Shown here: positions 1 to 64,000 of the stretch, piece by piece
Numbering within the stretch: position 1 is the stretch's first letter
Layout: every line of letters starts with the position of its first letter
NCBI GenBank assembly: GCA_017965425.1
Contig: JAGCPY010000094.1
Location: forward strand, 1 to 64,000
Length of the DNA: 64,000 nt
Direction: 5' to 3'
From: Bacteroidaceae bacterium
GTDB taxonomy: Bacteria > Bacteroidota > Bacteroidia > Bacteroidales > Bacteroidaceae
Notes under the pieces: model-generated
What the model saw: only the letters and a program-made list of their open reading frames with translations
Database searches by the model: none
What the model was told of the DNA's origin: nothing
Position numbers and translations under genes: made by a program

Positions 1-348
<348 letters not shown>

Positions 349-366
349 TTATGTGAATAAGTATAA

Positions 367-960
367 TTAGTCTTGTTTGAATTCCTTGATATAATCCCTA
401 ATATCATCGGCTATGGAAGACCATTCAGTGTGTTCACCGTTTCTGATGTCGTTTACATACCAATCTGCAGAAGCACTGGAATCATCGTGCTTTTCGCGTA
501 CCATATCAAGTATAACAGGGTATTCTGGATAGTTTTTCCATAGAGATAGCGTTATGATAGCTTGTGCTGTGTCTTGTGTCAACATAAACACATCTATTCT
601 TTTATAAGCCAGCGTGTCATAGTCCTGTGACCATGTCCAAGGGTCAAAATCGATAACCTCTTCGTCATCAGGCAACATACTCCAAAGACTCTTCAAACTA
701 TCCGAGAAATACAAGTCGTGACTATTCCATGAGACAAAATCAGATCGGTTGTAATGGTCGAACACATCATCATACATAGCGGCCACTTTTTGATGTACTT
801 CGACGGCTAATGATTCATTGTCGGCAGACTCCGTTGTTAGTAAATCAGCGACTACTGATATAGAATCATTTGCCAATGTCTTACCCTGCTGTTCTTTTTT
901 AGCAGAACAACTACAGAGCAACATTGCCATGAGTATGATTTGAATATGTATCAGCCTCAT
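367..960 (-). CDS. Hypothetical lipoprotein
   Basis: This 197-aa protein begins MRLIHIQIILMAMLLCSCSA, a signal peptide with a lipobox-like LLCSCS, so it is probably lipid-anchored at the cysteine near residue 17. I chose the ATG at 960 over an upstream in-frame start at 1122: an AGGAGGAAG ribosome-binding site lies directly before it, and the TATCTTTG promoter box at 989-996 places the transcript start downstream of 1122. The mature part is acidic with no motif I recognise. It contains the phrases YNRSDFVSWNSHDLYFSDSL and WYVNDIRNGEHTEW, which suggest a small NTF2- or DUF3828-like fold, but that is only an impression. It has its own promoter and is followed closely by the oxidoreductase gene. 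Confidence 0.75.
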   Translation of the reverse strand: MRLIHIQIILMAMLLCSCSAKKEQQGKTLANDSISVVADLLTTESADNESLAVEVHQKVAAMYDDVFDHYNRSDFVSWNSHDLYFSDSLKSLWSMLPDDEEVIDFDPWTWSQDYDTLAYKRIDVFMLTQDTAQAIITLSLWKNYPEYPVILDMVREKHDDSSASADWYVNDIRNGEHTEWSSIADDIRDYIKEFKQD

Positions 961-988
961 CTTCCTCCTATTTATAAGAGTTCGGCGG

Positions 989-1019
989 CAAAGATACCTA
1001 AAAATGATGATAGTGCAAA
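989..1019 (-). promoter_or_regulatory. Bacteroidetes-type promoter for the lipoprotein gene
   Basis: On the minus strand a TTTG (-33 element, 1016-1019) is followed after 19 nt by TATCTTTG (-7 element, 989-996). This fits the Bacteroidetes primary-sigma consensus. It lies about 28 nt before the chosen ATG. Confidence 0.75.
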
Positions 1020-1045
1020 GTAAAGGTGGCAAAAAAGTGTGAATA
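1015..1045 (-). promoter_or_regulatory. Conserved A-tract element upstream of the promoter, copy 1
   Basis: The stretch overlapping and upstream of the -33 box (plus-strand parts GCAAAGT, GGTG and CAAAAAAGTGTGAAT) recurs at 7484-7513 in the same position relative to another promoter, with about 27 of 30 bases matching. It could be an UP-like element or a shared regulator site. Confidence 0.45.
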
Positions 1046-1050
1046 GGAAT

Positions 1051-1082
1051 AAAAACAGCCACTTCCCGAAGGAAATGGCTGT
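1051..1082 (-). terminator. Rho-independent terminator of the secreted-protein operon
   Basis: Read on the minus strand, ACAGCCA and TGGCTGT arms (extended by TTCC/GGAA, tetraloop TTCG-like) form a hairpin followed directly by a run of five T. It sits just after the 58-aa peptide gene and before the lipoprotein promoter. Confidence 0.8.
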
Positions 1083-1109
1083 AATAAATACGAATAATCA
1101 ATGTTTGAC

Positions 1110-1286
1110 CTATTCGTCCCAATTCACAGGGTTCGTGTGACCAGTAAAACGATTCTGGCTTTTAACCTCGGCGTTATTGCCGCCGCCATTAGGATCTGTG
1201 CCACGTTCCAAACCGGATTCAACGAGAAGCGATTCAACAATCATGTTGAAAACCTCTGTGTGCGGATTGATATATTTCTTTTTCAT
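1110..1286 (-). CDS. Small peptide downstream of the large secreted protein (58 aa)
   Basis: The 58-aa product starts MKKKYINPHTEVFNM at the ATG ending at 1286; an upstream in-frame TTG at 1295 is less likely. It is hydrophilic and ends with a glycine/asparagine-rich stretch (GTDPNGGGNNAEVK) and NPVNWDE. The opening MKKKY.NP.T.V resembles short peptides commonly found in Prevotella next to secreted-protein genes (recollection, not a search). It lies 18 nt after the 1545-aa gene and just before a terminator, so it is probably the last gene of that operon. Its function is unknown. It lacks a hydrophobic signal sequence, so cytoplasmic retention or a non-classical leader is possible. Confidence 0.65.
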   Translation of the reverse strand: MKKKYINPHTEVFNMIVESLLVESGLERGTDPNGGGNNAEVKSQNRFTGHTNPVNWDE

Positions 1287-1303
1287 GATGTTCAATGCTT
1301 AAA

Positions 1304-4300
1304 TTATTTGATGATTACTTTCTTACCACCACGGATATAAAGACCGTTTTTGCTCGGAGTTATCACACGACGTCCACTCAGATCATAAATGCTCTCATTC
1401 GCATCTTGTGCGCCAAGATTCTTTATACCAGTTGCATCATCCACAAAGATGTTGAATGCCTTGACGGGATTCGAACCTGAGTAGCGGAAGATGGCACGGA
1501 ACGGATTCACTGTCATCTGTCCATCGGCAGCCCAGAATTTGTTGGAAGCGATGTAGTAGATGCCCTCGTAATCAGGAATGGTCTGAGCGGTGTAATAACC
1601 TTCTATTGACCAATTATCAGCCGTCGTATTGTCCACCTGTGAACCATTCGTAGCTACCACATTCACATTGCTACCTGTAAGCGTAATTCCATCACCTGAG
1701 AGCTTCTTGAAGGCAACAGGGCTATTAGCATCGACGGAAGTCACTTTTTCGAAAGTCATATATTCATCATCCGATGCTTTCAGGGAATAGAACTGAACAT
1801 ACTCATCGCTTGTGAGGGCGAAGGGCAGGATGACAGTACCCCAATCGTTGGTCATTGAACGGGTGTAAGAAACGGTCGTAGCTGTAAACGATTTCGTATT
1901 TGTCAACGGTTTACCATCCGTAATTACGAGTTCTGCGCATGTGCCATTTACATCCACATTCTGGGTATTGGTCAACTGACCGCTCAGGGCATGGATAATC
2001 TGGTTGTCACCAGAAGGATAGAGCGTGACACCTGTAGCATTCGTGTACTTGGAGCCAGTATAGTCAAACTCTTGACCATCGACATTGCGTCCTCCCCAGA
2101 AGAAGTCCTGACGGAGATACGATGCATCGGTCTCAGCAGCAGCTGTGGCAGCATTGCCAATGTACTCGAGCTTCACGTTCTTCATCTGGAAGTAGTGACC
2201 TTCTGAACGAATACCTATTGTTACAGAGTGAGCCGCGCCTACTTCTGCTGCAGAAGTGTAGGTGTCAAAGGCACGGTGTTCACCAGTATTGTCAGTAGTC
2301 ACCATCTGAGACGCACCGATGTTCATATTGGCAGGATAAACGAAGTTGAAGACAGGAGCTCCATCTCCATTTGCGGGAAGATTGTTCGTACCCATGTCGA
2401 TACTCAGACGGTATGCACCCTGAGGCAGGTTGTTTATTGTCTGGTACATGTCAATCAACGTGATGTTACCTGCCCAGATATTGAACACTTGATCTCCATC
2501 TTGTTCACCAATCCAAGCATTTCCACCAGGCTCGTCACCTTCGTATGTACCCGTCCATCCAGTCGGGAAATTGCCAACCTTTGTCGTATTCGTCAAATCA
2601 GCATTCGTTACGAAACTTGTGGCATCACCGCTATTGTCGGCGATTGTCTTAGCATTGCGTAACACATAGACAGCCTGCCAGTAAGCATCACCACGCTCAC
2701 CGTTATCGAGCAGACCGCTCTCGTTGCCATCGTAGGCTGCATACTCGGTAACAGCAGCCTTGGCAGCAGCCGTTGCGTCGGTGTCGAGGTCAGCGGCCTC
2801 AGCAGCATCGTATGCCTGTTGGAACGGAGTGCCAGCAAGACAAATAAGGGTGATATTGTCGGCTACGATCTCAGCACCAGTATTACCAGAGTTCTGTTTC
2901 TGGAAACCAAGGATGAGATCGAAGTCAGTAGCTGCACCACTCACTGTGAAGTCGTAGGTTAGCGTGGTCGCAGCAGAAGTTGTTTCTCCAATGGCTGTGC
3001 TGGTGCCGTCCAATACGTATGCTGAATGATTGGTCATGTTCGTCATGGGGCTGTTCCAAGAAAGCGACAGCTGGTAGTCACCTTCAGGTAGCATCTTCAG
3101 TTTGGCAACTTCCAGAACTGGAACATTGTCCGTCCAGTTTGAACGTAGGTAGAGCTCTCCACTGTGTCCTTCGGCGTTGGTCTGAATACGCTCGTTGGCT
3201 TGAACGTTGGAATAGGTTTCTTCCCAGCCTACGATGTCATACACAAGTGTTCCCTCTACCAATAAGCTTCCCTGTGTCTCCGAGAAGTCAAGGTTGCCGC
3301 CAAGGAAGCCAGCCATATCAATATCAGTTGTCTCTCCCTCGCGATAGGAAATGAACGCTGTGTTGAGGGCTGCGATGGCCGTATTCTCAGTGGCATCGGT
3401 ATCCATATAACTGCTGGCATCGTAGGTGGTACCTTCTGCAATGCTCAGGCTTTGGCAACCTTCCACCATAGCCTTGTAGCTCTTGAAGAGGCGGAGGGAA
3501 GCGTCGGTTGCGTCCATCTGGTCAATCAGGGCTGCGGCAAGGGTGGCGTAGCTGCTGGCTTGTGAGATGTCATCAAGGGCTGTCGTAACGTTGTTCACAG
3601 CAGTAAGCAGGTCTGTCCAGGCCTTGGCAGACATGGTTACGCGACGGTAGTCTGTACCATCTTGGAGGTTGTAGTTGTTCTCAAAGCGCTCCAGTGCTGC
3701 CAGCATCACGGGAACAGCAGCCTTTGCCTGTGCGATTTGCTGCTTAGCAGTGTTGATGGCGTTGGGCAGGGTAGTCATGGTAACCGTATTGAGTTCTTCG
3801 AAGTCGTCTGCGTCATTACCTGCATCAATGGCATCCTGAAGAGCTGTCTTCTGTGCAGAGGTCAAGTAGTCGGCATCAGCACCATTCTTCAGACCTGTAG
3901 CCTCAGCAACAAGAGCATCACGAGTAGCCTTCAATTGCGTGAGGTCAGGAGAGTTACTATAAACAATAGATACAATCTGTGCGAAGTGCCAGTTGGAGCC
4001 GTTTGCGTCCTTTTGTACACCGAAGGTCAAGTCATTGGTCTGACCAGAACCTGTGAGATGAACGTTCACATCGAGTGTGGTAAGGTCGTTGAAGTCGCGT
4101 GAAGTCGCAAATGCTATCGGGGAACCTGTGCGTAGGATGCTTGAAGCATCGTTGAGGTCGCCTGCGAATGCGTATGTACGATTAGCATCGCCTTCGGTTG
4201 CTTCGGAAGTGAAGCCACGTCCTGAGGTAAACATGGCTGCTGCGTACATACCTACTTGATAGTAACCTGCAGGCAGGTCTTCAATGGTCTGATAGAGCAC

Positions 4301-5941
4301 CGTTCCTGTGGTAGCACAAGTAGTTTCATAACTTTCAGCAAACGAGGGAATCGTATTCGGACGATTCGTCAAGAACTGGTCTGCAACGATGCCTGCATTA
4401 CTACCATCCTTCTTCTTCCAGTCCCAATAGTTCTGAGAGGCGAGGAAGGTGATGTCGAACTGGCCATCCGTATTCGAGATAAAGGTCATGGCAGCAGCAC
4501 GAACAGCAGCCTTCTGTGTTTCTGCGACATCTGTGCTTGTTGCATTAGCAACGGCAGTGTTCGCTGTGGTGATAGCTGTCTCAAAGGTTATTAGGCTTTC
4601 ACCTGATGCAACACCTTCCTTTAAGGTTTCGAACTGCGCACGATACGAATCATAACCTGCGTAGGTTGCTGCGATTGCATTGGCTTGTGTTATGCCAGCT
4701 TCAATGTTAGAGACAGCTGTATTGAACTGTGCTTCGGTTGTGAAAGCATCATCATCATTGTCATTGTTATCAATAATAGTTTGCAGTTGACCAGCAGCAC
4801 CCGTGCGCAGCGTGCCACCATCTACGAGAGCTTGTGCCTCAGCCACCTTCTCATCCAACAAGTCCTTGAAAGCTTGAAGCGGGTCACCATAGAACTGTAA
4901 TTCAAAACGGTCAAAAGCAATCCAGTTACCTGTGCAGTTTTGCAGCTTAATGCCAATCGTCAGATTCCCATCATCAATAGTGGCACGCACCTTATATTGT
5001 CCGTAGGCACCGATTTCTGTTTGTTCACTATTGGCTGTGACGAACATACCTGTGCTTGCAGCATCGCCATTACGTTGGTTGATGTTATGGGCATATACAG
5101 ACAGCTCATAGAGACCATTAGGAAGACCAGTAAGAGTTTGAGTTATTGACCGATTTGATAACCCAGCATCCCACTGCCATGCTTCACTAAAGCCAATACC
5201 AGATTTATTGCCCCAATTATTATCTTGATAGGCGATGTTATCCGATGTCCAACCAGTTTGGTTGCGGTACTCGAAGCCTGGATTAGTGATGGCATAGGTA
5301 ACATCAGTTGGCGAACTGACCGATGCCACATCATCGAGGTCGAACAGCTCGAACATACCTACAATACACCAAGACTTTGCTTCATCGAACGAACCTTCTA
5401 TACCTATTTCAATGGCGGTGTTATCAGAAGCAATCGAAAACTCAAGCGTATTGCGGTACATCTTTGCGTCAAAGCAGTTGGCTCCTTCTGCCTGAGAATT
5501 GGCATAACCTGCCGCGTTAATGCTTCCGAGGGTTTTAAGTGCCACCTGTTCGGTTCCGGCCTTCAGATAAGCCAAAGATTTGGAACTATTTGTGTTATAC
5601 GCTCCGCCCTGGCGGAAGAACGAGTAGTTCACAAGACGATAATTACCTTTTGGCAATGTTATCGTCTGCTTCATGGAATACGCCGTTTGAATAAGACTCC
5701 CCCAACCAGCATATGCCTCAGAAGCATATCCTAATGTATTATTGCCACGAACGGAATTGGAAAAAGCATCAGCAGGATCATTAGTTTGCGTATTCTTTGT
5801 AAAAGACTTTGTCCATCCGTTCGTACCGTCAGACAACGTTGCATTCGTGATATACGTGCTCGTAATGTCTCTCTGTGCCAAAACATTACCAGCAAAACCT
5901 GTCAGCGCAATGGCTGCGATGAAAAATGATTTAAGTTTCAT
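1304..5941 (-). CDS. Large secreted multi-module protein (1545 aa) with C-terminal sorting-like tail
   Basis: The protein opens with a clear signal peptide (MKLKSFFIAAIALTGFAGNV, then LAQ). I see about five beta-rich, carbohydrate-binding-like modules near residues 25-200, 212-350, 505-660, 875-1050 and 1120-1260. Most start with an ITNATL/ITNPGFE-type line and contain a YRLxxY-type strand. Alanine-rich helical linkers resembling FIVAR spacers separate them (about 352-500, 665-860, 1055-1115). The last 40 residues (IYDLSGRRV, then GLYIRGGKKVIIK) match the C-terminal tail common on secreted Bacteroidetes proteins, related to Por/type IX sorting signals. No catalytic domain is evident, so a surface adhesin or glycan-binding scaffold is the best inference. 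It lies 34 nt after the metallophosphoesterase gene and probably shares its transcript. Confidence 0.8.
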   Translation of the reverse strand: MKLKSFFIAAIALTGFAGNVLAQRDITSTYITNATLSDGTNGWTKSFTKNTQTNDPADAFSNSVRGNNTLGYASEAYAGWGSLIQTAYSMKQTITLPKGNYRLVNYSFFRQGGAYNTNSSKSLAYLKAGTEQVALKTLGSINAAGYANSQAEGANCFDAKMYRNTLEFSIASDNTAIEIGIEGSFDEAKSWCIVGMFELFDLDDVASVSSPTDVTYAITNPGFEYRNQTGWTSDNIAYQDNNWGNKSGIGFSEAWQWDAGLSNRSITQTLTGLPNGLYELSVYAHNINQRNGDAASTGMFVTANSEQTEIGAYGQYKVRATIDDGNLTIGIKLQNCTGNWIAFDRFELQFYGDPLQAFKDLLDEKVAEAQALVDGGTLRTGAAGQLQTIIDNNDNDDDAFTTEAQFNTAVSNIEAGITQANAIAATYAGYDSYRAQFETLKEGVASGESLITFETAITTANTAVANATSTDVAETQKAAVRAAAMTFISNTDGQFDITFLASQNYWDWKKKDGSNAGIVADQFLTNRPNTIPSFAESYETTCATTGTVLYQTIEDLPAGYYQVGMYAAAMFTSGRGFTSEATEGDANRTYAFAGDLNDASSILRTGSPIAFATSRDFNDLTTLDVNVHLTGSGQTNDLTFGVQKDANGSNWHFAQIVSIVYSNSPDLTQLKATRDALVAEATGLKNGADADYLTSAQKTALQDAIDAGNDADDFEELNTVTMTTLPNAINTAKQQIAQAKAAVPVMLAALERFENNYNLQDGTDYRRVTMSAKAWTDLLTAVNNVTTALDDISQASSYATLAAALIDQMDATDASLRLFKSYKAMVEGCQSLSIAEGTTYDASSYMDTDATENTAIAALNTAFISYREGETTDIDMAGFLGGNLDFSETQGSLLVEGTLVYDIVGWEETYSNVQANERIQTNAEGHSGELYLRSNWTDNVPVLEVAKLKMLPEGDYQLSLSWNSPMTNMTNHSAYVLDGTSTAIGETTSAATTLTYDFTVSGAATDFDLILGFQKQNSGNTGAEIVADNITLICLAGTPFQQAYDAAEAADLDTDATAAAKAAVTEYAAYDGNESGLLDNGERGDAYWQAVYVLRNAKTIADNSGDATSFVTNADLTNTTKVGNFPTGWTGTYEGDEPGGNAWIGEQDGDQVFNIWAGNITLIDMYQTINNLPQGAYRLSIDMGTNNLPANGDGAPVFNFVYPANMNIGASQMVTTDNTGEHRAFDTYTSAAEVGAAHSVTIGIRSEGHYFQMKNVKLEYIGNAATAAAETDASYLRQDFFWGGRNVDGQEFDYTGSKYTNATGVTLYPSGDNQIIHALSGQLTNTQNVDVNGTCAELVITDGKPLTNTKSFTATTVSYTRSMTNDWGTVILPFALTSDEYVQFYSLKASDDEYMTFEKVTSVDANSPVAFKKLSGDGITLTGSNVNVVATNGSQVDNTTADNWSIEGYYTAQTIPDYEGIYYIASNKFWAADGQMTVNPFRAIFRYSGSNPVKAFNIFVDDATGIKNLGAQDANESIYDLSGRRVITPSKNGLYIRGGKKVIIK

Positions 5942-5975
5942 AATCTTCTTGTTTTTGTTTTGTTAGTAATGTAGT

Positions 5976-7403
5976 TTAGAACTGAGTTTGAATGACTTCC
6001 TTCACACCCTCGCCACGCTTGAAGAGGACGACGTAAGCGTTGTTTGCCTGGCTGGTATTACCATTAGCCGCTACCGTATAGTCGTGAACTTGGTTAGTAC
6101 TTTCCACGGTGCTGGTGTAAGTCTGGTTATCGAAACGATGATAGTGACCTGAGAAATGCTGCACCTTGCCATCGGTCTTTCCAGCAGCTTTCATCATGAT
6201 AGCTGACAACGGGTCTTTCTTTAGCGTGTTAGCTGAAGTTGCGTCATTATAAGCAATTCCGGAGGTGCTGGAACCATAGTTGGAACTATTAGACGCAGTA
6301 ATATAGTTACCACTGCCATTCTGGTCGAGCCACCAGCGGTTGCAGTCAGAGCCTGCCAACCAGGGGTAGTGCTGCATCCATACAGAAGCCTCAGAAGTAT
6401 GATTCTCTACGAATGTATTGAGGGCGCTGATGATACCATCGGGAGCGTAGTATGTAGTAGAAGACAAAATACCGGGCTTGTTATAAGGTTTTTGGAACCA
6501 GTAGTTGTTGGCGCAGTAGAAACGGACATCCTTAAACTTGAAGGTGAAGTGGCTGGGTTGCCATTCGCCGCTGCCACCCGTGAAATACTGGATACTCTCA
6601 TCGAAAACACCTTGACTATTCCAGTAGTTATTATTGGTCTTAATAGCACTAATGGTCTCATCGTCTGCATTTGAACCACCAGTAGTACCGTATGTCACAC
6701 CTTTGCTTCCATCCTCCCAATAATCAGGCGAGAGATCATGGTTACCAGCAATGAAGATGAATGGGATGCCAGCAGTCTTTGCCACCTCTGCGGTAGCGTT
6801 CAAGAAGTTGGTATGCGTGCCGTTGCTACCATCGTCACCCTTATCCTGGTCAACGTCGCCGAGGCAGAAGATAATGTTGGTCTTAGGTACGAGACTCGTG
6901 GCTCCTTCGGTGGTGAAGTTGACCTTCTTTGTGCCATTATTACCCATCGCACATATATTGTTCATGATGGTGGTCAAATTTGCGGCACTCGTTCCGTCGT
7001 GTGTGCCTTCCTGATTGGTGTGGCAGTCAGAGATGAACACAGCGCAGAACCATACATCCTCCATGAAGCGGAAGCCGTATGCTTTGTTGTTGTAGGTGAA
7101 AACCTTCAACTCGCCGTAGTTGATATTGGTGGTCGTGGGGTTTGGGGTCACCTGACTTGCAGTGACTGTAGCTCCATCCACCTGTACGGCGGTGATGAGT
7201 CCGCTGAGGTCGGTGCCTGCGGGCAGTGTTACTGTGGTGAAGCCCTTGCTGTCCGTCTCTGCGACATCAGCATAGGTCACACCGTTGAGCGTAAATGTCA
7301 TCGTCGATGGCTCACCTCCACGAAGGCGTGCCCATGTGCTCGTCCCTATAGCACATAGTAAAGCTATAAGGAAGACAGTTCGTAGTAGTCTTTTTCTTTG
7401 CAT
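5976..7403 (-). CDS. Secreted calcineurin-like metallophosphoesterase
   Basis: This 475-aa protein has an N-terminal signal segment (LLRTVFLIALLCAIGTSTWA), a short beta-rich domain to about residue 115, then a metallophosphoesterase domain. The metal-binding motifs appear in order: SDCH, LGDVDQD, AGNHDLSP, a histidine in WMQHYPW, and SGHYHRFD (the GHxH motif). Family members hydrolyse phosphomono- or diesters with two metal ions; the substrate cannot be read from sequence. It is the first gene of an operon with the 1545-aa protein and the 58-aa peptide, driven by the promoter at 7457-7488. I see no lipobox, so the protein is periplasmic or exported rather than lipid-anchored. Confidence 0.85.
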   Translation of the reverse strand: MQRKRLLRTVFLIALLCAIGTSTWARLRGGEPSTMTFTLNGVTYADVAETDSKGFTTVTLPAGTDLSGLITAVQVDGATVTASQVTPNPTTTNINYGELKVFTYNNKAYGFRFMEDVWFCAVFISDCHTNQEGTHDGTSAANLTTIMNNICAMGNNGTKKVNFTTEGATSLVPKTNIIFCLGDVDQDKGDDGSNGTHTNFLNATAEVAKTAGIPFIFIAGNHDLSPDYWEDGSKGVTYGTTGGSNADDETISAIKTNNNYWNSQGVFDESIQYFTGGSGEWQPSHFTFKFKDVRFYCANNYWFQKPYNKPGILSSTTYYAPDGIISALNTFVENHTSEASVWMQHYPWLAGSDCNRWWLDQNGSGNYITASNSSNYGSSTSGIAYNDATSANTLKKDPLSAIMMKAAGKTDGKVQHFSGHYHRFDNQTYTSTVESTNQVHDYTVAANGNTSQANNAYVVLFKRGEGVKEVIQTQF

Positions 7404-7456
7404 TGTAAGAAGTTTTTAGTTAGTTAAATGTTTATTCTTTTGGAAAATTGCGGGTG

Positions 7457-7488
7457 CAAAGGTAGTGATAATCCTTGATTAGAGCAAA
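7457..7488 (-). promoter_or_regulatory. Promoter of the metallophosphoesterase operon
   Basis: Minus-strand TTTG (7485-7488), 20 nt, then TACCTTTG (7457-7464). The untranslated leader to the ATG at 7403 would be about 45-50 nt. Confidence 0.75.
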
Positions 7489-7513
7489 GTTATGGTGACA
7501 AAAAAGTGTGAAT
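7484..7513 (-). promoter_or_regulatory. Conserved A-tract element upstream of the promoter, copy 2
   Basis: This is the second copy of the element at 1015-1045, overlapping and upstream of the -33 box. It shares GCAAAGT, GGTG and CAAAAAAGTGTGAAT in the same order and spacing. Confidence 0.45.
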
Positions 7514-7722
7514 GGTGACAAAAACATTTATTTTTCCACGTTTCCATCACTTTATGCAGGGTATCCGGCAACCTCATGGTACGCATGGAAAAGTCAGACA
7601 TACAGTTGGCATACCATTCAGCATCAACGCCAGAAAGTTCAAATGGTCAGCCGCTGGGAACAGGATTCTGTTGACCATCCAAGAACATTTGAAACCGCCT
7701 GTTCACAACTGAGAAGGGGCTG

Positions 7723-7788
7723 GAACATAACCGAATCCAGGAAGGTACGCACGTTCAGGGAAGAAGGTCTATACCTTCCGAGAGTAAG
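7723..7788. repeat. 22-bp tandem repeat array, three degenerate units
   Basis: Three 22-nt units (7723-7744, 7745-7766, 7767-7788) align on a GTnTAnACnTTC-like core and an AAG end. The last unit has GTCTATACCTTC. It lies about 50 nt left of palindromic element A. The period is not a multiple of three and no plausible gene crosses it. The rest of 7489-7722 holds no gene I can support. Confidence 0.6.
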
Positions 7789-7828
7789 GAGAAGAGGTTC
7801 CGTCCTCCTCTTCCATGCTGTTTATCTC

Positions 7829-7907
7829 AAAAAAACCTCAATCCCTCACCAATAGTTTGCTGATTAACAAGCCGATAAAGAAAAAGGTGAGAGATTGAGG
7901 CTTTTTT
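7829..7907. repeat. Palindromic element A (single minimal unit)
   Basis: An A-run is followed by the 15-nt arm CCTCAATCCCTCACC (7836-7850), a 35-nt spacer (7851-7885), the inverted arm GGTGAGAGATTGAGG (7886-7900) and a T-run. It is the one-unit form of the family found at 18662, 36932 and 53641. With A/T tracts on both sides it could terminate transcription in both directions, including that of the caspase operon. Confidence 0.85.
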
Positions 7908-7929
7908 GGCAAAAACATGGCGTAGGAGG

Positions 7930-9318
7930 CTATCTCAGCTTCAAACCATTCCAACTGTCGCTCATTTGCGGAGAGAACGACACGGATGGTGTCTGGGGCT
8001 TGTTGTTCACCACGGCCGACTTGCGGGTTACTTCCTTACGGATGTATTCGCTCAAGGTTCCATAGTCTATATCGCCTTTTGTTTCCTTGAGCTTCTTTAA
8101 GAGGAAATAGGTGAAGAGACCGTGTCCTTTCTCGGCATACGGGTAGGCCGTCTCGTCGCCCTGGGCAGCAGAGAATACCACCATGTTTCCAAGAGGTTGT
8201 TCTGTCTTGGCTTTGATGGCTACGCTGCGAGCGGAAACCAACATGCCGTCGCCACGGCGTGCGCCGCTGAAGCAGGCGTCCATGAAGAGGGTGACGCTCT
8301 TGGCATTGAGTGCGCCCAACTGTTTGTAGAGCGCGTCAAGGCTATAGGCTGCCTGCACGTCGTTGCCCGCCACATCTACCGGCAAGAGGAATCCTGCGCC
8401 GTCTTTCTCGTTGGGAATACCGTGGCCAGCGTAATAGATAATGATGCGCGCATCACCTTCATAAGCTTTTGCCACGCGGGTTGCCCAGTTCAGTTCGGTG
8501 GTCATCGCGCCCAAGGTGGCATCCTCAACGTAGTGAATGTTCTCGCCAGGAATGCCCAAGACGTTCTCGCAGTAGCGCCGCATGGCACGTCCGTCGTTCT
8601 GTGCACAAGCCACCTTGGCCACCTTTTTATAGTTCTCGTTGGCGATGATGACGGCAAAGGTCTCGCTGTTAGTGCCTGGGGACAGTGTGGGAATATCCAC
8701 ATCGACATCCGAAGTGGAAGCGTAGGCACTGGGTTCTCCGATGGTCTTGCGCTGAGCGACAGCCCCTGCCAGTTCCGGGTCGAGTTCATATTTCACCGTA
8801 ATCTTCTTGCTCTCGGAATAGAGGTCATTGCCCACCTGCATCCCCAAGGGCAGGGTCAGAGAGCGCAGTTTCGGGCAGTAGCCGAAGACACGATTGCCTA
8901 TTTGTGTGACCGAGGTTGGGATGACGATGCTGCTCACCGAAGAACGGAAGAACGCATAGTCCTCGATGGAGGTAATGGTTGACGGTATGACAATCTGGTC
9001 AACGTTGGAGAAGCCAGCAAAGGCACAACGGCCAATGGTGGTGATGGTATATTCCTTGCCGTTCTCCTCGTCTGAATACTTGGAAGGGATAATCACCGTG
9101 CGTACGGTCTCGTTGCCAAGATTCGCGAACTTACGTCTCTGGTCATACATCGGGTACTTGGCATCGTCGAGCTTATACTTATTGTCGCGAATGGCGGCAG
9201 TGTTGTCGTCGTCATTCAAGGTGATATTGAACCACGTCCCCTGTATCTCAATCTGTTGTTGGGCGAACAGCGTCTGGGCAATCAAGCCACAGAACAGAAT
9301 AATGGATAATCTTTTCAT
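7930..9318 (-). CDS. Secreted caspase-like (C14) protease with BspA-type leucine-rich repeats
   Basis: The 462-aa protein starts MKRLSIILFC with a signal peptide ending near LFAQ. Residues about 75-165 carry BspA-like leucine-rich repeats (IGRCAFAGFSNV, SIEDYAFFRSSV). From about 220 a caspase-family fold follows (FAVIIANENY), with the catalytic histidine in YYAGHG (near 299) and cysteine in DACFSG (near 348). The Asp immediately before the Cys dyad segment is typical of metacaspase-like C14 proteases, which cut after basic or acidic residues. I chose the ATG at 9318, 4 nt after the upstream stop, over one at 9339 inside that gene. It is the third gene of the AAA-barrel-caspase operon. Its substrates are unknown. 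Confidence 0.85.
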   Translation of the reverse strand: MKRLSIILFCGLIAQTLFAQQQIEIQGTWFNITLNDDDNTAAIRDNKYKLDDAKYPMYDQRRKFANLGNETVRTVIIPSKYSDEENGKEYTITTIGRCAFAGFSNVDQIVIPSTITSIEDYAFFRSSVSSIVIPTSVTQIGNRVFGYCPKLRSLTLPLGMQVGNDLYSESKKITVKYELDPELAGAVAQRKTIGEPSAYASTSDVDVDIPTLSPGTNSETFAVIIANENYKKVAKVACAQNDGRAMRRYCENVLGIPGENIHYVEDATLGAMTTELNWATRVAKAYEGDARIIIYYAGHGIPNEKDGAGFLLPVDVAGNDVQAAYSLDALYKQLGALNAKSVTLFMDACFSGARRGDGMLVSARSVAIKAKTEQPLGNMVVFSAAQGDETAYPYAEKGHGLFTYFLLKKLKETKGDIDYGTLSEYIRKEVTRKSAVVNNKPQTPSVSFSPQMSDSWNGLKLR

Positions 9319-9322
9319 CGTT

Positions 9323-9898
9323 TCAGAAGTTATATGCAAGACCTACACGGGCAATGAATAACCATCTGCCTTTGTGATTTCTGTACTCGTATGAGCCATT
9401 ATCATCATTTGAACATATTAGGCAACTCATTCCTGTTGCTTCCACTTGCATAGACAATGAGTGGCTGAGTCGGATGTCAAGACCTAAGCCGATGTTATAA
9501 TTGAAGCCATCATCGGAATAATAATCGCGATAGTAAGGATTAGTGCTACGAACTATTCTCTGCTCATAATAAACATATCCCAAACCTGCAATCAAATAGG
9601 GACGCACAGGACGAGGCGACGCAAAGAAAACATGACCATTCAAGAAAGCCTTGAACAAAGGACAGTTATATTCCTCTTTGTCCCCACCCGAATGGAATGC
9701 CTGATACTCCGCAGACGGTTCGATGCGGAAATAGTTGGAGATATTATAGTAATACTTCACGCCAATGCCTAAAGAGGTTGTGGAAGCACCTACGGCAAAC
9801 GGCACATTCACGCCCAAGCCACTCATGCCTTTCTGTGCAGAAACATCTGAGATGCTTGTTGCTGCCAAGAGCAGCGCTAATAAGATTTTCTTCATCAT
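9323..9898 (-). CDS. Outer-membrane beta-barrel protein (about 191 aa)
   Basis: A signal peptide (KKILLALLLAATSISDVSAQ) precedes a small barrel of alternating strands: VGASTTSLGIGVKYYYN, FRIEPSAEYQAF, VRPYLIAGLGYVYYEQ, NYNIGLGLDIRL, and a C-terminal LFIARVGLAYNF ending in phenylalanine, as expected for BAM substrates. The length fits an eight-stranded OmpA/OmpX-like or PF13505-type barrel. Two adjacent ATGs occur at 9898 and 9895. The gene lies 14 nt downstream of the AAA ATPase gene and 4 nt before the caspase-like gene, so it probably provides the outer-membrane component of that operon. Binding or pore activity is not evident. Confidence 0.8.
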   Translation of the reverse strand: MMKKILLALLLAATSISDVSAQKGMSGLGVNVPFAVGASTTSLGIGVKYYYNISNYFRIEPSAEYQAFHSGGDKEEYNCPLFKAFLNGHVFFASPRPVRPYLIAGLGYVYYEQRIVRSTNPYYRDYYSDDGFNYNIGLGLDIRLSHSLSMQVEATGMSCLICSNDDNGSYEYRNHKGRWLFIARVGLAYNF

Positions 9899-9912
9899 AG
9901 CAATATGTTTTT

Positions 9913-11100
9913 CTAATAGAGGAAGCCGAAGAGCCAGAGGGGAATGGCGTTGCCCCGACCGCGCTCAAGATTGGCTTGTGCATAGTAGACATCGGGCAAT
10001 GGACGCCGCACTTCGTCCATGCACACGCGGAAGCGGCGTCCGTCGACAAAGAAGGTACAGATGCGATCGCCGAAGCGTACGTCGTGGTAGGCCCAGAGGG
10101 CGTTCTGGAAGAAGGTTTCGGCCACGTCAATCTCCTCCATGCCGTTGGGATAGATGGCATACATGAGGTTGCTGTTGTGCATCATGATGCGTGCGGGCTT
10201 GCGCGGGAAGCCCTCGCCTTCGCGATAGATCATGTTGATGAGGCGTGCGTCTGAAAGGTATTTGATGTAGTTCATCACGGTGGCACGCGAGGTCTCAATA
10301 TCGAGAGCCAACTGACTGACATTGGGCGCAGAAGGTCGCTCGACGGCCAACAGATAGAGAAGTTTCTTGAGCTTGGTGAGGTACTTCAGTTCGATTTGCT
10401 TGATGAGGAGGATATCGACCTCAATCATCATGTTCATGGTCTTGAGCAGGTTCTCGCTGAAGTTACGTTTCTCGAGGAAGAAGGGGTAGAAGCCGTGGTG
10501 GAGGTAGCTCTGGAAGAAGTTGAGCGGATTGACGACGTCGAGAACTTCCGCGGCAATGCGTTCATGGTGGCGCAGGATGTCTCCGAGGGAATAGGCAGGG
10601 AACTGACAGCCAGTCTTCAGATTGAGAAATTCGCGGAAAGAGAAACCGCGGAGGTTGTAGCTGCTGACGAGTCCGTTCAGTTCTGGATTCTCTTCTTTGA
10701 GTCGCATGACAGAGGAACCCGTGAAGACGATTCGCAATCCCGAGTTCTCGTCGTGGCAGCGTCGTAGTTCATGGCTCCAGTTTGGCTGTTTGAAGACTTG
10801 ATCGATGAGCAACACCTCGCCTCCCTGCTGACGGAACTCCCGTGCGAAATCAGCCAGGCCCCGACCCTGGAAATAGAAGTTGTTCATATTGATGTAAAGA
10901 CACTTGCGGGTCCGCACATCAAAATTCTTCTTGGCATATTGCAGGAGAAAGGAGGTCTTGCCGACACCGCGTGTGCCCTTGATGCCGATGAGTGGCTGCT
11001 TCCAATCGATTTCGTCCATCAAGGCACGCCGGACAGGCAGGTCGGTATGCTCTACCAGATAAGCGTGTGTTCTGAAGAAAGATTCCATGTCAAGCTTCAT
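9913..11100 (-). CDS. AAA-family ATPase with DUF4143-like C-terminus
   Basis: The 395-aa protein has a Walker A motif GTRGVGKTS near residue 41 and a Walker B-like EVLLIDQV near 95. An arginine-bearing IVFTGSSVMRL follows, then a winged-helix-like region (VSQLALDIETSRATVMNYIK) and a C-terminal nuclease-like DUF4143 segment. This is the AAA_14/DUF4143 architecture common in Bacteroidetes. The family's function is poorly defined; archaeal relatives are sometimes linked to mobile DNA or toxin-like roles. The promoter at 11111-11141 precedes it, and it is the first gene of a three-gene operon with an outer-membrane barrel and a secreted caspase-like protease. The protein itself has no signal peptide. 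Confidence 0.8.
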   Translation of the reverse strand: MKLDMESFFRTHAYLVEHTDLPVRRALMDEIDWKQPLIGIKGTRGVGKTSFLLQYAKKNFDVRTRKCLYINMNNFYFQGRGLADFAREFRQQGGEVLLIDQVFKQPNWSHELRRCHDENSGLRIVFTGSSVMRLKEENPELNGLVSSYNLRGFSFREFLNLKTGCQFPAYSLGDILRHHERIAAEVLDVVNPLNFFQSYLHHGFYPFFLEKRNFSENLLKTMNMMIEVDILLIKQIELKYLTKLKKLLYLLAVERPSAPNVSQLALDIETSRATVMNYIKYLSDARLINMIYREGEGFPRKPARIMMHNSNLMYAIYPNGMEEIDVAETFFQNALWAYHDVRFGDRICTFFVDGRRFRVCMDEVRRPLPDVYYAQANLERGRGNAIPLWLFGFLY

Positions 11101-11110
11101 TTATCGGGGG

Positions 11111-11141
11111 CAAAAGTAGGCATAATTCACGAAAGTGCAAA
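11111..11141 (-). promoter_or_regulatory. Promoter of the AAA-barrel-caspase operon
   Basis: Minus-strand TTTG (11138-11141), 19 nt, then TACTTTTG (11111-11118). The -7 box is only 11 nt from the ATG at 11100, so the leader would be very short. Confidence 0.7.
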
Positions 11142-11165
11142 GTCTAGGATAGCAAAAAGAGACTT

Positions 11166-12248
11166 TTAGCCTTCATTTTTCTCAAAAACAGCTTTATAAT
11201 GCCCCCCAGAGGTGTCGATTTTGAAGATAGCGGTCTCTCCTTCCTTCAACTTTCGGGTGAGTTGGCAGGCCACCCAGCCCATTGTCGTTCGGAAATTGAG
11301 TTCGACAAGAGGGTGGATGAGGAATGAAGAATGAAGATTGAAGGATGAAGTATGAACCACCATCATGTCCACGCCGAGAGGGCCGGTGTACCACGCGGGA
11401 AGGTTGGCTGTGGAGAGGAGTTGGGCGAAACGGCTGGACAACTCACACAAGAGGGCGGGATGGACATAGCGTGCGAGGCGTTGCAGTTTCTCTTCCTCCG
11501 TGGCAACAAGGTTGCCGCTATAGACACCGCTGTCGGTGGTGGTGAAAATCGACAGACCTTCATAGCCGACACGACCGCCTTCGACCCAGAACTCCATTGC
11601 AAAATCCAGTTCTTTATCATAGAAAGGTTCGACCTCTACCCCGCCTTGACGGTTAAGAGTACGGCAAAGCCAGGAATGATCTACGGCAGAGACCCCGCTG
11701 TTTGAAAGAGAATGGGAGTGGGTTGCCATGATTTTCCGCACTCCACGTCCGCTGCCGCTCCAAGGCGCTTTGAGGATGGCCGTTCCGCCATAAGCGGCGA
11801 TGGCGGCCAAAGCGTCGTCCACGTTCTGACACCAGGTGGATTCACCGATGAGCGGACCGTCTGGTAAGAAAGCATCTGACCACGATTGGCGCAGACGAGC
11901 CAGCAGGTGTACAGCCGTCTGACGGGATGAACAGACACGGTAGGCTTCAAGCTGCTCCGCCGTTGGCAGATCCGACACCAAAACGCCAGCCTCTCTCAAA
12001 CAAGTCACGGCCAAAGGACTCCATCCCCAAGGGAAGGGGGTGGCATATATCTGTTGGGAGGAAGACATTTCTCTAATATGAGACTGGTCTTCTCCTGGAT
12101 GGAGAATGAGATCATCCTCCTTCGCCCACAGAGAAGGGAGGTCTGCAAGATCCATCGCCATCTGCCGAGCTGAAGCAGGTGGAGTGTAGTGAGGATCATT
12201 TGACGCCAACGCCAAATCGTTCCAAGGATTAAAAAAGAGCAGTCGCAT
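11166..12248 (-). CDS. ATP-grasp-like conserved hypothetical protein
   Basis: The 360-aa protein begins MRLLFFNPWNDLALA, a phrase I associate with a conserved Bacteroidetes family. The centre reads GTAILKAPWSGSGRGVRKI, resembling the phosphate-binding strand-loop of ATP-grasp ligases. Later GVDMM and VELNFRTTMGW resemble the metal- and ATP-binding EIN region. A peptide or amino-acid ligase activity is possible but unproven. Residues near 300-315 (SSFNLHSSFLIHP) are encoded by an ATGAAGA-type low-complexity stretch at 11315-11356 that looks inserted between GVDMMV and the ELNFR strand. It is divergent from the carboxyltransferase gene, with its own TATTTTTG box at 12274-12281. Confidence 0.65.
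   Translation of the reverse strand: MRLLFFNPWNDLALASNDPHYTPPASARQMAMDLADLPSLWAKEDDLILHPGEDQSHIREMSSSQQIYATPFPWGWSPLAVTCLREAGVLVSDLPTAEQLEAYRVCSSRQTAVHLLARLRQSWSDAFLPDGPLIGESTWCQNVDDALAAIAAYGGTAILKAPWSGSGRGVRKIMATHSHSLSNSGVSAVDHSWLCRTLNRQGGVEVEPFYDKELDFAMEFWVEGGRVGYEGLSIFTTTDSGVYSGNLVATEEEKLQRLARYVHPALLCELSSRFAQLLSTANLPAWYTGPLGVDMMVVHTSSFNLHSSFLIHPLVELNFRTTMGWVACQLTRKLKEGETAIFKIDTSGGHYKAVFEKNEG
11315..11356. repeat. Low-complexity ATGAAGA-type repeat inside a gene
   Basis: About six imperfect GAATGAAGA/GGATGAAG units run in tandem and are translated in frame within the ATP-grasp-like gene, adding about 14 residues beside the putative active-site strand. I recall similar tracts as common intergenic sequences in Bacteroidales. 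Confidence 0.5.
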
Positions 12249-12273
12249 GGGTGTTTCGGTGTCTTCTTGGATG

Positions 12274-12281
12274 CAAAAATA
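12274..12281 (-). promoter_or_regulatory. -7 promoter box for the ATP-grasp-like gene
   Basis: Minus-strand TATTTTTG about 26 nt before the ATG at 12248. No convincing -33 TTG was found at the expected distance. Confidence 0.45.
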
Positions 12282-12355
12282 GTGACTTTTTCCCGATAAT
12301 TCTTTTGTTCGATGATTTTTTCTTTATTTCTTCGTCGCGAATGCAAACTTTTTCT

Positions 12356-12363
12356 TACCTTTG
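12356..12363 (+). promoter_or_regulatory. -7 promoter box for the carboxyltransferase gene
   Basis: TACCTTTG, 41 nt before the ATG at 12405. The -33 region is T-rich but lacks a clear TTTG. Confidence 0.55.
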
Positions 12364-12404
12364 CCTCAAATTCTGAAGTAAACAATCACCTATAAATATA
12401 TACT

Positions 12405-14192
12405 ATGAAGAAAAAAATCCAATTCAGCCTGGTCTATCGCGACATGTGGCAGAGCTCAGGCAAATTCCAGCCGCGCAAAGATCAGCTGGAACGCATTGCA
12501 CCCGCCATCATTGACATGGGCGTTTTCGACCGCGTGGAAACCAATGGAGGTGCCTTCGAGCAAGTGAACCTGCTGGCTGGCGAGAACCCCAACGCCGCCG
12601 TGCGTGCCTTCTGCAAGCCGTTTAACGAAGTGGGCATCAAGACCCACATGCTCGACCGTGGCCTCAACGCCCTGCGCATGTACCCCGTACCAGATGACGT
12701 GCGTGAATTGCAATACAAAGTGAAGCACGCTCAGGGCGTGGACATCCCCCGTATCTTCTGCGGCCTAAACGACGTGCGGAACATCATTCCTTCGGTGAAA
12801 TGGGCTAAGGCTGCCGGCATGACGCCACAGGCGACGCTCTGCATCACCACTTCACCCGTGCACACCGTGGAGTACTACAGCAAAATCGCTGACCAAGTGA
12901 TTGCTGCCGGAGCCGAAGAAATCTGCCTGAAAGACATGGCTGGCATCGGACAGCCGGCTCTCCTTGGTGCACTGACGAAAGCCATCAAGACCAAACACCC
13001 CGATATCATTATCCAGTACCACGGACATAGCGGACCAGGACTCTCGATGGCTTCGATTCTCGAAGTCTGCAACAACGGCGCTGATGTCATCGATACCGCA
13101 ATCGAACCACTGAGCTGGGGTAAGGTGCATCCAGACATCATCAGCGTTCAATCGATGTTGAAGAACGAAGGTTTCGAGGTGAAAGAAATAAATATGAATG
13201 CGTACATGCGCGCGAGAGCACTGACACAGGAGTTCATTGACGACTGGCTGGGTTACTTCATCAACCCAGGCAACAAGTTGATGTCGTCTCTTCTACTCGG
13301 TTGCGGACTCCCTGGCGGCATGATGGGCAGCATGATGGCAGACTTGGCAGGCATACACGGGGTCATCAACAGTACGCTGAAAACCAAAGGCGAACCCGAA
13401 CTGTCAACGGACGATATCTTGGTGAAGCTGTTTGACGAGGTGGCTTACGTGTGGCCGCGTGTCGGCTATCCACCATTGGTGACGCCGTTCTCGCAGTACG
13501 TGAAGAACATCGCCCTGATGAACTTGCTCACCATGGCACAGGGCAAGGGACGCTTCGTGATGATGGACGACAGCATGTGGGGCATGATCCTCGGCAAGAG
13601 CGGCAAGATTCCCGGCACCATTGACCCTGAACTGAAGGAACTGGCGAAGAAGCAAGGCCGCGAGTTCACCGATGCCGACCCGCACACATTGCTGAAGAAT
13701 GCCCTGCCCGACTTCATCAAGGAAATGGAAGAGAACGGATGGGACCGTGGACAGGATGATGAGGAACTCTATGAGCTGGCCATGCACCCCGAACAATACC
13801 GCAACTACAAGAGCGGACAAGCCAAGAAGAACTTCCTTGCCGATTTGGAAAAAGCCAAGGTCGCCAAAGCACAAGCCACAGCCGGTCCCAAAATGTCTCT
13901 GGAAGAACTTTCCGCTTTCAAGCACGCCAAGGCTGATGCCGTCACGGCTCCCGAAAATGGGCAAGTGCTCTTCGAGGTTAGCGGTGATGCAGGCGTGACG
14001 CGCTGCACAGAGCCCGCCATCGGCACCATATATAAGGAAGGCGATACCATCTGCTACCTCCAAACACAGTATGGACAGCTGTTGCCCCTCACGGCTGGTC
14101 TTGGTGGCAAGCTCGTTGACATCACGGCTTTCCAAGGTAAGAAAGTCGTCAAGGGACAGGCCATCGCATGGTTGGAACGAAACGCCCTGTAA
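12405..14192 (+). CDS. oadA: Oxaloacetate decarboxylase alpha / pyruvate carboxylase B-like carboxyltransferase
   Basis: The 595-aa protein has a carboxyltransferase TIM barrel (RDMWQSSGKFQPRKDQL at the N-terminus, ICLKDMAGIG with the lysine expected to be carbamylated, and QYHGHSGPG supplying metal-ligand histidines). A PYC_OADA helical domain and a C-terminal biotinyl-like domain follow. The family moves CO2 between carboxybiotin and pyruvate/oxaloacetate. Oddly, where the biotinyl domain should read EAMKM this protein has LQTQYGQ, so the lysine that carries biotin appears absent. Either a separate carrier is used or the domain is structural. It lies 17 nt upstream of the receiver/PEP-synthase-like gene, suggesting co-regulation of the pyruvate/oxaloacetate/PEP node. 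Confidence 0.85.
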   Translation: MKKKIQFSLVYRDMWQSSGKFQPRKDQLERIAPAIIDMGVFDRVETNGGAFEQVNLLAGENPNAAVRAFCKPFNEVGIKTHMLDRGLNALRMYPVPDDVRELQYKVKHAQGVDIPRIFCGLNDVRNIIPSVKWAKAAGMTPQATLCITTSPVHTVEYYSKIADQVIAAGAEEICLKDMAGIGQPALLGALTKAIKTKHPDIIIQYHGHSGPGLSMASILEVCNNGADVIDTAIEPLSWGKVHPDIISVQSMLKNEGFEVKEINMNAYMRARALTQEFIDDWLGYFINPGNKLMSSLLLGCGLPGGMMGSMMADLAGIHGVINSTLKTKGEPELSTDDILVKLFDEVAYVWPRVGYPPLVTPFSQYVKNIALMNLLTMAQGKGRFVMMDDSMWGMILGKSGKIPGTIDPELKELAKKQGREFTDADPHTLLKNALPDFIKEMEENGWDRGQDDEELYELAMHPEQYRNYKSGQAKKNFLADLEKAKVAKAQATAGPKMSLEELSAFKHAKADAVTAPENGQVLFEVSGDAGVTRCTEPAIGTIYKEGDTICYLQTQYGQLLPLTAGLGGKLVDITAFQGKKVVKGQAIAWLERNAL

Positions 14193-14209
14193 ACTGACTG
14201 TCGCCGTCC

Positions 14210-17155
14210 ATGAAGAAGGACACCCTGCTGCTACGCGATACGTCGTTCGTTGATCTCATGGCTCGACGTATCTTCAACGTGTTGCTGATCGCCAATCCTT
14301 ACGATGCGTTCATGCTGGAGGATGACGGGCGCGTTGACGAGAAGATATTCGACGAATATGCCAAGCTGGGTCTGCGCTATCCGCCACGCTTCGTGCAAGT
14401 GGCTTCCGAGGAAGAAGCGCTGGAACAGATGCGGCGCTTCTCCTTCGATTTGGTCATCGTCATGCCGGGAACGGACAACAACGACATCTTCGACATCGCA
14501 CGAGGCATCAAGACATCTCTCCCACACATCCCTTGCGTCATCCTGACGCCTTTCTCACACGGCATTAGCAAGCGCATGGCGGACGAAGACCTCTCGGCCT
14601 TTGAGTACGTCTTCTGCTGGTTGGGCAACACCGAACTGCTGCTCTCCATCATCAAGCTTATCGAGGACAAGATGAATCTGGCACACGACCTCGCTGCCGG
14701 CGTACAAATGATTATGTTGGTTGAGGACAACGTGCGTTTCTATTCCAGCATCCTTCCCAATCTCTATAAGTTCGTACTCCAGCAGAGCTTGGAGTTTGCA
14801 ACCGAAGCACTTAACTCGCAGTTGGAAACACTACGGATGCGCGGACGACCAAAGATTGTCCTTGCACGTAACTACGAGGAGGCATGGGCTCTCTACGAAC
14901 ACTTTGCCGACAACACGCTCGGTGTCATCTCCGACTGCCGCTTCCCCCATGAAGGACAGCTCGACGAGTTGGCAGGTGTGAAGTTACTGAAAGCTATCCG
15001 CCAACACGACGAATTCATCCCCCTCATCATGGAGAGTTCAGAACCAGAGAAGGCGGCCTTGATGGAAGGCATGAAGGTTCGCTTTGTCGATAAGAACTCC
15101 AAGAAGATGGCCGTTGACCTGCGCGAACTCATCCTGCGCTACTTTGGTTTCGGCGACTTCGTGTTCCGCAACCCGCAAACGCTGGAAGAGGTGGCCCGCC
15201 TGCGAAACCTCAAAGACCTTCAAGATAACATTTTCACGCTACCACGCGAATCTTTGCTCTATCACGTCCAGCACAACAACGTTTCACGCTGGCTCTGTTC
15301 TCGTGCGCTGTTCCCCATTGCAGAGTTCCTGAAACGCATCACCTGGAACTCTCTCCAAGACGTTGACCAGCATCGCCAAATCATCTTCGATGCCATCGTC
15401 AGCTATCGCCGCATGAAGAATCAGGGAGTCGTGGCTGTGTTCCAACGCGAACGCTTTGACCGTTATTCGAACTTCGCCCGCATCGGTGACGGCAGCCTCG
15501 GCGGCAAGGGACGCGGGCTGGCTTTCATTGATCATATCATTAAACGCCACACCGACCTCAACGACTATGACAACGCCGAGGTGATGATACCCAAAACCGT
15601 CGTTCTTTGCACCGACATCTTCGACGAGTTCATGGATAGCAACCAGCTCTACCAAGTGGCGCTCTCCGACATTCCAGACGAAGACATCCTGACGGCTTTC
15701 CTCCATGCACGCCTGCCGGCACGCCTCATTGGCGACCTAATGGCTTTCCTCGAGGTCGTCACCACACCCATTGCCATCCGCTCGAGTTCACTGCTCGAGG
15801 ACAGTCATTATCAGCCTTTCGCAGGCATCTACTCCACCTACATGATTCCTTTCGTGCCAGACAAGTATGAACGGTTGCACATGTTGTCTGATGCCATCAA
15901 GGCCGTTTATGCCAGTGTCTTCTACGCCGACTCGAAAGCCTATATGACCGCCACCAGCAACGTCATCGATCAGGAGAAGATGGGAGTCATCTTGCAGGAA
16001 GTCGTAGGTGAGCAACATGGCGACCGCTTCTACCCCACCCTCTCCGGTGTCGCCCGTTCGGTCAACTACTACCCCATCGGCGACGAGCGGGCTGAAGAAG
16101 GCACCGTCAATCTCGCCCTCGGACTGGGCAAGTACATCGTTGACGGCGGACAGAGCCTACGTGTCTGCCCGGCACATCCACATCAGGTGCTACAGACTTC
16201 TGAGATGGAAATCGCCCTGAAAGAAACGCAGACACGCTTCTACGCCCTCGACCTGAAGAACCCGCCTACCACCTTCCTCAAGGACGACGGATTCAACCTA
16301 TTGAAACTGCGCGTCAATGCTGCCGAGCCCGACGGGACTTTACAATACATAGCCTCCACCTACGACCCCTACGACCAGGTAATCCGCGACGGCATCTATG
16401 AAGGTGGCCGCAAAGTTATCACCTTCTGCGGCGTACTCCAACAAGACATCTTCCCACTGCCAGACATCTTAAGCAAGATCATGCTGTATGGCCAATCAGA
16501 GATGCGTCGCGCCGTGGAAATCGAGTTCGCCGCCAACATACATGCCAACCGAACGGGTGAGTTCTACCTCCTGCAGATACGCCCGATGGTAGATAACAAA
16601 CTCATGTTGGACGAAGACCTCCAAAGCATACCCGACAAAGACTGCCTCTTGAGAAGTCACAACGCCATCGGCCACGGCATCCAAACTGACGTGCAGGACA
16701 TCGTCTATGTAAAGACCGACGGCTGGAGTGCCAGCAACAACCCTGCCGTGGCAGAGGAGATAGAACGCATCAACCGCCGTTTCCTCGACGAAGAACGTGG
16801 CTACGTACTTGTCGGTCCAGGCCGTTGGGGATCTTCAGACCCCTGGCTCGGCGTCCCTGTCAAATGGCCACACATCTCTGCAGCCAAGGTCATTGTCGAA
16901 GCCGGCCTCGACCACTACCGCGTCGATCCCAGCCAAGGCACTCACTTCTTTCAGAACCTTACCAGCTTCGGTGTCGGATATTTTACCATCAACGATTATA
17001 TGGGCGACGGCATCTACCGCCACGACCTCCTCGACCAAATGCCCGCCACAGAAGAAACTGCCCACATGCGTGTCGTCCATTTTGACCTTCCATTTACCAT
17101 AAAAGTGGACGGAATGAAGAAAGAAGGTGTCATTTTGCTGCCATCTACACAATAA
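14210..17155 (+). CDS. Receiver-like and pyruvate/PEP-binding (PPDK N-terminal) fusion protein
   Basis: In this 981-aa protein residues about 20-150 look like a degenerate receiver domain (FDLVIVMPGTDN). Residues 164-310 look like an intact one (MLVEDN, phosphoacceptor candidate in GVISDCRFP near 242, lysine in FVDKNSK). From about 425 the ATP-grasp half of PEP synthase/pyruvate phosphate dikinase follows (DGSLGGKGRG, IAIRSSSLLEDS, FYLLQIRPM). The swivelling phosphohistidine domain and the PEP/pyruvate barrel of those enzymes are missing; a different C-terminal region (LVGPGRWGSSDPW, SQGTHFFQNLTSFGVGYF) takes their place. It is therefore probably not a complete PEP synthase and may be a phosphorylation-controlled ATP-dependent enzyme. 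It is co-transcribed with the carboxyltransferase gene. Confidence 0.75.
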   Translation: MKKDTLLLRDTSFVDLMARRIFNVLLIANPYDAFMLEDDGRVDEKIFDEYAKLGLRYPPRFVQVASEEEALEQMRRFSFDLVIVMPGTDNNDIFDIARGIKTSLPHIPCVILTPFSHGISKRMADEDLSAFEYVFCWLGNTELLLSIIKLIEDKMNLAHDLAAGVQMIMLVEDNVRFYSSILPNLYKFVLQQSLEFATEALNSQLETLRMRGRPKIVLARNYEEAWALYEHFADNTLGVISDCRFPHEGQLDELAGVKLLKAIRQHDEFIPLIMESSEPEKAALMEGMKVRFVDKNSKKMAVDLRELILRYFGFGDFVFRNPQTLEEVARLRNLKDLQDNIFTLPRESLLYHVQHNNVSRWLCSRALFPIAEFLKRITWNSLQDVDQHRQIIFDAIVSYRRMKNQGVVAVFQRERFDRYSNFARIGDGSLGGKGRGLAFIDHIIKRHTDLNDYDNAEVMIPKTVVLCTDIFDEFMDSNQLYQVALSDIPDEDILTAFLHARLPARLIGDLMAFLEVVTTPIAIRSSSLLEDSHYQPFAGIYSTYMIPFVPDKYERLHMLSDAIKAVYASVFYADSKAYMTATSNVIDQEKMGVILQEVVGEQHGDRFYPTLSGVARSVNYYPIGDERAEEGTVNLALGLGKYIVDGGQSLRVCPAHPHQVLQTSEMEIALKETQTRFYALDLKNPPTTFLKDDGFNLLKLRVNAAEPDGTLQYIASTYDPYDQVIRDGIYEGGRKVITFCGVLQQDIFPLPDILSKIMLYGQSEMRRAVEIEFAANIHANRTGEFYLLQIRPMVDNKLMLDEDLQSIPDKDCLLRSHNAIGHGIQTDVQDIVYVKTDGWSASNNPAVAEEIERINRRFLDEERGYVLVGPGRWGSSDPWLGVPVKWPHISAAKVIVEAGLDHYRVDPSQGTHFFQNLTSFGVGYFTINDYMGDGIYRHDLLDQMPATEETAHMRVVHFDLPFTIKVDGMKKEGVILLPSTQ

Positions 17156-17189
17156 ATTCATCCGTTTTGATGATTTTTATAGTTGTTTT

Positions 17190-17221
17190 TTTGTGTGAAA
17201 CCGATTTATTGCCTACCTTTG
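17190..17221 (+). promoter_or_regulatory. Strong promoter of the OmpA gene
   Basis: TTTG (17190-17193), 20 nt, TACCTTTG (17214-17221), with T-rich sequence upstream. The leader is about 50 nt. Confidence 0.8.
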
Positions 17222-17278
17222 CACCGCTTTATGAGCAAGACTCAAGAATAAATAACATATCCTATTAACTTAAAGAAC

Positions 17279-18352
17279 ATGAAATTTACTAAATTTCTTC
17301 TCGCAGCCTTCCTGATGATGTCAGGCTTAGCTGCTAGTGCTCAGGAAACTGAGACCGTTGAGTTCAACCACCACTGGTTCCTGCAGCTGCAGGGTGGCGC
17401 ACAGTACACGCTGGGTGAGGCAGATTTCAACAAACTCATCTCGCCGAACGCTCAAATCGCCGTGGGTTACCAGTTTACTCCCGTATGGGCACTCCGTTTA
17501 GCTGCCAATGCTTGGCAGAGCAAGGGTGGCTTTGCTTCCAACGACACCTACAAGTGGAACTACGTGGCTCCGTCCTTGGATGTGAAGTTCAATATCATCA
17601 ACGCCATTGCCGGTTACAATCCCAATCGTGTCTTTGGCCTTAACATCATCGCTGGTGTTGGTGCTAACATTGGCTGGAACAACGACGAAGCTGCCAACTT
17701 TGCAAACACTTATGAGATGGCAAAGCTTTGGGACGGCACAAAGGTGAACCCCCTCGGCCGCGCCGGTATTGACCTCGACTTCCGCCTCAGCAAGCGTGTC
17801 AGCCTCAACCTCGAGTGCATGGCCAATGGTACTCTGGAGCGTTACAATAGCAAGAAAAAGATTAAGGATGAGAATCCCGACTGGTACTTCAACGCCCTTC
17901 TGGGTCTGAAGATTGCCCTCGGCAACACTGAAAAGGTGATTCCCGTTGCTGCTCCCGTTGTTGTTGAAGAGCCCGCTCCTGCTCCTGTCGCTCGTGAAGT
18001 TGCCAAGCCCCAGCCCACCGCTACTCGCGCAGCTGAGAAGCGCACTGAGATTTTCTACTACATCCGCCAGACCGAGATTCGTGACGACCAGAAGGGTAAG
18101 CTCACCGACCTCATCAACTTCCTCAAGACCAATCCTGAAGTGAAGGTTGCCGTTACCGGTTATGCCGACGTTGAAACTGGTAATCCCCGCATCAACATGA
18201 AGTACTCTCAGGGTCGTGCAGAGGGCGTTGCCAAGGCACTGCGCGAAGCTGGTATCGATGCCGCACGCATCACTGTTGACGCTAAGGGTGACACCGTTCA
18301 GCCCTTCAGCGAGAACGACAAGAACCGCGTCAGCATCTGTATCGCTAAATAA
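17279..18352 (+). CDS. OmpA-family outer-membrane porin / peptidoglycan-binding protein
   Basis: The 357-aa protein has a signal peptide (FLLAAFLMMSGLAASAQ) and an N-terminal eight-stranded-type barrel to about residue 220. A proline/alanine/valine-rich linker follows (PVVVEEPAPAPVAREVAKPQ), then a C-terminal OmpA domain with VAVTGYADVETGNPRINMKY and SQGRAEGVAKAL, the peptidoglycan-contacting region. Such proteins tie the outer membrane to the cell wall and are usually very abundant in Bacteroidales, consistent with the strong promoter and terminator that frame it as a single-gene unit. Codon choice is strongly biased, as expected for high expression. Confidence 0.9.
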   Translation: MKFTKFLLAAFLMMSGLAASAQETETVEFNHHWFLQLQGGAQYTLGEADFNKLISPNAQIAVGYQFTPVWALRLAANAWQSKGGFASNDTYKWNYVAPSLDVKFNIINAIAGYNPNRVFGLNIIAGVGANIGWNNDEAANFANTYEMAKLWDGTKVNPLGRAGIDLDFRLSKRVSLNLECMANGTLERYNSKKKIKDENPDWYFNALLGLKIALGNTEKVIPVAAPVVVEEPAPAPVAREVAKPQPTATRAAEKRTEIFYYIRQTEIRDDQKGKLTDLINFLKTNPEVKVAVTGYADVETGNPRINMKYSQGRAEGVAKALREAGIDAARITVDAKGDTVQPFSENDKNRVSICIAK

Positions 18353-18373
18353 GTGAATACATACTCACAAGAA

Positions 18374-18405
18374 AGCCCCCACCTCTTTTCAGGCGGGGGT
18401 TTTTC
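18374..18405 (+). terminator. Rho-independent terminator of the OmpA gene
   Basis: CCCCC-A-CCT and AGG-C-GGGGG arms around a TTTC-type loop, followed by a T-run, begin 22 nt after the OmpA stop codon. Confidence 0.85.
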
Positions 18406-18544
18406 TTTTGTGAATAACACGAGAGCTATGAGTTATTCACAAGTAGATTGCTCAAGTTCCGATGATCATCTGAGTCATGAATTACATGAATGACACCCTT
18501 TCTTTTTTGAACAACCATCTTGGGGCGACAGATAATAAAGAGAT

Positions 18545-18610
18545 GCAAACACGGTTTGCGTTGAAGATGCACACCTTCCTCATGTAAGGTGTACACCTTC
18601 CTTGCAGATG
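18545..18610. repeat. 22-bp tandem repeat array, three units
   Basis: Units at 18545-18566, 18567-18588 and 18589-18610 share nnnnACACnTT near the start and G(A/T)AAG near the end. The last has GTGTACACCTTC. It lies 52 nt left of palindromic element B, in the gap between convergent ompA and queA. The remainder of 18406-18544 has no gene I can support. Confidence 0.7.
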
Positions 18611-18661
18611 GCCAAAATGTAAGTTGCCATGCCCTCTATACATGTCTTTTTGTCAATAATC

Positions 18662-18891
18662 CCTCAATCCCTCACCTTTTACGTCATCAAGCTAAGAGAC
18701 AATGATTTACAGGTGAGGAATAGGTGAGGGATAAGTGAGGGATGGTGAGGAATTGAGTAGTTCTGCATCCTTCTTCGTGTTCTGCCCTTTCTTCAAGTAA
18801 TCCCTCACCATCCCTCACCTATTCCTCACCAAAGTCTCACCAATAGTTTGCTGATTAACAACTAAATAAAGAAAATGGTGAGAGATTTAGG
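18662..18891. repeat. Palindromic element B (two inverted units)
   Basis: The parts are: arm CCTCAATCCCTCACC 18662-18676; spacer of 35 nt 18677-18711; array of four GGTGAG-type boxes 18712-18752 (41 nt); centre 48 nt; inverted array 18801-18841 (41 nt); spacer of 35 nt 18842-18876; degenerate inverted arm GGTGAGAGATTTAGG 18877-18891. The right-hand spacer is nearly the same as that of element A (both start AATAGTTTGCTGATTAACAA). Confidence 0.85.
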
Positions 18892-18928
18892 GATTTGCAT
18901 GGATAATCAGGGAAAGCAGACATGCTCT

Positions 18929-20158
18929 TCAAGGGATGAGCAAACTACTATCGCCATAGCTCAGGAAACGGAAGTCGTGGTCAAGAGCGTAGCGGTAGAT
19001 ATCGCGCCAGTGTTCTCCACCAACGAAAGCAGAAACCAAAAGCAGGAGAGTGGACTGTGGTTGATGGAAATTGGTGACTATGCGTCGAACGATATGATAG
19101 CGATAACCTGGGACAATGATGATTTGCGTGGAAGTGTGAAGAACATCAGTATGGTGACTGTCCATCCATCCCATGATTCCCGCGAGGCAGTCTTCAACCT
19201 TTACGACCTCATTCGTCACTTGTTCATACGGTTCCCACTGTCCAACCTTCATCTCGTCTTCCGTGATATTGGGATTGCAGAGAATCTTCTTCCCAATGTA
19301 ATAGAGAGATTCAAGGGTACGGACGCTGGTGGTACCAATGGCTGTGCATTCACCATGATGGCGGATGAGGGCATCGACAACACTGCGAGAGACTTCAATC
19401 CACTCGCTATGCATCTCATGCCCTTCGATGACCTCGCTCTTCACAGGTTTGAAAGTGCCGGCTCCTACGTGCAAAGTCAGTTCCGCACGCTCTATCCCCC
19501 GACGGTCAATGGCATCAAGTACGGTTGGGGTGAAGTGCAACCCAGCTGTGGGTGCCGCCACACTGCCTTTGACCTTTGAATAAACGGTCTGGTAGGTTCT
19601 GAGGTCGCTTTCCTCTGTCTTGCGGTTCAAGTAAGGAGGTATGGGCAGTTCGCCACAGGCTTCCAGCACTTGCGCCCAGGTGATGCTTGAATCTGACCAA
19701 GAAAAGGTCATCTGTGTTGAACCGAGATTTTCATCTGCTCTTTCCACCTTCAAAACCAACTTTCTACCGTTTACAACGATGTCTCGTTGCAATGTGCCAG
19801 ACTTCCATTTCTTGGCGTTGCCAACGAGACAAAGCCAAGTACAAGAAGACGTCTGCTGAAACATCAAGGCATAGTCTCGCGGTTGCGTCGGTTCAAGACA
19901 AAACACTTCGATGAGCGCTCCTGTTTCCTTACGAAAATGCAGCCGAGCCTGAATGACCCGGGTATTGTTCATCACCATCAGCGAACCCTCTGGCAACAAT
20001 TCCGGCAAATCCCGAAAGTTGCGCTGACCGATGTTGCCATGTTCATAAACAAGCAACTTCGACGCATCGCGTTCCGCCAACGGATATTTGGCGATGCGTT
20101 CATCAGGGAGCTCATAGGAGAAATCAGCTATATGTATCTGTTTGGGATTAACGTCCAT
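18929..20158 (-). CDS. queA: tRNA preQ1(34) S-adenosylmethionine ribosyltransferase-isomerase
   Basis: The 409-aa protein transfers and isomerises the ribosyl part of S-adenosylmethionine onto preQ1 in tRNA to make epoxyqueuosine. Family features are visible: FSYELPDERIAKYPL near the start, VMNNTRVIQARLHFRK, CGELPIPPYL, the YQTVYSKVKGSVAAPTAGLH signature, and a C-terminal IVTNFHQPQSTLLLLVSAF. At 409 aa it is longer than the E. coli enzyme (356 aa), as I recall for Bacteroidetes forms. It lies 70 nt downstream of the Smr-domain gene on the same strand and probably shares its transcript. Confidence 0.95.
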   Translation of the reverse strand: MDVNPKQIHIADFSYELPDERIAKYPLAERDASKLLVYEHGNIGQRNFRDLPELLPEGSLMVMNNTRVIQARLHFRKETGALIEVFCLEPTQPRDYALMFQQTSSCTWLCLVGNAKKWKSGTLQRDIVVNGRKLVLKVERADENLGSTQMTFSWSDSSITWAQVLEACGELPIPPYLNRKTEESDLRTYQTVYSKVKGSVAAPTAGLHFTPTVLDAIDRRGIERAELTLHVGAGTFKPVKSEVIEGHEMHSEWIEVSRSVVDALIRHHGECTAIGTTSVRTLESLYYIGKKILCNPNITEDEMKVGQWEPYEQVTNEVVKVEDCLAGIMGWMDSHHTDVLHTSTQIIIVPGYRYHIVRRIVTNFHQPQSTLLLLVSAFVGGEHWRDIYRYALDHDFRFLSYGDSSLLIP

Positions 20159-20228
20159 TTTCGTGATTAGGTATCTTTCTGTTCAGAAGCTATACATCGC
20201 CTCAAAAACAGGCAAAGACGGCTTTCGT

Positions 20229-21506
20229 TTAGTGAATTGTCACCATAGTAGCACCAAAACCATACTTTTGGAAAGAAGCATCTTCATAGGTGCAAGAACG
20301 ATAACGATGAGTGAGCTCCTTGATAAGCGCTTCGCGCAGCACACCTTCACCTTTACCATGAATGAAAACAATGCGTTGTCCCTTCTTCATGCGGTTGCGA
20401 TCCATGATGATGCGGAATTCGGTCAACTGGGTGTTTAAAAGAACACTGGGAGAAAGACCGTTAATATTATCCAAGAGAGCATTGATATGGAGATCCACTT
20501 CAATGATATCGTTCTTCTCAGGATGAAGGTTCGGTTTGGATTCATGAGGATTGCGTTCAGCCTTTTGCGCCTGTTCTTTCTTCTTTTTTGCCAACATCTC
20601 CGCTTTCAGTGCCCGTTTGGCAGCTTTCAACGCCTCACGCTCTTCCTCACGGGTTCTGACAGGAACCACAACCTCAGGCTCTTCCGAGAAGGAAGGTTGA
20701 TCCGTTGGGATTTGAGCCTCATCTTCGTGTGAAGGCGTGTTGTCTTCTTCACGAGCAGGTCCATAAGCAGGTCTTTCAACTCCTCTCATTGCATCCAAGA
20801 CTTCTTCGGCCTCCACGAATACCTGCCGGATAGGACGGTCGTCGCGAACAATATCATAGATAAGAGCAGGCTCACGGAAGAATGGCGAAGGTTGAAAGAC
20901 ATGCAGTTTATAGAACTTTACGAGGTTTAGCCTTAATTCTACGCTGACGGCAGGCTTGAGCATGAAAGGCTTATCTTGTTTCCAAGCTATCAGCTGCACA
21001 TTCAAACGCTCAAAATCATTGAGAGCCGGGCGGTCAAACGTCTCGATGAGCAACTTCGTGTTAGGTTCCAACGTAGCTTGCCAACGGGCATGCCAAGCAG
21101 CTCCCTCGTTATTGGCAAAAAGGACGCTGATGAAATAATTGGAATCATTGATGAGATAAGCCTCGAAACGAGTGTTCGTCAGCTCACGAGAGTCTTCTGG
21201 CACGAAAGCAAGGCAAACGTTGAGCAAGTCGCCGCCTTTCCGCTCCTTTGGCTTAGAGAATTCTGGCTGTGGAATGTCTTCTCCAAAGTGGACTGCCCCT
21301 TCTTTGGGAAGAGTGGAAAGTTTTTCTTCCTTCTTCTTTCTGACAAAGTTATTCTCATTGGTTTCTATTACCACAACCTGAGAGCGTAACATAGGAATAT
21401 CGAAGCCATCCTGGTCTTCGATGAGGACGATGTCTCTCCCCTGAAAACCGGTGACCCTTCCGCCACCAATTTCGTTGAGGAATCTTACTTGATCACCTAT
21501 TTGCAT
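20229..21506 (-). CDS. DUF2027 and Smr-domain protein
   Basis: In this 425-aa protein the N-terminus (GDQVRFLNEIGGGRVTGFQG) is a small beta-barrel typical of the DUF2027 family. A central beta domain follows, then a charged, lysine-rich stretch near residues 265-320. The C-terminal Smr domain reads EVDLHINALLDN, then RIVFIHGKGEGVLREAL, which contains the DxH and HGxG nuclease motifs, and ends FGATMVTIH. Smr domains cut or bind branched DNA or ribosome-associated RNA. In this family the role is not defined. It is the first gene of a unit with queA, and a TATCTTTG box at 21530-21537 precedes it. Confidence 0.85.
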   Translation of the reverse strand: MQIGDQVRFLNEIGGGRVTGFQGRDIVLIEDQDGFDIPMLRSQVVVIETNENNFVRKKKEEKLSTLPKEGAVHFGEDIPQPEFSKPKERKGGDLLNVCLAFVPEDSRELTNTRFEAYLINDSNYFISVLFANNEGAAWHARWQATLEPNTKLLIETFDRPALNDFERLNVQLIAWKQDKPFMLKPAVSVELRLNLVKFYKLHVFQPSPFFREPALIYDIVRDDRPIRQVFVEAEEVLDAMRGVERPAYGPAREEDNTPSHEDEAQIPTDQPSFSEEPEVVVPVRTREEEREALKAAKRALKAEMLAKKKKEQAQKAERNPHESKPNLHPEKNDIIEVDLHINALLDNINGLSPSVLLNTQLTEFRIIMDRNRMKKGQRIVFIHGKGEGVLREALIKELTHRYRSCTYEDASFQKYGFGATMVTIH

Positions 21507-21529
21507 ATCTTTTTATTTTATTTTGGGCG

Positions 21530-21537
21530 CAAAGATA
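21530..21537 (-). promoter_or_regulatory. -7 promoter box for the Smr gene
   Basis: Minus-strand TATCTTTG, 23 nt before the ATG at 21506. The nearest TTTG (21550-21553) is only 12 nt away, so the -33 element is uncertain. Confidence 0.5.
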
Positions 21538-21546
21538 GCAAAAAGC

Positions 21547-21578
21547 TTGCAAATAACAGTAACTTTTCTTTAACTTTG
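21547..21578 (+). promoter_or_regulatory. Promoter of tex
   Basis: TTG (21547-21549), 21 nt, TAACTTTG (21571-21578), 23 nt before the ATG. It overlaps the divergent promoter of the Smr gene. Confidence 0.65.
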
Positions 21579-21601
21579 CACGCAAAAAGCGCTTAAGTAA
21601 G

Positions 21602-23749
21602 ATGGAACAGCCTATTTTTGTCCGCCTCATTGCTGAAAGACTCGGCTTAAAGGAAAAGCAAGTCGAAGGAACGTTGGCCCTACTCGATAACGGTGCCACG
21701 ATTCCCTTCATCGCCCGATACCGCAAGGAACGCACAGGGGCGTTGGACGAAGTGCAGATTGCAGCTATCAGCGAACAGAACGAACGGTTTAAGGATATCC
21801 AAAAGCGGAAAGAGACCGTCATGAAAACCATTCGTGAGTCAGGTAAGATGACACCCGACTTAGAAACACGTTTGAATACATGCTGGGATGCTACTGAGCT
21901 GGAAGACATCTACTTGCCATATAAACCAAAACGTCGCACGCGAGCGCAGGTGGCTCGTGAGCTGGGGCTTGAACCTCTGGCCATGCTGCTTCTCATGCAA
22001 CGCGAAACACACCCAGAGGTTGCCGCCCAGCAATTCATGAGCGAAAACGTAGCTTCCACGGAGGTCGCACTGAAAGGAGCTCAGGACATCATTGCGGAAA
22101 TGGTCAGCGAAGACGAACGCAGCCGTCAAAATGTACGAGGATGTTTCCGCCGGACAGCAGTTATCAGTTCAAAGGTTGTCAAGGCGAAAATGGATACTGA
22201 TGAAGCACAAAAGTTCTCCGATTATTTCGATTGGAGTGAACCTTTGAAACGTTGTTCCAGCCATCGCCTATTAGCCATGCGTCGTGGAGAGACTGAAGGC
22301 ATCCTGCGTGTAAACATCAACGTAAACGACGACGATTGTCTGGAGCGTCTTGACAAGCAGTGGGTTCGGGGTGGAAACGCCTCTTCTCGTCTCGTGGCCG
22401 AAGCTGTCGAAGACGGCTACAAACGCTTACTATGTCCGTCCATCGAAAACGAGTTTGCTTCATTGAGCAAGGAACATGCCGATGACGAGGCCATACGGGT
22501 GTTTGCTGAGAACCTGCGCCAGCTTTTGTTAGGAGCTCCACTTGGGCAGAAACGTGTGATGGGCATCGACCCAGGGTTCCGTACAGGCTGCAAAGTTGTA
22601 TGCCTTGATGCCCAAGGCAATCTGCTTCACCATGAAGCCATCTTCCCCCATCCTCCAGTCCGTCAACCCGCAGAAGCTGCCGATGCCTTGTCTGGAATGA
22701 TCAGGAAATACAAGGTCGAAGCGATAGCTATCGGCAACGGAACCGCCAGCCGCGAGACAAAAGGCTTCGTGGAAACAGTTTTAAGAAATCTTTCCCTTGA
22801 GGTGGGTCTCTTTGTTGTCTCTGAGGATGGTGCCTCGGTGTATTCTGCTTCAAAAGTCGCCCGTGAAGAGTTCCCCAACGAAGATGTGACCGTACGTGGT
22901 GCCGTGTCAATAGGTCGCCGACTGATGGATCCATTGGCTGAGTTGGTAAAGATTGACCCCAAGAGCATTGGCGTAGGACAATACCAGCACGATGTAGATC
23001 AGGCAAAGCTGAAGCGAAGCCTCGACCAAACCGTCGAAAGTTGCGTCAACTCGGTGGGTGTCAACCTGAATACTGCCTCTGTCCACTTGCTCACCTACGT
23101 TAGTGGCTTGGGACCAGCCTTGGCCAAAAACATAGTTGACTACCGTCGGGAGAACGGAGCCTTCACCAGCCGTGCACAGTTGAAGAAAGTGCCACGTTTG
23201 GGGCCGTCAGCCTTTGAACAATGTGCAGGTTTTCTGCGCATCAGCAATGCGCAGAATCCATTGGACAACAGCGCCGTGCACCCAGAACGCTATGCTCTTG
23301 TCGAACAAATGGCCAAGGATCAAGGCTGCAAAGTCATCGACCTCATCCAGCAAAAAGACCTTCGCGCACGCGTGGAAATCAATAAGTATGTTTCCGCTGA
23401 AGTGGGACTTCCTACGCTCATGGATATTATGCACGAATTGGAAAAACCAGGACGCGACCCTCGCGAAGCGTTAGAAGAATTTGAATTTGATAACCGCGTC
23501 AGCAGCATCGACGACCTCATGGAAGGCATGGAGTTGCCAGGTATAGTCACTAACATCACTAACTTCGGTGCTTTCGTTGATATCGGTGTCCATCAAGACG
23601 GTCTTGTTCATATTTCCCAATTGGCCGACAAATACGTCAACCACCCCACTGATATCGTGAAATTGCATCAACATGTCCGGGTTCGTGTGACCGAAGTGGA
23701 CATGAGGCGTGGCCGCATTTCCCTCTCGATGAAGGGACTAAGCCAATAA
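21602..23749 (+). CDS. tex: Tex-family RNA-binding transcription accessory protein
   Basis: The 715-aa protein has an N-terminal helical domain with [20 protein letters not shown], a Tex signature. A YqgF-like RNase H fold follows near residue 320 ([15 protein letters not shown]), then a helix-hairpin-helix region ([19 protein letters not shown]). The C-terminal S1 RNA-binding domain reads [20 protein letters not shown] and GLVHISQL. Length and domain order match the family (about 710-780 aa). Tex binds nucleic acid and affects transcription and ribosomal fidelity; no exact reaction is agreed. It is followed after 34 nt by xth on the same strand. Confidence 0.95.
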
Positions 23750-23783
23750 TCTTTCTTTCGTCAAATCATCAAACATCAAAACT

Positions 23784-24539
23784 ATGCGATTCATCTCATG
23801 GAACGTCAATGGCCTTCGCGCTTGCGACGGCAAAGGTTTCCGGGACATCTTCAAAACGCTGGACGCCGATTTTTTCTGCTTGCAAGAAACGAAGATGCAA
23901 GAGGGACAGTTAGACATCAACTTCGACGGCTATCATAGCTTTTGGAACTATGCTGAGAAAAAGGGTTACAGTGGGACTGCTATCTTCACCCGCCACCAAC
24001 CTTTGGGTGTATCCTATGGTCTTGACATCGAAGAGCATGACCACGAAGGGCGTGTCATCACGTTGGAATATGAACAATTCTTTGTGGTCACCGTCTATAC
24101 GCCCAACTCACAGGATGGACTCCGTCGTCTTGACTACCGCATGACATGGGACGATGCTTTCCGTGACTATCTTGTGCGACTTGATGCCGTGAAACCTGTC
24201 CTGGTATGTGGCGACATGAATGTGGCTCACGAAGAAATCGACTTGAAAAATCCAAAGAGCAATCGCATGAACGCAGGTTTCACGGATGAGGAACGCGCGA
24301 AGTTCTCAGCCTTACTTTCAGCGGGTTTCATCGATACTTGGCGCACTCGCAACCCAGAGGTGCGTGATGTCTATTCGTGGTGGAGCTACCGTTTTCAGGC
24401 AAGACAGAAGAACGCGGGGTGGCGCATCGACTACTGGCTTGTCAGCAACCGACTCTTCCCACAGGTGACAGACGCACGCATACACACAGAAATCTTTGGT
24501 TCCGACCATTGCCCCGTGGAAGTTGACGTGGCTTTATAG
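23784..24539 (+). CDS. xth: Exodeoxyribonuclease III (AP endonuclease)
   Basis: The 251-aa enzyme belongs to the exonuclease-endonuclease-phosphatase fold and cuts DNA at abasic sites in base-excision repair. Diagnostic motifs are SWNVNGLRACDGKG at the N-terminus, FFCLQETKMQ (metal-binding Glu), VYTPNSQDGLRRLDYR, VLVCGDMNVAHEEIDL (catalytic Asp/Asn), WWSYRFQAR, WRIDYWLVS and the C-terminal SDHCPV with the catalytic histidine. Length is normal (250-270 aa). It is probably co-transcribed with tex. Confidence 0.95.
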   Translation: MRFISWNVNGLRACDGKGFRDIFKTLDADFFCLQETKMQEGQLDINFDGYHSFWNYAEKKGYSGTAIFTRHQPLGVSYGLDIEEHDHEGRVITLEYEQFFVVTVYTPNSQDGLRRLDYRMTWDDAFRDYLVRLDAVKPVLVCGDMNVAHEEIDLKNPKSNRMNAGFTDEERAKFSALLSAGFIDTWRTRNPEVRDVYSWWSYRFQARQKNAGWRIDYWLVSNRLFPQVTDARIHTEIFGSDHCPVEVDVAL

Positions 24540-24613
24540 CCTCATTGCCACTACCCACAAATAATGATTTTGGACGTTTGAGTAGGTATTTTTCCCACTC
24601 AGACTTGTCGGTC

Positions 24614-24645
24614 TTTCTCCACGAAAGAAAAATGAAGTATCTTTG
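24614..24645 (+). promoter_or_regulatory. Promoter of feoAB
   Basis: A TTTC (24614-24617), 20 nt, then TATCTTTG (24638-24645), 21 nt before the ATG. I see no obvious Fur box. Confidence 0.55.
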
Positions 24646-24666
24646 CAGAAAGATAAATAAAGGACT

Positions 24667-27132
24667 ATGAAACTTTCTGACTTACAGACGGGCGAGAAGG
24701 CTGTCATCGTGAAAGTGAGCGGCCACGGGGGCTTTCGCAAACGCATCATCGAGATGGGCTTCATCAAAGGACAGACTGTGGAAGTGTTGCTTAACGCTCC
24801 GCTGCAAGACCCCGTGAAATATAAGTTAATGGGGTATGAGGTGAGTCTAAGGCATGATGAAGCAAGATTAATCGAGGTTGATTATCTCGCACCCGGTTCT
24901 TCCTATGATGGAGAGGACTCTTCAGGCTTACAGAATAATAATACGCAGCCCTCAACATTTCTTCAGGAGGAAAAATATGGGGCTGATCATCCTACATTCC
25001 CAACAGACAGGCCTGGAGGAGAATCAGCCTCCATCACCATCGCCCTCATTGGAAACCCCAACTGCGGAAAGACTTCACTCTTCAACTATGCCAGTGGTGC
25101 CCATGCCCGCGTAGGCAATTATTCGGGTGTTACTGTCGATGCCAGTGTGGCTAAGGCAGAGTTCGGCGGCTATACGTTGAACCTCACCGACCTGCCTGGC
25201 ACCTATTCCCTTTCATGCTATTCGCCAGAAGAGCTTTATGTACGCCAGCATCTCTCTGAGCAAATGCCCGACGTGGTCATCAACGTGCTCGACGCTTCCA
25301 ATCTGGAACGCAACCTCTACTTAACCACTCAGCTGGTGGACATGAACTTGCGTATGGTATGTGCACTGAACATGTACGACGAGTTCGAGCGACGCGGAGA
25401 TGACGTGCAGTTAGACACACTTTCCACGCTATTCGGTGTACCGATGGTGCCGACATCGTTCAAGAGCGGAATGGGTGTCGATGAACTCTTCCAAACTGTC
25501 ATCTCGGTCTTTGAGGAAAGGAACACACAGACACGCCACATCCACATCAATTATGGTCATGAGATAGAAGACGGCATCACACACATCCAACGCTTCCTGA
25601 AAGCCGACGAACACCTGCGCACTCAGTTTTCTACCCGCTACTTAGCTATCAAACTATTGGAAAAGGATGAACAGGTGACAAAGTACGTGGAACGTCACAT
25701 TCTCGACGAACATCGTCCCGAAGATCATCAACAGCTGTTGTCTGCTCGTGATTACGCTTGTCAGCGCGTCAAAGAAGAAACAGGTGTAGATGCAGAGACT
25801 GCCATCATGGATGCTAAGTATGGTTTCATCCACGGTGCTTTGGCCGAAGCCGAATTCCGTACAGGAACAAAGACAGATACCTATCGTGTCACCCACATGA
25901 TTGACAACATCTTGTCAAATCGATATCTGGGTTTTCCCGTTTTCTTCCTCATTCTCTATGCCATGTTCCAAACCACTTTCACGCTCGGTCAATACCCAAT
26001 GGATTGGATTGAAACTGGCGTGTCGTGGTTGGGGCAGTGGATAGGCTCCGCCATGCCAGAGGGACCGTTGCGCTCCATGCTCGTCGATGGTGTCATTGGC
26101 GGCGTGGGGTCAGTGATTGTCTTCCTGCCACAAATCCTGATTCTCTATTTCTTTATCTCGTTAATGGAGGATTCCGGCTACATGGCACGAGCCGCTTTTA
26201 TCATGGACAAGCTGATGCACCACATGGGGTTGCATGGCAAATCGTTTATTCCGCTTGTCATGGGGTTTGGCTGCAATGTTCCTGCAGTCATGGCCACACG
26301 AACGATTGAGAGCCGTCGCTCACGTTTAATAACGATGTTGGTTCTTCCTTTCATGTCTTGTTCTGCACGCTTACCTATATTTATTATGGTGGTGGGCACG
26401 TTCTTTGCTGCGCAATGGCGATCGGCTGTGCTAATTTCACTCTATGCAGTGGGTATTCTCATAGCTATCTTGGTATCTCGTTTTCTGTCCACTTTTGTCC
26501 TTAAAGGAGAGGACACACCTTTCGTGATGGAACTCCCACCCTACCGTTGGCCGACAGCCAAAGCCATCGGACGCCACACGTGGGAGAAGGGCAAGGAGTA
26601 TCTGAAGAAGATGGGAGGTATTATACTTGTCGCCTCCATTATTGTGTGGGCATTAAGCTATTTCGGTCCCTCGTCATCCCAGAGTTTCCACGTTTCCACG
26701 GCAGAAAACATGGAACAGAGCTACCTTGGTCGCATGGGAAGAGCCGTTGCCCCTCTATTCTCGCCTCAAGGTTTTAATTGGAAGCTGGACGTGAGCCTCA
26801 TTGCTGGCGTGGGTGCCAAAGAAATTGTAGCTTCAACGATGGGCGTTCTCTACTCTGGTGATGATTCGTTTGGCGAAGATGATACTTTCTCGGAAGACTC
26901 CGCCAAATACACGCGCTTGCACCAATTGATGGCAGCCGATGGAGTCACCTCTCTCACAGCCTACGCCTATCTACTGTTCATCCTTCTCTACTTCCCATGT
27001 TTGGCCACCATCGTCGCCATTAAGAACGAAACAGGGCATTGGCGATGGGCTGTTACGACAGCCGTTTACACAACCTGTGTCGCTTGGATTATCTCTGCAC
27101 TCGTAGTTCAAATCGGATTGATGTTCACATAA
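24667..27132 (+). CDS. feoB: Ferrous iron transporter FeoB with fused FeoA domain
   Basis: In this 821-aa protein residues 1-75 form a FeoA SH3-like domain (LSDLQTGEKAVIVKVSG, FRKRIIEMGFIKGQ). After a polar linker comes the FeoB GTPase from about 120: G1 GNPNCGKTS, G3 DLPGTYSLS, G4-like ALNMYDEF. The membrane domain starts near 415 (GFPVFFLILYAMFQTTF) and includes the gate motifs MEDSGYMAR, GCNVPA and SCSARLPI. The protein imports Fe2+ across the inner membrane, powered or gated by GTP. FeoA-FeoB fusion is normal in Bacteroidetes. It appears to be a single-gene unit. Confidence 0.95.
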   Translation: MKLSDLQTGEKAVIVKVSGHGGFRKRIIEMGFIKGQTVEVLLNAPLQDPVKYKLMGYEVSLRHDEARLIEVDYLAPGSSYDGEDSSGLQNNNTQPSTFLQEEKYGADHPTFPTDRPGGESASITIALIGNPNCGKTSLFNYASGAHARVGNYSGVTVDASVAKAEFGGYTLNLTDLPGTYSLSCYSPEELYVRQHLSEQMPDVVINVLDASNLERNLYLTTQLVDMNLRMVCALNMYDEFERRGDDVQLDTLSTLFGVPMVPTSFKSGMGVDELFQTVISVFEERNTQTRHIHINYGHEIEDGITHIQRFLKADEHLRTQFSTRYLAIKLLEKDEQVTKYVERHILDEHRPEDHQQLLSARDYACQRVKEETGVDAETAIMDAKYGFIHGALAEAEFRTGTKTDTYRVTHMIDNILSNRYLGFPVFFLILYAMFQTTFTLGQYPMDWIETGVSWLGQWIGSAMPEGPLRSMLVDGVIGGVGSVIVFLPQILILYFFISLMEDSGYMARAAFIMDKLMHHMGLHGKSFIPLVMGFGCNVPAVMATRTIESRRSRLITMLVLPFMSCSARLPIFIMVVGTFFAAQWRSAVLISLYAVGILIAILVSRFLSTFVLKGEDTPFVMELPPYRWPTAKAIGRHTWEKGKEYLKKMGGIILVASIIVWALSYFGPSSSQSFHVSTAENMEQSYLGRMGRAVAPLFSPQGFNWKLDVSLIAGVGAKEIVASTMGVLYSGDDSFGEDDTFSEDSAKYTRLHQLMAADGVTSLTAYAYLLFILLYFPCLATIVAIKNETGHWRWAVTTAVYTTCVAWIISALVVQIGLMFT

Positions 27133-27275
27133 CTTCGCAAAAAGAATGCAATCTTTCCTTGTCGCAATCATTCTCGTCGCTTGTGTTGCCTACACAGTTC
27201 GCCGCCTGTGGCATCGCTTCACAACACCGCCTACTGGTGGTGTCCATTGTGCTGGGTGTCCATTGGCGGATACTT

Positions 27276-27341
27276 GTGAACACCGACATCAAGGCTGTAA
27301 AGCAGATTGCTGCGTGTAGGACGTACACTTATAGCCGTGTT
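27276..27341. repeat. Possible decayed 22-bp repeat units
   Basis: Within the feoB to 27478 gap three in-phase 22-nt segments can be drawn (27276-27297, 27298-27319, 27320-27341). The first starts GTGAACACC and the last contains GTACACTT, similar to the 22-bp family. The match is weak. The rest of 27133-27400 shows nothing else I can support. Confidence 0.2.
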
Positions 27342-27409
27342 TTTCAGCCAATTTGCGTTAAAAAGATGAAAATTTCATCAGCTTTTTAGGATGTCAACAA
27401 AGAAAAGGC

Positions 27410-27417
27410 TATCTTTG
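27410..27417 (+). promoter_or_regulatory. -7 promoter box for the 38-aa gene
   Basis: TATCTTTG, 60 nt before the ATG at 27478. The -33 region is unclear. Confidence 0.5.
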
Positions 27418-27477
27418 CAGTGCATGAGGAATATGCACGTAAAAAGACTAACGAACAAATAAAAGGAGGACTGACCT

Positions 27478-27594
27478 ATGAAACCCAAGAAGAAAATGCA
27501 CTTCCAAGAGGAGTATGAGTTGGACAATTACCTCAACGAAGATGACGACCGTTACTACGAGCCGTCCAGCAATGCCACCATTTGGTATAGTTGA
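27478..27594 (+). CDS. Small acidic protein of 38 aa
   Basis: An ATG preceded by a strong AGGAGGA site (ending 9 nt upstream) opens a 38-codon frame: MKPKKKMHFQEEYELD, then a tyrosine/aspartate-rich NYLNEDDDRYYE and a terminal TIWYS. It begins with a basic cluster and becomes acidic. It has its own promoter box and a strong terminator, forming a complete small transcription unit. It has no transmembrane segment and no motif I recognise. I consider it a real short gene because of the ribosome site, the promoter and the terminator, but the product is unproven. Confidence 0.65.
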   Translation: MKPKKKMHFQEEYELDNYLNEDDDRYYEPSSNATIWYS

Positions 27595-27619
27595 CATCGG
27601 CCCTTCCGCTTATTTTGTT

Positions 27620-27660
27620 GCATACCCGCCTTTTCAAAGGGCGGGTATGCTGTTTATTTT
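27620..27660 (+). terminator. Rho-independent terminator after the 38-aa gene
   Basis: A perfect 11-bp stem GCATACCCGCC/GGCGGGTATGC (27620-27630 and 27640-27650) is followed by TGTTTATTTT. Confidence 0.85.
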
Positions 27661-27705
27661 TGAAAATAAATGCACTATCATCCCTCTTGAATCACAAAAT
27701 ATGTG

Positions 27706-27713
27706 TAACTTTG
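27706..27713 (+). promoter_or_regulatory. -7 promoter box of mazG-valS
   Basis: TAACTTTG, 19 nt before the ATG at 27733. A TTG at 27687-27689 is 16 nt upstream, closer than usual. Confidence 0.5.
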
Positions 27714-27732
27714 CGGCCAAAATGCGACTACC

Positions 27733-28575
27733 ATGCACAACAGACAAGAGAAAATAGAGGCTTTTGGCCGCCTGCTCGATGTCATGGACGACCTGCGGGA
27801 AAAATGTCCATGGGACCGCAAGCAGACCTTCGAAAGCCTGCGGCCCAACACGATTGAAGAAACCTACGAGCTGGCCGACGCCATCGTCAAGAACGACAAG
27901 GCCGACATCTGCAAGGAACTCGGCGACGTGCTTCTGCACATCGTCTTCTATGCCAAGATAGGCAGCGAGACCGACGACTTCGACATCGCCGACATCTGCA
28001 ATAAGCTCTGCGACAAACTTATCTATCGCCATCCCCATGTGTTCGGTCCTGAAGCCGAACGCATCGAAAAGGGCGAGATTACCGTTGACCAGGTTCTCCA
28101 GAACTGGGAACAACTGAAAGTAAAAGAGAAGGGAGGGAACAAGCGCGTACTCAGCGGTGTGCCCGATGCCCTGCCCTCGCTCATCAAAGCCTATCGCATT
28201 CAGGACAAGGCACGCGGCGTGGGCTTCGACTGGGACCGGCGCGAACAGGTCTGGGACAAGGTGCGTGAGGAACTCGGCGAGCTGGAGACCGAACTGGAAC
28301 GCGAGGATAAGGAGAAGAGCACGCAGGAACTCGGCGACTTCCTCTTTTCCGTCATCAATGCAGCCCGCCTCTATAAGCTCAACCCCGACACAGCCCTCGA
28401 ACTCACCAACCGCAAGTTCATCCGCCGCTTCACCTACCTTGAAGAGCACAGCATCCGCGTCGGGAAACCGCTCACTGAGATGACCCTGGCAGAGATGGAT
28501 GCCATCTGGGAGGAGGCCAAGAAGCTGGAGGGGCAGACCCTCTCCCCTGATTCTCCCGTGCAGGACGGGGAATGA
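27733..28575 (+). CDS. mazG: Nucleoside triphosphate pyrophosphohydrolase MazG
   Basis: The 280-aa protein has two MazG domains. The first carries LREKCPWDRKQTFESLRP, EETYELADAI and KELGDVLLHIVFYA, the metal-binding EExxE...ExxD pattern. The second (about residues 150-260) has VWDKVREELGELETEL and STQELGDFLFSVINAAR. The enzyme hydrolyses NTPs or dNTPs to monophosphate and pyrophosphate and limits aberrant nucleotides and stringent signalling. Length agrees with E. coli MazG (263 aa) apart from a C-terminal tail (GQTLSPDSPVQDGE) encoded by a GC-rich stretch like the CCCCTCCC palindromes. valS starts 46 nt downstream. Confidence 0.93.
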   Translation: MHNRQEKIEAFGRLLDVMDDLREKCPWDRKQTFESLRPNTIEETYELADAIVKNDKADICKELGDVLLHIVFYAKIGSETDDFDIADICNKLCDKLIYRHPHVFGPEAERIEKGEITVDQVLQNWEQLKVKEKGGNKRVLSGVPDALPSLIKAYRIQDKARGVGFDWDRREQVWDKVREELGELETELEREDKEKSTQELGDFLFSVINAARLYKLNPDTALELTNRKFIRRFTYLEEHSIRVGKPLTEMTLAEMDAIWEEAKKLEGQTLSPDSPVQDGE

Positions 28576-28621
28576 CTACCTGACAAGAGCAGAATTTTAC
28601 AACTAAATAACATATATTATA

Positions 28622-31447
28622 ATGACTAACAACAAAAACTCAGAGGTGTCCACTCCCCTCCCTGCAAGGGAGGGGCAGGGGGAAGGGTCTGCCCTTGCCT
28701 CCAAGTACTCCCCCGCAGAAGTCGAGGGCAAGTGGTACCAGTATTGGTTGGACAATAAGTTGTTCAACTCTAAGCCTAACGGCCGTGAGCCTTACACCGT
28801 AGTCATCCCGCCACCAAACGTAACGGGTGTGCTCCACATGGGCCATGTGCTGAACGAGACGATTCAGGACATCCTCGTCCGTCACGCACGCATGGAGGGT
28901 AAGAATGCCTGCTGGGTGCCCGGCACCGACCACGCCAGCATCGCCACCGAAGCCAAGGTCGTCAACCGTCTGGCCGAACAGGGCATCAAGAAGACCGACC
29001 TCACCCGCGAGGAGTTTCTGAAGCACGCTTGGGCTTGGACCGAAGAACACGGAGGCATCATCCTCAAGCAGTTGCGCAAGCTCGGTTGCTCCTGCGACTG
29101 GGACCGCACCGCCTTCACCATGGATGGTCCGCGCAGCGAGAGCGTCATCAAGGTCTTTGTGGACCTCTACCGCAAAGGACTCATCTACCGCGGTGTCCGC
29201 ATGGTCAACTGGGATCCCAAGGCCCTCACCGCCCTCTCCGACGAGGAAGTCGTTTACAAGGAAGAGCACACCAAGCTCTACTACATGAAGTATTATATAG
29301 AGAATCTTGAAAGTCTAGATAATTCAGAAAGTCTGAAAGCTGCCGGCAACGTCATCCACCGCGACTCCCGCGGCTACTACGCCGTGGTGGCCACCACACG
29401 CCCTGAGACCATCATGGGCGACGTGGCCATGTGCATCAACCCCAACGACCCGAAGAACCAGTGGCTCAAAGGCCGCAAGGTCATCGTACCCGTCGTCGGA
29501 CGCGTCATTCCCGTCATCGAGGACGAGTACGTGGACATCGAGTTCGGTACGGGTTGCCTGAAGGTCACCCCCGCCCACGACGTCAACGACTACATGCTGG
29601 GCGAGAAGTACAACCTCGAAGCCATCGACATCTTCAACGACGACGCCACCCTCAGCGACCGCATCGCCGCCGCCCAGCAGAAATCGCTGGCCGAAACGAG
29701 TGTACCCGATGATTTCGTCATCGGGTTGGACCGCTACGTCGGCATGGAGCGCTTCGCCTGCCGCCGCCAGATTGCCGAGGACATGGTGGCCGCAGGCCTC
29801 ATGGAGAAAATCGAGGACTACGACAACAAGATCGGCTGCTCCGAGCGCACGGGCGTACCCATCGAACCCAAGCTGTCCATGCAGTGGTTCCTGAAGATGC
29901 AGCACATGGCCGACATCGCCCTCGACCCCGTCATGAACGACGACATCCAGTTCTACCCCGCCAAGTACAAGAACACCTACCGCCACTGGCTCGAAAACAT
30001 CAAGGACTGGTGCATCAGCCGACAGCTCTGGTGGGGGCACCGCATCCCGGCATGGTATCTGCCCTCTGGCGGCTTCGTCGTCGCCGAGAATGAGCAGGAA
30101 GCCTTACAACTCGCACGCGAGAAGAGCGGGAATGCCGGCCTTCAGTTGTCCGACCTCCGTCAAGACGAAGATGCTCTCGATACTTGGTTCTCCAGCTGGC
30201 TCTGGCCCATCAGCCTCTTCGACGGCATACGCAACCCCGGCAACCCCGAAATCAGCTACTACTACCCCACCGCCGACCTCGTCACAGGCCCCGACATCAT
30301 CTTCTTCTGGGTCGCACGCATGATCATGGCCGGCTACGAGTACGAGCACAAGATGCCCTTCCGCCACGTCTACTTCACCGGCATCGTGCGCGACAAGCTC
30401 GGACGCAAGATGTCCAAGAGCCTCGGCAACAGCCCCGACCCGCTGGAGCTGATCGAGAAATTCGGAGCCGACGGCGTACGCATGGGCATGATGCTCTCCG
30501 CACCTGCCGGCAACGACATCCTCTTCGACGAGAGCCTCTGCGAACAAGGCCGCAACTTCAACAACAAGATATGGAACGCCTTCCGCCTCGTCAAGGGATG
30601 GGAAGTAGCCGACAGCGAGCCGCTCGAAGCTGCACGCACCGCCACGAACTGGTTCGCCGCCAAACTGCGCATCGCCGCAGAGGAACTGGCCGACGACTTC
30701 TCGAAGTACCGCCTCTCAGAAGCACTCATGACCGTCTACAAGCTCTTCTGGGACGATTTCTGCTCATGGTACCTCGAGATGATCAAGCCCGCCTACGTCG
30801 ACGGCAAGCAGCAACCTGTCGACCGAGCCACCTACGACACCACGCTGCAATTCTTCGAGACACTGCTGAAGATGCTGCATCCCTTCATGCCCTTCATCAC
30901 CGAAGAACTCTGGCAAGCCCTCTACGACCGCAAGGCTGGCGAGAGCATCATGCGCGCAGAACTCCACCTGCCCGCAGCCACACAGGCCGACCGGCAGCTC
31001 TGCGCCGACTTCGAGGCCGTGAAGGAAGTCATCACCGCCGTACGCTCCATCCGCAGCCAGAAGAACATCGCACCGCGCGAAGCACTCGCACTGGAAATCC
31101 TCAATGCCAACCCGCTTACCGGCTTCCAGGCACCAATCGCCAAGATGGCCAACCTCTCCGCCATCAACGTCGTGGCAGAGAAGAGTAGCGGCAGCGCCAG
31201 CTTCCTCGTCGGCACCACAGAATATGCTGTGCCTCTGGGAGGACTCATCGACCTCGACGCCGAGCGCAAGCGCCTGGAAGGCGAACTACAGCGCATCGAG
31301 GGCTTCCTCGCCAGCGTGGAGAAAAAGCTGCAGAACGAGCGCCTCGTGCAGAACGCACCGGCCACCGTCGTAGAGATGGAACGCAAGAAGAAAGCCGACG
31401 CCGAACAAAAAATAGCTTCCATCCGCGAGAACCTTGCCAACTTATAA
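28622..31447 (+). CDS. valS: Valyl-tRNA synthetase
   Basis: The 941-aa class I synthetase charges tRNA-Val. It has the HIGH-type motif [16 protein letters not shown] near residue 70, the ATP-binding [12 protein letters not shown] region, the editing domain ([13 protein letters not shown]) and [12 protein letters not shown] near 600 as the KMSKS loop. A C-terminal coiled coil ([19 protein letters not shown]) completes it. The first 28 residues are unusual: the family normally begins near [18 protein letters not shown]. Here about 20 extra residues ([14 protein letters not shown]) are encoded by a GC-rich palindrome at 28653-28689. The gene is preceded by mazG and followed by a strong terminator. 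Confidence 0.97.
28653..28689. repeat. GC-rich palindromic repeat inserted in frame in valS
   Basis: CCCCTCCCTGCAAGGGAGGGG forms a near-perfect hairpin, followed by CAGGGGGAAGGG. Related sequences occur at 54771-54808 (intergenic) and 57951-57985 (inside dnaG). Here it is translated near the start of valS. Confidence 0.6.
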
Positions 31448-31478
31448 GGCAGAACCCAAAGATTCTATATTAATAATT

Positions 31479-31508
31479 GCCTCTCCTTCTTCCGAGGAGA
31501 GGCTTTTT
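31479..31508 (+). terminator. Rho-independent terminator of mazG-valS
   Basis: An 8-bp stem GCCTCTCC/GGAGAGGC (31479-31486, 31496-31503) is followed by TTTTT, 31 nt after the valS stop. Confidence 0.85.
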
Positions 31509-31784
31509 CATGCTCTATGTTGACATATTTCGGGATTTTCTTTTTCATTATCGTTCTTTTACTTAGCTTTTTCAAAACATCTATCACTTCTATCACTATT
31601 TAGTTTTCCACACGTTGTCCACATACATCTACTCATGCCTATCACTTCAGGGGCTGTTAGTAGAAATAAAACCAGACATTTTGAGGGTAGTAACCCGACA
31701 TAAATCAAGAATTGGAGAAAGGCACTTTTTTCTTGATGGAAGTCAAAGAAAGGGGTATTTTCTATGTTTTTTAGCATATATTCC

Positions 31785-31814
31785 TTGCGTTTACCTGAAA
31801 ACGCCGTACCTTTG
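31785..31814 (+). promoter_or_regulatory. Promoter of the 29-aa peptide gene
   Basis: TTG (31785-31787), 19 nt, TACCTTTG (31807-31814), a close match to consensus. The region 31509-31784 before it is AT-rich and gene-free; it contains three copies of CTATCACTT but nothing else I can support. Confidence 0.75.
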
Positions 31815-31905
31815 CATCGTCAAAAGGAAAACAAAAGAGGGCAAGCGAGCCCCACGTGAAAACACAAAAAGGATAACATGTTTAACTAAAAAAGGTAAAA
31901 GGATT

Positions 31906-31995
31906 ATGACAGTAGCAACAACTATCGCATTCGCAATTGTAGCAATTGCAGCCATCGTAAGTAATGCATCCGTATTTACTGAGAGTCTCGACTAA
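31906..31995 (+). CDS. Hydrophobic 29-aa peptide
   Basis: An ATG after the purine-rich GGTAAAAGGATT opens a 29-codon frame: MTVATTIAFAIVAIAAIVSN then ASVFTESLD. Residues 3-19 form one continuous hydrophobic helix, so a single-span inner-membrane peptide is likely. The longer in-frame extension upstream to 31615 lies before the promoter and cannot be translated from it. The unit is compact: consensus promoter, about 90-nt leader, peptide, then terminator. Its size and character resemble type I toxin peptides or small membrane regulators, but no antisense RNA promoter was identified. A small RNA with an incidental frame is the alternative. Confidence 0.55.
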   Translation: MTVATTIAFAIVAIAAIVSNASVFTESLD

Positions 31996-32046
31996 ACAAG
32001 AGCCGAGTTTACAAAGCAAACATTATTAACTTATTTTAATAACCAG

Positions 32047-32082
32047 GCCCGCCAGGAATTGACTTCCTCGCGGGCTTTTTTT
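32047..32082 (+). terminator. Rho-independent terminator after the 29-aa peptide
   Basis: GCCCGC/GCGGGC outer stem (32047-32052, 32070-32075) with an inner GGAA/TTCC stem is followed by seven T. Confidence 0.85.
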
Positions 32083-32111
32083 GATGAGAAAAGGAAGAAA
32101 AGGTGGAAAAG

Positions 32112-32143
32112 TTGAGGTGATTGGGAAAAAATGGCTACCTTTG
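32112..32143 (+). promoter_or_regulatory. Promoter of the membrane protein at 32155
   Basis: TTG (32112-32114), 21 nt, TACCTTTG (32136-32143). The box lies inside the longest frame's N-terminus and only 11 nt before the ATG at 32155, predicting a very short or absent leader. Confidence 0.6.
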
Positions 32144-32154
32144 TACCCAAAACT

Positions 32155-33015
32155 ATGCGAACGCTGACGTATTTGCTCATCTTTCTGTTTGTCTGCCTGA
32201 TACTGACGATAGTTCCGAAGGCAGGCGGCTATATCTGGGATCCTCGTATCATCATCCCCGCCACGGCCACCATGTTCACGCTGTTGGTGTGGTTGGTGGC
32301 GCGCTTTGTGGGCACAGACCAGAATCCTGTGGAGCTGATGTTGACGGCGGTTTTTATTCTTGTCTTCGCCCCTGGTTCCCACCTGTTCTTTGCACGTGAC
32401 GAAGATGCCCTCATAGAACTCAGTTCACAATGTATTGTCCCGTTTTTCCTGACGCAGTATAAACGCATCAGCCGCAAGAACTTCCGACGCGCCTATGGGT
32501 TTATGCTTTTCATGGGAGTTTTTTGTAGTTCCACCCACGATGGCATCACGCTACCGCTTTGCTTGGCTTTCTTGTTGTTGGCGTGGCAACGGCGCAACGA
32601 GTTTTTTCGTTTGGCTTGTTGGCCGATGGTGACGGGATGGCTCATCGGCACCATTCTCCAGTTCACCACGCAAGACCAACTGCCGGACCTGACCCCGGAC
32701 ATCGAGTTGCTGACGAGCCATACGACAATGGTGCTGGGACTATTATGGGACACCAAGATTTTTGTTTTTGCCAGTTTGCTGACGTTTTGGCTGACGACGA
32801 CATCGTGGGGTCGCGCAGTGCTGTTGCGAACCTTGCGCCGTCAACGACTGATTGCCTACAGTTTGTTGTTCGCTCTTTCCTGTGTACCTTTCGTTCCTTT
32901 AGGCATTGATAATGCGGTCACGGGCGTGTGCTTTTTCGGGATGCTGTGGGCATTATTGCTTTGCCAGGCTCTGGAACGACGCTTTGTCGGTGTTGCCAAA
33001 GTTCATAAGAGTTGA
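32155..33015 (+). CDS. Polytopic membrane protein of unknown function
   Basis: From the ATG at 32155 this 286-aa protein has about eight hydrophobic helices, e.g. LTYLLIFLFVCLILTIVP, ATMFTLLVWLVARFVG, YGFMLFMGVFCSSTHDGITL and LLFALSCVPFVPLGID. I chose this start over the ATG at 32131 because the TACCTTTG promoter box lies between them. Recurrent polar points inside helices (STHDG, FAPGSHLFF) hint at a transporter or polymer-handling enzyme, but I do not recognise the family. Its 3' end overlaps the convergent BASS transporter gene by 98 nt (32918-33015). Confidence 0.7.
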   Translation: MRTLTYLLIFLFVCLILTIVPKAGGYIWDPRIIIPATATMFTLLVWLVARFVGTDQNPVELMLTAVFILVFAPGSHLFFARDEDALIELSSQCIVPFFLTQYKRISRKNFRRAYGFMLFMGVFCSSTHDGITLPLCLAFLLLAWQRRNEFFRLACWPMVTGWLIGTILQFTTQDQLPDLTPDIELLTSHTTMVLGLLWDTKIFVFASLLTFWLTTTSWGRAVLLRTLRRQRLIAYSLLFALSCVPFVPLGIDNAVTGVCFFGMLWALLLCQALERRFVGVAKVHKS

Positions 33016-33973
33016 TGATATTCTGCCAAAGGACGTAGCAACCGGCACCGATGGAAGCCATCGGAGTCAGATAGACGTAAGCTATCCAAATGGCCAGCCC
33101 AGTGTTTTTCTGGAACATAGCCTGTCCTGTGCAAATCTGTTCACCGAAGATTCGCCCGATGAGACGGCCCGTCTTAAATTGTATGAACGAGGTCAACAGC
33201 GTCAAAACAGCGATCCCTCCCAACAGCCACAAGGTCGCCTCGCTGTGAACGATGTTTTTCATGGTGATGCCTGACGTGATTGCCAGTGAGACACTCCAGA
33301 GATAGAAACCGATGTCTGGCGTCTGCACGAACCATCGATAGAGCGGCTTCACCTGATGACGGACAATGGCTCCGAGGAAGAGAGGAAGGAGCAGGACGAG
33401 CGCCAGTTTCCTGAGTATCACCAAGAAAGCTGACAGGAAGGTGATGCCTGGATGAGGTTCCAACATCGGGAAGACAGCAGGAATGAACAGGGAAGCCACA
33501 AAAGAAGACAGCAATACGAAGGTGGTCATCTGTGTGAGGTTGCCGCCCAACTTGGCTGTCACCACAGGCGAGGCAGAGGCACATGGGGCAATGACACAGA
33601 TGAGAACCGCTTCCAAGCAATAACGGAATGAACGGGAAGAAACGGAAATACCGGAAAGTTCAAAGATGTTTACGTGCGTTCCTATGTCGAAAGGTGCATA
33701 CTGAATCACCATCAGCAGCAAAGCGACGAACAGGAATTGAGCAAGGAGTACGGCTCCGTGCCATCGGTGAACACGCATGAGATGGAAATCGACCTTGGAA
33801 AAAGTGACGAAGAGGGTCAGGAAAATGGTCAGAGGCAAGAGGGTCTCGAAGATGGGACAAAGCACATCACCTGCCGCATCAAGTTCCGGAACGAAAGCAA
33901 AAAGGAGATAAGAAACGACACCCACGGAAATGGCTGTGGGCAATGTCCAATTCTTAAGGAAAAGAAGTAACAT
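32918..33973 (-). CDS. Bile acid:sodium symporter (BASS) superfamily transporter
   Basis: The 351-aa protein has about ten hydrophobic helices. Family-like features include the N-terminal LTIFLTLFVTFSKVDF, the central CVIAPCASASPVVTAKLGGN (matching the APCAxA/GGD-type region of the family) and FQKNTGLAIWIAYVYL near the end. BASS proteins carry organic anions or small acids with sodium across the inner membrane; the substrate is not readable. The ATG abuts the stop codon of the ABC exporter gene (TGA then ATG), so translation is probably coupled. The last 33 codons overlap the convergent gene ending at 33015. Confidence 0.75.
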   Translation of the reverse strand: MLLLFLKNWTLPTAISVGVVSYLLFAFVPELDAAGDVLCPIFETLLPLTIFLTLFVTFSKVDFHLMRVHRWHGAVLLAQFLFVALLLMVIQYAPFDIGTHVNIFELSGISVSSRSFRYCLEAVLICVIAPCASASPVVTAKLGGNLTQMTTFVLLSSFVASLFIPAVFPMLEPHPGITFLSAFLVILRKLALVLLLPLFLGAIVRHQVKPLYRWFVQTPDIGFYLWSVSLAITSGITMKNIVHSEATLWLLGGIAVLTLLTSFIQFKTGRLIGRIFGEQICTGQAMFQKNTGLAIWIAYVYLTPMASIGAGCYVLWQNIINSYELWQHRQSVVPEPGKAIMPTASRKSTRP

Positions 33974-35674
33974 TCAGGCGTGTTTCTGCAAAGTGATGAC
34001 CTGCGAACAATGTTCAACGACCGCCGGACGGTGGGTGATGAAGATGAGCGTCGGCTTGAAGTCAATGTGTTTGTTATGTTCAATGAGATTCTCCAGCAGT
34101 TCTTTCTCTGTCTGCTGGTCAAGGGCGCTGGTAGCTTCATCGAGTAGAAGGATGGCACCTTGGCGCAAGAGGGCACGGGCTATGGCAATGCGCTGAGCCT
34201 GCCCCTCCGACAGTCCTGCCCCACCCTCTCCAATCTGAGTATCAAGTCCTTCAGGCATTTGGAAAACAAAATCTGCACAAGCCAAACGCAACGCATCGTT
34301 CATCTCATCGTCTGTGGCATGGGGGCTACCCAATTGTAGGTTCCATCGTAAAGTGCCGCTGATGAGGGAATTACCCTGTGGGACATAAACGAGGTTGCAA
34401 CGCGTGCGGGCAGAAACAGGGGTTGCCTCAGCTCCTTTGACGCCTTGATACATCTCTACGGTTCCTTCCGTGGGTTTCAACAGCGCGAGGATGAGACGGA
34501 TGAGCGTGGTCTTGCCTGCTCCTGTCTCGCCAAGAATGGCTGTAGCACTTCCTGGCGGGAAGTTGTAGGAAGCGTGTTGTAGTATGTATCGGCTATGATC
34601 GTCGTAGGCGAAAGTGACATCTTTCACACGAATGCCCACCTCTCCTTGGAAGCGGATTGGTTCGCCGTCATCTTCCAAAGGCGACTCCTCCAGTTCCAGC
34701 AAACGTTCGGCGGCAGTGAAACTTCCGATGATGGTTGGAATGAAACGAGTCATCTCGCGGAACGGACCTTGAATCTGGCCGCAAAGCTGGATGAAGGCTG
34801 TCATCATGCCAAATGTGATGGTGCCTTCCGCCAAGCGGTTGGCACTCCAGAGGAAGGTAAATAAATAGGCAGCGCCAAAGCCCACATTCAACACAAGATT
34901 CGATGTAGAGGAGAAAAGGGTGCGATGGCGAACTTGTCGGCGCAAGCCGTCTTGCAGCCGGGTCAGTTTGTGAAGGATGGTGGGAATGCGTTCGAGCGTT
35001 TTCAAAACCAGACGGTGCTGGATGCTTTCCTGAAGAATGGCCTGAATGCGGCTGTCTGTTCGCCGCACTTCACGTGTAATGGCCCGCATCCGATTGATAT
35101 AGAGTCGGCTCAAAAGTATGAAAACTGGCAGGATGACCGTTACGCCAACCGCCAACATGGCATCCATCGAGAAGAGGAAGAAGAAGGCGCAGATGAGCCG
35201 CACGACCACGGCCAACGCCTGGGGAACGGTGTCGGTGACCACAGACACGACAGTGTTGCTGTCGCTGACCAAGCGGTTGATGATGTCGCCGCTGTGACGT
35301 TGTTCACGGCCATACCATTGTGCTCGCAGAAGATGGCCGAAGATGTAACGTTGCATCCGATTCTGTGCATCGACGCCCAATAAGGCAGCTATCCAACGGC
35401 CTAAATAGCCAATGCCCATCTGCAACGCCATGATGCCGACTAACACGATGCCAGACCAGAAGAGGGTCGTCGGATGGGGAAGCAAGGAAGCAGCAGACGT
35501 GACCCCGGTCGCCAAGTCAATAGTGACTTTAGTCGCCCAGATGAAAGCAAAGTCCAAAGCCACGCGAACGATGCCGCTCATGGAATTGATGAACGACTGC
35601 AACTTCACTTGCTGGAAGATATGATAAAACCAGACAAGGATGCGGCGGGATGAGTAAGATGACTTCTCTTTCAT
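33974..35674 (-). CDS. ABC exporter, fused permease and ATPase (MsbA-like)
   Basis: The 566-aa half-transporter has an N-terminal six-helix permease (to about residue 310). Its ATPase domain shows Walker A GETGAGKTT, a Q-loop VYVPQGNSLISGTL, signature LSEGQAQRIAIARAL, Walker B ILLLDEATSALD and an H-loop IFITHRPAV. The signature is LSEGQ rather than LSGGQ. Exporters of this type move lipids, peptides or drugs as homodimers. I chose the ATG at 35674, which overlaps the nadK stop as ATGA, over the longer frame starting at 35695. It lies between nadK and the BASS transporter in one operon. Confidence 0.88.
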   Translation of the reverse strand: MKEKSSYSSRRILVWFYHIFQQVKLQSFINSMSGIVRVALDFAFIWATKVTIDLATGVTSAASLLPHPTTLFWSGIVLVGIMALQMGIGYLGRWIAALLGVDAQNRMQRYIFGHLLRAQWYGREQRHSGDIINRLVSDSNTVVSVVTDTVPQALAVVVRLICAFFFLFSMDAMLAVGVTVILPVFILLSRLYINRMRAITREVRRTDSRIQAILQESIQHRLVLKTLERIPTILHKLTRLQDGLRRQVRHRTLFSSTSNLVLNVGFGAAYLFTFLWSANRLAEGTITFGMMTAFIQLCGQIQGPFREMTRFIPTIIGSFTAAERLLELEESPLEDDGEPIRFQGEVGIRVKDVTFAYDDHSRYILQHASYNFPPGSATAILGETGAGKTTLIRLILALLKPTEGTVEMYQGVKGAEATPVSARTRCNLVYVPQGNSLISGTLRWNLQLGSPHATDDEMNDALRLACADFVFQMPEGLDTQIGEGGAGLSEGQAQRIAIARALLRQGAILLLDEATSALDQQTEKELLENLIEHNKHIDFKPTLIFITHRPAVVEHCSQVITLQKHA

Positions 35675-36555
35675 TCTCTTGGATCTGTACCCCACATTAG
35701 CTTGGTGCGGAGCGTGCGGAAGAAGCTCTGCCCTGGTCGCTTTAATACCTTAATATAATAAGGTGCACGGCGTATGGTCAGACGCACGTCCTCGGCACAC
35801 TTCTCGCTGCGTCCGTCAAGAGAGACGAGGAAACGGTGGTTGCGTGCCGAGACAGCCAGACTGATGACGGCATCATCGGTCAAGGTCACGGGCCGCACTG
35901 TCAGCGAGTGAGGAGCCACGGGCACCAGCCCTAACGTGCGACTGCCCGGTTGCATGATGGGACCGCCGACGGAGAGGGCATAGCCCGTTGAACCCGTCGG
36001 GGTGTTGACGATGAGACCGTCGGCCTGATAAGTGGTCAGGTATTCATCATTGATACTCACGCGAATGGAAATCATGGACGAGACATCGCGCTTCAGCACG
36101 GCCACTTCGTTCAAGGCAAAGGGATAGCCTTCGGGCATTCCCTTGTCATATTCCAGCTGCAAGACACAGCGCTCTTCCACCTCGTAGCGACCGTCATACA
36201 CCTGCTTGATGGTGGTTTCCAGCTCATCGGGAGAGATGTCGGCCAGGAAGCCTAACCGTCCCATGTTCACGCCCAGGATGGGAATCCCCTTGCCGCCCAC
36301 CCGACGGGCAGCTTCGAGGAAAGTGCCGTCGCCCCCCATGGAGATGACAAAGTCGGCACGGAAGTCATCGCCTACGATGCGCTGTGCCAACGACGGCACA
36401 GCAATCTGCAAGTCATCGGCGAGGTAACGGCAAAAGGTGTCGTCGATGAGCAACTCGGCTTCCCGTTCCTCCAACAAGCAGAACAGTTTCTGAACGGAAG
36501 CGGACTTCTTAGCCTGAAAGGCGTTTCCGAAAAGAGCAAAACGGAGCTTGTGCAT
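35671..36555 (-). CDS. nadK: NAD kinase
   Basis: The 294-aa enzyme phosphorylates NAD to NADP with ATP or polyphosphate. Motifs are VISMGGDGTFLEAARRVGG (the GGDG catalytic signature), LGVNMGRLGFLAD, ALNEVAVLKRD and GLIVNTPTGSTGYALSVGGP. I chose the ATG at 36555; the longer frame to 36711 would translate through a tRNA gene. The start is only 16 nt after the 3' end of that tRNA, so tRNA-Ala and nadK probably share a transcript. The next gene overlaps it by 4 nt. Confidence 0.95.
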   Translation of the reverse strand: MHKLRFALFGNAFQAKKSASVQKLFCLLEEREAELLIDDTFCRYLADDLQIAVPSLAQRIVGDDFRADFVISMGGDGTFLEAARRVGGKGIPILGVNMGRLGFLADISPDELETTIKQVYDGRYEVEERCVLQLEYDKGMPEGYPFALNEVAVLKRDVSSMISIRVSINDEYLTTYQADGLIVNTPTGSTGYALSVGGPIMQPGSRTLGLVPVAPHSLTVRPVTLTDDAVISLAVSARNHRFLVSLDGRSEKCAEDVRLTIRRAPYYIKVLKRPGQSFFRTLRTKLMWGTDPRE

Positions 36556-36571
36556 AGGCTTGGAAAAGAAG

Positions 36572-36645
36572 TGGAGACAACGGGAATCGAACCCGCGACC
36601 TCGGCGTTGCGAACGCCGCGCTCTAGCCAGCTGAGCTATGTCCCC
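36572..36645 (-). tRNA. tRNA-Ala (anticodon CGC)
   Basis: A 74-nt cloverleaf on the minus strand: acceptor GGGGACA with TGTCTCC (one G-U pair), D arm GCTCAGCTGGCTAGAGC, anticodon arm CGGCG-TTCGCAA-CGCCG reading CGC, T arm GCGGGTTCGATTCCCGT, discriminator A. The CCA end is not encoded. It decodes GCG alanine codons. Confidence 0.92.
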
Positions 36646-36671
36646 GGACGTTTTGTACCCTTTTTGGTGGG

Positions 36672-36679
36672 CAAAGGTA
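36672..36679 (-). promoter_or_regulatory. -7 promoter box of tRNA-Ala/nadK
   Basis: Minus-strand TACCTTTG, 26 nt before the tRNA 5' end. A TTTG (36692-36695) is only 12 nt upstream, so the -33 element is uncertain. Confidence 0.55.
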
Positions 36680-36807
36680 CATATTCTTTTGCAAATACCG
36701 CACGTTCTCACTAAAAAAATGCGTTTTCACCCCACTTTAACGAGCTTAAATTGCTCACGGAGGGCACTTCGTACGCATCCTACATCCCAAATGCCGGGAA
36801 GAAGAAG

Positions 36808-36873
36808 GTGAAGACGAATCATGCGGAAGGTGAATACCTTCTGGGCGAAACGTGTACACCCTCCCATATCAAG
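36808..36873. repeat. 22-bp tandem repeat array, three units
   Basis: Units at 36808-36829, 36830-36851 and 36852-36873 begin GTGAAGAC, GTGAATACCTTC and GTGTACACC, and end GAAG, GAAAC and CAAG. The array lies between the divergent tRNA-Ala/nadK and pdxJ units, 59 nt left of element C. Confidence 0.7.
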
Positions 36874-36931
36874 GGATATCCGCAGACGAAGTAAAATCAG
36901 CCTCTAACCAGCCATACTACCTGAATTTTAC

Positions 36932-37242
36932 AAAAAAAAGCCTCAATCCCTCACCAAGAGCGATAACAAACTAACTGATAAATATTTGCAGGTGAGGGAA
37001 TGGTGAGGGAATGGTGAGGGATGGTGAGGGAAGCGAAAATGAAGAAATGAAGAAACCTGACTGAATGTCTCATTTTAGCAGGTAATCGGGAAAACACTCT
37101 TCTATGGAGAATGAAGAGCAGCATAACACCGTAAAAAACCTCAATCCCTCACCATCCCTCACCATTCCCTCACCATTCCCTCACCTGCAAACGACTCATA
37201 AACAGCAAACTACCCTTCTTGGTGAGGGATTGAGGCTTTTTT
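36932..37242. repeat. Palindromic element C (two inverted units)
   Basis: The parts are: A-run; arm CCTCAATCCCTCACC 36941-36955; spacer of 35 nt 36956-36990; array of four GGTGAGGG boxes 36991-37031; centre of 113 nt; exact inverted array 37145-37185 (41 of 41 pair); spacer of 35 nt 37186-37220; inverted arm GGTGAGGGATTGAGG 37221-37235; T-run. The right array is itself preceded by AAAAAACCTCAA, so the right half reads as a complete unit like element A with four boxes instead of one. The centre contains a small CTCTTC/GAAGAG hairpin. Confidence 0.9.
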
Positions 37243-37404
37243 GTACAAAAAGACAGGGAGGACGCGTTTGATTTTACGTAAACATCTGAAAAAGAACTTT
37301 ATATATCAAAACGTCAATGAGTCTGCCGACTAAGAACCACGTCTGAACACTCTTTTGAGCGTGAGTTTTTTCACTTTTTTCTTCTTCGATTACCATAAAA
37401 TGAC

Positions 37405-37412
37405 TATCTTTG
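37405..37412 (+). promoter_or_regulatory. -7 promoter box of the pdxJ operon
   Basis: TATCTTTG, 31 nt before the ATG at 37444. The upstream region is T-rich with no exact -33 TTTG. Confidence 0.55.
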
Positions 37413-37443
37413 CGGCGGAAACGCAAACAATTATGACACTATT

Positions 37444-38166
37444 ATGCCAACGAAACTCAGTGTAAATATCAATAAAGTGGCCACTATCCGCAATGCGCGA
37501 GGCGGCAACAATCCCAATGTCCTGCAAGTGGCGCAAGACTGCGAACGCTTTGGTGCACAAGGTATCACGGTTCATCCACGGCCCGACCAGCGACACATCC
37601 GCTATCAGGATGTGCGCAATCTGAAACCATTGCTCACAACAGAGTTCAACATCGAAGGCAATCCCATCTCGGAATTCATCGCCCTCGTCCTTGAGAACCG
37701 TCCCACACAAGTCACCCTGGTGCCCGACGGACATGATCAGATCACCAGCAACCACGGATGGGACACAAAGACCCACCTCAACTTCCTGACCGACGTGACA
37801 GCCCGCTTCCGTGAAGCCGGCATTCGCGTCAGCATCTTCGTGAACGCCGACGAAGAAATGGTGGAATACGCATCACGTGCCGGAGCCGACCGCGTGGAAC
37901 TCTACACTGAGCCCTACGCAGCAGGCTATGAACAAGACCGCGTCGCTGCCATCGCCCCCTTCATCCATGCTGCAGAAGCAGCCCGGGCCTGCGGCCTTGG
38001 CCTCAACGCCGGTCACGACCTCAGCCTACAGAACCTCGCCTTCTTCCACCAGCAGATTCCATGGACAGACGAGGTCAGCATCGGCCACGCTCTCATCTGC
38101 GATGCCCTCTACTTCGGCCTCGAAGAGACCATACACAGGTATCTGTCCTGCTTAAAACAGGACTGA
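37444..38166 (+). CDS. pdxJ: Pyridoxine 5'-phosphate synthase
   Basis: The 240-aa TIM-barrel enzyme condenses 1-deoxyxylulose 5-phosphate with 3-amino-2-oxopropyl phosphate to form pyridoxine phosphate. Features include [16 protein letters not shown], the [13 protein letters not shown]-like stretch (here [17 protein letters not shown]), [16 protein letters not shown], the [13 protein letters not shown] phosphate region and [13 protein letters not shown] near the end. Length is typical (about 240 aa). It is the first gene of a unit with the DJ-1 family gene, ispD and recG. Confidence 0.96.
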
Positions 38167-38217
38167 CCCAACCATCCGAAACCCACTGAACCAAAAACCT
38201 TTAACTTTAACCCATAC

Positions 38218-38769
38218 ATGGTATATCTATTTTTCGCCAATGGCACCGAGGAGCTGGAAGCCCTCGGCACAGCCGACATCATCCGTCGTGCAGGCATCGA
38301 CCTGCAAATCGTTTCCATCACAGGTGAACGCATCGTCGCAGGTGCTCACGGCATCCGTGTCGAATGTGATGCCTTGCTCGAAGATGTCGATTTCTTCGAC
38401 GCCGACCTGCTCGTTCTGCCCGGTGGCATGCCCGGTGCTGCCAACTTCGCCGCCTGCCACACCCTCATCGAGCGCGTCCGCGACCACGCTTACATCGGAC
38501 GTCCAGTGGCTGCCATCTGTGCCGCCCCCCTCGTACTGGGCCGCCTCGGTCTGCTCGACGGCAAACGTGCAACTTGCTACCCCGGCTTCGAGGCTGAACT
38601 CAAAGGAGCAACTTGCACAGGTGCCCTCGTAGAAGTGGACGGGCAGTTCATCACAGGAAAAGGCCCTGCCGCCGTCTTCGAGTTTGGTTATGCCATCGTG
38701 GAGCATTTAAAGGACCAGCAAACAGCCGACGCCCTGCGAAAGGGAATGCTCTGGAGCGAAGTGCGATGA
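38218..38769 (+). CDS. DJ-1/PfpI family protein
   Basis: The 183-aa protein carries the class I glutamine amidotransferase-like fold. The nucleophile elbow is [12 protein letters not shown] with the reactive cysteine, the conserved acidic residue is in [15 protein letters not shown], and [13 protein letters not shown] and [16 protein letters not shown] follow. DJ-1 relatives act as glyoxalase-like or deglycase-like enzymes or redox chaperones; in bacteria the thiazole-associated YajL/ThiJ type is closest by length. The precise activity is not known. It lies 51 nt after pdxJ and overlaps ispD by 4 nt (ATGA). Confidence 0.88.
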
Positions 38770-39449
38770 ACCATTATGCCATCGTCGTAGCCGGAGGCCA
38801 GGGTTTGCGAATGGGAGCCGACCTGCCGAAGCAGTTCCTGCCTATCGGCGGACGGCCCGTGTTGATGCACACGCTCGAAGCTTTCGAGCGAGCCAGCCCT
38901 GGCATCCGACTGATTCTCGTCCTGCCCACTGGCCAACAGGATTTCTGGAAGAGCCTTTGCCAGAAGCACGGCTTCACGCTTCCACATGCCATCGCCGATG
39001 GTGGCGAGACTCGTTTTCACAGTGTCCTCAACGGACTCCACGCAATCCGTGAAGATGCTGACAGCAACGCCATCGTTGGCGTACACGATGGTGTCCGTCC
39101 CTTTGTCTCTGAGGAAGTTATCCGGCGATGCTATGCAGCTGCCCAAGAACACGAAGCCGTCGTACCTGTCACACCGGTGGTCGAGACCCTTCGCGAACTG
39201 ACAGGAAACACCTCCATCACAAAAGACAGAAGCCGTTATCGCCTCGTTCAGACACCACAGACGTTCGGCCTATCAGTCCTTCGTCGTGCCTATGAACAGC
39301 CTTATCGTGAAACGTTTACAGACGACGCCAGCGTTGTGGAAGCTCTCGGAATCCCCGTCAAGCTCGTCGAAGGCAACCGCGAAAACATCAAGATAACCAC
39401 GCCATTCGACCTTGTCATAGCAGAAGCCTTATTGTCCCGGAAGCCATAG
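38766..39449 (+). CDS. ispD: 2-C-methyl-D-erythritol 4-phosphate cytidylyltransferase
   Basis: The 227-aa enzyme joins CTP to methylerythritol phosphate in the non-mevalonate isoprenoid pathway. Signatures are [20 protein letters not shown] at the N-terminus, [12 protein letters not shown] and [16 protein letters not shown] chose the ATG at 38766, which overlaps the DJ-1 gene stop as ATGA, over a longer frame that starts inside that gene. The stop codon TAG is overlapped by the apparent beginning of recG. Confidence 0.95.
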
Positions 39450-41548
39450 ACCTCTCTACACCTATCACCTATCTGCCAGGCGTAGGCCCGCAACGGGCCA
39501 AGCTCTTGGAATCGGAACTCCACATCACCACGTTCCGGGATTTACTGTATTACTTCCCTTACAAACATATCGACCGCACACGCCTCTACTACATTCATGA
39601 GTTGACGGCAGACATGCCCTTTGTGCAGGTCCGTGGCGAGATCCTCAGTTTCGAGGAAGAAGGCACTGGGCGCAAACGGCGGCTCATTGCACACTTTACC
39701 GACGGGCGTGGCATCCTCGACCTCGTATGGTTTCAGGTAGGAGCTTTCAAATGGATTAAGAAGAGTTATCTGACAGGCAAGCCCTATATCGTCTTTGGCC
39801 GCCCCACCGTCTTCAACGGGAGAATCAATATTGCCCATCCCGACATTGACCCGGCTGACACGTTACAACTCGAGCAGTTGGGATTGCAACCCTACTACAA
39901 TACAACGGAACGGATGAAAAAGGCAGGCATGAACAGCCGCAGCATCGAACGCTTCACAAGCACGTTGTTTCAAAAGGCAGGAGAGTTGCAACTACCAGAA
40001 ACGCTTCCCGAATCTATCATTCGCCGTCTTCTGCTTGTACCACTCGGCCAGTCGCTTCATGATCTACATTACCCTAATTCTGCCGACGCGCTACGACGAG
40101 CCACTTATCGCCAAAAGTTTGAAGAGCTGTTCTTTATCCAGCTGAACATTCTCCGCTATGCCCGTCTGCGTCAGCAGCAAGTGCACGGACATGTTTTTGC
40201 CAGCATCGGCCCGCTTTTCCATTCTTTCTACTCCGACTATCTGCCTTTTCAACTCACCAATGCCCAGAAGCGAGTCATCAAAGAGATGCGGAAAGACATG
40301 GGCAGCGGCAAGCAGATGAACCGGCTGTTGCAGGGCGATGTAGGTTCAGGAAAAACGCTGGTGGCTTTAATGACCATGCTCATTGCATTGGATAACGGCT
40401 ATCAAGCTTGTCTGATGGCTCCCACCGAGATCCTTGCCGAACAGCATTATGCGACTTTCCAAGAAATGCTTCGCGAGATGCCCATTCATGTGGAATTACT
40501 GACCGGCTCCATCAAAGGCAAGAAAAAGAGGACGCCAATATTAGAAGGTACACGCACAGGGGAAGTACAGATTCTGATAGGGACTCACGCCGTTCTGGAA
40601 GATAACGTAGAATTTAACCGCCTTGGCCTCATCGTCATCGATGAACAGCATCGCTTTGGCGTTGCCCAACGAGCTCGCCTCTGGAAGAAAAACGAGATAC
40701 CGCCACACGTCCTTGTCATGACAGCCACCCCCATTCCCCGCACCTTAGCCATGACACTTTATGGCGATTTGGATGTCTCTGTAATAGATGAGTTGCCCCC
40801 TGGTCGCAAGCCCATCGAAACCCGCCATTTCTGGGAAGAACGTTCGGAAAGCCTCTATCGGGGCATTCGTGCCGAAATTGCCAAAGGGCGACAGGTCTAT
40901 GTTGTCTATCCGCTCATCCAGGAGAGCGAGAAAATGGACCTGCAAGACCTTGAGAATGGTTACGAGCAATGGTGCCGCACCTTCCCCGACCTGCAAATCT
41001 CAAAGGTTCATGGACAGATGAAAAGCTCTGAGAAGGATGCAGAAATGGACAAATTTGTGCGTGGCGAAACACAGATTCTCATAGCCACCACCGTCATTGA
41101 GGTGGGTGTCAACGTCCCGAATGCGTCGGTCATGGTCATTCAGAATGCCGAACGCTTTGGTCTTGCACAATTGCACCAGTTGCGAGGCAGGGTCGGCCGT
41201 GGAGCCGACCAATCCTACTGCATACTTGTCACTAAGTATCAACTCTCACAGGAAACCAAGAAACGCATCCAAATCATGTGCGAGACCAATGATGGTTTCG
41301 AAATTGCCGAAGCCGACCTGAAGTTTCGTGGCCCAGGAGATCTTGAAGGCACCCAACAAAGCGGCATGGCTTTCGACCTTCACATCGCCAACATAGCCCG
41401 CGACGGTCAACTCGTGCAACTGGCCCGCGATACAGCTAACAGCATACTCGATGAAGATCCGACCCAGACGCTGCCAGAAAATGCCGGCATGTGGCGACGC
41501 TTGCGCGAGCTCAACAAAAACGCCATTGATTGGAGCAATATCAGTTAA
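39446..41548 (+). CDS. recG: ATP-dependent DNA helicase RecG
   Basis: RecG remodels stalled forks and Holliday junctions. Motifs are [15 protein letters not shown] (Walker A), [14 protein letters not shown] (DExH), [18 protein letters not shown] and [11 protein letters not shown], with an N-terminal wedge domain. The conserved N-terminus [20 protein letters not shown] is encoded from 39446, upstream of the first usual start (TTG 39506), but no ATG, GTG or TTG lies in that frame before a stop would be needed. The codon at 39446 is ATA, overlapping the ispD stop (ATAG); ATT occurs at 39431. Starting at 39446 gives 700 aa, a normal length. A non-standard start or a sequence difference is implied. 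Confidence 0.85.
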
Positions 41549-41639
41549 GACAACTCCTGCGACCCCACTATTTGGCATCATTGACCCAAGAATGTTGTCT
41601 TTTGGGACGATTTTACACTTCATACATTTTCAAAACAGC

Positions 41640-41647
41640 TACCTTTG
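41640..41647 (+). promoter_or_regulatory. -7 promoter box of the Gfo/Idh-DUF1080 operon
   Basis: TACCTTTG, 24 nt before the ATG at 41672. Confidence 0.55.
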
Positions 41648-41671
41648 CGACCGTTATTCTTTTACTGACAA

Positions 41672-42958
41672 ATGGACAGAAGACATTTTCTCAGAAACCT
41701 CGGACTGATGGGCGGCGGTGCACTCGCAGCCACCAGCCCTTGGCTTTCAACCTTCGCCTCGGTTGAGGACACGGCACGAGAACGCTGCCGATTGGGGTTC
41801 ATCGGCCCAGGCTCACGTGGGCGTTTTCTCCTCAGCTTTCTGGCAGAGAATCCGAAATGCGACATCGTTGCTTTTGCTGACATCTACCAACCCTCTTTGG
41901 ACGAGGCTCTGAAAATCGTTCCTTCGGCAAAAACCTATAAAGACTATCGTCAGTTGTTAGAGGACAAATCAATAGACGGCGTTGTCATTGCAACTCCATT
42001 GAACACTCATTTTCAAATTGCTAAGGATGCTTTCGATGCCGACAAACACGTCTATTGTGAAAAAGCCATTGCCTACACAATGGAAGAAACGCTCGCCCTT
42101 TACCGTCGCCACAAGGAGACGGGACGTGTATTCTTCACAGGGCAACAGCGTCTCTTTGACCCGCGATACATTCAAGTGATGGACCTCGTGCATCAAGGGC
42201 TGTTCGGTGACATCAATGCTGTCCACGCATTTTGGAACCGCAATGGCGATTGGCGACGTGAAGTGCCATCGCCAGAACTGGAACGCCTCATCAACTGGAG
42301 ATTATACAAAGAGTCCTCCAAAGGCCTTATGACGGAATTGGCCTGCCATCAGTTGCAAGTAGGTACTTGGGCGCTCGGCAAACTGCCTACTCGTGTGATG
42401 GGAAGCGGAGCCATCACTCATTGGAAAGATGGGCGTGAAGTTTATGACAATGTCCACTGTATCTATGAGTTTGACGATGGTCGTCAGATGACATACGCAT
42501 CTGTCATTAGCAATAAGTTCTACGGTCTTGAAGAACAAATCCTCGGCAACCTTGGCACCGTGGAACCTGAGCGTGGAAAGTACTATTTTGAAAACTATGG
42601 ACCAGCTCCCGCTCCAGCCTTCGTCCAGATGCTGATGGAATGGGAAGATAAAATCTGGGGATCCAACACCTTTGCCGGCAGCAGTTGGGATCCAGAGGTG
42701 GCACGGAATAATCCTGGTGAATACATTCTGGGCAAAGCGCCCGAAGTCGATGGAACGTCTTTGCTCACTGAAGCCTTCGTCGAAGCCGTCTGCACAGACA
42801 AGCAGCCGCCACGCATTGCGGAGGAAGGATATTACGCCACACAACTTTGCCTCATCGGCCACGAGGCCATCGTTCAGGGTCAACCTCTTCCCTTCCCAGA
42901 AGAAATGAAGATAGACTATGAACCGTACAAGACTAAAGGGCGAGTTGTGCCCGCTTAG
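41672..42958 (+). CDS. Exported Gfo/Idh/MocA-family oxidoreductase (first copy)
   Basis: The 428-aa protein opens DRRHFLRNLGLMGGGALAA, a twin-arginine signal consistent with export of a folded cofactor-bound enzyme. The Rossmann domain has LGFIGPGSRGR near residue 45; the family lysine is in HVYCEKAIAYTMEE (EKP-like, here EKA). The C-terminal domain shows GLMTELACHQLQVGTWALG with the histidine typical of the active site. The family oxidises or reduces sugar hydroxyls with NAD(P). With a second member and a DUF1080 protein downstream, it may act by making a 3-keto glycoside in the periplasm. Confidence 0.88.
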   Translation: MDRRHFLRNLGLMGGGALAATSPWLSTFASVEDTARERCRLGFIGPGSRGRFLLSFLAENPKCDIVAFADIYQPSLDEALKIVPSAKTYKDYRQLLEDKSIDGVVIATPLNTHFQIAKDAFDADKHVYCEKAIAYTMEETLALYRRHKETGRVFFTGQQRLFDPRYIQVMDLVHQGLFGDINAVHAFWNRNGDWRREVPSPELERLINWRLYKESSKGLMTELACHQLQVGTWALGKLPTRVMGSGAITHWKDGREVYDNVHCIYEFDDGRQMTYASVISNKFYGLEEQILGNLGTVEPERGKYYFENYGPAPAPAFVQMLMEWEDKIWGSNTFAGSSWDPEVARNNPGEYILGKAPEVDGTSLLTEAFVEAVCTDKQPPRIAEEGYYATQLCLIGHEAIVQGQPLPFPEEMKIDYEPYKTKGRVVPA

Positions 42959-43004
42959 ACTACAACATTCTCACGCCTCCACATTTCACTATTCAATTCA
43001 TCTC

Positions 43005-43301
43005 ATGCCCTACTTCTATATTCCTTCTCATCGCATTCGCACAGAGTTCACCTCGCTGCTCGTTTGTTTTTTGATAGCTAATGCGTTGAATGTGTATGCC
43101 GTCATCAACTACAGTGCACCCGCGTGGGAACTTATTACATCCATCCTCTACGTACTGGAGGCGACGGTCGTGCTCTATGCCCTTTGGGTTCTCATCCGTC
43201 TGCTTGTTTATGGTTTCCTCTGCCTCATCGGCCGCAAGCCAAAGCGTCACCATCACAGCAATCACTACCGTTCTTCACATCATTCCTTTTCCTCCCATTA
43301 A
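43005..43301 (+). CDS. Small membrane protein with histidine-rich tail (98 aa)
   Basis: Starting at the ATG at 43005 this protein has two hydrophobic spans (FTSLLVCFLIANALNVYAV and ITSILYVLEATVVLYALWVL) and a C-terminal tail of histidines, serines and arginines (KRHHHSNHYRSSHHSFSSH) that could bind metal or lie at the cytoplasmic face. It sits 46 nt after the first Gfo/Idh gene and 4 nt before the second. I do not recognise the family. The longer frame from 42918 overlaps the previous gene and is less likely. Confidence 0.6.
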   Translation: MPYFYIPSHRIRTEFTSLLVCFLIANALNVYAVINYSAPAWELITSILYVLEATVVLYALWVLIRLLVYGFLCLIGRKPKRHHHSNHYRSSHHSFSSH

Positions 43302-43305
43302 CATC

Positions 43306-44754
43306 ATGACTACTCGCAGAAACTTCCTCAAGACAATGGGTGCCAGCGTAGCAGGTTTAGCTCTCGGCAACGTATCTGGCTTGGCTTCCGCCACTACTCC
43401 TAACCTCATGACTTCACGCGAAACAGCAGCCGCCAAAAAAGACAAAGTGAAAGTCGCCTTCATCGGAATCGGCAACCGTGGTGAACAGGATTTCGACGAC
43501 TTCCTCCGCACTGGAATGGTGGAGGTCACAGCTCTTTGTGACGTAGATCTCGACGGCAAACAATGCCAGAAGGTTCTTGCCAAGTTCCCGAAGGTCAAGA
43601 GATTTCGCAACTTCCGTGATCTCTTTGAGAAGGCAGCCAGCGACTTTGAAGCTGTCGTAGCTGCTGTGCCAGACCACATACACTTCCCCATCGCCACGAT
43701 GGCACTCTCACATGGCAAGCACATCTACCTCGAAAAGCCTATGGTGCGCACCTTCCATGAGGCAGAACTCCTCATGCAAATGGCCCGCAGACATCCTGAA
43801 CTGGCCACACAAGTGGGTAACCAAGGTCACTCAGAGGCCAACTACTTTCAGTTTAAGGCGTGGAAGGAAGCTGGCATCATTAAAGATGTGACTGCCGTCA
43901 CCGCCCACATGAACAACAGCCGCCGATGGCATCGCTTTGACCCAAATATCAAGCATTTACCAGAAGCAGAAGCGCTCCCAAAAGGAATAGACTGGGACAC
44001 TTGGCTCGGGGCATCACAATGGCACTTCTACTCCGAGAAGTATCACCAGGGCGAATGGCGCTCGTGGTATGACTTCGGTATGGGTGCTCTCGGTGACTGG
44101 GGCGCACACATCCTTGACACTGTACATGAGTTCCTGGATTTGGGTCTGCCCTACGAGGTAACACTGCTCAACCAGAAAGCTCACAACGATTTCTTCTTCC
44201 CCTTCAGCTCAACTATTCTTTTCCGCTTCGGAGCCCGAGGCAATATGCCCCCCGTGGACATCACTTGGTACGACGGTCTGGACAACCTGCCACCTCTACC
44301 TGCTGGTTACGGAGGATCCGAGTACAATGCAAATATACCATCCACCAACCAAGGCGATACGCCTCGCGCACAGCTCAACCCAGGAAAAATCATCTACACA
44401 CGTGACCTTATCTTCAAAGGCGGCAGCCACGGCAGTACTCTCAGCATCATCCCAGAGGAGAAGGCACGTGAGATGCAGAGCCGTCTGCCTGTGGTACCTA
44501 AGAGCCCCAGCAATCATCAGGAGAATTTCCTCCTCGCCTGCATGGGCAGGGAAAAAACCCGTTCGCCCTTCGAAATCAATGGTGTCCTTTCACAGGTATT
44601 CTGTCTTGGAGTCATCGCCCAGCGCTTGAACACCCAACTCTTCTTTGATCCACGCACCAAGCAATTCACCAACAACGCTTTCGCCAACGCCCTCCTCGCC
44701 GGAGGTCTTCCACCACGCAAAGGCTGGGAAGAGTTCTATAGAATTGACAACTGA
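43306..44754 (+). CDS. Exported Gfo/Idh/MocA-family oxidoreductase (second copy)
   Basis: The 482-aa protein has a twin-arginine signal (MTTRRNFLKTMGASVAGLAL). Residues about 48-170 form the NAD(P)-binding fold (VKVAFIGIGNRGEQD), and HIYLEKPMVRTFHEAELL contains the EKP lysine. The C-terminal domain has GALGDWGAHILDTVHEFL, with catalytic-type Asp and His, and late aromatic-rich segments. It resembles the exported oxidoreductases often paired with DUF1080 proteins in Bacteroidetes. The ATG at 43306 is 4 nt after the small membrane protein stop, so coupling is likely. The substrate is probably a glycoside or keto-sugar intermediate (inference). Confidence 0.9.
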   Translation: MTTRRNFLKTMGASVAGLALGNVSGLASATTPNLMTSRETAAAKKDKVKVAFIGIGNRGEQDFDDFLRTGMVEVTALCDVDLDGKQCQKVLAKFPKVKRFRNFRDLFEKAASDFEAVVAAVPDHIHFPIATMALSHGKHIYLEKPMVRTFHEAELLMQMARRHPELATQVGNQGHSEANYFQFKAWKEAGIIKDVTAVTAHMNNSRRWHRFDPNIKHLPEAEALPKGIDWDTWLGASQWHFYSEKYHQGEWRSWYDFGMGALGDWGAHILDTVHEFLDLGLPYEVTLLNQKAHNDFFFPFSSTILFRFGARGNMPPVDITWYDGLDNLPPLPAGYGGSEYNANIPSTNQGDTPRAQLNPGKIIYTRDLIFKGGSHGSTLSIIPEEKAREMQSRLPVVPKSPSNHQENFLLACMGREKTRSPFEINGVLSQVFCLGVIAQRLNTQLFFDPRTKQFTNNAFANALLAGGLPPRKGWEEFYRIDN

Positions 44755-44780
44755 AAGAAAATCATTATTATACATAAACA

Positions 44781-46241
44781 ATGAAAAAGAACCTCTTCGT
44801 CTTGTTTGCTGCAACATTGTTGCAGCTCTCCCACACCTCCCTGTCAGCCCAGACCTATACCTCCCTTTTTAATGGCAAGAACCTTTCTGGCTGGACACAG
44901 CGCGGCGGAAAAGCCACCTACAAAGTGGTTGACGGCACCATTGTGGGCTATTCCAAAACCAACACCGACAACTCCTTCCTCTGTACCAAGCAGGAGTACG
45001 GCGATTTCATTCTCGAATTCGAATTCTTCGTGGATGATGCACTCAACTCCGGCGTGCAGCTTCGCAGCCACAGCCGCAAAGACTACCAAAACGGTCGCGT
45101 GTACGGCTATCAGTTCGAGATAGACCCAAGTCCGCGAGCATGGACGGGCGGCATCTATGACGAGGCCCGTCGTGGATGGCTCTATCCCATGATCAAGAAC
45201 GTACGCGCCCAAAAAGCCTTCAAGAACAATGAATGGAATCAAGTACGCATCGAGGCCATAGGCCACCGCATCCGCACTTGGGTCAACGGCATCAACTGTG
45301 CCGACCTCATTGACGATGTGGATGCCAGAGGATTCATCGCCCTGCAAGTGCACAGTATCGGAAAAGACACCTCCAAGGAAGGCAAGACGATTGCTTGGCG
45401 AAACATCCGCATCTGCACCGATAAAGATGCCCAACTTCACGCCACACCTGATATTCCCTTTTCACAGAATCCATCCAACGTCTCTGCCCCGCCGATTTCT
45501 GCCATAGACAACACGCTCACGAACAAGGAAGAAAAAGAAGGCTGGAAACTCCTTTGGGACGGCAAGACGACCGACGGCTGGCGCGGCGCACGCCTCGACC
45601 ACTTCCCCGTGAAGGGATGGAGCATCCAGAACGGTGAACTCATCGTCCACAAGGCTGGTGGCGGCGAAAGCACCAATGGCGGCGATATCGTCACCACACG
45701 ACAGTACCGCAACTTCATGCTCTCTGTGGATTTCAAGATCACCAACGGTGCCAACAGCGGTATCAAATACTTCGTCGATCCTGAGATGAACAAAGGTGAA
45801 GGCTCTGCCATCGGCTGTGAGTTCCAGATCCTTGACGATGAACGTCATCCCGATGCAAAACTCGGTGTAAAAGGCAACCGCAAACTCGGCTCCCTCTACG
45901 ACCTCATTCCCGCTCCCGAACAGAAGCCCTTCCACATCGGCGTTTGGAATACCGCTCTCGTTATCGTCCGCGGCCGCCACGTGGAGCACTGGCTCAATGG
46001 CACCAAACTACTCGAATACAACCGTGACGACCAAGAGTGGAACGCACTCGTAGCATATAGCAAATACAAAGATTGGCCTAACTTCGGCAACGCCCCACAA
46101 GGTCACATTCTCCTCCAAGACCACGGAGACGAAGTCCATTTCAAAAACATCAAAATCCTCGAACTACCAGACCGTCCCGTTCAAGGTCAACGTGGACAAC
46201 GTGAAGGCCGCGGCAACGGCCAGCGTCGCCGTCAACGATAA
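44781..46241 (+). CDS. Double DUF1080 (3-keto-disaccharide hydrolase/lyase-like) protein
   Basis: The 486-aa protein has a signal peptide ([19 protein letters not shown]) and two DUF1080 domains of the concanavalin-like fold. The first (about 27-225) has [20 protein letters not shown] and [20 protein letters not shown]. The second (about 250-465) has [20 protein letters not shown] and [21 protein letters not shown]1080 members cleave 3-keto glycosides by elimination or hydrolysis after a Gfo/Idh enzyme has oxidised C3. A basic glycine/arginine-rich tail ends the protein. With two exported Gfo/Idh enzymes upstream this suggests a complete oxidise-cleave-reduce route. A hairpin terminator follows. 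Confidence 0.88.
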
Positions 46242-46256
46242 ACTTTCATTCTCTTA

Positions 46257-46283
46257 CCTCGCGGTGTCCCCGCGAGGTTTTTT
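46257..46283 (+). terminator. Rho-independent terminator or attenuator after the DUF1080 gene
   Basis: An 8-bp stem CCTCGCGG/CCGCGAGG (46257-46264, 46270-46277) is followed by TTTTTT. It lies just 8 nt before the apparent ATG of the ApbE-like gene. Confidence 0.85.
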
Positions 46284-46291
46284 CTCCTCCA

Positions 46292-47068
46292 ATGCCACAT
46301 CTCTTTCGTCCAGCACACCCTGTCAACCGATACTACTCTTGGTTCTCCGCTCTCCACACCCGTGTGGACATGCTCCTTTTGGCTCAACTCTCTGAAGCAG
46401 AATTTGAAACCGCTGAAAATGCTGTGCATCAGGAACTTCATGCTGTGGAACGTATCGGCAACCGCTTTGACCAGAACAGTGAGCTATCCCAAGCGGTTCA
46501 ACTTGCCACTGTACATCCAGTTACAATCAGTCAAGAGCTCTATGCATTGTTGGAACGCAGCCTCCAAGCCAACCGAGACACCTGCGGTCTTTTCGACATC
46601 ACAGTCAACTCTCCCAACTTTCATCCTGGAATCATCAACGATGTCCAACTCATACCGTCCGCCAAAGGTGGCTCCCTCATCCTCAACCCCAACAACCCAT
46701 CCATCATTCTTGATCTCTCAGGCATCTTAAAAGGTTACACTCTTGAACGCCTGCGTATTCTTTTGCCTACATTTGGCATCCATGATGCACTCATTAACCT
46801 CGGCAACAGTTCCATCCTCTCCCTCGGCAACAATCCATCCGACATCCCCTCTGGTCACTGCCTCACCACCTCGGGCAACGCCACCCATCAACGTCAACAC
46901 ATCCGCAACCCACTGACCGGCAAGTTCATCACTGGACAACGACAAGTATCTGTTACGACGAAAAACGCCATCGACGGCGAGATTCTTTCCACCACACGTT
47001 TCATCCAATCTGCCAAGGAATCTACGTTGAATGAGTTTGGGATAAGATCTGCCACAGAAAAAGGTTAG
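46292..47068 (+). CDS. ApbE-like FAD:protein FMN transferase (divergent)
   Basis: The 258-aa protein resembles ApbE in order of motifs: VERIGNRFDQNSELSQ (the NPxSELS-type start), an ILDLSGILKGYTLERL segment (DLGGIAKGYAVD in standard members), LINLGNSSILSLG (NxGG-like), HIRNPLTGKF (the DPxTG-like motif) and NAIDGEILSTT near the end. ApbE attaches FMN to threonines of redox proteins outside the cytoplasm. Several motifs are altered (LSGIL, NLGNSS, RNPLTG) and no signal peptide is seen, so activity or export is uncertain. The ATG sits immediately after a terminator hairpin, so expression would depend on read-through or an unseen promoter. Confidence 0.7.
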   Translation: MPHLFRPAHPVNRYYSWFSALHTRVDMLLLAQLSEAEFETAENAVHQELHAVERIGNRFDQNSELSQAVQLATVHPVTISQELYALLERSLQANRDTCGLFDITVNSPNFHPGIINDVQLIPSAKGGSLILNPNNPSIILDLSGILKGYTLERLRILLPTFGIHDALINLGNSSILSLGNNPSDIPSGHCLTTSGNATHQRQHIRNPLTGKFITGQRQVSVTTKNAIDGEILSTTRFIQSAKESTLNEFGIRSATEKG

Positions 47069-47250
47069 TCACAACGTACACGAACGACTCGCGCAAGACT
47101 TTCTGCCAAAGAACAATTAGTAAATGAAACCTAACAAAATGATGTCGGTGAAAATATTTGTTCACAAACCATGTTCTGAAAATATCCCGAACTCATGCTA
47201 CCTTTTCATAAAATCCCAGTCCTTTAATGTTATTTAACTAATAGGGATGC

Positions 47251-47278
47251 TTGGTTTTAATCTTTCTTAGTACCTTTG
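47251..47278 (+). promoter_or_regulatory. Promoter of the LPP20-PEGA envelope operon
   Basis: TTGG (47251-47254), about 17 nt, TACCTTTG (47271-47278), 40 nt before the ATG at 47319. The gap 47069-47250 has no other feature I can support. Confidence 0.6.
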
Positions 47279-47318
47279 CCCACAAAATAGTGTTTTATAG
47301 AACATTTAACGAGGAAGA

Positions 47319-49256
47319 ATGATACCATTCAAATTCATTAAACGAGGATTGTCTGTATTGTTACTAACCGCTGCAAGTGCAATGGGTTATGGCCAGTCTA
47401 TCTCTCCCAAGGACTGGGAGAAAATCCAGCAAAACAGCAATTATCTCATTGGCATGGGTACGGCAGACAACCTTGACGATGCTCGGCAAATGGCGGAAAG
47501 CGACCTTGCCGGAAAGATTCAGACGAACGTGCAGAGCCGCTTCGACTATGTCATCAACCAGCAGAACAAAGGGAAACAAGTCAGCAGCGATGCCAAAATG
47601 AAGAACATCATCCGTTCCTATACGGCTGTGACGCTGAATAATGTCTCGGAATACATCGCCAAGCAAAAACCCAAGTTCGTCGTCTATCGCTATATCAAGA
47701 ACAGCGAAGTGCGTGCCATGTTCAAGCGCAGAATGGAAATGGCGAAGAAGTGGGCACGGGAAGCCGCAGAGCGAGAGAAAGAGCTGAAGATCGGCGACGC
47801 CCTGCAGGATTACTACTGGGCGTTGGCACTTCTGCGCAGTTGTCCCGACGGCGACCTGGAAGCCCTCGACGGCAACGAGAAAATGCTGCCCGAAGTGTTC
47901 AACCGCGTGAAGGACATTCTGGGGAAAGTGAAAGTCAACGCCGTCTCTTCAGAACAAAGCGGCAACCAGCAGCGTGTTACGCTGGAATTTACCTACGGTG
48001 GCCAGCCCACGACCAACTTCAACTACCGCCTCTGCAACGGAAAGACCGACGATCCCAAGAAGCCTTTCGACAGTTCATACAGCGGAGAAATCTACTCTGC
48101 CAAGGACGGCACGGGGGAACTGCTGCTGCCTGCCGGTGCCAAGCTTACGAGCCTGAAGGTGGTGGCTGAATACGAGTTCCGCGAGGAGGCTAATATCCAC
48201 CCGGAACTCAGCAGCGTGCTCGACTGCACCGACCCTGTCCCCTTCAACGCTGCCGTACTCAATGTTGACACCAAGAACTGCGCCACTAACAGCCAGTATG
48301 TGATGGAAATCGCCTCATCCGGCGGCAGCCGCAGAAGCAACGGCACTCCACAGCAGGCCCAACAGGCATCAAGTACCAGTTCTGCAAGCACCAACGCCGT
48401 CGGTGGCATCCTTACCCTGAATGCGCAGGAAGCTACGCCCTACATCAACACAATGAAAGCCATCGAACAAGGCATTTCACAGCGGAGCTACAGCGGCTTG
48501 CAAGGTCACTTCACGCCCGAAGGCTGGAAGATGTTCGAGAGTCTGATCAGCTATGGCGATGCCAAGCTGCTGCGTTCGCCGCAAGTGGAATTCAGCCGCG
48601 ACCGTGAACAGGTGGTCTGCCGCAGCTTCCCCATGAGCTTCACCTTCAAAGGCAACCGACGCACGTTCACTGAAGACGTGGTCTTCTACCTCGACGCACA
48701 GGCGAAGATCACGGAAGTAGCCTTCGGACTGGAACAGGCAGCCGTGAACGACATCCTCTGCCGCGACCAATGGAGCGCAGACGCACGCAACGTGATGGTC
48801 CACTTCCTCGAAACCTACAAGACTGCCTACGCCCTCAAGCGTTGGGACTATATCAATACCATCTTCTCCAACGAAGCCCTCATCATCACCGGCTCCGTCG
48901 TCAAGGCCACAGGCAAACAGGAGATGGGTCCCGCCAAGGTGCAGCACGTCAAGTACACCCGCCAGACCAAGGAAGAATATATGGCCAGTCTGAAACGATG
49001 TTTCCAGAGCAACGAGTACATCAACATCCATTTCGCCGACAACATCGTACGCCGCTCCAACAACAACCAGAACATCTACGGCATACAGATTAAACAAGAC
49101 TATTTCTCGTCCAGCTATGGCGACACTGGCTATCTCTTCTTGCTCATAGATTTTGCCGATCCCAATGCCCCGCTCATCCATGTCCGCACATGGCAACCCG
49201 ATAAAGACCCCAATGTGCGCGACGGACGCATCGGCATCACCGACTTCATGTTGTAA
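47319..49256 (+). CDS. Secreted LPP20-like protein with C-terminal NTF2-like region
   Basis: The 645-aa protein has a signal peptide (GLSVLLLTAASAMGYGQ). Residues about 30-150 (WEKIQQNSNYLIGMGTADNL, DDARQMAESDLAGKIQTNV) match the LPP20/FlgP-like fold in which a GxGxA turn precedes a helix of AxxxAxxxL type. A middle beta domain and a Ser/Gln/Ala-rich linker (near 345-365) lead to a C-terminal segment (about 490-640) with ALKRWDYINTIFSNEALIIT that looks like an NTF2-type fold. Such proteins are found in envelope complexes of Bacteroidetes, without a known reaction. It is the first gene of a four-gene operon. Confidence 0.75.
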   Translation: MIPFKFIKRGLSVLLLTAASAMGYGQSISPKDWEKIQQNSNYLIGMGTADNLDDARQMAESDLAGKIQTNVQSRFDYVINQQNKGKQVSSDAKMKNIIRSYTAVTLNNVSEYIAKQKPKFVVYRYIKNSEVRAMFKRRMEMAKKWAREAAEREKELKIGDALQDYYWALALLRSCPDGDLEALDGNEKMLPEVFNRVKDILGKVKVNAVSSEQSGNQQRVTLEFTYGGQPTTNFNYRLCNGKTDDPKKPFDSSYSGEIYSAKDGTGELLLPAGAKLTSLKVVAEYEFREEANIHPELSSVLDCTDPVPFNAAVLNVDTKNCATNSQYVMEIASSGGSRRSNGTPQQAQQASSTSSASTNAVGGILTLNAQEATPYINTMKAIEQGISQRSYSGLQGHFTPEGWKMFESLISYGDAKLLRSPQVEFSRDREQVVCRSFPMSFTFKGNRRTFTEDVVFYLDAQAKITEVAFGLEQAAVNDILCRDQWSADARNVMVHFLETYKTAYALKRWDYINTIFSNEALIITGSVVKATGKQEMGPAKVQHVKYTRQTKEEYMASLKRCFQSNEYINIHFADNIVRRSNNNQNIYGIQIKQDYFSSSYGDTGYLFLLIDFADPNAPLIHVRTWQPDKDPNVRDGRIGITDFML

Positions 49257-49280
49257 AGATCTTTAACACATTATAATCGT

Positions 49281-51038
49281 ATGAAAAGAACCATTTCCCG
49301 CCTCTGCGTTGCACTCCTTCTGGCTGTGCTCACTGGCATCACCGCCGATGCACAGAAGACTATGGACGTAGCCAAGTTTACCCGCATGGACAACGACCTT
49401 ATGGCCCGCGTCACCAAGCCTGTCCGAGACAAGGACGAAGGCAAGCTCTGTGCCCTCATCCGTGTCGTCACCACCCTGCCCTCGCTGGAATTCCGTGCAG
49501 ACGCTCTCGGCATCGTACAACAGGAAAAGCACGGCGGCGAAGTGTGGCTCTATGTGCCATACGGAGCCAAGAGTCTCTCTTTCTCCCACGAAGGCTACTT
49601 CCCCCTCCTCTACCAATATGCTCTGCCCATTGAGGAAGGTACGGTTTATCAGTTACAACTCGCCAGCTACGAAACTCCGACTCAAGGTTCTACACAACAG
49701 ACCAACACTCAGATGTTCGTACTCACTCACACCCCCGAGGAGGCTACCGTCTATATCGACGGCATGAACGTCCCCACCGAGAACGGCATCTTCTCTGCCA
49801 TGATGAGCAAAGGCGAACACACTTATAAAGTGGAAGCAGACCAATATGAAGAAACCGAAGGTACCTTCGTCCTAGACGACCAGCCCGTCCGCGAGACCAT
49901 CAACCTTCAGCCTCTCTTCGCCACCATTCAGCTCTACACATTACCTGAAAACGACTTCAACATCTCGCTCAACGGCCGCTTCGTCGGCACCTCACCTTAC
50001 AAGAGCGAACGTCTGGAAGCCGGCAGCTACCGCATCCACATCGAAAAAGACAAATATTATCCCATCGATACTCTTGTGCGTCTGCGCGAAGGCGACAATG
50101 TGGAACTCACCTGCAAGCTCACCTCCTTTGCAGACAGCCTCTTCTACAACCGCGAACTTGGCGGCCACCGCTTCTCCTTCGGTGTCAACGTCGGCTACCT
50201 GATGCCGTTCGTCAGTTCCAATGCCGGAGGCGGTTTCACGGGCAGCCCCATCAACTATGCACTGGGCAATAGTCAGGAAAACGTGGATTATTCCTCGCAA
50301 TCAGGTTTTTCCGCCGGCATCATGGTCGATTACAAGCTCTACAAGAACTTCTACCTCATGGCTGGTGTCAGCTACTCACAATACAGCTGGAGCAATAGCT
50401 TTAACCAAAAACTCACCGACCATACAGTATTGACTACGACAACCGAAGTGTGGAAAGGCGACATGGAAAATAGTTATAAAGAACGCTACACCCTCCGCAC
50501 CATAGAGATTCCCATTCTTGCCTCCTATCGCTTCGTGCTCACCAAGACAAGTAGCCTCCATCTGAACCTCGGTCCTTATTTCCAATATGGTCTTTCAGCC
50601 AATATGAACCTTTCCGGCTCTTCAGAAAGCAAAGGAACCGTTTACAATCGTATAGGAAACACATTAGGGGCAGCAATGAGTTCTTTCACCGATGTATCGC
50701 ACCTTGATTCGGACTTCGACCTCTACGGCAAGGAGTTCACGTTCCAACGCACGAACGAAAATGGAGCCACTTACGGTTTGGAAGAACGCTTCACCAGAAG
50801 CGACTCTCCTTACAAACGCTTCAACCTTGGATTGCGCGCGGCAGTTGCCTACGAGCTGCGCGGCTTCCAACTGAGCTTAGGCTACAACCTGCAGCTGACC
50901 AACTCTGCCAACACCAGTTTCTGGGAAAGCGAGCGCATCCCCATTTTCAACGGCAAAGATGGCGAGAACCACATGAGCGGGTACAAGCACCGTGTGCATT
51001 CGCTCGAAGTACGCTTAGGATATTTCTTCCGCTACTAA
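49281..51038 (+). CDS. PEGA-domain protein with outer-membrane barrel
   Basis: In this 585-aa protein a signal peptide (LCVALLLAVLTGITADAQ) precedes an N-terminal region. Two PEGA-type repeats follow, at about residues 155-205 (ATVYIDGMNVPTENGIF) and 212-275 (NDFNISLNGRFVGTSPYKS, then LEAGSYRIHIEKDKY). The C-terminal 290 residues are a beta-barrel (HRFSFGVNVGYLMPF, FYLMAGVSYSQYSW, SSLHLNLGPYFQYGL) ending in LEVRLGYFFRY, an aromatic C-terminus for barrel insertion. The PEGA units usually bind cell wall or form surface stalks. It probably sits in the outer membrane as the partner of the upstream LPP20-like protein. Confidence 0.8.
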   Translation: MKRTISRLCVALLLAVLTGITADAQKTMDVAKFTRMDNDLMARVTKPVRDKDEGKLCALIRVVTTLPSLEFRADALGIVQQEKHGGEVWLYVPYGAKSLSFSHEGYFPLLYQYALPIEEGTVYQLQLASYETPTQGSTQQTNTQMFVLTHTPEEATVYIDGMNVPTENGIFSAMMSKGEHTYKVEADQYEETEGTFVLDDQPVRETINLQPLFATIQLYTLPENDFNISLNGRFVGTSPYKSERLEAGSYRIHIEKDKYYPIDTLVRLREGDNVELTCKLTSFADSLFYNRELGGHRFSFGVNVGYLMPFVSSNAGGGFTGSPINYALGNSQENVDYSSQSGFSAGIMVDYKLYKNFYLMAGVSYSQYSWSNSFNQKLTDHTVLTTTTEVWKGDMENSYKERYTLRTIEIPILASYRFVLTKTSSLHLNLGPYFQYGLSANMNLSGSSESKGTVYNRIGNTLGAAMSSFTDVSHLDSDFDLYGKEFTFQRTNENGATYGLEERFTRSDSPYKRFNLGLRAAVAYELRGFQLSLGYNLQLTNSANTSFWESERIPIFNGKDGENHMSGYKHRVHSLEVRLGYFFRY

Positions 51039-51071
51039 CATTATTATTTACCCTATACAACTTATTCGACT

Positions 51072-52457
51072 ATGAAACGTATTCAAAAATTCTCCCTGCT
51101 AGCACTTACTTTGCTGGCCACCATTGCCTTCACAGGATGTAAGGATGATGACATTCTTCTCAACTCCTCTCCTACTCCAAACCCTGGCCCTAACCCTAAC
51201 CCTGCACAGACCTCCGAGCTCGTTGGCGAATGGCTTGAAGACTTGAGCGACGGCAACCAAATCATCATGTCCACCTCAGAATTCACGTCCGATGGGAAAT
51301 ACAAGTCATGGGCTGCCATCATCATGCCTGGAACCAATATCTACGGAACAGAAGAAGGTACCTATACTTATTCTGGAAACACCATTAAGGTGAACTACAA
51401 GAGTATGCTGACTGGCCAGATGATCAATTCTGAATTTACTGTGCAAAAGTTGGATGCCTATACGCTCAACTGGACACAAACCGAGGGCAGTGTCTCCACA
51501 CGTCGTATCATTGGCACCTACAACATGGCCGTGGGCGAAAGTAAGGCATTTGCCTTTGACGATGCCAACTTCGTACCTTCCAGCTACAAGTCCTGCGACG
51601 AGAAAGTGGCCACCGTCAGTGCCACAGGCACCATCCAAGCCGTCAAGCGCGGCACCACCTTCATCCGCGTGACTGCACCCGTGGGCGAAGTGGCTGTCAG
51701 GGTCGTTGTCACCGACGAGAACCACGCCGTTGACGACTATGTGCAGTACGCCGCTGGCTCCGTAGAGGACGTAAAAGCATACTATGGCACTCCCAGCTAC
51801 GCAGGGGTCATGTCTTCAAATGGAAAACAGGTTATTTCCTATGACCTCAACGATGATATGATTAACTCCATTACCTTCTACTATAACCGAAGCAACCATA
51901 TCTATTATATTCTCGCCATGTTCCAGGAAGGTGCCGACATCGCACCCGTCATTGCTGAGTTCGACAAGAAATACGAGAAGCGTACTGCAAAAGACGAGAC
52001 CTACCACATCTACAAGACAAAAGTGGATGGCGAGACATTGACCATCGCCATTGACGAGGAATTCCGCTCTATCACCTACATTTTCCAGGATCCATTTGAG
52101 GATATTGACGGCCTATACCGTCTTGATGCCGAGCACCTGGCAAAAGCTGTAGGCCATGAGTTCAACAATGAAGAAGATGATGGAAATTTCAGCGGCTACA
52201 TCGAAGATAACGAATACTTCTCCAATGTCCTCGTAAGGTATGATCCAGAAACTTTGGCCGTACAAGCTCTTATGTTTTATGCACAAGAAGGCTTTACTCA
52301 GGAAGAAATAGAAGAGTGGTATAAGAAAAACTACATCTACAATGAACAGACGGGATATTACCTGACCACAGATAATATGCTGACCTCTGAATGCATGATC
52401 AAAGTATCGACCAATGCAAATACAGGACGCGTCACCGTCACGTACATGAAAAGATAA
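51072..52457 (+). CDS. Surface or periplasmic lipoprotein with lipocalin-like and Ig-like (BIG_2) domains
   Basis: The 461-aa protein has a lipoprotein signal (LLATIAFTGCKDDD, lipobox TGC near residue 22), followed by an acidic DDD and a proline-rich PTPNPGPNPNPAQ linker. Aspartates after the cysteine match the surface-export signal described in Bacteroidetes. Residues about 50-150 resemble a lipocalin-like beta sheet (LVGEWLEDLSDGNQI); about 155-225 form a BIG_2-like domain (SCDEKVATVSATGTIQAVKR, GTTFIRVTAPVG). The rest has two similar alpha-beta segments. It has no recognised enzyme motif. It is the third gene of the envelope operon, 6 nt before a related lipoprotein. Confidence 0.75.
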   Translation: MKRIQKFSLLALTLLATIAFTGCKDDDILLNSSPTPNPGPNPNPAQTSELVGEWLEDLSDGNQIIMSTSEFTSDGKYKSWAAIIMPGTNIYGTEEGTYTYSGNTIKVNYKSMLTGQMINSEFTVQKLDAYTLNWTQTEGSVSTRRIIGTYNMAVGESKAFAFDDANFVPSSYKSCDEKVATVSATGTIQAVKRGTTFIRVTAPVGEVAVRVVVTDENHAVDDYVQYAAGSVEDVKAYYGTPSYAGVMSSNGKQVISYDLNDDMINSITFYYNRSNHIYYILAMFQEGADIAPVIAEFDKKYEKRTAKDETYHIYKTKVDGETLTIAIDEEFRSITYIFQDPFEDIDGLYRLDAEHLAKAVGHEFNNEEDDGNFSGYIEDNEYFSNVLVRYDPETLAVQALMFYAQEGFTQEEIEEWYKKNYIYNEQTGYYLTTDNMLTSECMIKVSTNANTGRVTVTYMKR

Positions 52458-52463
52458 TCACTG

Positions 52464-53444
52464 ATGAAAAAGACACTTATCCTTCTGGCTGCTGCACTTA
52501 CATGGGTTGCATGTGGCTCTGACCCTGTTGAGGAAGAAGTCACCATCAATGAATCTTCATTCTACGGCGAATGGGTAACCTTCAACATGGAAGGTGACTA
52601 CGCAACGGACATCGTCTTAAAAAATACGCGTCAGCTCACCACTACCACCTATACAGGTATCTCCACCAACGCTGTCGTAAACAATGAGGACGTGGGACCC
52701 TGGGTATATTATCCAGATAACAAAGTACTTAGAATTACTCCCACCCATGAACTTGCTATAGACTACTCTGTGGTGGAGATGAGTGCAAACATGATGAAGC
52801 TGCGCAACCGAGACCTGAATCTCACAGAGACCTACTATCGTATCGTTGAGACGCAAGATGTCGATGCAGGTCAGAGAATCAGCATCCAATGGCTGGCACA
52901 ACACACCGACTTCGAGGTGCAAAGCATCACGTCAAGCAACCAGTACGGCCTGTCTGTATCAGGACAAGAGATCTATGCCGGGACACGTGCAGGACTCGTC
53001 TTTGTCACACTCAGTTCCAACAAGGAAACGGTGGTGGTGAAACTCAATGTCAGTTCGCGTATCACCAAATTCACTGCCGAAGTACTATTCGACATTGACA
53101 CAATCATTGCTACGCATGGAACACCTGACGCAACGGAGGAGGGTGAGCAGACAAGCTACATAGCTTACCACCAGTCCTCTTTTGATGACGGCCTCAACAT
53201 CATTCAATACAAATATGATGTGAACACTCGCGAGGTGACACGCATAGATATCGTTTACAAGACACCCGAAGGCTTCAAGGCAGATGAGAATGACGTGAAA
53301 TCAACCTATGTTATGTTCGCAAACAACATCTATGGACTGAAGCAAAAGGCAATAGAAAACAAATTTATCATCTCACCTAACAACGAAAACAACATTATGA
53401 CTTTCGGGAACTACACCTATTTCCTTAAGAACGATCACTTCTAA
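52464..53444 (+). CDS. Lipoprotein related to the preceding gene (326 aa)
   Basis: A lipobox-type signal (ILLAAALTWVACGSDPVEEE) directs lipidation at the cysteine near residue 17, again followed by acidic residues. The mature part has a lipocalin-like start (FYGEWVTFNMEGDYATD) and an Ig-like strand set (QYGLSVSGQEIYAGTRAGLV, FVTLSSNKETVVVKLNVSS). It ends with an alpha-beta module (FDIDTIIATHGTPDATEEG, IQYKYDVNTREVTRIDIVY) that matches the corresponding part of the upstream lipoprotein. The two probably arose by duplication. It is the last gene of the operon and is followed by a strong terminator. Confidence 0.72.
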   Translation: MKKTLILLAAALTWVACGSDPVEEEVTINESSFYGEWVTFNMEGDYATDIVLKNTRQLTTTTYTGISTNAVVNNEDVGPWVYYPDNKVLRITPTHELAIDYSVVEMSANMMKLRNRDLNLTETYYRIVETQDVDAGQRISIQWLAQHTDFEVQSITSSNQYGLSVSGQEIYAGTRAGLVFVTLSSNKETVVVKLNVSSRITKFTAEVLFDIDTIIATHGTPDATEEGEQTSYIAYHQSSFDDGLNIIQYKYDVNTREVTRIDIVYKTPEGFKADENDVKSTYVMFANNIYGLKQKAIENKFIISPNNENNIMTFGNYTYFLKNDHF

Positions 53445-53470
53445 GAGGCTTTAATAGGATAACCACATTG

Positions 53471-53510
53471 ACTTCCCATCCAGTGTTTTGCTGAATGGGA
53501 AGTTTTTTAT
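53471..53510 (+). terminator. Rho-independent terminator of the envelope operon
   Basis: Stem ACTTCCCAT-CAG and CTG-ATGGGAAGT is followed by six T, 26 nt after the last stop. Confidence 0.88.
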
Positions 53511-53511
53511 T

Positions 53512-53599
53512 GTGTACATGTTCAGCACGGAAGGTGTACACGTTCAGCCTGGAAGGTGTACACGTTCCGCATGATTTGTATGAACGTTGTAGCCGACTT
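53512..53599. repeat. 22-bp tandem repeat array, three clear units plus a partial
   Basis: Units at 53512-53533, 53534-53555 and 53556-53577 begin GTGTACATGTTC, GTGTACACGTTC and GTGTACACGTTC; the first two end GGAAG. A decayed fourth (53578-53599) begins GTATGAACGTT. It follows the operon terminator directly and lies 46 nt left of element D. Confidence 0.85.
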
Positions 53600-53640
53600 G
53601 GCAGAGAATACCACACTCCTCACTATGTGTTATCATTGAA

Positions 53641-53942
53641 AAATCCCTCAATCTCTCACCTTTTTGGTTAAGTGGCTATCCAACAGAACTTTACGGGTGA
53701 GAGATGGGTGAGACTTCGGTGAGGGATGGTGAGGGATTATCGGAAATAAGGCTTCGTGAATGTAGGATTATACCCCTTTGTGTGGCCGAAAAACGGCCCT
53801 CGCGGCCATACACAGGGGTATGGCCCTACAGAGGATGCAGTAATCCCTCACCATCCCTCACCGAAGTCTCACCCATCTCTCACCCGTAAAGCTCTGTTGG
53901 ATAGCCACTTAACCAAAAAGGTGAGGGATTGAGGTTTTTTTT
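53641..53942. repeat. Palindromic element D (two near-identical inverted units)
   Basis: The parts are: arm CCTCAATCTCTCACC 53646-53660; spacer of 35 nt 53661-53695; four-box GGTGAG array 53696-53736; centre of 107 nt; exact inverted array 53844-53884; spacer 53885-53919, complementary to the left one at 33 of 35 positions; arm GGTGAGGGATTGAGG 53920-53934; T-run. The total inverted repeat is about 91 bp per side. The centre is also palindromic (TGTAGG...CCTACA, with ATACCCC/GGGGTAT and GTGTGGCCG/CGGCCATAC arms, 53761-53830). Confidence 0.93.
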
Positions 53943-53948
53943 ATAAAA

Positions 53949-54707
53949 CTATGGGAGGGAGGTGGTGCTGGAGGCTATCGTGTCAGCGAATCCCTTCCAT
54001 ACCCCTGTGGTAGGAATGGGTGCCTGAACGTCTATCAACTTGTGACTGACAGGATGTTCAAAGCGGATACTGCGGGCATGAAGACAGATGCCGCCGTCGG
54101 GATTACTGCGCGGCGCACCATACTTGAGGTCACCACGAATAGGGCATCCGATGGCCGCCAACTGGCAACGGATCTGATGATGGCGACCCGTGTGGAGATG
54201 GACTTCGAGGAGATGATAGTGTTCGCTGTGGGCAATGACCTTGTAGTCGAGGACAGCTTTCTTTGCCCCCGTCCGCTCATGGTCGTAGGCAAAGCTCTTG
54301 TTCATCTTCTCGTTACGCACGAGGTAGTGAGTGAGAGTGGCCTCTGGCTGTGGAGGCTGGTTCTGCACCACTGCCCAATAGGTTTTCTGGATAGCTTGTG
54401 TGCGGAACATCTCGTTGAGCCGCGTCAGCGCCTTGCTCGTCCGTGCAAAGAGTACGACGCCGCTGACGGGACGGTCTAACCGATGGACGACACCGAGAAA
54501 GACCGCACCCGGTTTGCCATACTTCTCCTTGATATACGCCTTCACCATCTCGGAGAGCGGGGTGTCGCCGGTCTTGTCGCCCTGTACGATTTCGCCTACG
54601 TTTTTCGAAATGATGATGACGTGATTGTCTTCGTAGAGAGGACTGAGACTCACGTCCTTCCCATCCCTACGTAAAAAGGAGCCTGTCATGTCTTGTGAAC
54701 CTTGCAT
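53949..54707 (-). CDS. RluA-family RNA pseudouridine synthase
   Basis: The 252-aa enzyme isomerises uridine in rRNA or tRNA. The catalytic aspartate lies in VVHRLDRPVSGVVLFAR (HRLD motif), preceded by YEDNHVIIISKNVGEIVQG, and followed by IQKTYWAVV, VHLHTGRHHQIRCQLA and CPIRGDLKYGA. It lacks an N-terminal S4 domain, as in the short RluC/TruC-like members, so the target base cannot be assigned. It lies downstream of fabG on the same strand, separated by 104 nt with a GC-rich palindrome. Confidence 0.9.
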   Translation of the reverse strand: MQGSQDMTGSFLRRDGKDVSLSPLYEDNHVIIISKNVGEIVQGDKTGDTPLSEMVKAYIKEKYGKPGAVFLGVVHRLDRPVSGVVLFARTSKALTRLNEMFRTQAIQKTYWAVVQNQPPQPEATLTHYLVRNEKMNKSFAYDHERTGAKKAVLDYKVIAHSEHYHLLEVHLHTGRHHQIRCQLAAIGCPIRGDLKYGAPRSNPDGGICLHARSIRFEHPVSHKLIDVQAPIPTTGVWKGFADTIASSTTSLP

Positions 54708-54770
54708 ATAAATCTATAACCGAATGAACAAAATGGCCAAGATAGCCGAAAGAACAAGAGGCTGAGTCAA

Positions 54771-54808
54771 CCCCGTTCCCTCCCTGCGGAGGGAGGGGTC
54801 GGGGAAGC
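54771..54808. repeat. GC-rich palindromic repeat between fabG and the pseudouridine synthase
   Basis: CCCTCCCTGCGGAGGGAGGG forms a tight hairpin next to a second GTCGGGG. It is the intergenic relative of the in-frame copies in valS and dnaG, and lies 3 nt past the fabG stop. Confidence 0.6.
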
Positions 54809-54811
54809 GTC

Positions 54812-55549
54812 TTAGGTGTTCATTCCGCCGTCAATCTGGATCACTTGTCCGCTGACGTAGCTGCTGAGGTCAGAAGCGAGGAAGAGCGCCACATTGGCCA
54901 CATCCTCTGGCGTGCCGCCGCGACGGAGTGGAATCTTCTGCTTCCATTGTTCACGGACAGCGTCAGGCAGGGCGGCGGTCATGGCTGTCTCGATGAAGCC
55001 AGGGGCGATGGCGTTGGCACGGATGCCCTTTGGCCCCATCTCCTGTGCAATGCTCTTGGCCAAGGCTATCATGCCGGCCTTGGAAGCGGCGTAGTTGGCC
55101 TGCCCGGCATTTCCGTGTACGCCTACGACGCTGGCCATGTTTATGATGCTGCCGCCACGCTGACGCATCATCACCGGCACGACGGCGTGAATGAAGTTGA
55201 AGGCCGACTTGAGGTTGACGCCAATGACGGCATCCCACTGTTGTTCGGTCATGCGCAGCATCAGGCCGTCCTTGGTGATGCCGGCATTGTTGACCAGCAC
55301 GTCAATGGCTCCAAAGTCTTCCTTCACTTGCTTGATCAGTTCCTCTGTCTCGGCAAAGTCGGCTGCGTTGCTGGCATAGCTCTTAGCCTTGACACCGAGG
55401 GCGGCAATCTCGGCTTGTGTATCCTCGTTCACGGCGAGGTCTGTGAATGCGATGTTGGCGCCTTCGGCGGCGAAACGTAGGGCAATGGCCTTGCCAATGC
55501 CCCGTGCAGCTCCTGTGATGAGGGCTGTCTTACCTTCTAATAATCTCAT
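54812..55549 (-). CDS. fabG: 3-oxoacyl-[acyl-carrier-protein] reductase
   Basis: The 245-aa short-chain dehydrogenase reduces beta-ketoacyl-ACP with NADPH in fatty acid synthesis. Motifs are TGAARGIGKAIALRFA (cofactor), DVLVNNAGITKDGLML, the catalytic Ser in IINMASVVG, YAASKAGMIALAK with Tyr and Lys, and IAPGFIETAMT. It ends SSYVSGQVIQIDGGMNT, a typical FabG tail. A tetR gene begins 34 nt upstream on the same strand. Confidence 0.95.
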   Translation of the reverse strand: MRLLEGKTALITGAARGIGKAIALRFAAEGANIAFTDLAVNEDTQAEIAALGVKAKSYASNAADFAETEELIKQVKEDFGAIDVLVNNAGITKDGLMLRMTEQQWDAVIGVNLKSAFNFIHAVVPVMMRQRGGSIINMASVVGVHGNAGQANYAASKAGMIALAKSIAQEMGPKGIRANAIAPGFIETAMTAALPDAVREQWKQKIPLRRGGTPEDVANVALFLASDLSSYVSGQVIQIDGGMNT

Positions 55550-55583
55550 AGTATATGTTATCAGATTTATGAGTATTTGCGAG

Positions 55584-56177
55584 TTACATCCCTACTTTCA
55601 TCCCTAAGGCTCTTTGCAAAATCTTGGTGACGATGGGGCGGCTGGCATTGATGTCCATGCCAATGCCCAGACGACCGTAGATATAAGGTATCTCCAGCCC
55701 TTTGGCACACGCTTGGATGATGTCGGTATAGAACATGAGGTCGTCTATCTCGAAGACACCTGCGTGAAGTCCTTCCTCGAGCGTCTTGGCGAAGATGTCA
55801 CGTTCTTTTTTGTCGTACTTCTTCCTCACACGTTCCACTTGCCAGATGTTGCGGAAGAATTCTGCCCGCAGGTTACCGTTCCGTTCGACGGCCTCTTTCA
55901 TTAAACTCAAGTGAGCGAAAACGAGTTCCACCAGTTTCTCCAGGGGAGGCAGGTTCCGACGGGCGACGGCCAAGAAGGTGGAGGCAATGCGTGTGAGTTC
56001 CCCGTCAATGACCGCCGAATAAATCTCATCCTTGTTCTTGAAATAGGTGTAAAGCGTGCGGCGTCCCTTGCCCGAGGCTTCGGCAATGTCGTTCATCGTT
56101 GTGCTGTCGAGTCCTTGTTTGGCGAACAGGCGGCGGGCCACGTCCACCAGCAATTGTCGGGTTTTCAGTTGTGGCAT
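55584..56177 (-). CDS. TetR-family transcriptional regulator
   Basis: In the 197-aa protein residues 8-55 form the TetR DNA-binding domain (LLVDVARRLFAKQGLDSTTM then NDIAEASGKGRRTLYTYFKN, the recognition helix being GKGRRTLYTYF). The rest is a helical ligand-binding domain without further identity. It is first in a unit with fabG, so control of lipid synthesis or envelope stress is a fair guess. The effector is unknown. A promoter is visible at 56203-56233. Confidence 0.9.
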   Translation of the reverse strand: MPQLKTRQLLVDVARRLFAKQGLDSTTMNDIAEASGKGRRTLYTYFKNKDEIYSAVIDGELTRIASTFLAVARRNLPPLEKLVELVFAHLSLMKEAVERNGNLRAEFFRNIWQVERVRKKYDKKERDIFAKTLEEGLHAGVFEIDDLMFYTDIIQACAKGLEIPYIYGRLGIGMDINASRPIVTKILQRALGMKVGM

Positions 56178-56202
56178 AAGTCCAAGTACTGATTTGACGA
56201 CG

Positions 56203-56233
56203 CAAAAATAAGCGAATGGTTTGGTTCACGCAA
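56203..56233 (-). promoter_or_regulatory. Promoter of tetR-fabG
   Basis: Minus-strand TTG (56231-56233), 20 nt, TATTTTTG (56203-56210), 26 nt before the ATG. Confidence 0.65.
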
Positions 56234-56302
56234 GAAAACGCCCGCCATTTTTTGCGCACGTGTGCAAAAAAAGACCAAAAAGTATAGTTTTTTCCACAAA
56301 TA

Positions 56303-56334
56303 TTTGGCCATTCCACAAAAAAGACATACCTTTG
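56303..56334 (+). promoter_or_regulatory. Promoter of tRNA-Met
   Basis: TTTG (56303-56306), 20 nt, TACCTTTG (56327-56334), 26 nt before the tRNA 5' end. Confidence 0.8.
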
Positions 56335-56359
56335 CACCCGCAAACAAGAAAACGAACAT

Positions 56360-56432
56360 CGCGGAGTGGAGCAGTTGGTAGCTCGCCAGGCTCATAACCT
56401 GGAGGTCGCTCGTTCGAGTCGAGCCTCCGCAA
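56360..56432 (+). tRNA. tRNA-Met (CAT), probably the initiator
   Basis: A 73-nt cloverleaf: acceptor CGCGGAG with CTCCGCA, where the first pair is C-A and unpaired, as in initiator tRNAs. The D arm is GAGCAGTTGGTAGCTC, the anticodon arm CCAGG-CTCATAA-CCTGG, the T arm GCTCGTTCGAGTCGAGC and the discriminator A. The anticodon stem has only two of the three G-C pairs usual for initiators. No CCA is encoded. Confidence 0.92.
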
Positions 56433-56437
56433 CTCAG

Positions 56438-56478
56438 AAAGAAGAGAGACAACAAGCCGTTGCCTCTCTTCTTTTTTT
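56438..56478 (+). terminator. Rho-independent terminator of tRNA-Met
   Basis: Stem AAGAAGAGAG/CTCTCTTCTT (56439-56448, 56464-56473), then a T-run, 6 nt after the tRNA. Confidence 0.85.
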
Positions 56479-56579
56479 GTGGCGCTTCCCTGCCGACGCT
56501 CATCCACGCTCCAACAACTTTTTGCAGACGGCCCTCAACATTTTCCCCAAGAAGGTGAAGTGTTTTCGAGAATAATCAC

Positions 56580-56587
56580 TACTTTTG
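56580..56587 (+). promoter_or_regulatory. -7 promoter box of dnaG
   Basis: TACTTTTG, 14 nt before the ATG at 56602, so a very short leader. A -33 TTG is not evident. Confidence 0.5.
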
Positions 56588-56601
56588 CCGCCGTTAAGCT
56601 T

Positions 56602-58647
56602 ATGATTGACCGTCTGACCGTTGATAGAATACTGGATGCGGCGAACATCGTGGATGTCGTCTCGGACTTCGTAACCCTCAGACGCGCAGGGGCGAACCTG
56701 AAGGGGCTGTGTCCTTTTCACGACGACCGCACGCCGTCTTTCATGGTGTCGCCATCGAAGAATATCTGTAAGTGCTTTGCCTGTGGAAAAGGCGGAACGC
56801 CCGTCCATTTCATCATGGAGCACGAACAACTCTCCTACCCCGACGCGCTTCGCTATCTGGCCAAGAAGTACCACATCGAAATCAAGGAACGCGAACAGAC
56901 CGACGAGGAAAAGGCCGAACAGAGCGAACGCGAGAGCTTGTTCATCGTCAACGAATGGGCTAACGAGTGGTTCCAACAGCAAATGAACGACACCGTCGAT
57001 GGCCGTGCCATCGGCTTGGCATATTTTCGCCAGCGTGGCTTCCGCGACGACCTCATCAAAAAGTTCCAACTCGGCTACTGCCCCGACAAATACGACGCGC
57101 AGTGGCAGGCGGGCAAGGCTGCCGGCTACAACGAGGATTTCTTGCTGAAGACAGGTCTTTGCATCCGAAACGAGGCGGGCAAGACCTACGACCGATTCCG
57201 AGCCCGCGTCATCTTCCCCATTCACACCATTTCCGGAAAGGTCGTTGGCTTCGGAGGCCGCGTGCTCGACAGCAGAACGAAGGGCGTGCAGGTGAAGTAC
57301 CAGAACTCACCAGAGTCGGTCATCTACTCCAAGAAGCGCGAACTCTACGGCCTGTTCTTTGCCAAGAAGGCGATTGTGAAGGAAGACCTCTGCTACCTTG
57401 TCGAAGGCTACACCGACGTGATGGCCATGCACCAGCAAGGCGTTGAAAACGTGGTGGCCAGCAGCGGAACGGCACTGACACATGAGCAGATACGCGCCAT
57501 CCACCGCTTTACCGAGAACATCGTGGTCATCTACGACGGCGACGCTGCCGGCATCAAGGCTTCGCAGAGAGGTATTGACATGTTGCTGGCCGAGGGCATG
57601 AGCGTCAAGCTACTCCTGCTGCCCGACGGCGACGACCCCGATAGCTTCGCCCGCAAACATACGGCCACCGACTATCAGCAGTATTTGCGCGAACATCAAG
57701 TCGATTTCATCCGCTTCAAGACAGATCTTCTGCTCGACGAGGCACAGGGCGACCCCATCAAGCTCTCGCGGCTGGTGAACAATATCGTGGACAGCCTCGC
57801 CGTCATCCCCGACGAAATCACGCGTACCTTTTATATTAAAGAGACATCCCAGATGTTGTCGCTCGAAGAGCGCATCATCACCAGCGCCGTGGCAAAGGTC
57901 AGGAAGAAGCTCAGAGAAGAAAGGTTAAAAGAAAACAGCCGAAAAGCAGACCCCTCCCCCGCGCTTCCTGCCGGGGAAGGAGCAGAAACGGCTGAAGATA
58001 CCGCTCCACCGCCTTCGGAAGAAATCATTCCTTCCTTGACAGAACAGACGGAAACAGTGTCCACCGTCAGCGTCAAGCCCACGACTTCGTCGTCCCGCGT
58101 TCTCCAAGCGGAGCGTCTGCTGGTGCAGATGCTGGTACGTTACGGTGAACAAGTGATGTGCAACGTGGAGGACGAGAACGGCGAACCGCAACCCCTGACG
58201 GTGGTCGAGTATGTTCAGTATTCGCTCACGCAAGACCAGTTGGAGCTGCGCGACCCGCTGCACCGGCAGATTCTCGAAGAAGCGCAAGAGCATTTGCACG
58301 AAGAAGGTTTCCGTTCGGCCCGCTACTTCGAGAACCATCCCGAAATCGCCGTGGCCGACCTGGCCAACGAACTCGGGCATGACTCCGAGACGCTCAGCAA
58401 AATTCATGAAAAAGGCATTCCCGTGAAGCCCGAAGAGGAGCGGCTGGTGGAACTGCTTCCACACCTGGTGGCCGACTACAAGCTGGCCATCATCGACGAC
58501 GAGCTGCAGCAGATTGTGTTACAGACAAAAGACCCCGCCGTGCTGGCTGACAAGGAACGCTGTACGGATCTGATGCTCCGCTATCAAGAAAAGAAGAAAA
58601 TCCAGGCAGAGCTGGGACGTCAACGGGGAGACCGTGTCATCCTCTGA
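56602..58647 (+). CDS. dnaG: DNA primase
   Basis: The 681-aa enzyme makes RNA primers at the replication fork. Domains: CHC2 zinc finger (LCPFHDDRTPSFMVSP, then KCFACGKGG), and a catalytic core with Toprim (LVEGYTDVMAMHQ, IVVIYDGDAAGIKA). A C-terminal helical DnaB-binding region follows. I chose the ATG at 56602, after the promoter box; the longer frame from 56479 lies upstream of it. Residues about 450-485 (NSRKADPSPALPAGEGAE) are encoded by a GC-rich palindromic repeat inserted in frame between the Toprim and C-terminal regions, which may act as an extra linker. Confidence 0.95.
   Translation: MIDRLTVDRILDAANIVDVVSDFVTLRRAGANLKGLCPFHDDRTPSFMVSPSKNICKCFACGKGGTPVHFIMEHEQLSYPDALRYLAKKYHIEIKEREQTDEEKAEQSERESLFIVNEWANEWFQQQMNDTVDGRAIGLAYFRQRGFRDDLIKKFQLGYCPDKYDAQWQAGKAAGYNEDFLLKTGLCIRNEAGKTYDRFRARVIFPIHTISGKVVGFGGRVLDSRTKGVQVKYQNSPESVIYSKKRELYGLFFAKKAIVKEDLCYLVEGYTDVMAMHQQGVENVVASSGTALTHEQIRAIHRFTENIVVIYDGDAAGIKASQRGIDMLLAEGMSVKLLLLPDGDDPDSFARKHTATDYQQYLREHQVDFIRFKTDLLLDEAQGDPIKLSRLVNNIVDSLAVIPDEITRTFYIKETSQMLSLEERIITSAVAKVRKKLREERLKENSRKADPSPALPAGEGAETAEDTAPPPSEEIIPSLTEQTETVSTVSVKPTTSSSRVLQAERLLVQMLVRYGEQVMCNVEDENGEPQPLTVVEYVQYSLTQDQLELRDPLHRQILEEAQEHLHEEGFRSARYFENHPEIAVADLANELGHDSETLSKIHEKGIPVKPEEERLVELLPHLVADYKLAIIDDELQQIVLQTKDPAVLADKERCTDLMLRYQEKKKIQAELGRQRGDRVIL
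57951..57985. repeat. GC-rich repeat inserted in frame in dnaG
   Basis: CCCCTCCCCCGCGCTTCCTG followed by CCGGGGAAGGAG is a degenerate member of the CCCCTCCCTGC family, translated as PSPALPAGEG. Confidence 0.45.
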
Positions 58648-58651
58648 ATCT

Positions 58652-59056
58652 TCACCGACCAGCTTTCGTCAGCGAATCTTCGAGCATCTGCTGACGATAG
58701 GCATCCCGCAACAGTTCGTTGAAAGTCTTTTCCTTGTCATAATCTTCCAACGATTTCAAACTGCGCTTGCGCCGTTTCTCACGCCGACGAGCCTTGATGG
58801 CAAAAGGATGTGTGATCTTGTCGTTAATGCCTGGCAAGAGTTTCTCCAGCACCTCGCCCAAGGAAGGAACTTTCACGCCCCCAAAACGCTGCTGAATTGA
58901 GCGGTCTATGGCCTCTTCCACAGGCAGTTTACTATTAGGTCTGACCGTCACTTCCCGCAGTGTGTCGGTACGCAACGAATCTGCAGCCAACGAATCTGCG
59001 ACAGACGAGGACTGCAACCACGGCAAAAGCGAGAAGACAAACACTAACACAAACAT
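58652..59056 (-). CDS. Small exported protein with basic C-terminal region (134 aa)
   Basis: From the ATG at 59056 the product starts MFVLVFVFSLLPWLQSSSVA, a signal-like hydrophobic stretch, then ADSLAADSLRTDTL and VEEAIDRSIQQRFGGVKVP. A strongly basic IKARRREKRRKRSLKSLEDY follows, with an acidic/amphipathic end. I chose this start because the TACCTTTG promoter box (59061-59068) lies just upstream and excludes the longer frame to 59113. It looks like a small conserved Bacteroidales protein, but I do not recognise a function. It converges on dnaG with a gap of only 4 nt. Confidence 0.65.
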   Translation of the reverse strand: MFVLVFVFSLLPWLQSSSVADSLAADSLRTDTLREVTVRPNSKLPVEEAIDRSIQQRFGGVKVPSLGEVLEKLLPGINDKITHPFAIKARRREKRRKRSLKSLEDYDKEKTFNELLRDAYRQQMLEDSLTKAGR

Positions 59057-59060
59057 GCTG

Positions 59061-59091
59061 CAAAGGTAAACCTTTCCACGCTGACAAGCAA
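59061..59091 (-). promoter_or_regulatory. Promoter of the 134-aa protein (leaderless)
   Basis: Minus-strand TTG (59089-59091), 20 nt, TACCTTTG (59061-59068). The box ends 4 nt before the ATG at 59056, so transcription probably starts at or within the start codon. Confidence 0.65.
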
Positions 59092-59173
59092 CCCTTTTCG
59101 GCTTTCTTCGCACTATTTACAGATTTTTTCACCTCATTAAGATTGCTTCGCGGCTTCACAGCTCAAACGGAAC

Positions 59174-59261
59174 GTCTATACCTTCCACACGGAACGTATA
59201 TACGTGTTGGCGGTCTTGTATATACGTGTCGGCAGTTTCGTATAGACGTGCGGGCGGAAGC
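59174..59261. repeat. 22-bp tandem repeat array, four units, without a palindromic element
   Basis: Units at 59174-59195, 59196-59217, 59218-59239 and 59240-59261 begin GTCTATACCTTC, GTATATACGTG, GTATATACGTG and GTATAGACGTG. A fifth start (GTATTGAG) follows. The array lies between divergent promoters of the 134-aa protein and the phosphopantetheinyl transferase. Confidence 0.85.
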
Positions 59262-59290
59262 GTATTGAGACAGATTTTGTCACGGAAAAA

Positions 59291-59322
59291 TTTGGTGGAA
59301 AGCGGGGGAAGGTCTATCTTTG
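59291..59322 (+). promoter_or_regulatory. Promoter of the phosphopantetheinyl transferase operon (leaderless)
   Basis: TTTG (59291-59294), 20 nt, TATCTTTG (59315-59322). The only plausible start, GTG at 59327, is 4 nt beyond the box. Confidence 0.7.
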
Positions 59323-59326
59323 TGGC

Positions 59327-60013
59327 GTGAAAGAGATATTGACACCCTGCTTTGACCGTTACCTCCCTGTCTGTGAGGGAAGCACGTCACAAGTGCACAT
59401 CTTGATGGCAGACATTTCCGCCCTGCTGTCCGACGAGGCTTTGCAGGCAGAAGCCGCCAGCCGCCTCTCCGAGAGCCGGCGGACACGGACACAGGCGATG
59501 GGCAATGTCCGCAGCCGCTGTCTCAGCCTGGGCGTGGGGCTGTTGCTGGATCAGCTGCTGGCCGAGGTGGGCTTGCGCGAACGCGACATGGAATATACAG
59601 AAGGTCCGCACGGGAAGCCTGAAATCAAGCGAGAATGTTTAGGTTCCGGCATGAGCGTTGTGGCGTTCAACCTGTCACATTCTGTCTCTATGGTTGCCGC
59701 CGCCTTGCTGGCGGATGCCGACGGCTACGCAATCGGGATTGACATACAACGGATTACACGATACCGCCCCGAACTTGTCCGCCGAGCCTTCCCTGCATCG
59801 GCACGTGAACAGCTGGCAGCAGCCACAAACGACACCGACCGCGAACAGCTGTTTGCCAAGATGTGGAGCCGGAACGAAGCATACGCCAAGGCAACAGGCG
59901 ACGGATTGCAGATGCCATCTCCCATTCCTCCAAGCAATGCAGTGTTCTTCGACTTTCAGGTAGGCGAAGACTACTGGAGCACTTTGTGCATCCTCTCGCC
60001 ATCCACCCCTTAA
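59327..60013 (+). CDS. 4'-phosphopantetheinyl transferase (Sfp type)
   Basis: The 228-aa enzyme transfers phosphopantetheine from CoA to carrier proteins. Family features are GPHGKPEI (the substrate loop), AFNLSHSVSMVAAAL, YAIGIDIQRITRY (metal-binding GxDxx, here GIDI), and KMWSRNEAYAKATGDG, a variant of the W(S/T)xKEAxxK motif in which Arg-Asn replaces Lys before Glu. The start is GTG at 59327, only 4 nt past the promoter box, so the mRNA is probably leaderless. It heads an operon with the acid phosphatase and SIMPL genes. Confidence 0.85.
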   Translation: MKEILTPCFDRYLPVCEGSTSQVHILMADISALLSDEALQAEAASRLSESRRTRTQAMGNVRSRCLSLGVGLLLDQLLAEVGLRERDMEYTEGPHGKPEIKRECLGSGMSVVAFNLSHSVSMVAAALLADADGYAIGIDIQRITRYRPELVRRAFPASAREQLAAATNDTDREQLFAKMWSRNEAYAKATGDGLQMPSPIPPSNAVFFDFQVGEDYWSTLCILSPSTP

Positions 60014-60043
60014 ACATATTCTCAACAAGATAAAGACAGACCT

Positions 60044-61342
60044 ATGAAAAGAAACAGAATCGCAGGCATTGTGGGATTGCTGCTCTGCCTCTTCCCGCTA
60101 TCCTCCACCGCCCAGAAGTCTGCATACGAGGAGATTGCGGCCAACCGCTTCCTCTGCGGAAGTAATCACCTCGACTACGACAACTATCCCGCCAAGACAC
60201 CACTGACCCCTGCACCGAAAGGCTATGAACCATACTATCTGACCCACTACGGCAGGCATGGCGCCCGTTGGCTGTTGGGCGACGGCGAGTATTCCGGGCC
60301 GATGAACGTGCTGCGGAAAGCCGCAGAGCAGGACAAGCTTTCGGCCAAGGGTGCCGAGGTCTTGAAGCAGCTGGAGAAGTTCTATCCGACAACGCTCAAA
60401 CGGCTGGGCGACCTCACGACCGTCGGCGAACGTCAGCACCACGGCATAGGACGACGCATGGTTCGGAATTTTCCCGAAATCTTCAAACGGCGCAATGTCT
60501 CCATTGACGCCCGCAGCACCGTCGTCGTCCGTTGCATTCTCTCGATGACCGCCGAGTGTGAGGAACTGGCCGCCGCCAACCCCACGGCACGCATCCACAA
60601 CGATGTTAGCGAGGCGTTCCAGTATTACCTCAACGCTCCGTGGCCGAAGCTGTTAGGAGAGCAGAACCGACGCGGCACGTCCATCAGGCAAGAGAACCGC
60701 AAGCGGTGGACACATCCCGAGCGGCTGATGAGCGTGCTCTTCACCGACGAGGAGTGGGCAAAGGACAGCGTAGATGCCAACGGCTTCATGCGTTCACTGT
60801 TCTACATCGCCAACAATATGCAAAGCCACGACACCGACATCGACCTGCTGTCGCTCTTCACGAATGAAGAGCTGTACGACCTATGGCGTATCAAGAACGT
60901 CGATTGGTACCTCAGCTACGGAGCCGCTCCCCAGACGGGACGCGTGATGCCGTTCAGTCAGGCAGCGCTGCTGCGCAACATCATCCAGACGGCAGACACG
61001 GTGCGGAACGTGCAGGCGACTTTACGCTTCGGCCACGAAGTCTGTGTCCTGCCGCTGGCCTGCCTGCTGGAACTGGGCGACTGCGGCATATCGGTGGACA
61101 ATCTCGATGAGCTCGACCAGAAGTGGCGTAACTACAACATCTTCCCGATGGCTTGCAACATCCAGCTCGTCTTCTACCGACCGACGAAGGGAAAGACAGG
61201 CGAAATCCTCGTCAAGGCCTTGCTGAACGAGCGCGAGATGTCGCTGCCCGTGGCACCATATAGCTACCCCTACTACCGATGGCACGACCTTCGCGGTTAC
61301 TACCTGAAGAAGCTCAACGACTTCGAGGCAAAGCTATATTAG
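60044..61342 (+). CDS. Exported histidine acid phosphatase (clade 2, MINPP/phytase-like)
   Basis: The 432-aa protein has a signal peptide (GLLLCLFPLSSTAQ). The catalytic motif is LTHYGRHGARWLL (RHGxR), near residue 68, and the proton-donor region is LRFGHEVCVLPLACLL (HE). Family members remove phosphate from inositol phosphates or other monoesters. Bacteroidetes include known extracellular MINPP-type phytases, and the length fits. The substrate is not certain; RHGARW differs from the RHGTR common in MINPPs. It lies 30 nt after the transferase gene and 34 nt before the SIMPL gene. Confidence 0.82.
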   Translation: MKRNRIAGIVGLLLCLFPLSSTAQKSAYEEIAANRFLCGSNHLDYDNYPAKTPLTPAPKGYEPYYLTHYGRHGARWLLGDGEYSGPMNVLRKAAEQDKLSAKGAEVLKQLEKFYPTTLKRLGDLTTVGERQHHGIGRRMVRNFPEIFKRRNVSIDARSTVVVRCILSMTAECEELAAANPTARIHNDVSEAFQYYLNAPWPKLLGEQNRRGTSIRQENRKRWTHPERLMSVLFTDEEWAKDSVDANGFMRSLFYIANNMQSHDTDIDLLSLFTNEELYDLWRIKNVDWYLSYGAAPQTGRVMPFSQAALLRNIIQTADTVRNVQATLRFGHEVCVLPLACLLELGDCGISVDNLDELDQKWRNYNIFPMACNIQLVFYRPTKGKTGEILVKALLNEREMSLPVAPYSYPYYRWHDLRGYYLKKLNDFEAKLY

Positions 61343-61376
61343 TCACACTATTCACCTTCTAACATAAAGATAAGCT

Positions 61377-62099
61377 ATGAAATCCATCAATTTCCAGTTC
61401 ATGGGCGAGGCAATCGTACTCGCCATCGGGCTCTTCTTAGGCGGAAGAGCCGTGAAACAAGGCATTGTGCAGTTCAAGGAAATGGACCGCACCGTCACCG
61501 CAAAAGGCCTTTCCGAGAAAGAGGTGCTGGCCGACAAGGCCACTTGGCCACTGAAGTTCAAGGAATTGGGCAATGATCCAGCCGAACTCTACAATCGCAT
61601 CGAGACCAACACCCAAGCCATCGTCAGCTTCCTGAAAAACGGCGGCTTCAAGGACGAGGAAATCACCGTGGCACCACCGACGCTTGTTGACCAGCAGGCC
61701 AACATGAGCTACAGCCACGAGACCGTACGTTTCCGCTACAAGGCCAACTGTGTCGTCACGGTCGTCTCAAAGAACGTGGAGCTCGTGCGTAAAATGGTCA
61801 GCCGCCAGACAGAACTGATGCGGCAGGGAGTGACTATCGTGGGCGAAGAGTACGGCGAAGGCTCCGTCGTCACGTATGAATTCACGGGCCTGAACACCAT
61901 CAAGCCAGAGATGATTTCCGAGGCCGTGAAGAATGCCCGCAGCACAGCCGACCGCTTTGCCGAGGACTCGCAGAGCAAGCTCGGTAAAATCCGTACCGCC
62001 GACCAAGGTCAGTTCTCCATAGAAAGCCGCGACCAGAACACGCCGTGGATCAAGAGCGTGCGCGTCGTTTCGACGGTCGTGTTCAACCTGAAGGATTGA
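61377..62099 (+). CDS. SIMPL-domain (DUF541) protein
   Basis: The 240-aa protein has an N-terminal membrane anchor or uncleaved signal (GEAIVLAIGLFLGGRAVKQG). The SIMPL domain starts near residue 38 (RTVTAKGLSEKEVLADKATW) and includes YRYKANCVVTVVSKNVELV-like strands and TAEGQFSIES-like AxARAD variants (here FAEDSQSKLGKI). SIMPL proteins (e.g. BP26) form ring-shaped channel-like periplasmic assemblies. Function here is unknown. It is the last gene of its operon, and a terminator follows. Confidence 0.85.
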   Translation: MKSINFQFMGEAIVLAIGLFLGGRAVKQGIVQFKEMDRTVTAKGLSEKEVLADKATWPLKFKELGNDPAELYNRIETNTQAIVSFLKNGGFKDEEITVAPPTLVDQQANMSYSHETVRFRYKANCVVTVVSKNVELVRKMVSRQTELMRQGVTIVGEEYGEGSVVTYEFTGLNTIKPEMISEAVKNARSTADRFAEDSQSKLGKIRTADQGQFSIESRDQNTPWIKSVRVVSTVVFNLKD

Positions 62100-62108
62100 C
62101 GAAAAAAG

Positions 62109-62145
62109 AAGCCTGTGCAAATCTGAACACAGGCTCCTTTTTTTT
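62109..62145 (+). terminator. Rho-independent terminator of the SIMPL operon
   Basis: Stem AGCCTGTG/CACAGGCT (62110-62117, 62128-62135) is followed by CCTTTTTTTT. The convergent AraC gene ends at the T-run. Confidence 0.85.
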
Positions 62146-62539
62146 AAATGCCTTTTCTCACTTCTCCTGGCGTGTGGCCGAACTTCTTCTTGAAAATGGC
62201 AGAGAAGTGCGAAACGTTCTTGAAGCCCACGTCAAAGCAGGCATCCGACACGCGACGTCCCCTCTTCAGCAACTCATAAGCTGCCCGAAGGCGGCGGTCA
62301 GTGAGCCAACGCTCTGGTGAGAGTTCGCTCATCCGCTTGAAGTCACGCTTAAATGTCGAAAGGCTGCGACCCGAGGCCCGCGCAAATTCGCTCATAGACA
62401 TGTCGCTCTTGTAGTTCTTCTCCATGAAGTCCTGCAAGTCAATCTTCCTGCTCTTCAACCCTGGGGCATAGCCGTAGGCACTGGCAAGAGAAGCGCGCAC
62501 GTCTCCGTTGGATGTTTTGTGGGTGTTTTCGGACATCAT
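62144..62539 (-). CDS. AraC-family DNA-binding protein, HTH only
   Basis: From the ATG at 62539 (a second ATG follows at 62536) this 131-aa protein has only the two-helix-turn-helix AraC domain: FMEKNYKSDMSMSEFARASG, RSLSTFKRDFKRMSELSPER, then VSDACFDVGFKNVSHFSAIF and KKKFGHTPGEVRK. The TATCTTTG promoter box at 62615-62622 excludes the longer frame to 62644. The usual N-terminal sensor of about 150-180 aa is absent, so this is either a stand-alone binder or a shortened gene. It is divergent from rhaM, which suggests (but does not prove) rhamnose-linked control. Confidence 0.82.
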   Translation of the reverse strand: MMSENTHKTSNGDVRASLASAYGYAPGLKSRKIDLQDFMEKNYKSDMSMSEFARASGRSLSTFKRDFKRMSELSPERWLTDRRLRAAYELLKRGRRVSDACFDVGFKNVSHFSAIFKKKFGHTPGEVRKGI

Positions 62540-62614
62540 GTTGGGTTCCGGGTCTTTTACTGTTAATAGGAATAAATGAAATAGTTGGAAAGGTCTTTTT
62601 TCCACCTTGCGCTG

Positions 62615-62622
62615 CAAAGATA
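62615..62622 (-). promoter_or_regulatory. -7 promoter box of the AraC-type gene
   Basis: Minus-strand TATCTTTG, 75 nt before the ATG at 62539. Confidence 0.5.
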
Positions 62623-62770
62623 AGCGATTGAAATAGACAGGCATTTGTTTTACGGGTCAATTTTACAAATCCAATGCTTTTTATAGAGAAAGTCTGGAGA
62701 GAAAGGACTTTTTGCAACATTCAGAGCGCAAAAATGTGGAGAAAGGCTTCATCATACAGATACTTTTCAC

Positions 62771-62778
62771 TACTTTTG
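62771..62778 (+). promoter_or_regulatory. -7 promoter box of rhaM
   Basis: TACTTTTG, 40 nt before the ATG. The -33 element is not clear. Confidence 0.5.
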
Positions 62779-62818
62779 CATCGGAATAACAACGACATCA
62801 CGTGAAAAAAGAAAATCA

Positions 62819-63133
62819 ATGAGACGTTTTGCATTCAAAATGTTCCTCAAACCTGGTTGTGAGGAAGAATATGAAAGAAGGCACGCCGCCCTGTGGCCGG
62901 AGCTGAAAAAGGGCATCAAGGATGCTGGAATCGGAAACTACAGCATCTATTGGGACCGCGACACGAACATCTTGTTCGGCTATCAGGAAATCGAAGGCGA
63001 ACAAAGCTCACAGGACATGGGAGCCGACGAGACGACCAAGAAATGGTGGGCCTACATGAAAGACATCATGGAGACCAACCCCGACAACAGTCCCGTCACG
63101 GTGCCCATCCAGGAAGTCTTCCATCTTGACTGA
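62819..63133 (+). CDS. rhaM: L-rhamnose mutarotase
   Basis: The 104-aa protein interconverts the anomers of L-rhamnose. Family features are FKMFLKPGCEEEYERRHAAL with the active-site histidine, WPELKKGIKDAGIGNYSIYW, and TKKWWAYMKDIMETNPDNSP near the end. It stands alone here; no isomerase, kinase or aldolase for rhamnose is in the window. The divergent AraC-type gene is a candidate regulator. Confidence 0.93.
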   Translation: MRRFAFKMFLKPGCEEEYERRHAALWPELKKGIKDAGIGNYSIYWDRDTNILFGYQEIEGEQSSQDMGADETTKKWWAYMKDIMETNPDNSPVTVPIQEVFHLD

Positions 63134-63158
63134 AACCCGTCCACGCCTACGGCTCCGA

Positions 63159-63246
63159 GTTGAATCTCCACGCATCGCACGTATCACAAGTATCGTTTAG
63201 TAAAAACGAGATTCTTGAAGATACGCGCCATGCGTGGAGGTTGAAC
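63159..63246. terminator. 88-nt imperfect palindrome between rhaM and the HD-domain gene
   Basis: Two 40-nt arms, beginning GTTGAATCTCCACGCATCGC and (inverted) GTTCAACCTCCACGCATGGC, pair with about 30 of 40 matches around the loop AGTAAA. It sits 25 nt after the rhaM stop and 40 nt before the convergent HD gene stop, and could stop transcription from both sides, though it lacks a long T-run. Confidence 0.55.
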
Positions 63247-63285
63247 CGTGGACACGAAAAGCCGTGGAAGCAAGCTTCTGTCGGC

Positions 63286-64000
63286 TTACTTGACAACGTG
63301 TGTTCCGAGGGCGAAGGATTTTTCCATGTTGCCCGTTCCGTCCATGTTGTCTGTCTTCGCAGATATGTCGTCCAAGTGATTGACGAGTTCCGCTTCCGGC
63401 GTACAGGGTATGACGGGCGAGCCGAACTCCAGGCGCCCGTGATGGGCAAGCACACAGTGGATGATGCGTTTGGTTTCCTCTGCATCCACTCCCTGCTTCT
63501 CCAGTTCCGTATGCAGTTTGTGGGCACTGATGTAAACGTGTCCGAGCAGATACTTGTCTTCCAATCCCTCGCCCGCGCGGTTGTACTCATAGACCTTGCC
63601 ATAGTCATGGAACAGGATGGCCAGGATACAGCGTTCCACCTTTACGGCATAAGGGAGCGTGGGATAGATGCCTTCGAGCATCCGCAACATCTGGTGCGTG
63701 TGGTTCAGCAATCCGCCAGGGAAGGCATGGTGAACAGACGTTGCTGCCGGAAATTCGGAGTAGGGCTTGTAGAGTTTTTGTCCAAATTCGCGCATGATGG
63801 CCACGAGCCGCTCATCGGTACAGAAACTGATGAGGTGGTCGAGGGTTTCATCCCACAGCTCACGCGCAATCGGGCGTGGCAACAGGTTGTATAACGGGTG
63901 AGACGGGTCGGGCATGGGACCGTTCTTGATGTCCATAGCCGAGCACGACTTCTTCCCTTGGTTGTCCTTGAGGGTATAGAAAGAGACTATCCGCCCGACG
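63286..64000 (-). CDS. YhaM-like HD-domain 3'-5' exoribonuclease (5' end outside window)
   Basis: An ATG occurs at 63936, but the frame stays open to the window edge and upstream codons read VGRIVSFYTLKDNQGKKSC, like an OB-type lead-in, so the gene probably starts beyond 64000. The HD domain has HHAFPGGLLNHTHQMLRML, LAILFHDYGKVYEY (metal-binding HD) and VLAHHGRLEFGSPVIPCTPE, a close match to the C-terminal motif of YhaM/CBF1-type exoribonucleases. It ends with DISAKTDNM-type residues. The family degrades RNA or single-stranded DNA from the 3' end. Confidence 0.8.
   Translation of the reverse strand, partial: VGRIVSFYTLKDNQGKKSCSAMDIKNGPMPDPSHPLYNLLPRPIARELWDETLDHLISFCTDERLVAIMREFGQKLYKPYSEFPAATSVHHAFPGGLLNHTHQMLRMLEGIYPTLPYAVKVERCILAILFHDYGKVYEYNRAGEGLEDKYLLGHVYISAHKLHTELEKQGVDAEETKRIIHCVLAHHGRLEFGSPVIPCTPEAELVNHLDDISAKTDNMDGTGNMEKSFALGTHVVK

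What the first reader, a model, noticed from the sequence alone, without database searches (positions are those of the whole stretch)
7829..53942. New-looking family of palindromic elements with fixed 35-nt spacers and phased GGTGAG arrays
Four intergenic sites (7829-7907, 18662-18891, 36932-37242, 53641-53942) share one plan: a 15-nt arm CCTCAATCCCTCACC, a spacer of exactly 35 nt in all seven half-units, then the inverted arm or a 41-nt array of four GGTGAG boxes at 11/11/10-nt steps, about one helical turn. Spacer sequence varies but length does not. Box phasing and fixed spacing suggest a protein-binding site or a structured RNA; ends with A/T tracts would also terminate transcription. I do not recognise this family; it could be a MITE, a recombination target or a regulatory RNA.
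Basis: seen in the sequence. Interest (0 to 1): 0.9.

Follow-up and report, generated by a model that had tools for sequence, protein, structure and literature searches.

The report
Gene-less copies of helicase-encoding mobile elements
The four palindromes belong to a family with probably over a hundred copies in this genome that look like empty, gene-less versions of a mobile element whose gene encodes a DNA-unwinding replication enzyme; related species keep the same layout but spell its binding boxes with different letters.

Summary
All seven half-units in the window have a 15-nt arm, exactly 35 nt, then an arm or GGTGAG boxes at 11/11/10 nt. The genome has 233 exact matches to the 14-nt arm pattern; 60 relatives have none. 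The spacer is a core with a weak palindrome (TA..YTG-N5-CAR..TTR). A second repeat, GAASGTGTACACSTTC at a 22-nt step, lies on one side of 46 of 65 elements.

Other genomes carry the same plan with other box letters and cores of mostly 35-39 nt. Here a VapE-like helicase gene (PF05272) lies between two halves with the window's letters; two other genomes show the same with their own letters. Of the 20 best VapE hits, 6 have strongly matching inverted boxes on both flanks (0 of 457 control genes); in 20 further VapE loci none reached that score.

Best reading: gene-less, MITE-like derivatives of a VapE-encoding element, each half an iteron-core-iteron site of the cognate helicase, probably an origin as for SaPI Rep. 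Binding, replication and insertion are not shown, no target duplication was found, and 14 of 17 other genomes gave no VapE locus with matching letters. Ten paper searches found no description.

The parts
7836..7900 (.). short-form element: arm 7836-7850, 35-nt core 7851-7885, inverted arm 7886-7900, flanked by A- and T-tracts
   Evidence: folds as one stem, -25.4 kcal/mol, z -5.4
7741..7778 (.). two 16-bp palindromes (GAAGGTACGCACGTTC, GAAGGTCTATACCTTC) at a 22-nt step
18662..18752 (+). left half: arm 18662-18676, core 18677-18711, four boxes 18712-18752
18801..18891 (-). right half: boxes 18801-18841, core 18842-18876, arm 18877-18891
18563..18600 (.). 22-nt-step palindrome array (2 units)
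36941..37031 (+). left half: arm 36941-36955, core 36956-36990, boxes 36991-37031
37145..37235 (-). right half: boxes 37145-37185, core 37186-37220, arm 37221-37235
36826..36863 (.). 22-nt-step palindrome array (2 units)
   Evidence: absent with the element from the orthologous gap in 2 of 2 relatives that keep the gene order (gaps read by eye)
53646..53736 (+). left half: arm 53646-53660, core 53661-53695, boxes 53696-53736
53844..53934 (-). right half: boxes 53844-53884, core 53885-53919 (34 of 35 identical to the left core), arm 53920-53934
53530..53567 (.). two GAAGGTGTACACGTTC palindromes at a 22-nt step

Best explanation
The palindromes are gene-less (MITE-like) derivatives of a mobile element whose gene-bearing form encodes one protein between its ends: a VapE-like AAA+ helicase, with or without an N-terminal BT4734-like primase domain. 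Each half (boxes - core of about 35 nt - boxes) is the recognition site of the cognate helicase. The boxes are iterons on one face of the helix (11-nt step), and the core is a palindromic stretch that is bent or melted, like the iteron origins that SaPI-type Rep helicases bind with their C-terminal domain. Supported here: halves bracketing VapE genes, shared box letters within three genomes, and species-specific letters on a constant layout. Inferred: VapE binds the boxes, replication starts there, and the extra copies arose through it. Unknown: how copies insert and what binds the 22-nt array. In this genome the arms and boxes appear to be held by continued binding or purifying selection while the cores drift.
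For: (1) Own genome: a VapE+DUF3874 gene (contig C94:92408-93601; Pfam E 3.8e-28) lies between a left half and a right half with the window's letters, with a 22-nt-step pair just upstream (aligned in register). (2) G019: a 756-aa VapE gene lies between two sites with that species' GGTGACG letters. (3) G279: a VapE gene lies between two halves that share letters, and the GTCTCAnnnnTGAGAC array at a 22-nt step, with G279's dispersed copies. (4) Of the 20 best VapE hits, 6 score >=20 for shared inverted 8-mers on both flanks versus 0 of 457 control genes, and 8 of 20 versus 5 of 457 score >=10. (5) Palindrome arrays on the 5' side of VapE genes: 7 of 39 versus 9 of 457 controls, and only at periods 22 (5) and 21 (2) among 17-26. 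(6) Cores picked without the core motif carry YTG-N5-(C/A)AR in 10 of 19, expected 1.9. (7) PDB relative 7pds 'Similar to D. nodosus vapE', E 5.6e-18; SaPI Rep reads iterons with its C-terminal domain (PMC7581432, passages).
Against: The test is not independent: all 20 loci had been looked at in shorter form before the score was written, and 3 of its 6 strong positives are related loci of one genus (G179, G234 twice). On 20 further VapE loci the same score gave 0 of 20 at >=20 and 2 of 20 at >=10 (both among the 14 not seen before), though it also misses the G279 case (score 6). Array test at other thresholds: >=12, 14 of 39 versus 34 of 457; >=15, 3 of 39 versus 3 of 457. Matching letters between dispersed copies and a fetched VapE locus: 3 of 17 other genomes (G019, G279, and G173 on one side only), not in 14 (38 of 84 VapE places, draft assemblies). 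One of 5 named records tested was positive. The own element's VapE has a degenerate Walker A motif and the second own VapE (C80) has no arms in 8 kb, so a current driver is not identified. No target duplication was found. The VapE link was noticed by screening neighbours.
Confidence: 0.54

Rival explanations
1. REPIN- or MITE-type elements moved by a classical transposase or HUH enzyme; VapE genes are passengers or an independent system that uses similar repeats.
For: High copy number, intergenic sites and inverted pairing resemble REPINs. Two Y1 transposase genes exist in the genome. No helicase-only transposition mechanism is known to me (recall). Most VapE loci scored show no two-sided signal.
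Against: One Y1 gene sits inside a different repeat family (GCCCTGAAAGGGCAAAAGC / GCCCAGGGC..GCCCTGGGC) and the other has no arms nearby. Among proteins beside elements the only family seen in more than two genomes was VapE-like (two of its four genomes, G157 and G267, are doubtful). VapE genes carry the same ends in several genomes.
Confidence: 0.24
2. Host-domesticated chromosomal binding sites (chromosome organisation or replication control), vertically kept, with letters co-evolving with a DNA-binding protein.
For: Boxes 2-4 kept at 86-100% per position while cores are at background identity; no left/right pair of cores from different elements shares more than 29 of 35 letters.
Against: Copy number swings from over a hundred to a few or none detected among species of one genus. 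G362 shows a recent-looking expansion with near-identical cores. The element is absent from the orthologous gap in 2 of 2 comparable relatives.
Confidence: 0.14
3. Bidirectional transcription terminators or a structured RNA family.
For: A/T-tract borders; the short form folds as a long stem with z -5.4; 22 of 59 classified elements lie between convergent genes (no background for gap orientation was computed).
Against: 11 of 59 lie between divergent genes. The arm-box stem is broken in about a fifth of halves while box phasing is kept. Four phased boxes and a palindromic core are not needed for termination. Rfam has no match above threshold.
Confidence: 0.06

Closest known systems
SaPI Rep/VapE helicase with iteron origin (Staphylococcus; PMC7581432 passages; PDB 7pds by its listed name)
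   Same: Initiator helicase of the same broad family (7pds E 5.6e-18); short direct-repeat iterons next to the gene; the C-terminal domain reads the iterons.
   Different: Here the sites flank the gene on both sides, consist of inverted 11-nt-phased arrays around a core of about 35 nt, stand with a 22-nt palindrome array, and exist as over a hundred gene-less copies in the chromosome; between the halves of the three clear gene-bearing copies there is one gene and no integrase.
PINSR, 188-bp repeat of Prevotella intermedia (PMC4755523, passages)
   Same: Prevotella-type host, intergenic, 177-184 copies, lineage-specific, about 190 bp, no coding sequence.
   Different: PINSR is reported to lack terminal inverted repeats and no partner gene is named in the passages seen.
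REPIN/RAYT and TIR/TIRYT repeats (PMC3733652, passages)
   Same: Dispersed inverted repeats; a partner gene is sometimes flanked by the same repeats; sequence differs between species.
   Different: The partner there is an HUH tyrosine transposase and REPs carry GTAG or CGTC tags; here the partner is a helicase. I did not look for such tags here.
Plasmid R1 parC centromere (recall)
   Same: 11-bp iterons on both sides of a ~39-bp core.
   Different: R1 parC is a single partition locus with a ParM/ParR operon (recall); such genes were not looked for here.

Membership tests
SaPI-type Rep/iteron replicon | VapE/D5-type AAA+ helicase encoded beside the repeats | tested here: met
   own C94 gene, G019, G279; statistics
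SaPI-type Rep/iteron replicon | helicase binds the iterons and starts replication there | not testable with these tools
   needs binding and replication assays
SaPI-type Rep/iteron replicon | part of a phage-inducible island with integrase and packaging genes (recall) | tested here: not met
   one ORF of 100 aa or more between the halves in own, G019 and G279 copies
MITE | gene-less copies share ends with a gene-bearing copy in the same genome | tested here: met
   own, G019, G279; G173 on one side. Not found for 14 of 17 other genomes
MITE | target-site duplication | tested here: inconclusive
   none found in 13 G362 copies (of 20 regions) or 45 own copies; boundaries not resolved
MITE | partner gene is a transposase | tested here: not met
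   partner is a VapE-like helicase
REPIN/RAYT | Y1 (HUH) transposase flanked by the repeat | tested here: not met
   both Y1 genes found in the genome examined; one has an element about 370 nt away on one side, not both
PINSR | about 188-bp intergenic repeat of high copy number in one Prevotella clade | tested here: inconclusive
   size and copy number alike; sequence of PINSR not available
Rfam RNA family | match to a covariance model | tested here: not met
   whole window at gathering thresholds: two tRNAs only; 53500-54000 with E up to 5: three weak matches far below their families' thresholds

The most novel reading that the evidence does not exclude
A new class of bacterial mobile element: a minimal replicon-transposon that spreads through a single origin-binding helicase(-primase), with origin-like ends (11-nt-phased iterons around a palindromic core, plus a 22-nt palindrome array). 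Its iteron code is rewritten species by species in step with the helicase, and it leaves over a hundred gene-less origin copies in one chromosome.
Probability: 0.35. Interest if true: 0.92.

Novelty: new variant of a known kind. Interest (0 to 1): 0.78.

Why it matters
VapE/BT4734-type proteins are common in Bacteroidales genomes (0-9 VapE domains per genome in 23 examined), but no cognate site was known to me. The conserved layout with swapped letters gives natural pairs of helicase and site, so the code linking the two can be tested directly. If copies spread through replication initiation rather than a transposase, that would be a new way for DNA to multiply in a bacterial chromosome, and it would give a candidate explanation for lineage-specific Prevotella repeats such as PINSR.

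Tried and rejected
RNA family: no Rfam match above threshold; the stem is broken in part of the copies. Y1 transposase as driver: belongs to another repeat family. Phage or plasmid source by DNA similarity: no match for window 53620-53950; in viral contigs none for the arm pattern and one unrelated-looking hit for four boxes. Target duplication: none. The G157/G267 core match lies near a VapE gene, but its arms are not complementary and I count it as doubtful. Neighbour recurrence alone is weak, since VapE genes are frequent. The GGTGA box pattern is not clean by itself: 15 of 139 genomes hit (own included) against 9 with a reversed-pattern hit.

Selections and rows dropped: the 114 halves were picked by arm (up to 2 mismatches) and GGTGAG at 35 nt, so arm and first-box conservation are partly imposed, and copies with worse arms are not seen; one search used 44 of 46 long elements; one search used 13 G362 copies and 45 own ones, 12 of 18 loci gave halves and 6 gave none; the G520 word was too short to inform; one search left out L312, L319, L324 and L326 (genes at contig ends); of 84 VapE places listed, 42 were fetched with wide flanks.
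Full report
WHAT IS THERE. The window lies in a 3.73-Mb draft genome of 96 contigs, 95% complete. The closest named relatives of one window protein are rumen Prevotellaceae/Bacteroidaceae assemblies at about 79-80% identity. The four sites are as described. Each half reads, from outside inwards: A-tract, arm CCTCAATCCCTCACC, 35 nt, GGTGAG boxes at 11/11/10 nt. All seven half-units of the window have 35 nt. The genome has 233 exact matches to the 14-nt arm pattern, with zero for the reversed pattern and zero in 60 relatives, 36 of them of the same genus. With two arms per full element this suggests somewhat over a hundred copies; I did not count them one by one. Triple boxes at 11-nt steps: 235 in this genome; 2 of 398 other family genomes have any.

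ANATOMY. In 114 outer halves (picked by arm and by GGTGAG at 35 nt) the 35-nt spacer, which was not used for picking, has conserved positions T9 A10, Y16 T17 G18, A25, T31 T32 R33 C34, a weak palindrome about position 21; the other positions are close to free. Boxes 2-4, also not used for picking, keep GGTGAG at 86-100% per position. Outside the arm lie a T-tract, four free bases and an A-tract. Within 160 nt a GTGTACAC-like palindrome stands on exactly one side of 46 of 65 elements (both sides in 4, neither in 15). The full unit GAASGTGTACACSTTC repeats at a 22-nt step: 68 of 72 short steps are 22, two are 44 and two are 21. It has 77 exact sites in this genome and none in the 60 relatives. 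One such array has no element beside it.

HOW THE COPIES EVOLVE. In 44 two-sided elements (of 46 long ones) the two cores of one element are near-identical (32-35 of 35) in five; the mean of all is 18.5 against 16.8 between elements, and no left/right pair from different elements exceeds 29 of 35. Box letters of the two halves are more alike within an element than between elements, above all box 2. So boxes are kept while cores drift at fixed length. Copies with arms worse than two mismatches would not be seen, but the drop from 233 exact to 75 one-mismatch arm matches shows that conservation is real. In about a fifth of halves the first box is of the GGTGAGACTTT kind and cannot pair with the arm, which favours sites read in duplex DNA over a hairpin RNA.

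EMPTY SITES. The genes around 36941-37235 stay neighbours in two of the 80 relative loci (L074, L086). There the tRNA-Ala lies 150-224 nt from the next gene, against about 800 nt in the window, and the gap, read by eye, holds neither element nor array.

SAME PLAN, OTHER LETTERS. A looser box pattern (GGTGA at 11-nt steps) hits 15 of 139 genus genomes, own included, with reversed-pattern hits in 9 genomes, so single hits prove little. Reading the places shows the layout with other letters in several: G362 (GGTGACGAGAG, 23 places and no control hit; 20 regions fetched), G019, G015, G468, G504 and G454. A core pattern that leaves the box letters free (CACC-N8-TA-N5-YTG-N6-A-N5-TT-N3/4-GGTG, so only 35- or 36-nt cores) hits 7 of 139 genus genomes, own included, with no control hit, and 14 of 399 family genomes in 9 of 30 genera, own included, with 2 control hits; three of the 14 (G157, G267, G165) look doubtful to me. 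Copies in G173, G263, G396 and G234 have box families GGTGAAGG, GGTGAAAGA, GGTGACAGG and GGTGTAGGA. Several loci also hold a short-palindrome array with its own letters: G279 GTCTCAnnnnTGAGAC, G499 GTCCCAnnnnTGGGAC, G015 TCCC-n6-GGGA and G244 GTCCC-n5-GGGAC at a 22-nt step, G396 and G234 at 21; the patterns tried for G173, G179 and G295 found no such series.

THE PARTNER GENE. Comparing proteins beside elements, the only family present in more than two genomes was VapE-like. In this genome the gene C94:92408-93601, on the window's own contig, encodes 397 aa with VapE-like domain and DUF3874. It lies between a left half (L065:9035-9122) and a right half (L065:10608-10695) with the window's letters, and a pair of 22-nt-step palindromes stands just before it (alignment). 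In G019 a 756-aa VapE gene lies between two sites with that species' letters. In G279 a VapE gene lies between two halves that share boxes and the GTCTCAnnnnTGAGAC array with that genome's dispersed copies. In G173 the match is on one side only.

TESTS. From 84 VapE places in 23 genomes where an element-like place had been seen I took the 20 best by E-value. All 20 had already been scanned in shorter form, so this is a measurement on the loci that prompted the idea, not an independent test. The score counts 8-mers in the left 700 nt whose complement lies in the right 700 nt. Scores of 20 or more: 6 of 20, against 0 of 457 control genes; 10 or more: 8 of 20 against 5 of 457 (L303 and L312 had truncated left flanks and count as misses). 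The six are G295, G244, G520, G179 and two of G234; the last three are related. Their flanks show arm-core-box halves with letters such as AGGTAGGTGT and GGGTAAGTG. On 20 further VapE places, 14 of them not scanned before, the same score gave 0 of 20 at 20 or more and 2 of 20 at 10 or more, both among the 14. The score is blunt: the G279 gene, clear by eye, gets 6. So strong two-sided boxes mark a subset of VapE genes; the five highest scores are all proteins of 406-416 aa. Palindrome arrays on the 5' side: 7 of 39 VapE genes against 9 of 457 controls at score 13 (14 against 34 at 12; 3 against 3 at 15), 1 of 39 on the 3' side, and among periods 17-26 only 22 (5 genes) and 21 (2 genes) occur. 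In halves picked without the core motif, YTG-N5-(C/A)AR occurs in 10 of 19, expected 1.9. A named record, Bacteroides finegoldii NZ_OY725909.1, has a BT4734/BF3469 gene with inverted TGACAATA boxes on both sides; it was the only positive of 5 named records.

WHAT SPEAKS AGAINST. In 14 of 17 other genomes the letters of the dispersed copies were not found at the VapE loci fetched (38 of the 84 places, draft assemblies). Of 40 VapE loci scored, 30 score below 10. The VapE of the own gene-bearing copy has lost both glycines of its Walker A motif relative to its relatives, so it may be inactive, and the second own VapE, on C80, has no arms nearby. No duplication of the target was found.

MECHANISM. 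VirE/VapE-type ATPase domains fused to primases are predicted to be replication helicases of mobile elements (PMC5862659, passages). The nearest solved relative is 7pds, named 'Similar to D. nodosus vapE' (E 5.6e-18). SaPI Rep helicases bind iterons just downstream of their gene with the C-terminal domain and appear to do so as two hexamers (PMC7581432, passages). An inverted pair of phased arrays around a core of about 35 nt would suit two facing hexamers. I therefore take each half as a VapE site, probably an origin, and the dispersed palindromes as gene-less copies. The steps from binding to copying and insertion are inference.

LITERATURE. Ten searches in the open-licence library showed no paper, in the listings seen, that links VapE genes to such repeats or describes this repeat. 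PINSR of P. intermedia (PMC4755523, passages) is the nearest described repeat; it is said to lack terminal inverted repeats. Papers outside that library were not searched.

Noticed in passing
L146 (G000:C21 about 57193-60531) and middles of elements in L010, L046, L060, L063: A second repeat family (GCCCTGAAAGGGCAAAAGC, GCCCAGGGC..GCCCTGGGC) that flanks a Y1 transposase gene and, read by eye, sits inside the middle of some long elements.
   Followed up: partly
L064:12225-12307: A 22-nt-step GTGTACAC array between genes with no palindromic element beside it.
   Followed up: partly
L065:9000-9130: The left half of the gene-bearing copy overlaps the 3' end of an upstream ORF (ending in a VNMILGKK-like stretch), so the element seems to supply its stop codon.
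   Followed up: no
L291:2727-4895 (G000:C80): A second, 723-aa VapE-like gene without arms within the 8 kb fetched.
   Followed up: partly
L294, L313, L338, L340: HU-type DNA-binding protein genes stand next to VapE genes in several genomes (annotated as HU in L338 and L340; my own reading of the translated start in L294 and L313).
   Followed up: no
window 59170: A single GAACGTCTATACCTTC palindrome (up to 3 mismatches) with no element within 5 kb.
   Followed up: no
L337:1100-1513, L339:1130-1580, L340:1910-2362: 22-nt-step short-palindrome arrays upstream of BT4734/VapE genes in Parabacteroides and Bacteroides records, read by eye only.
   Followed up: partly
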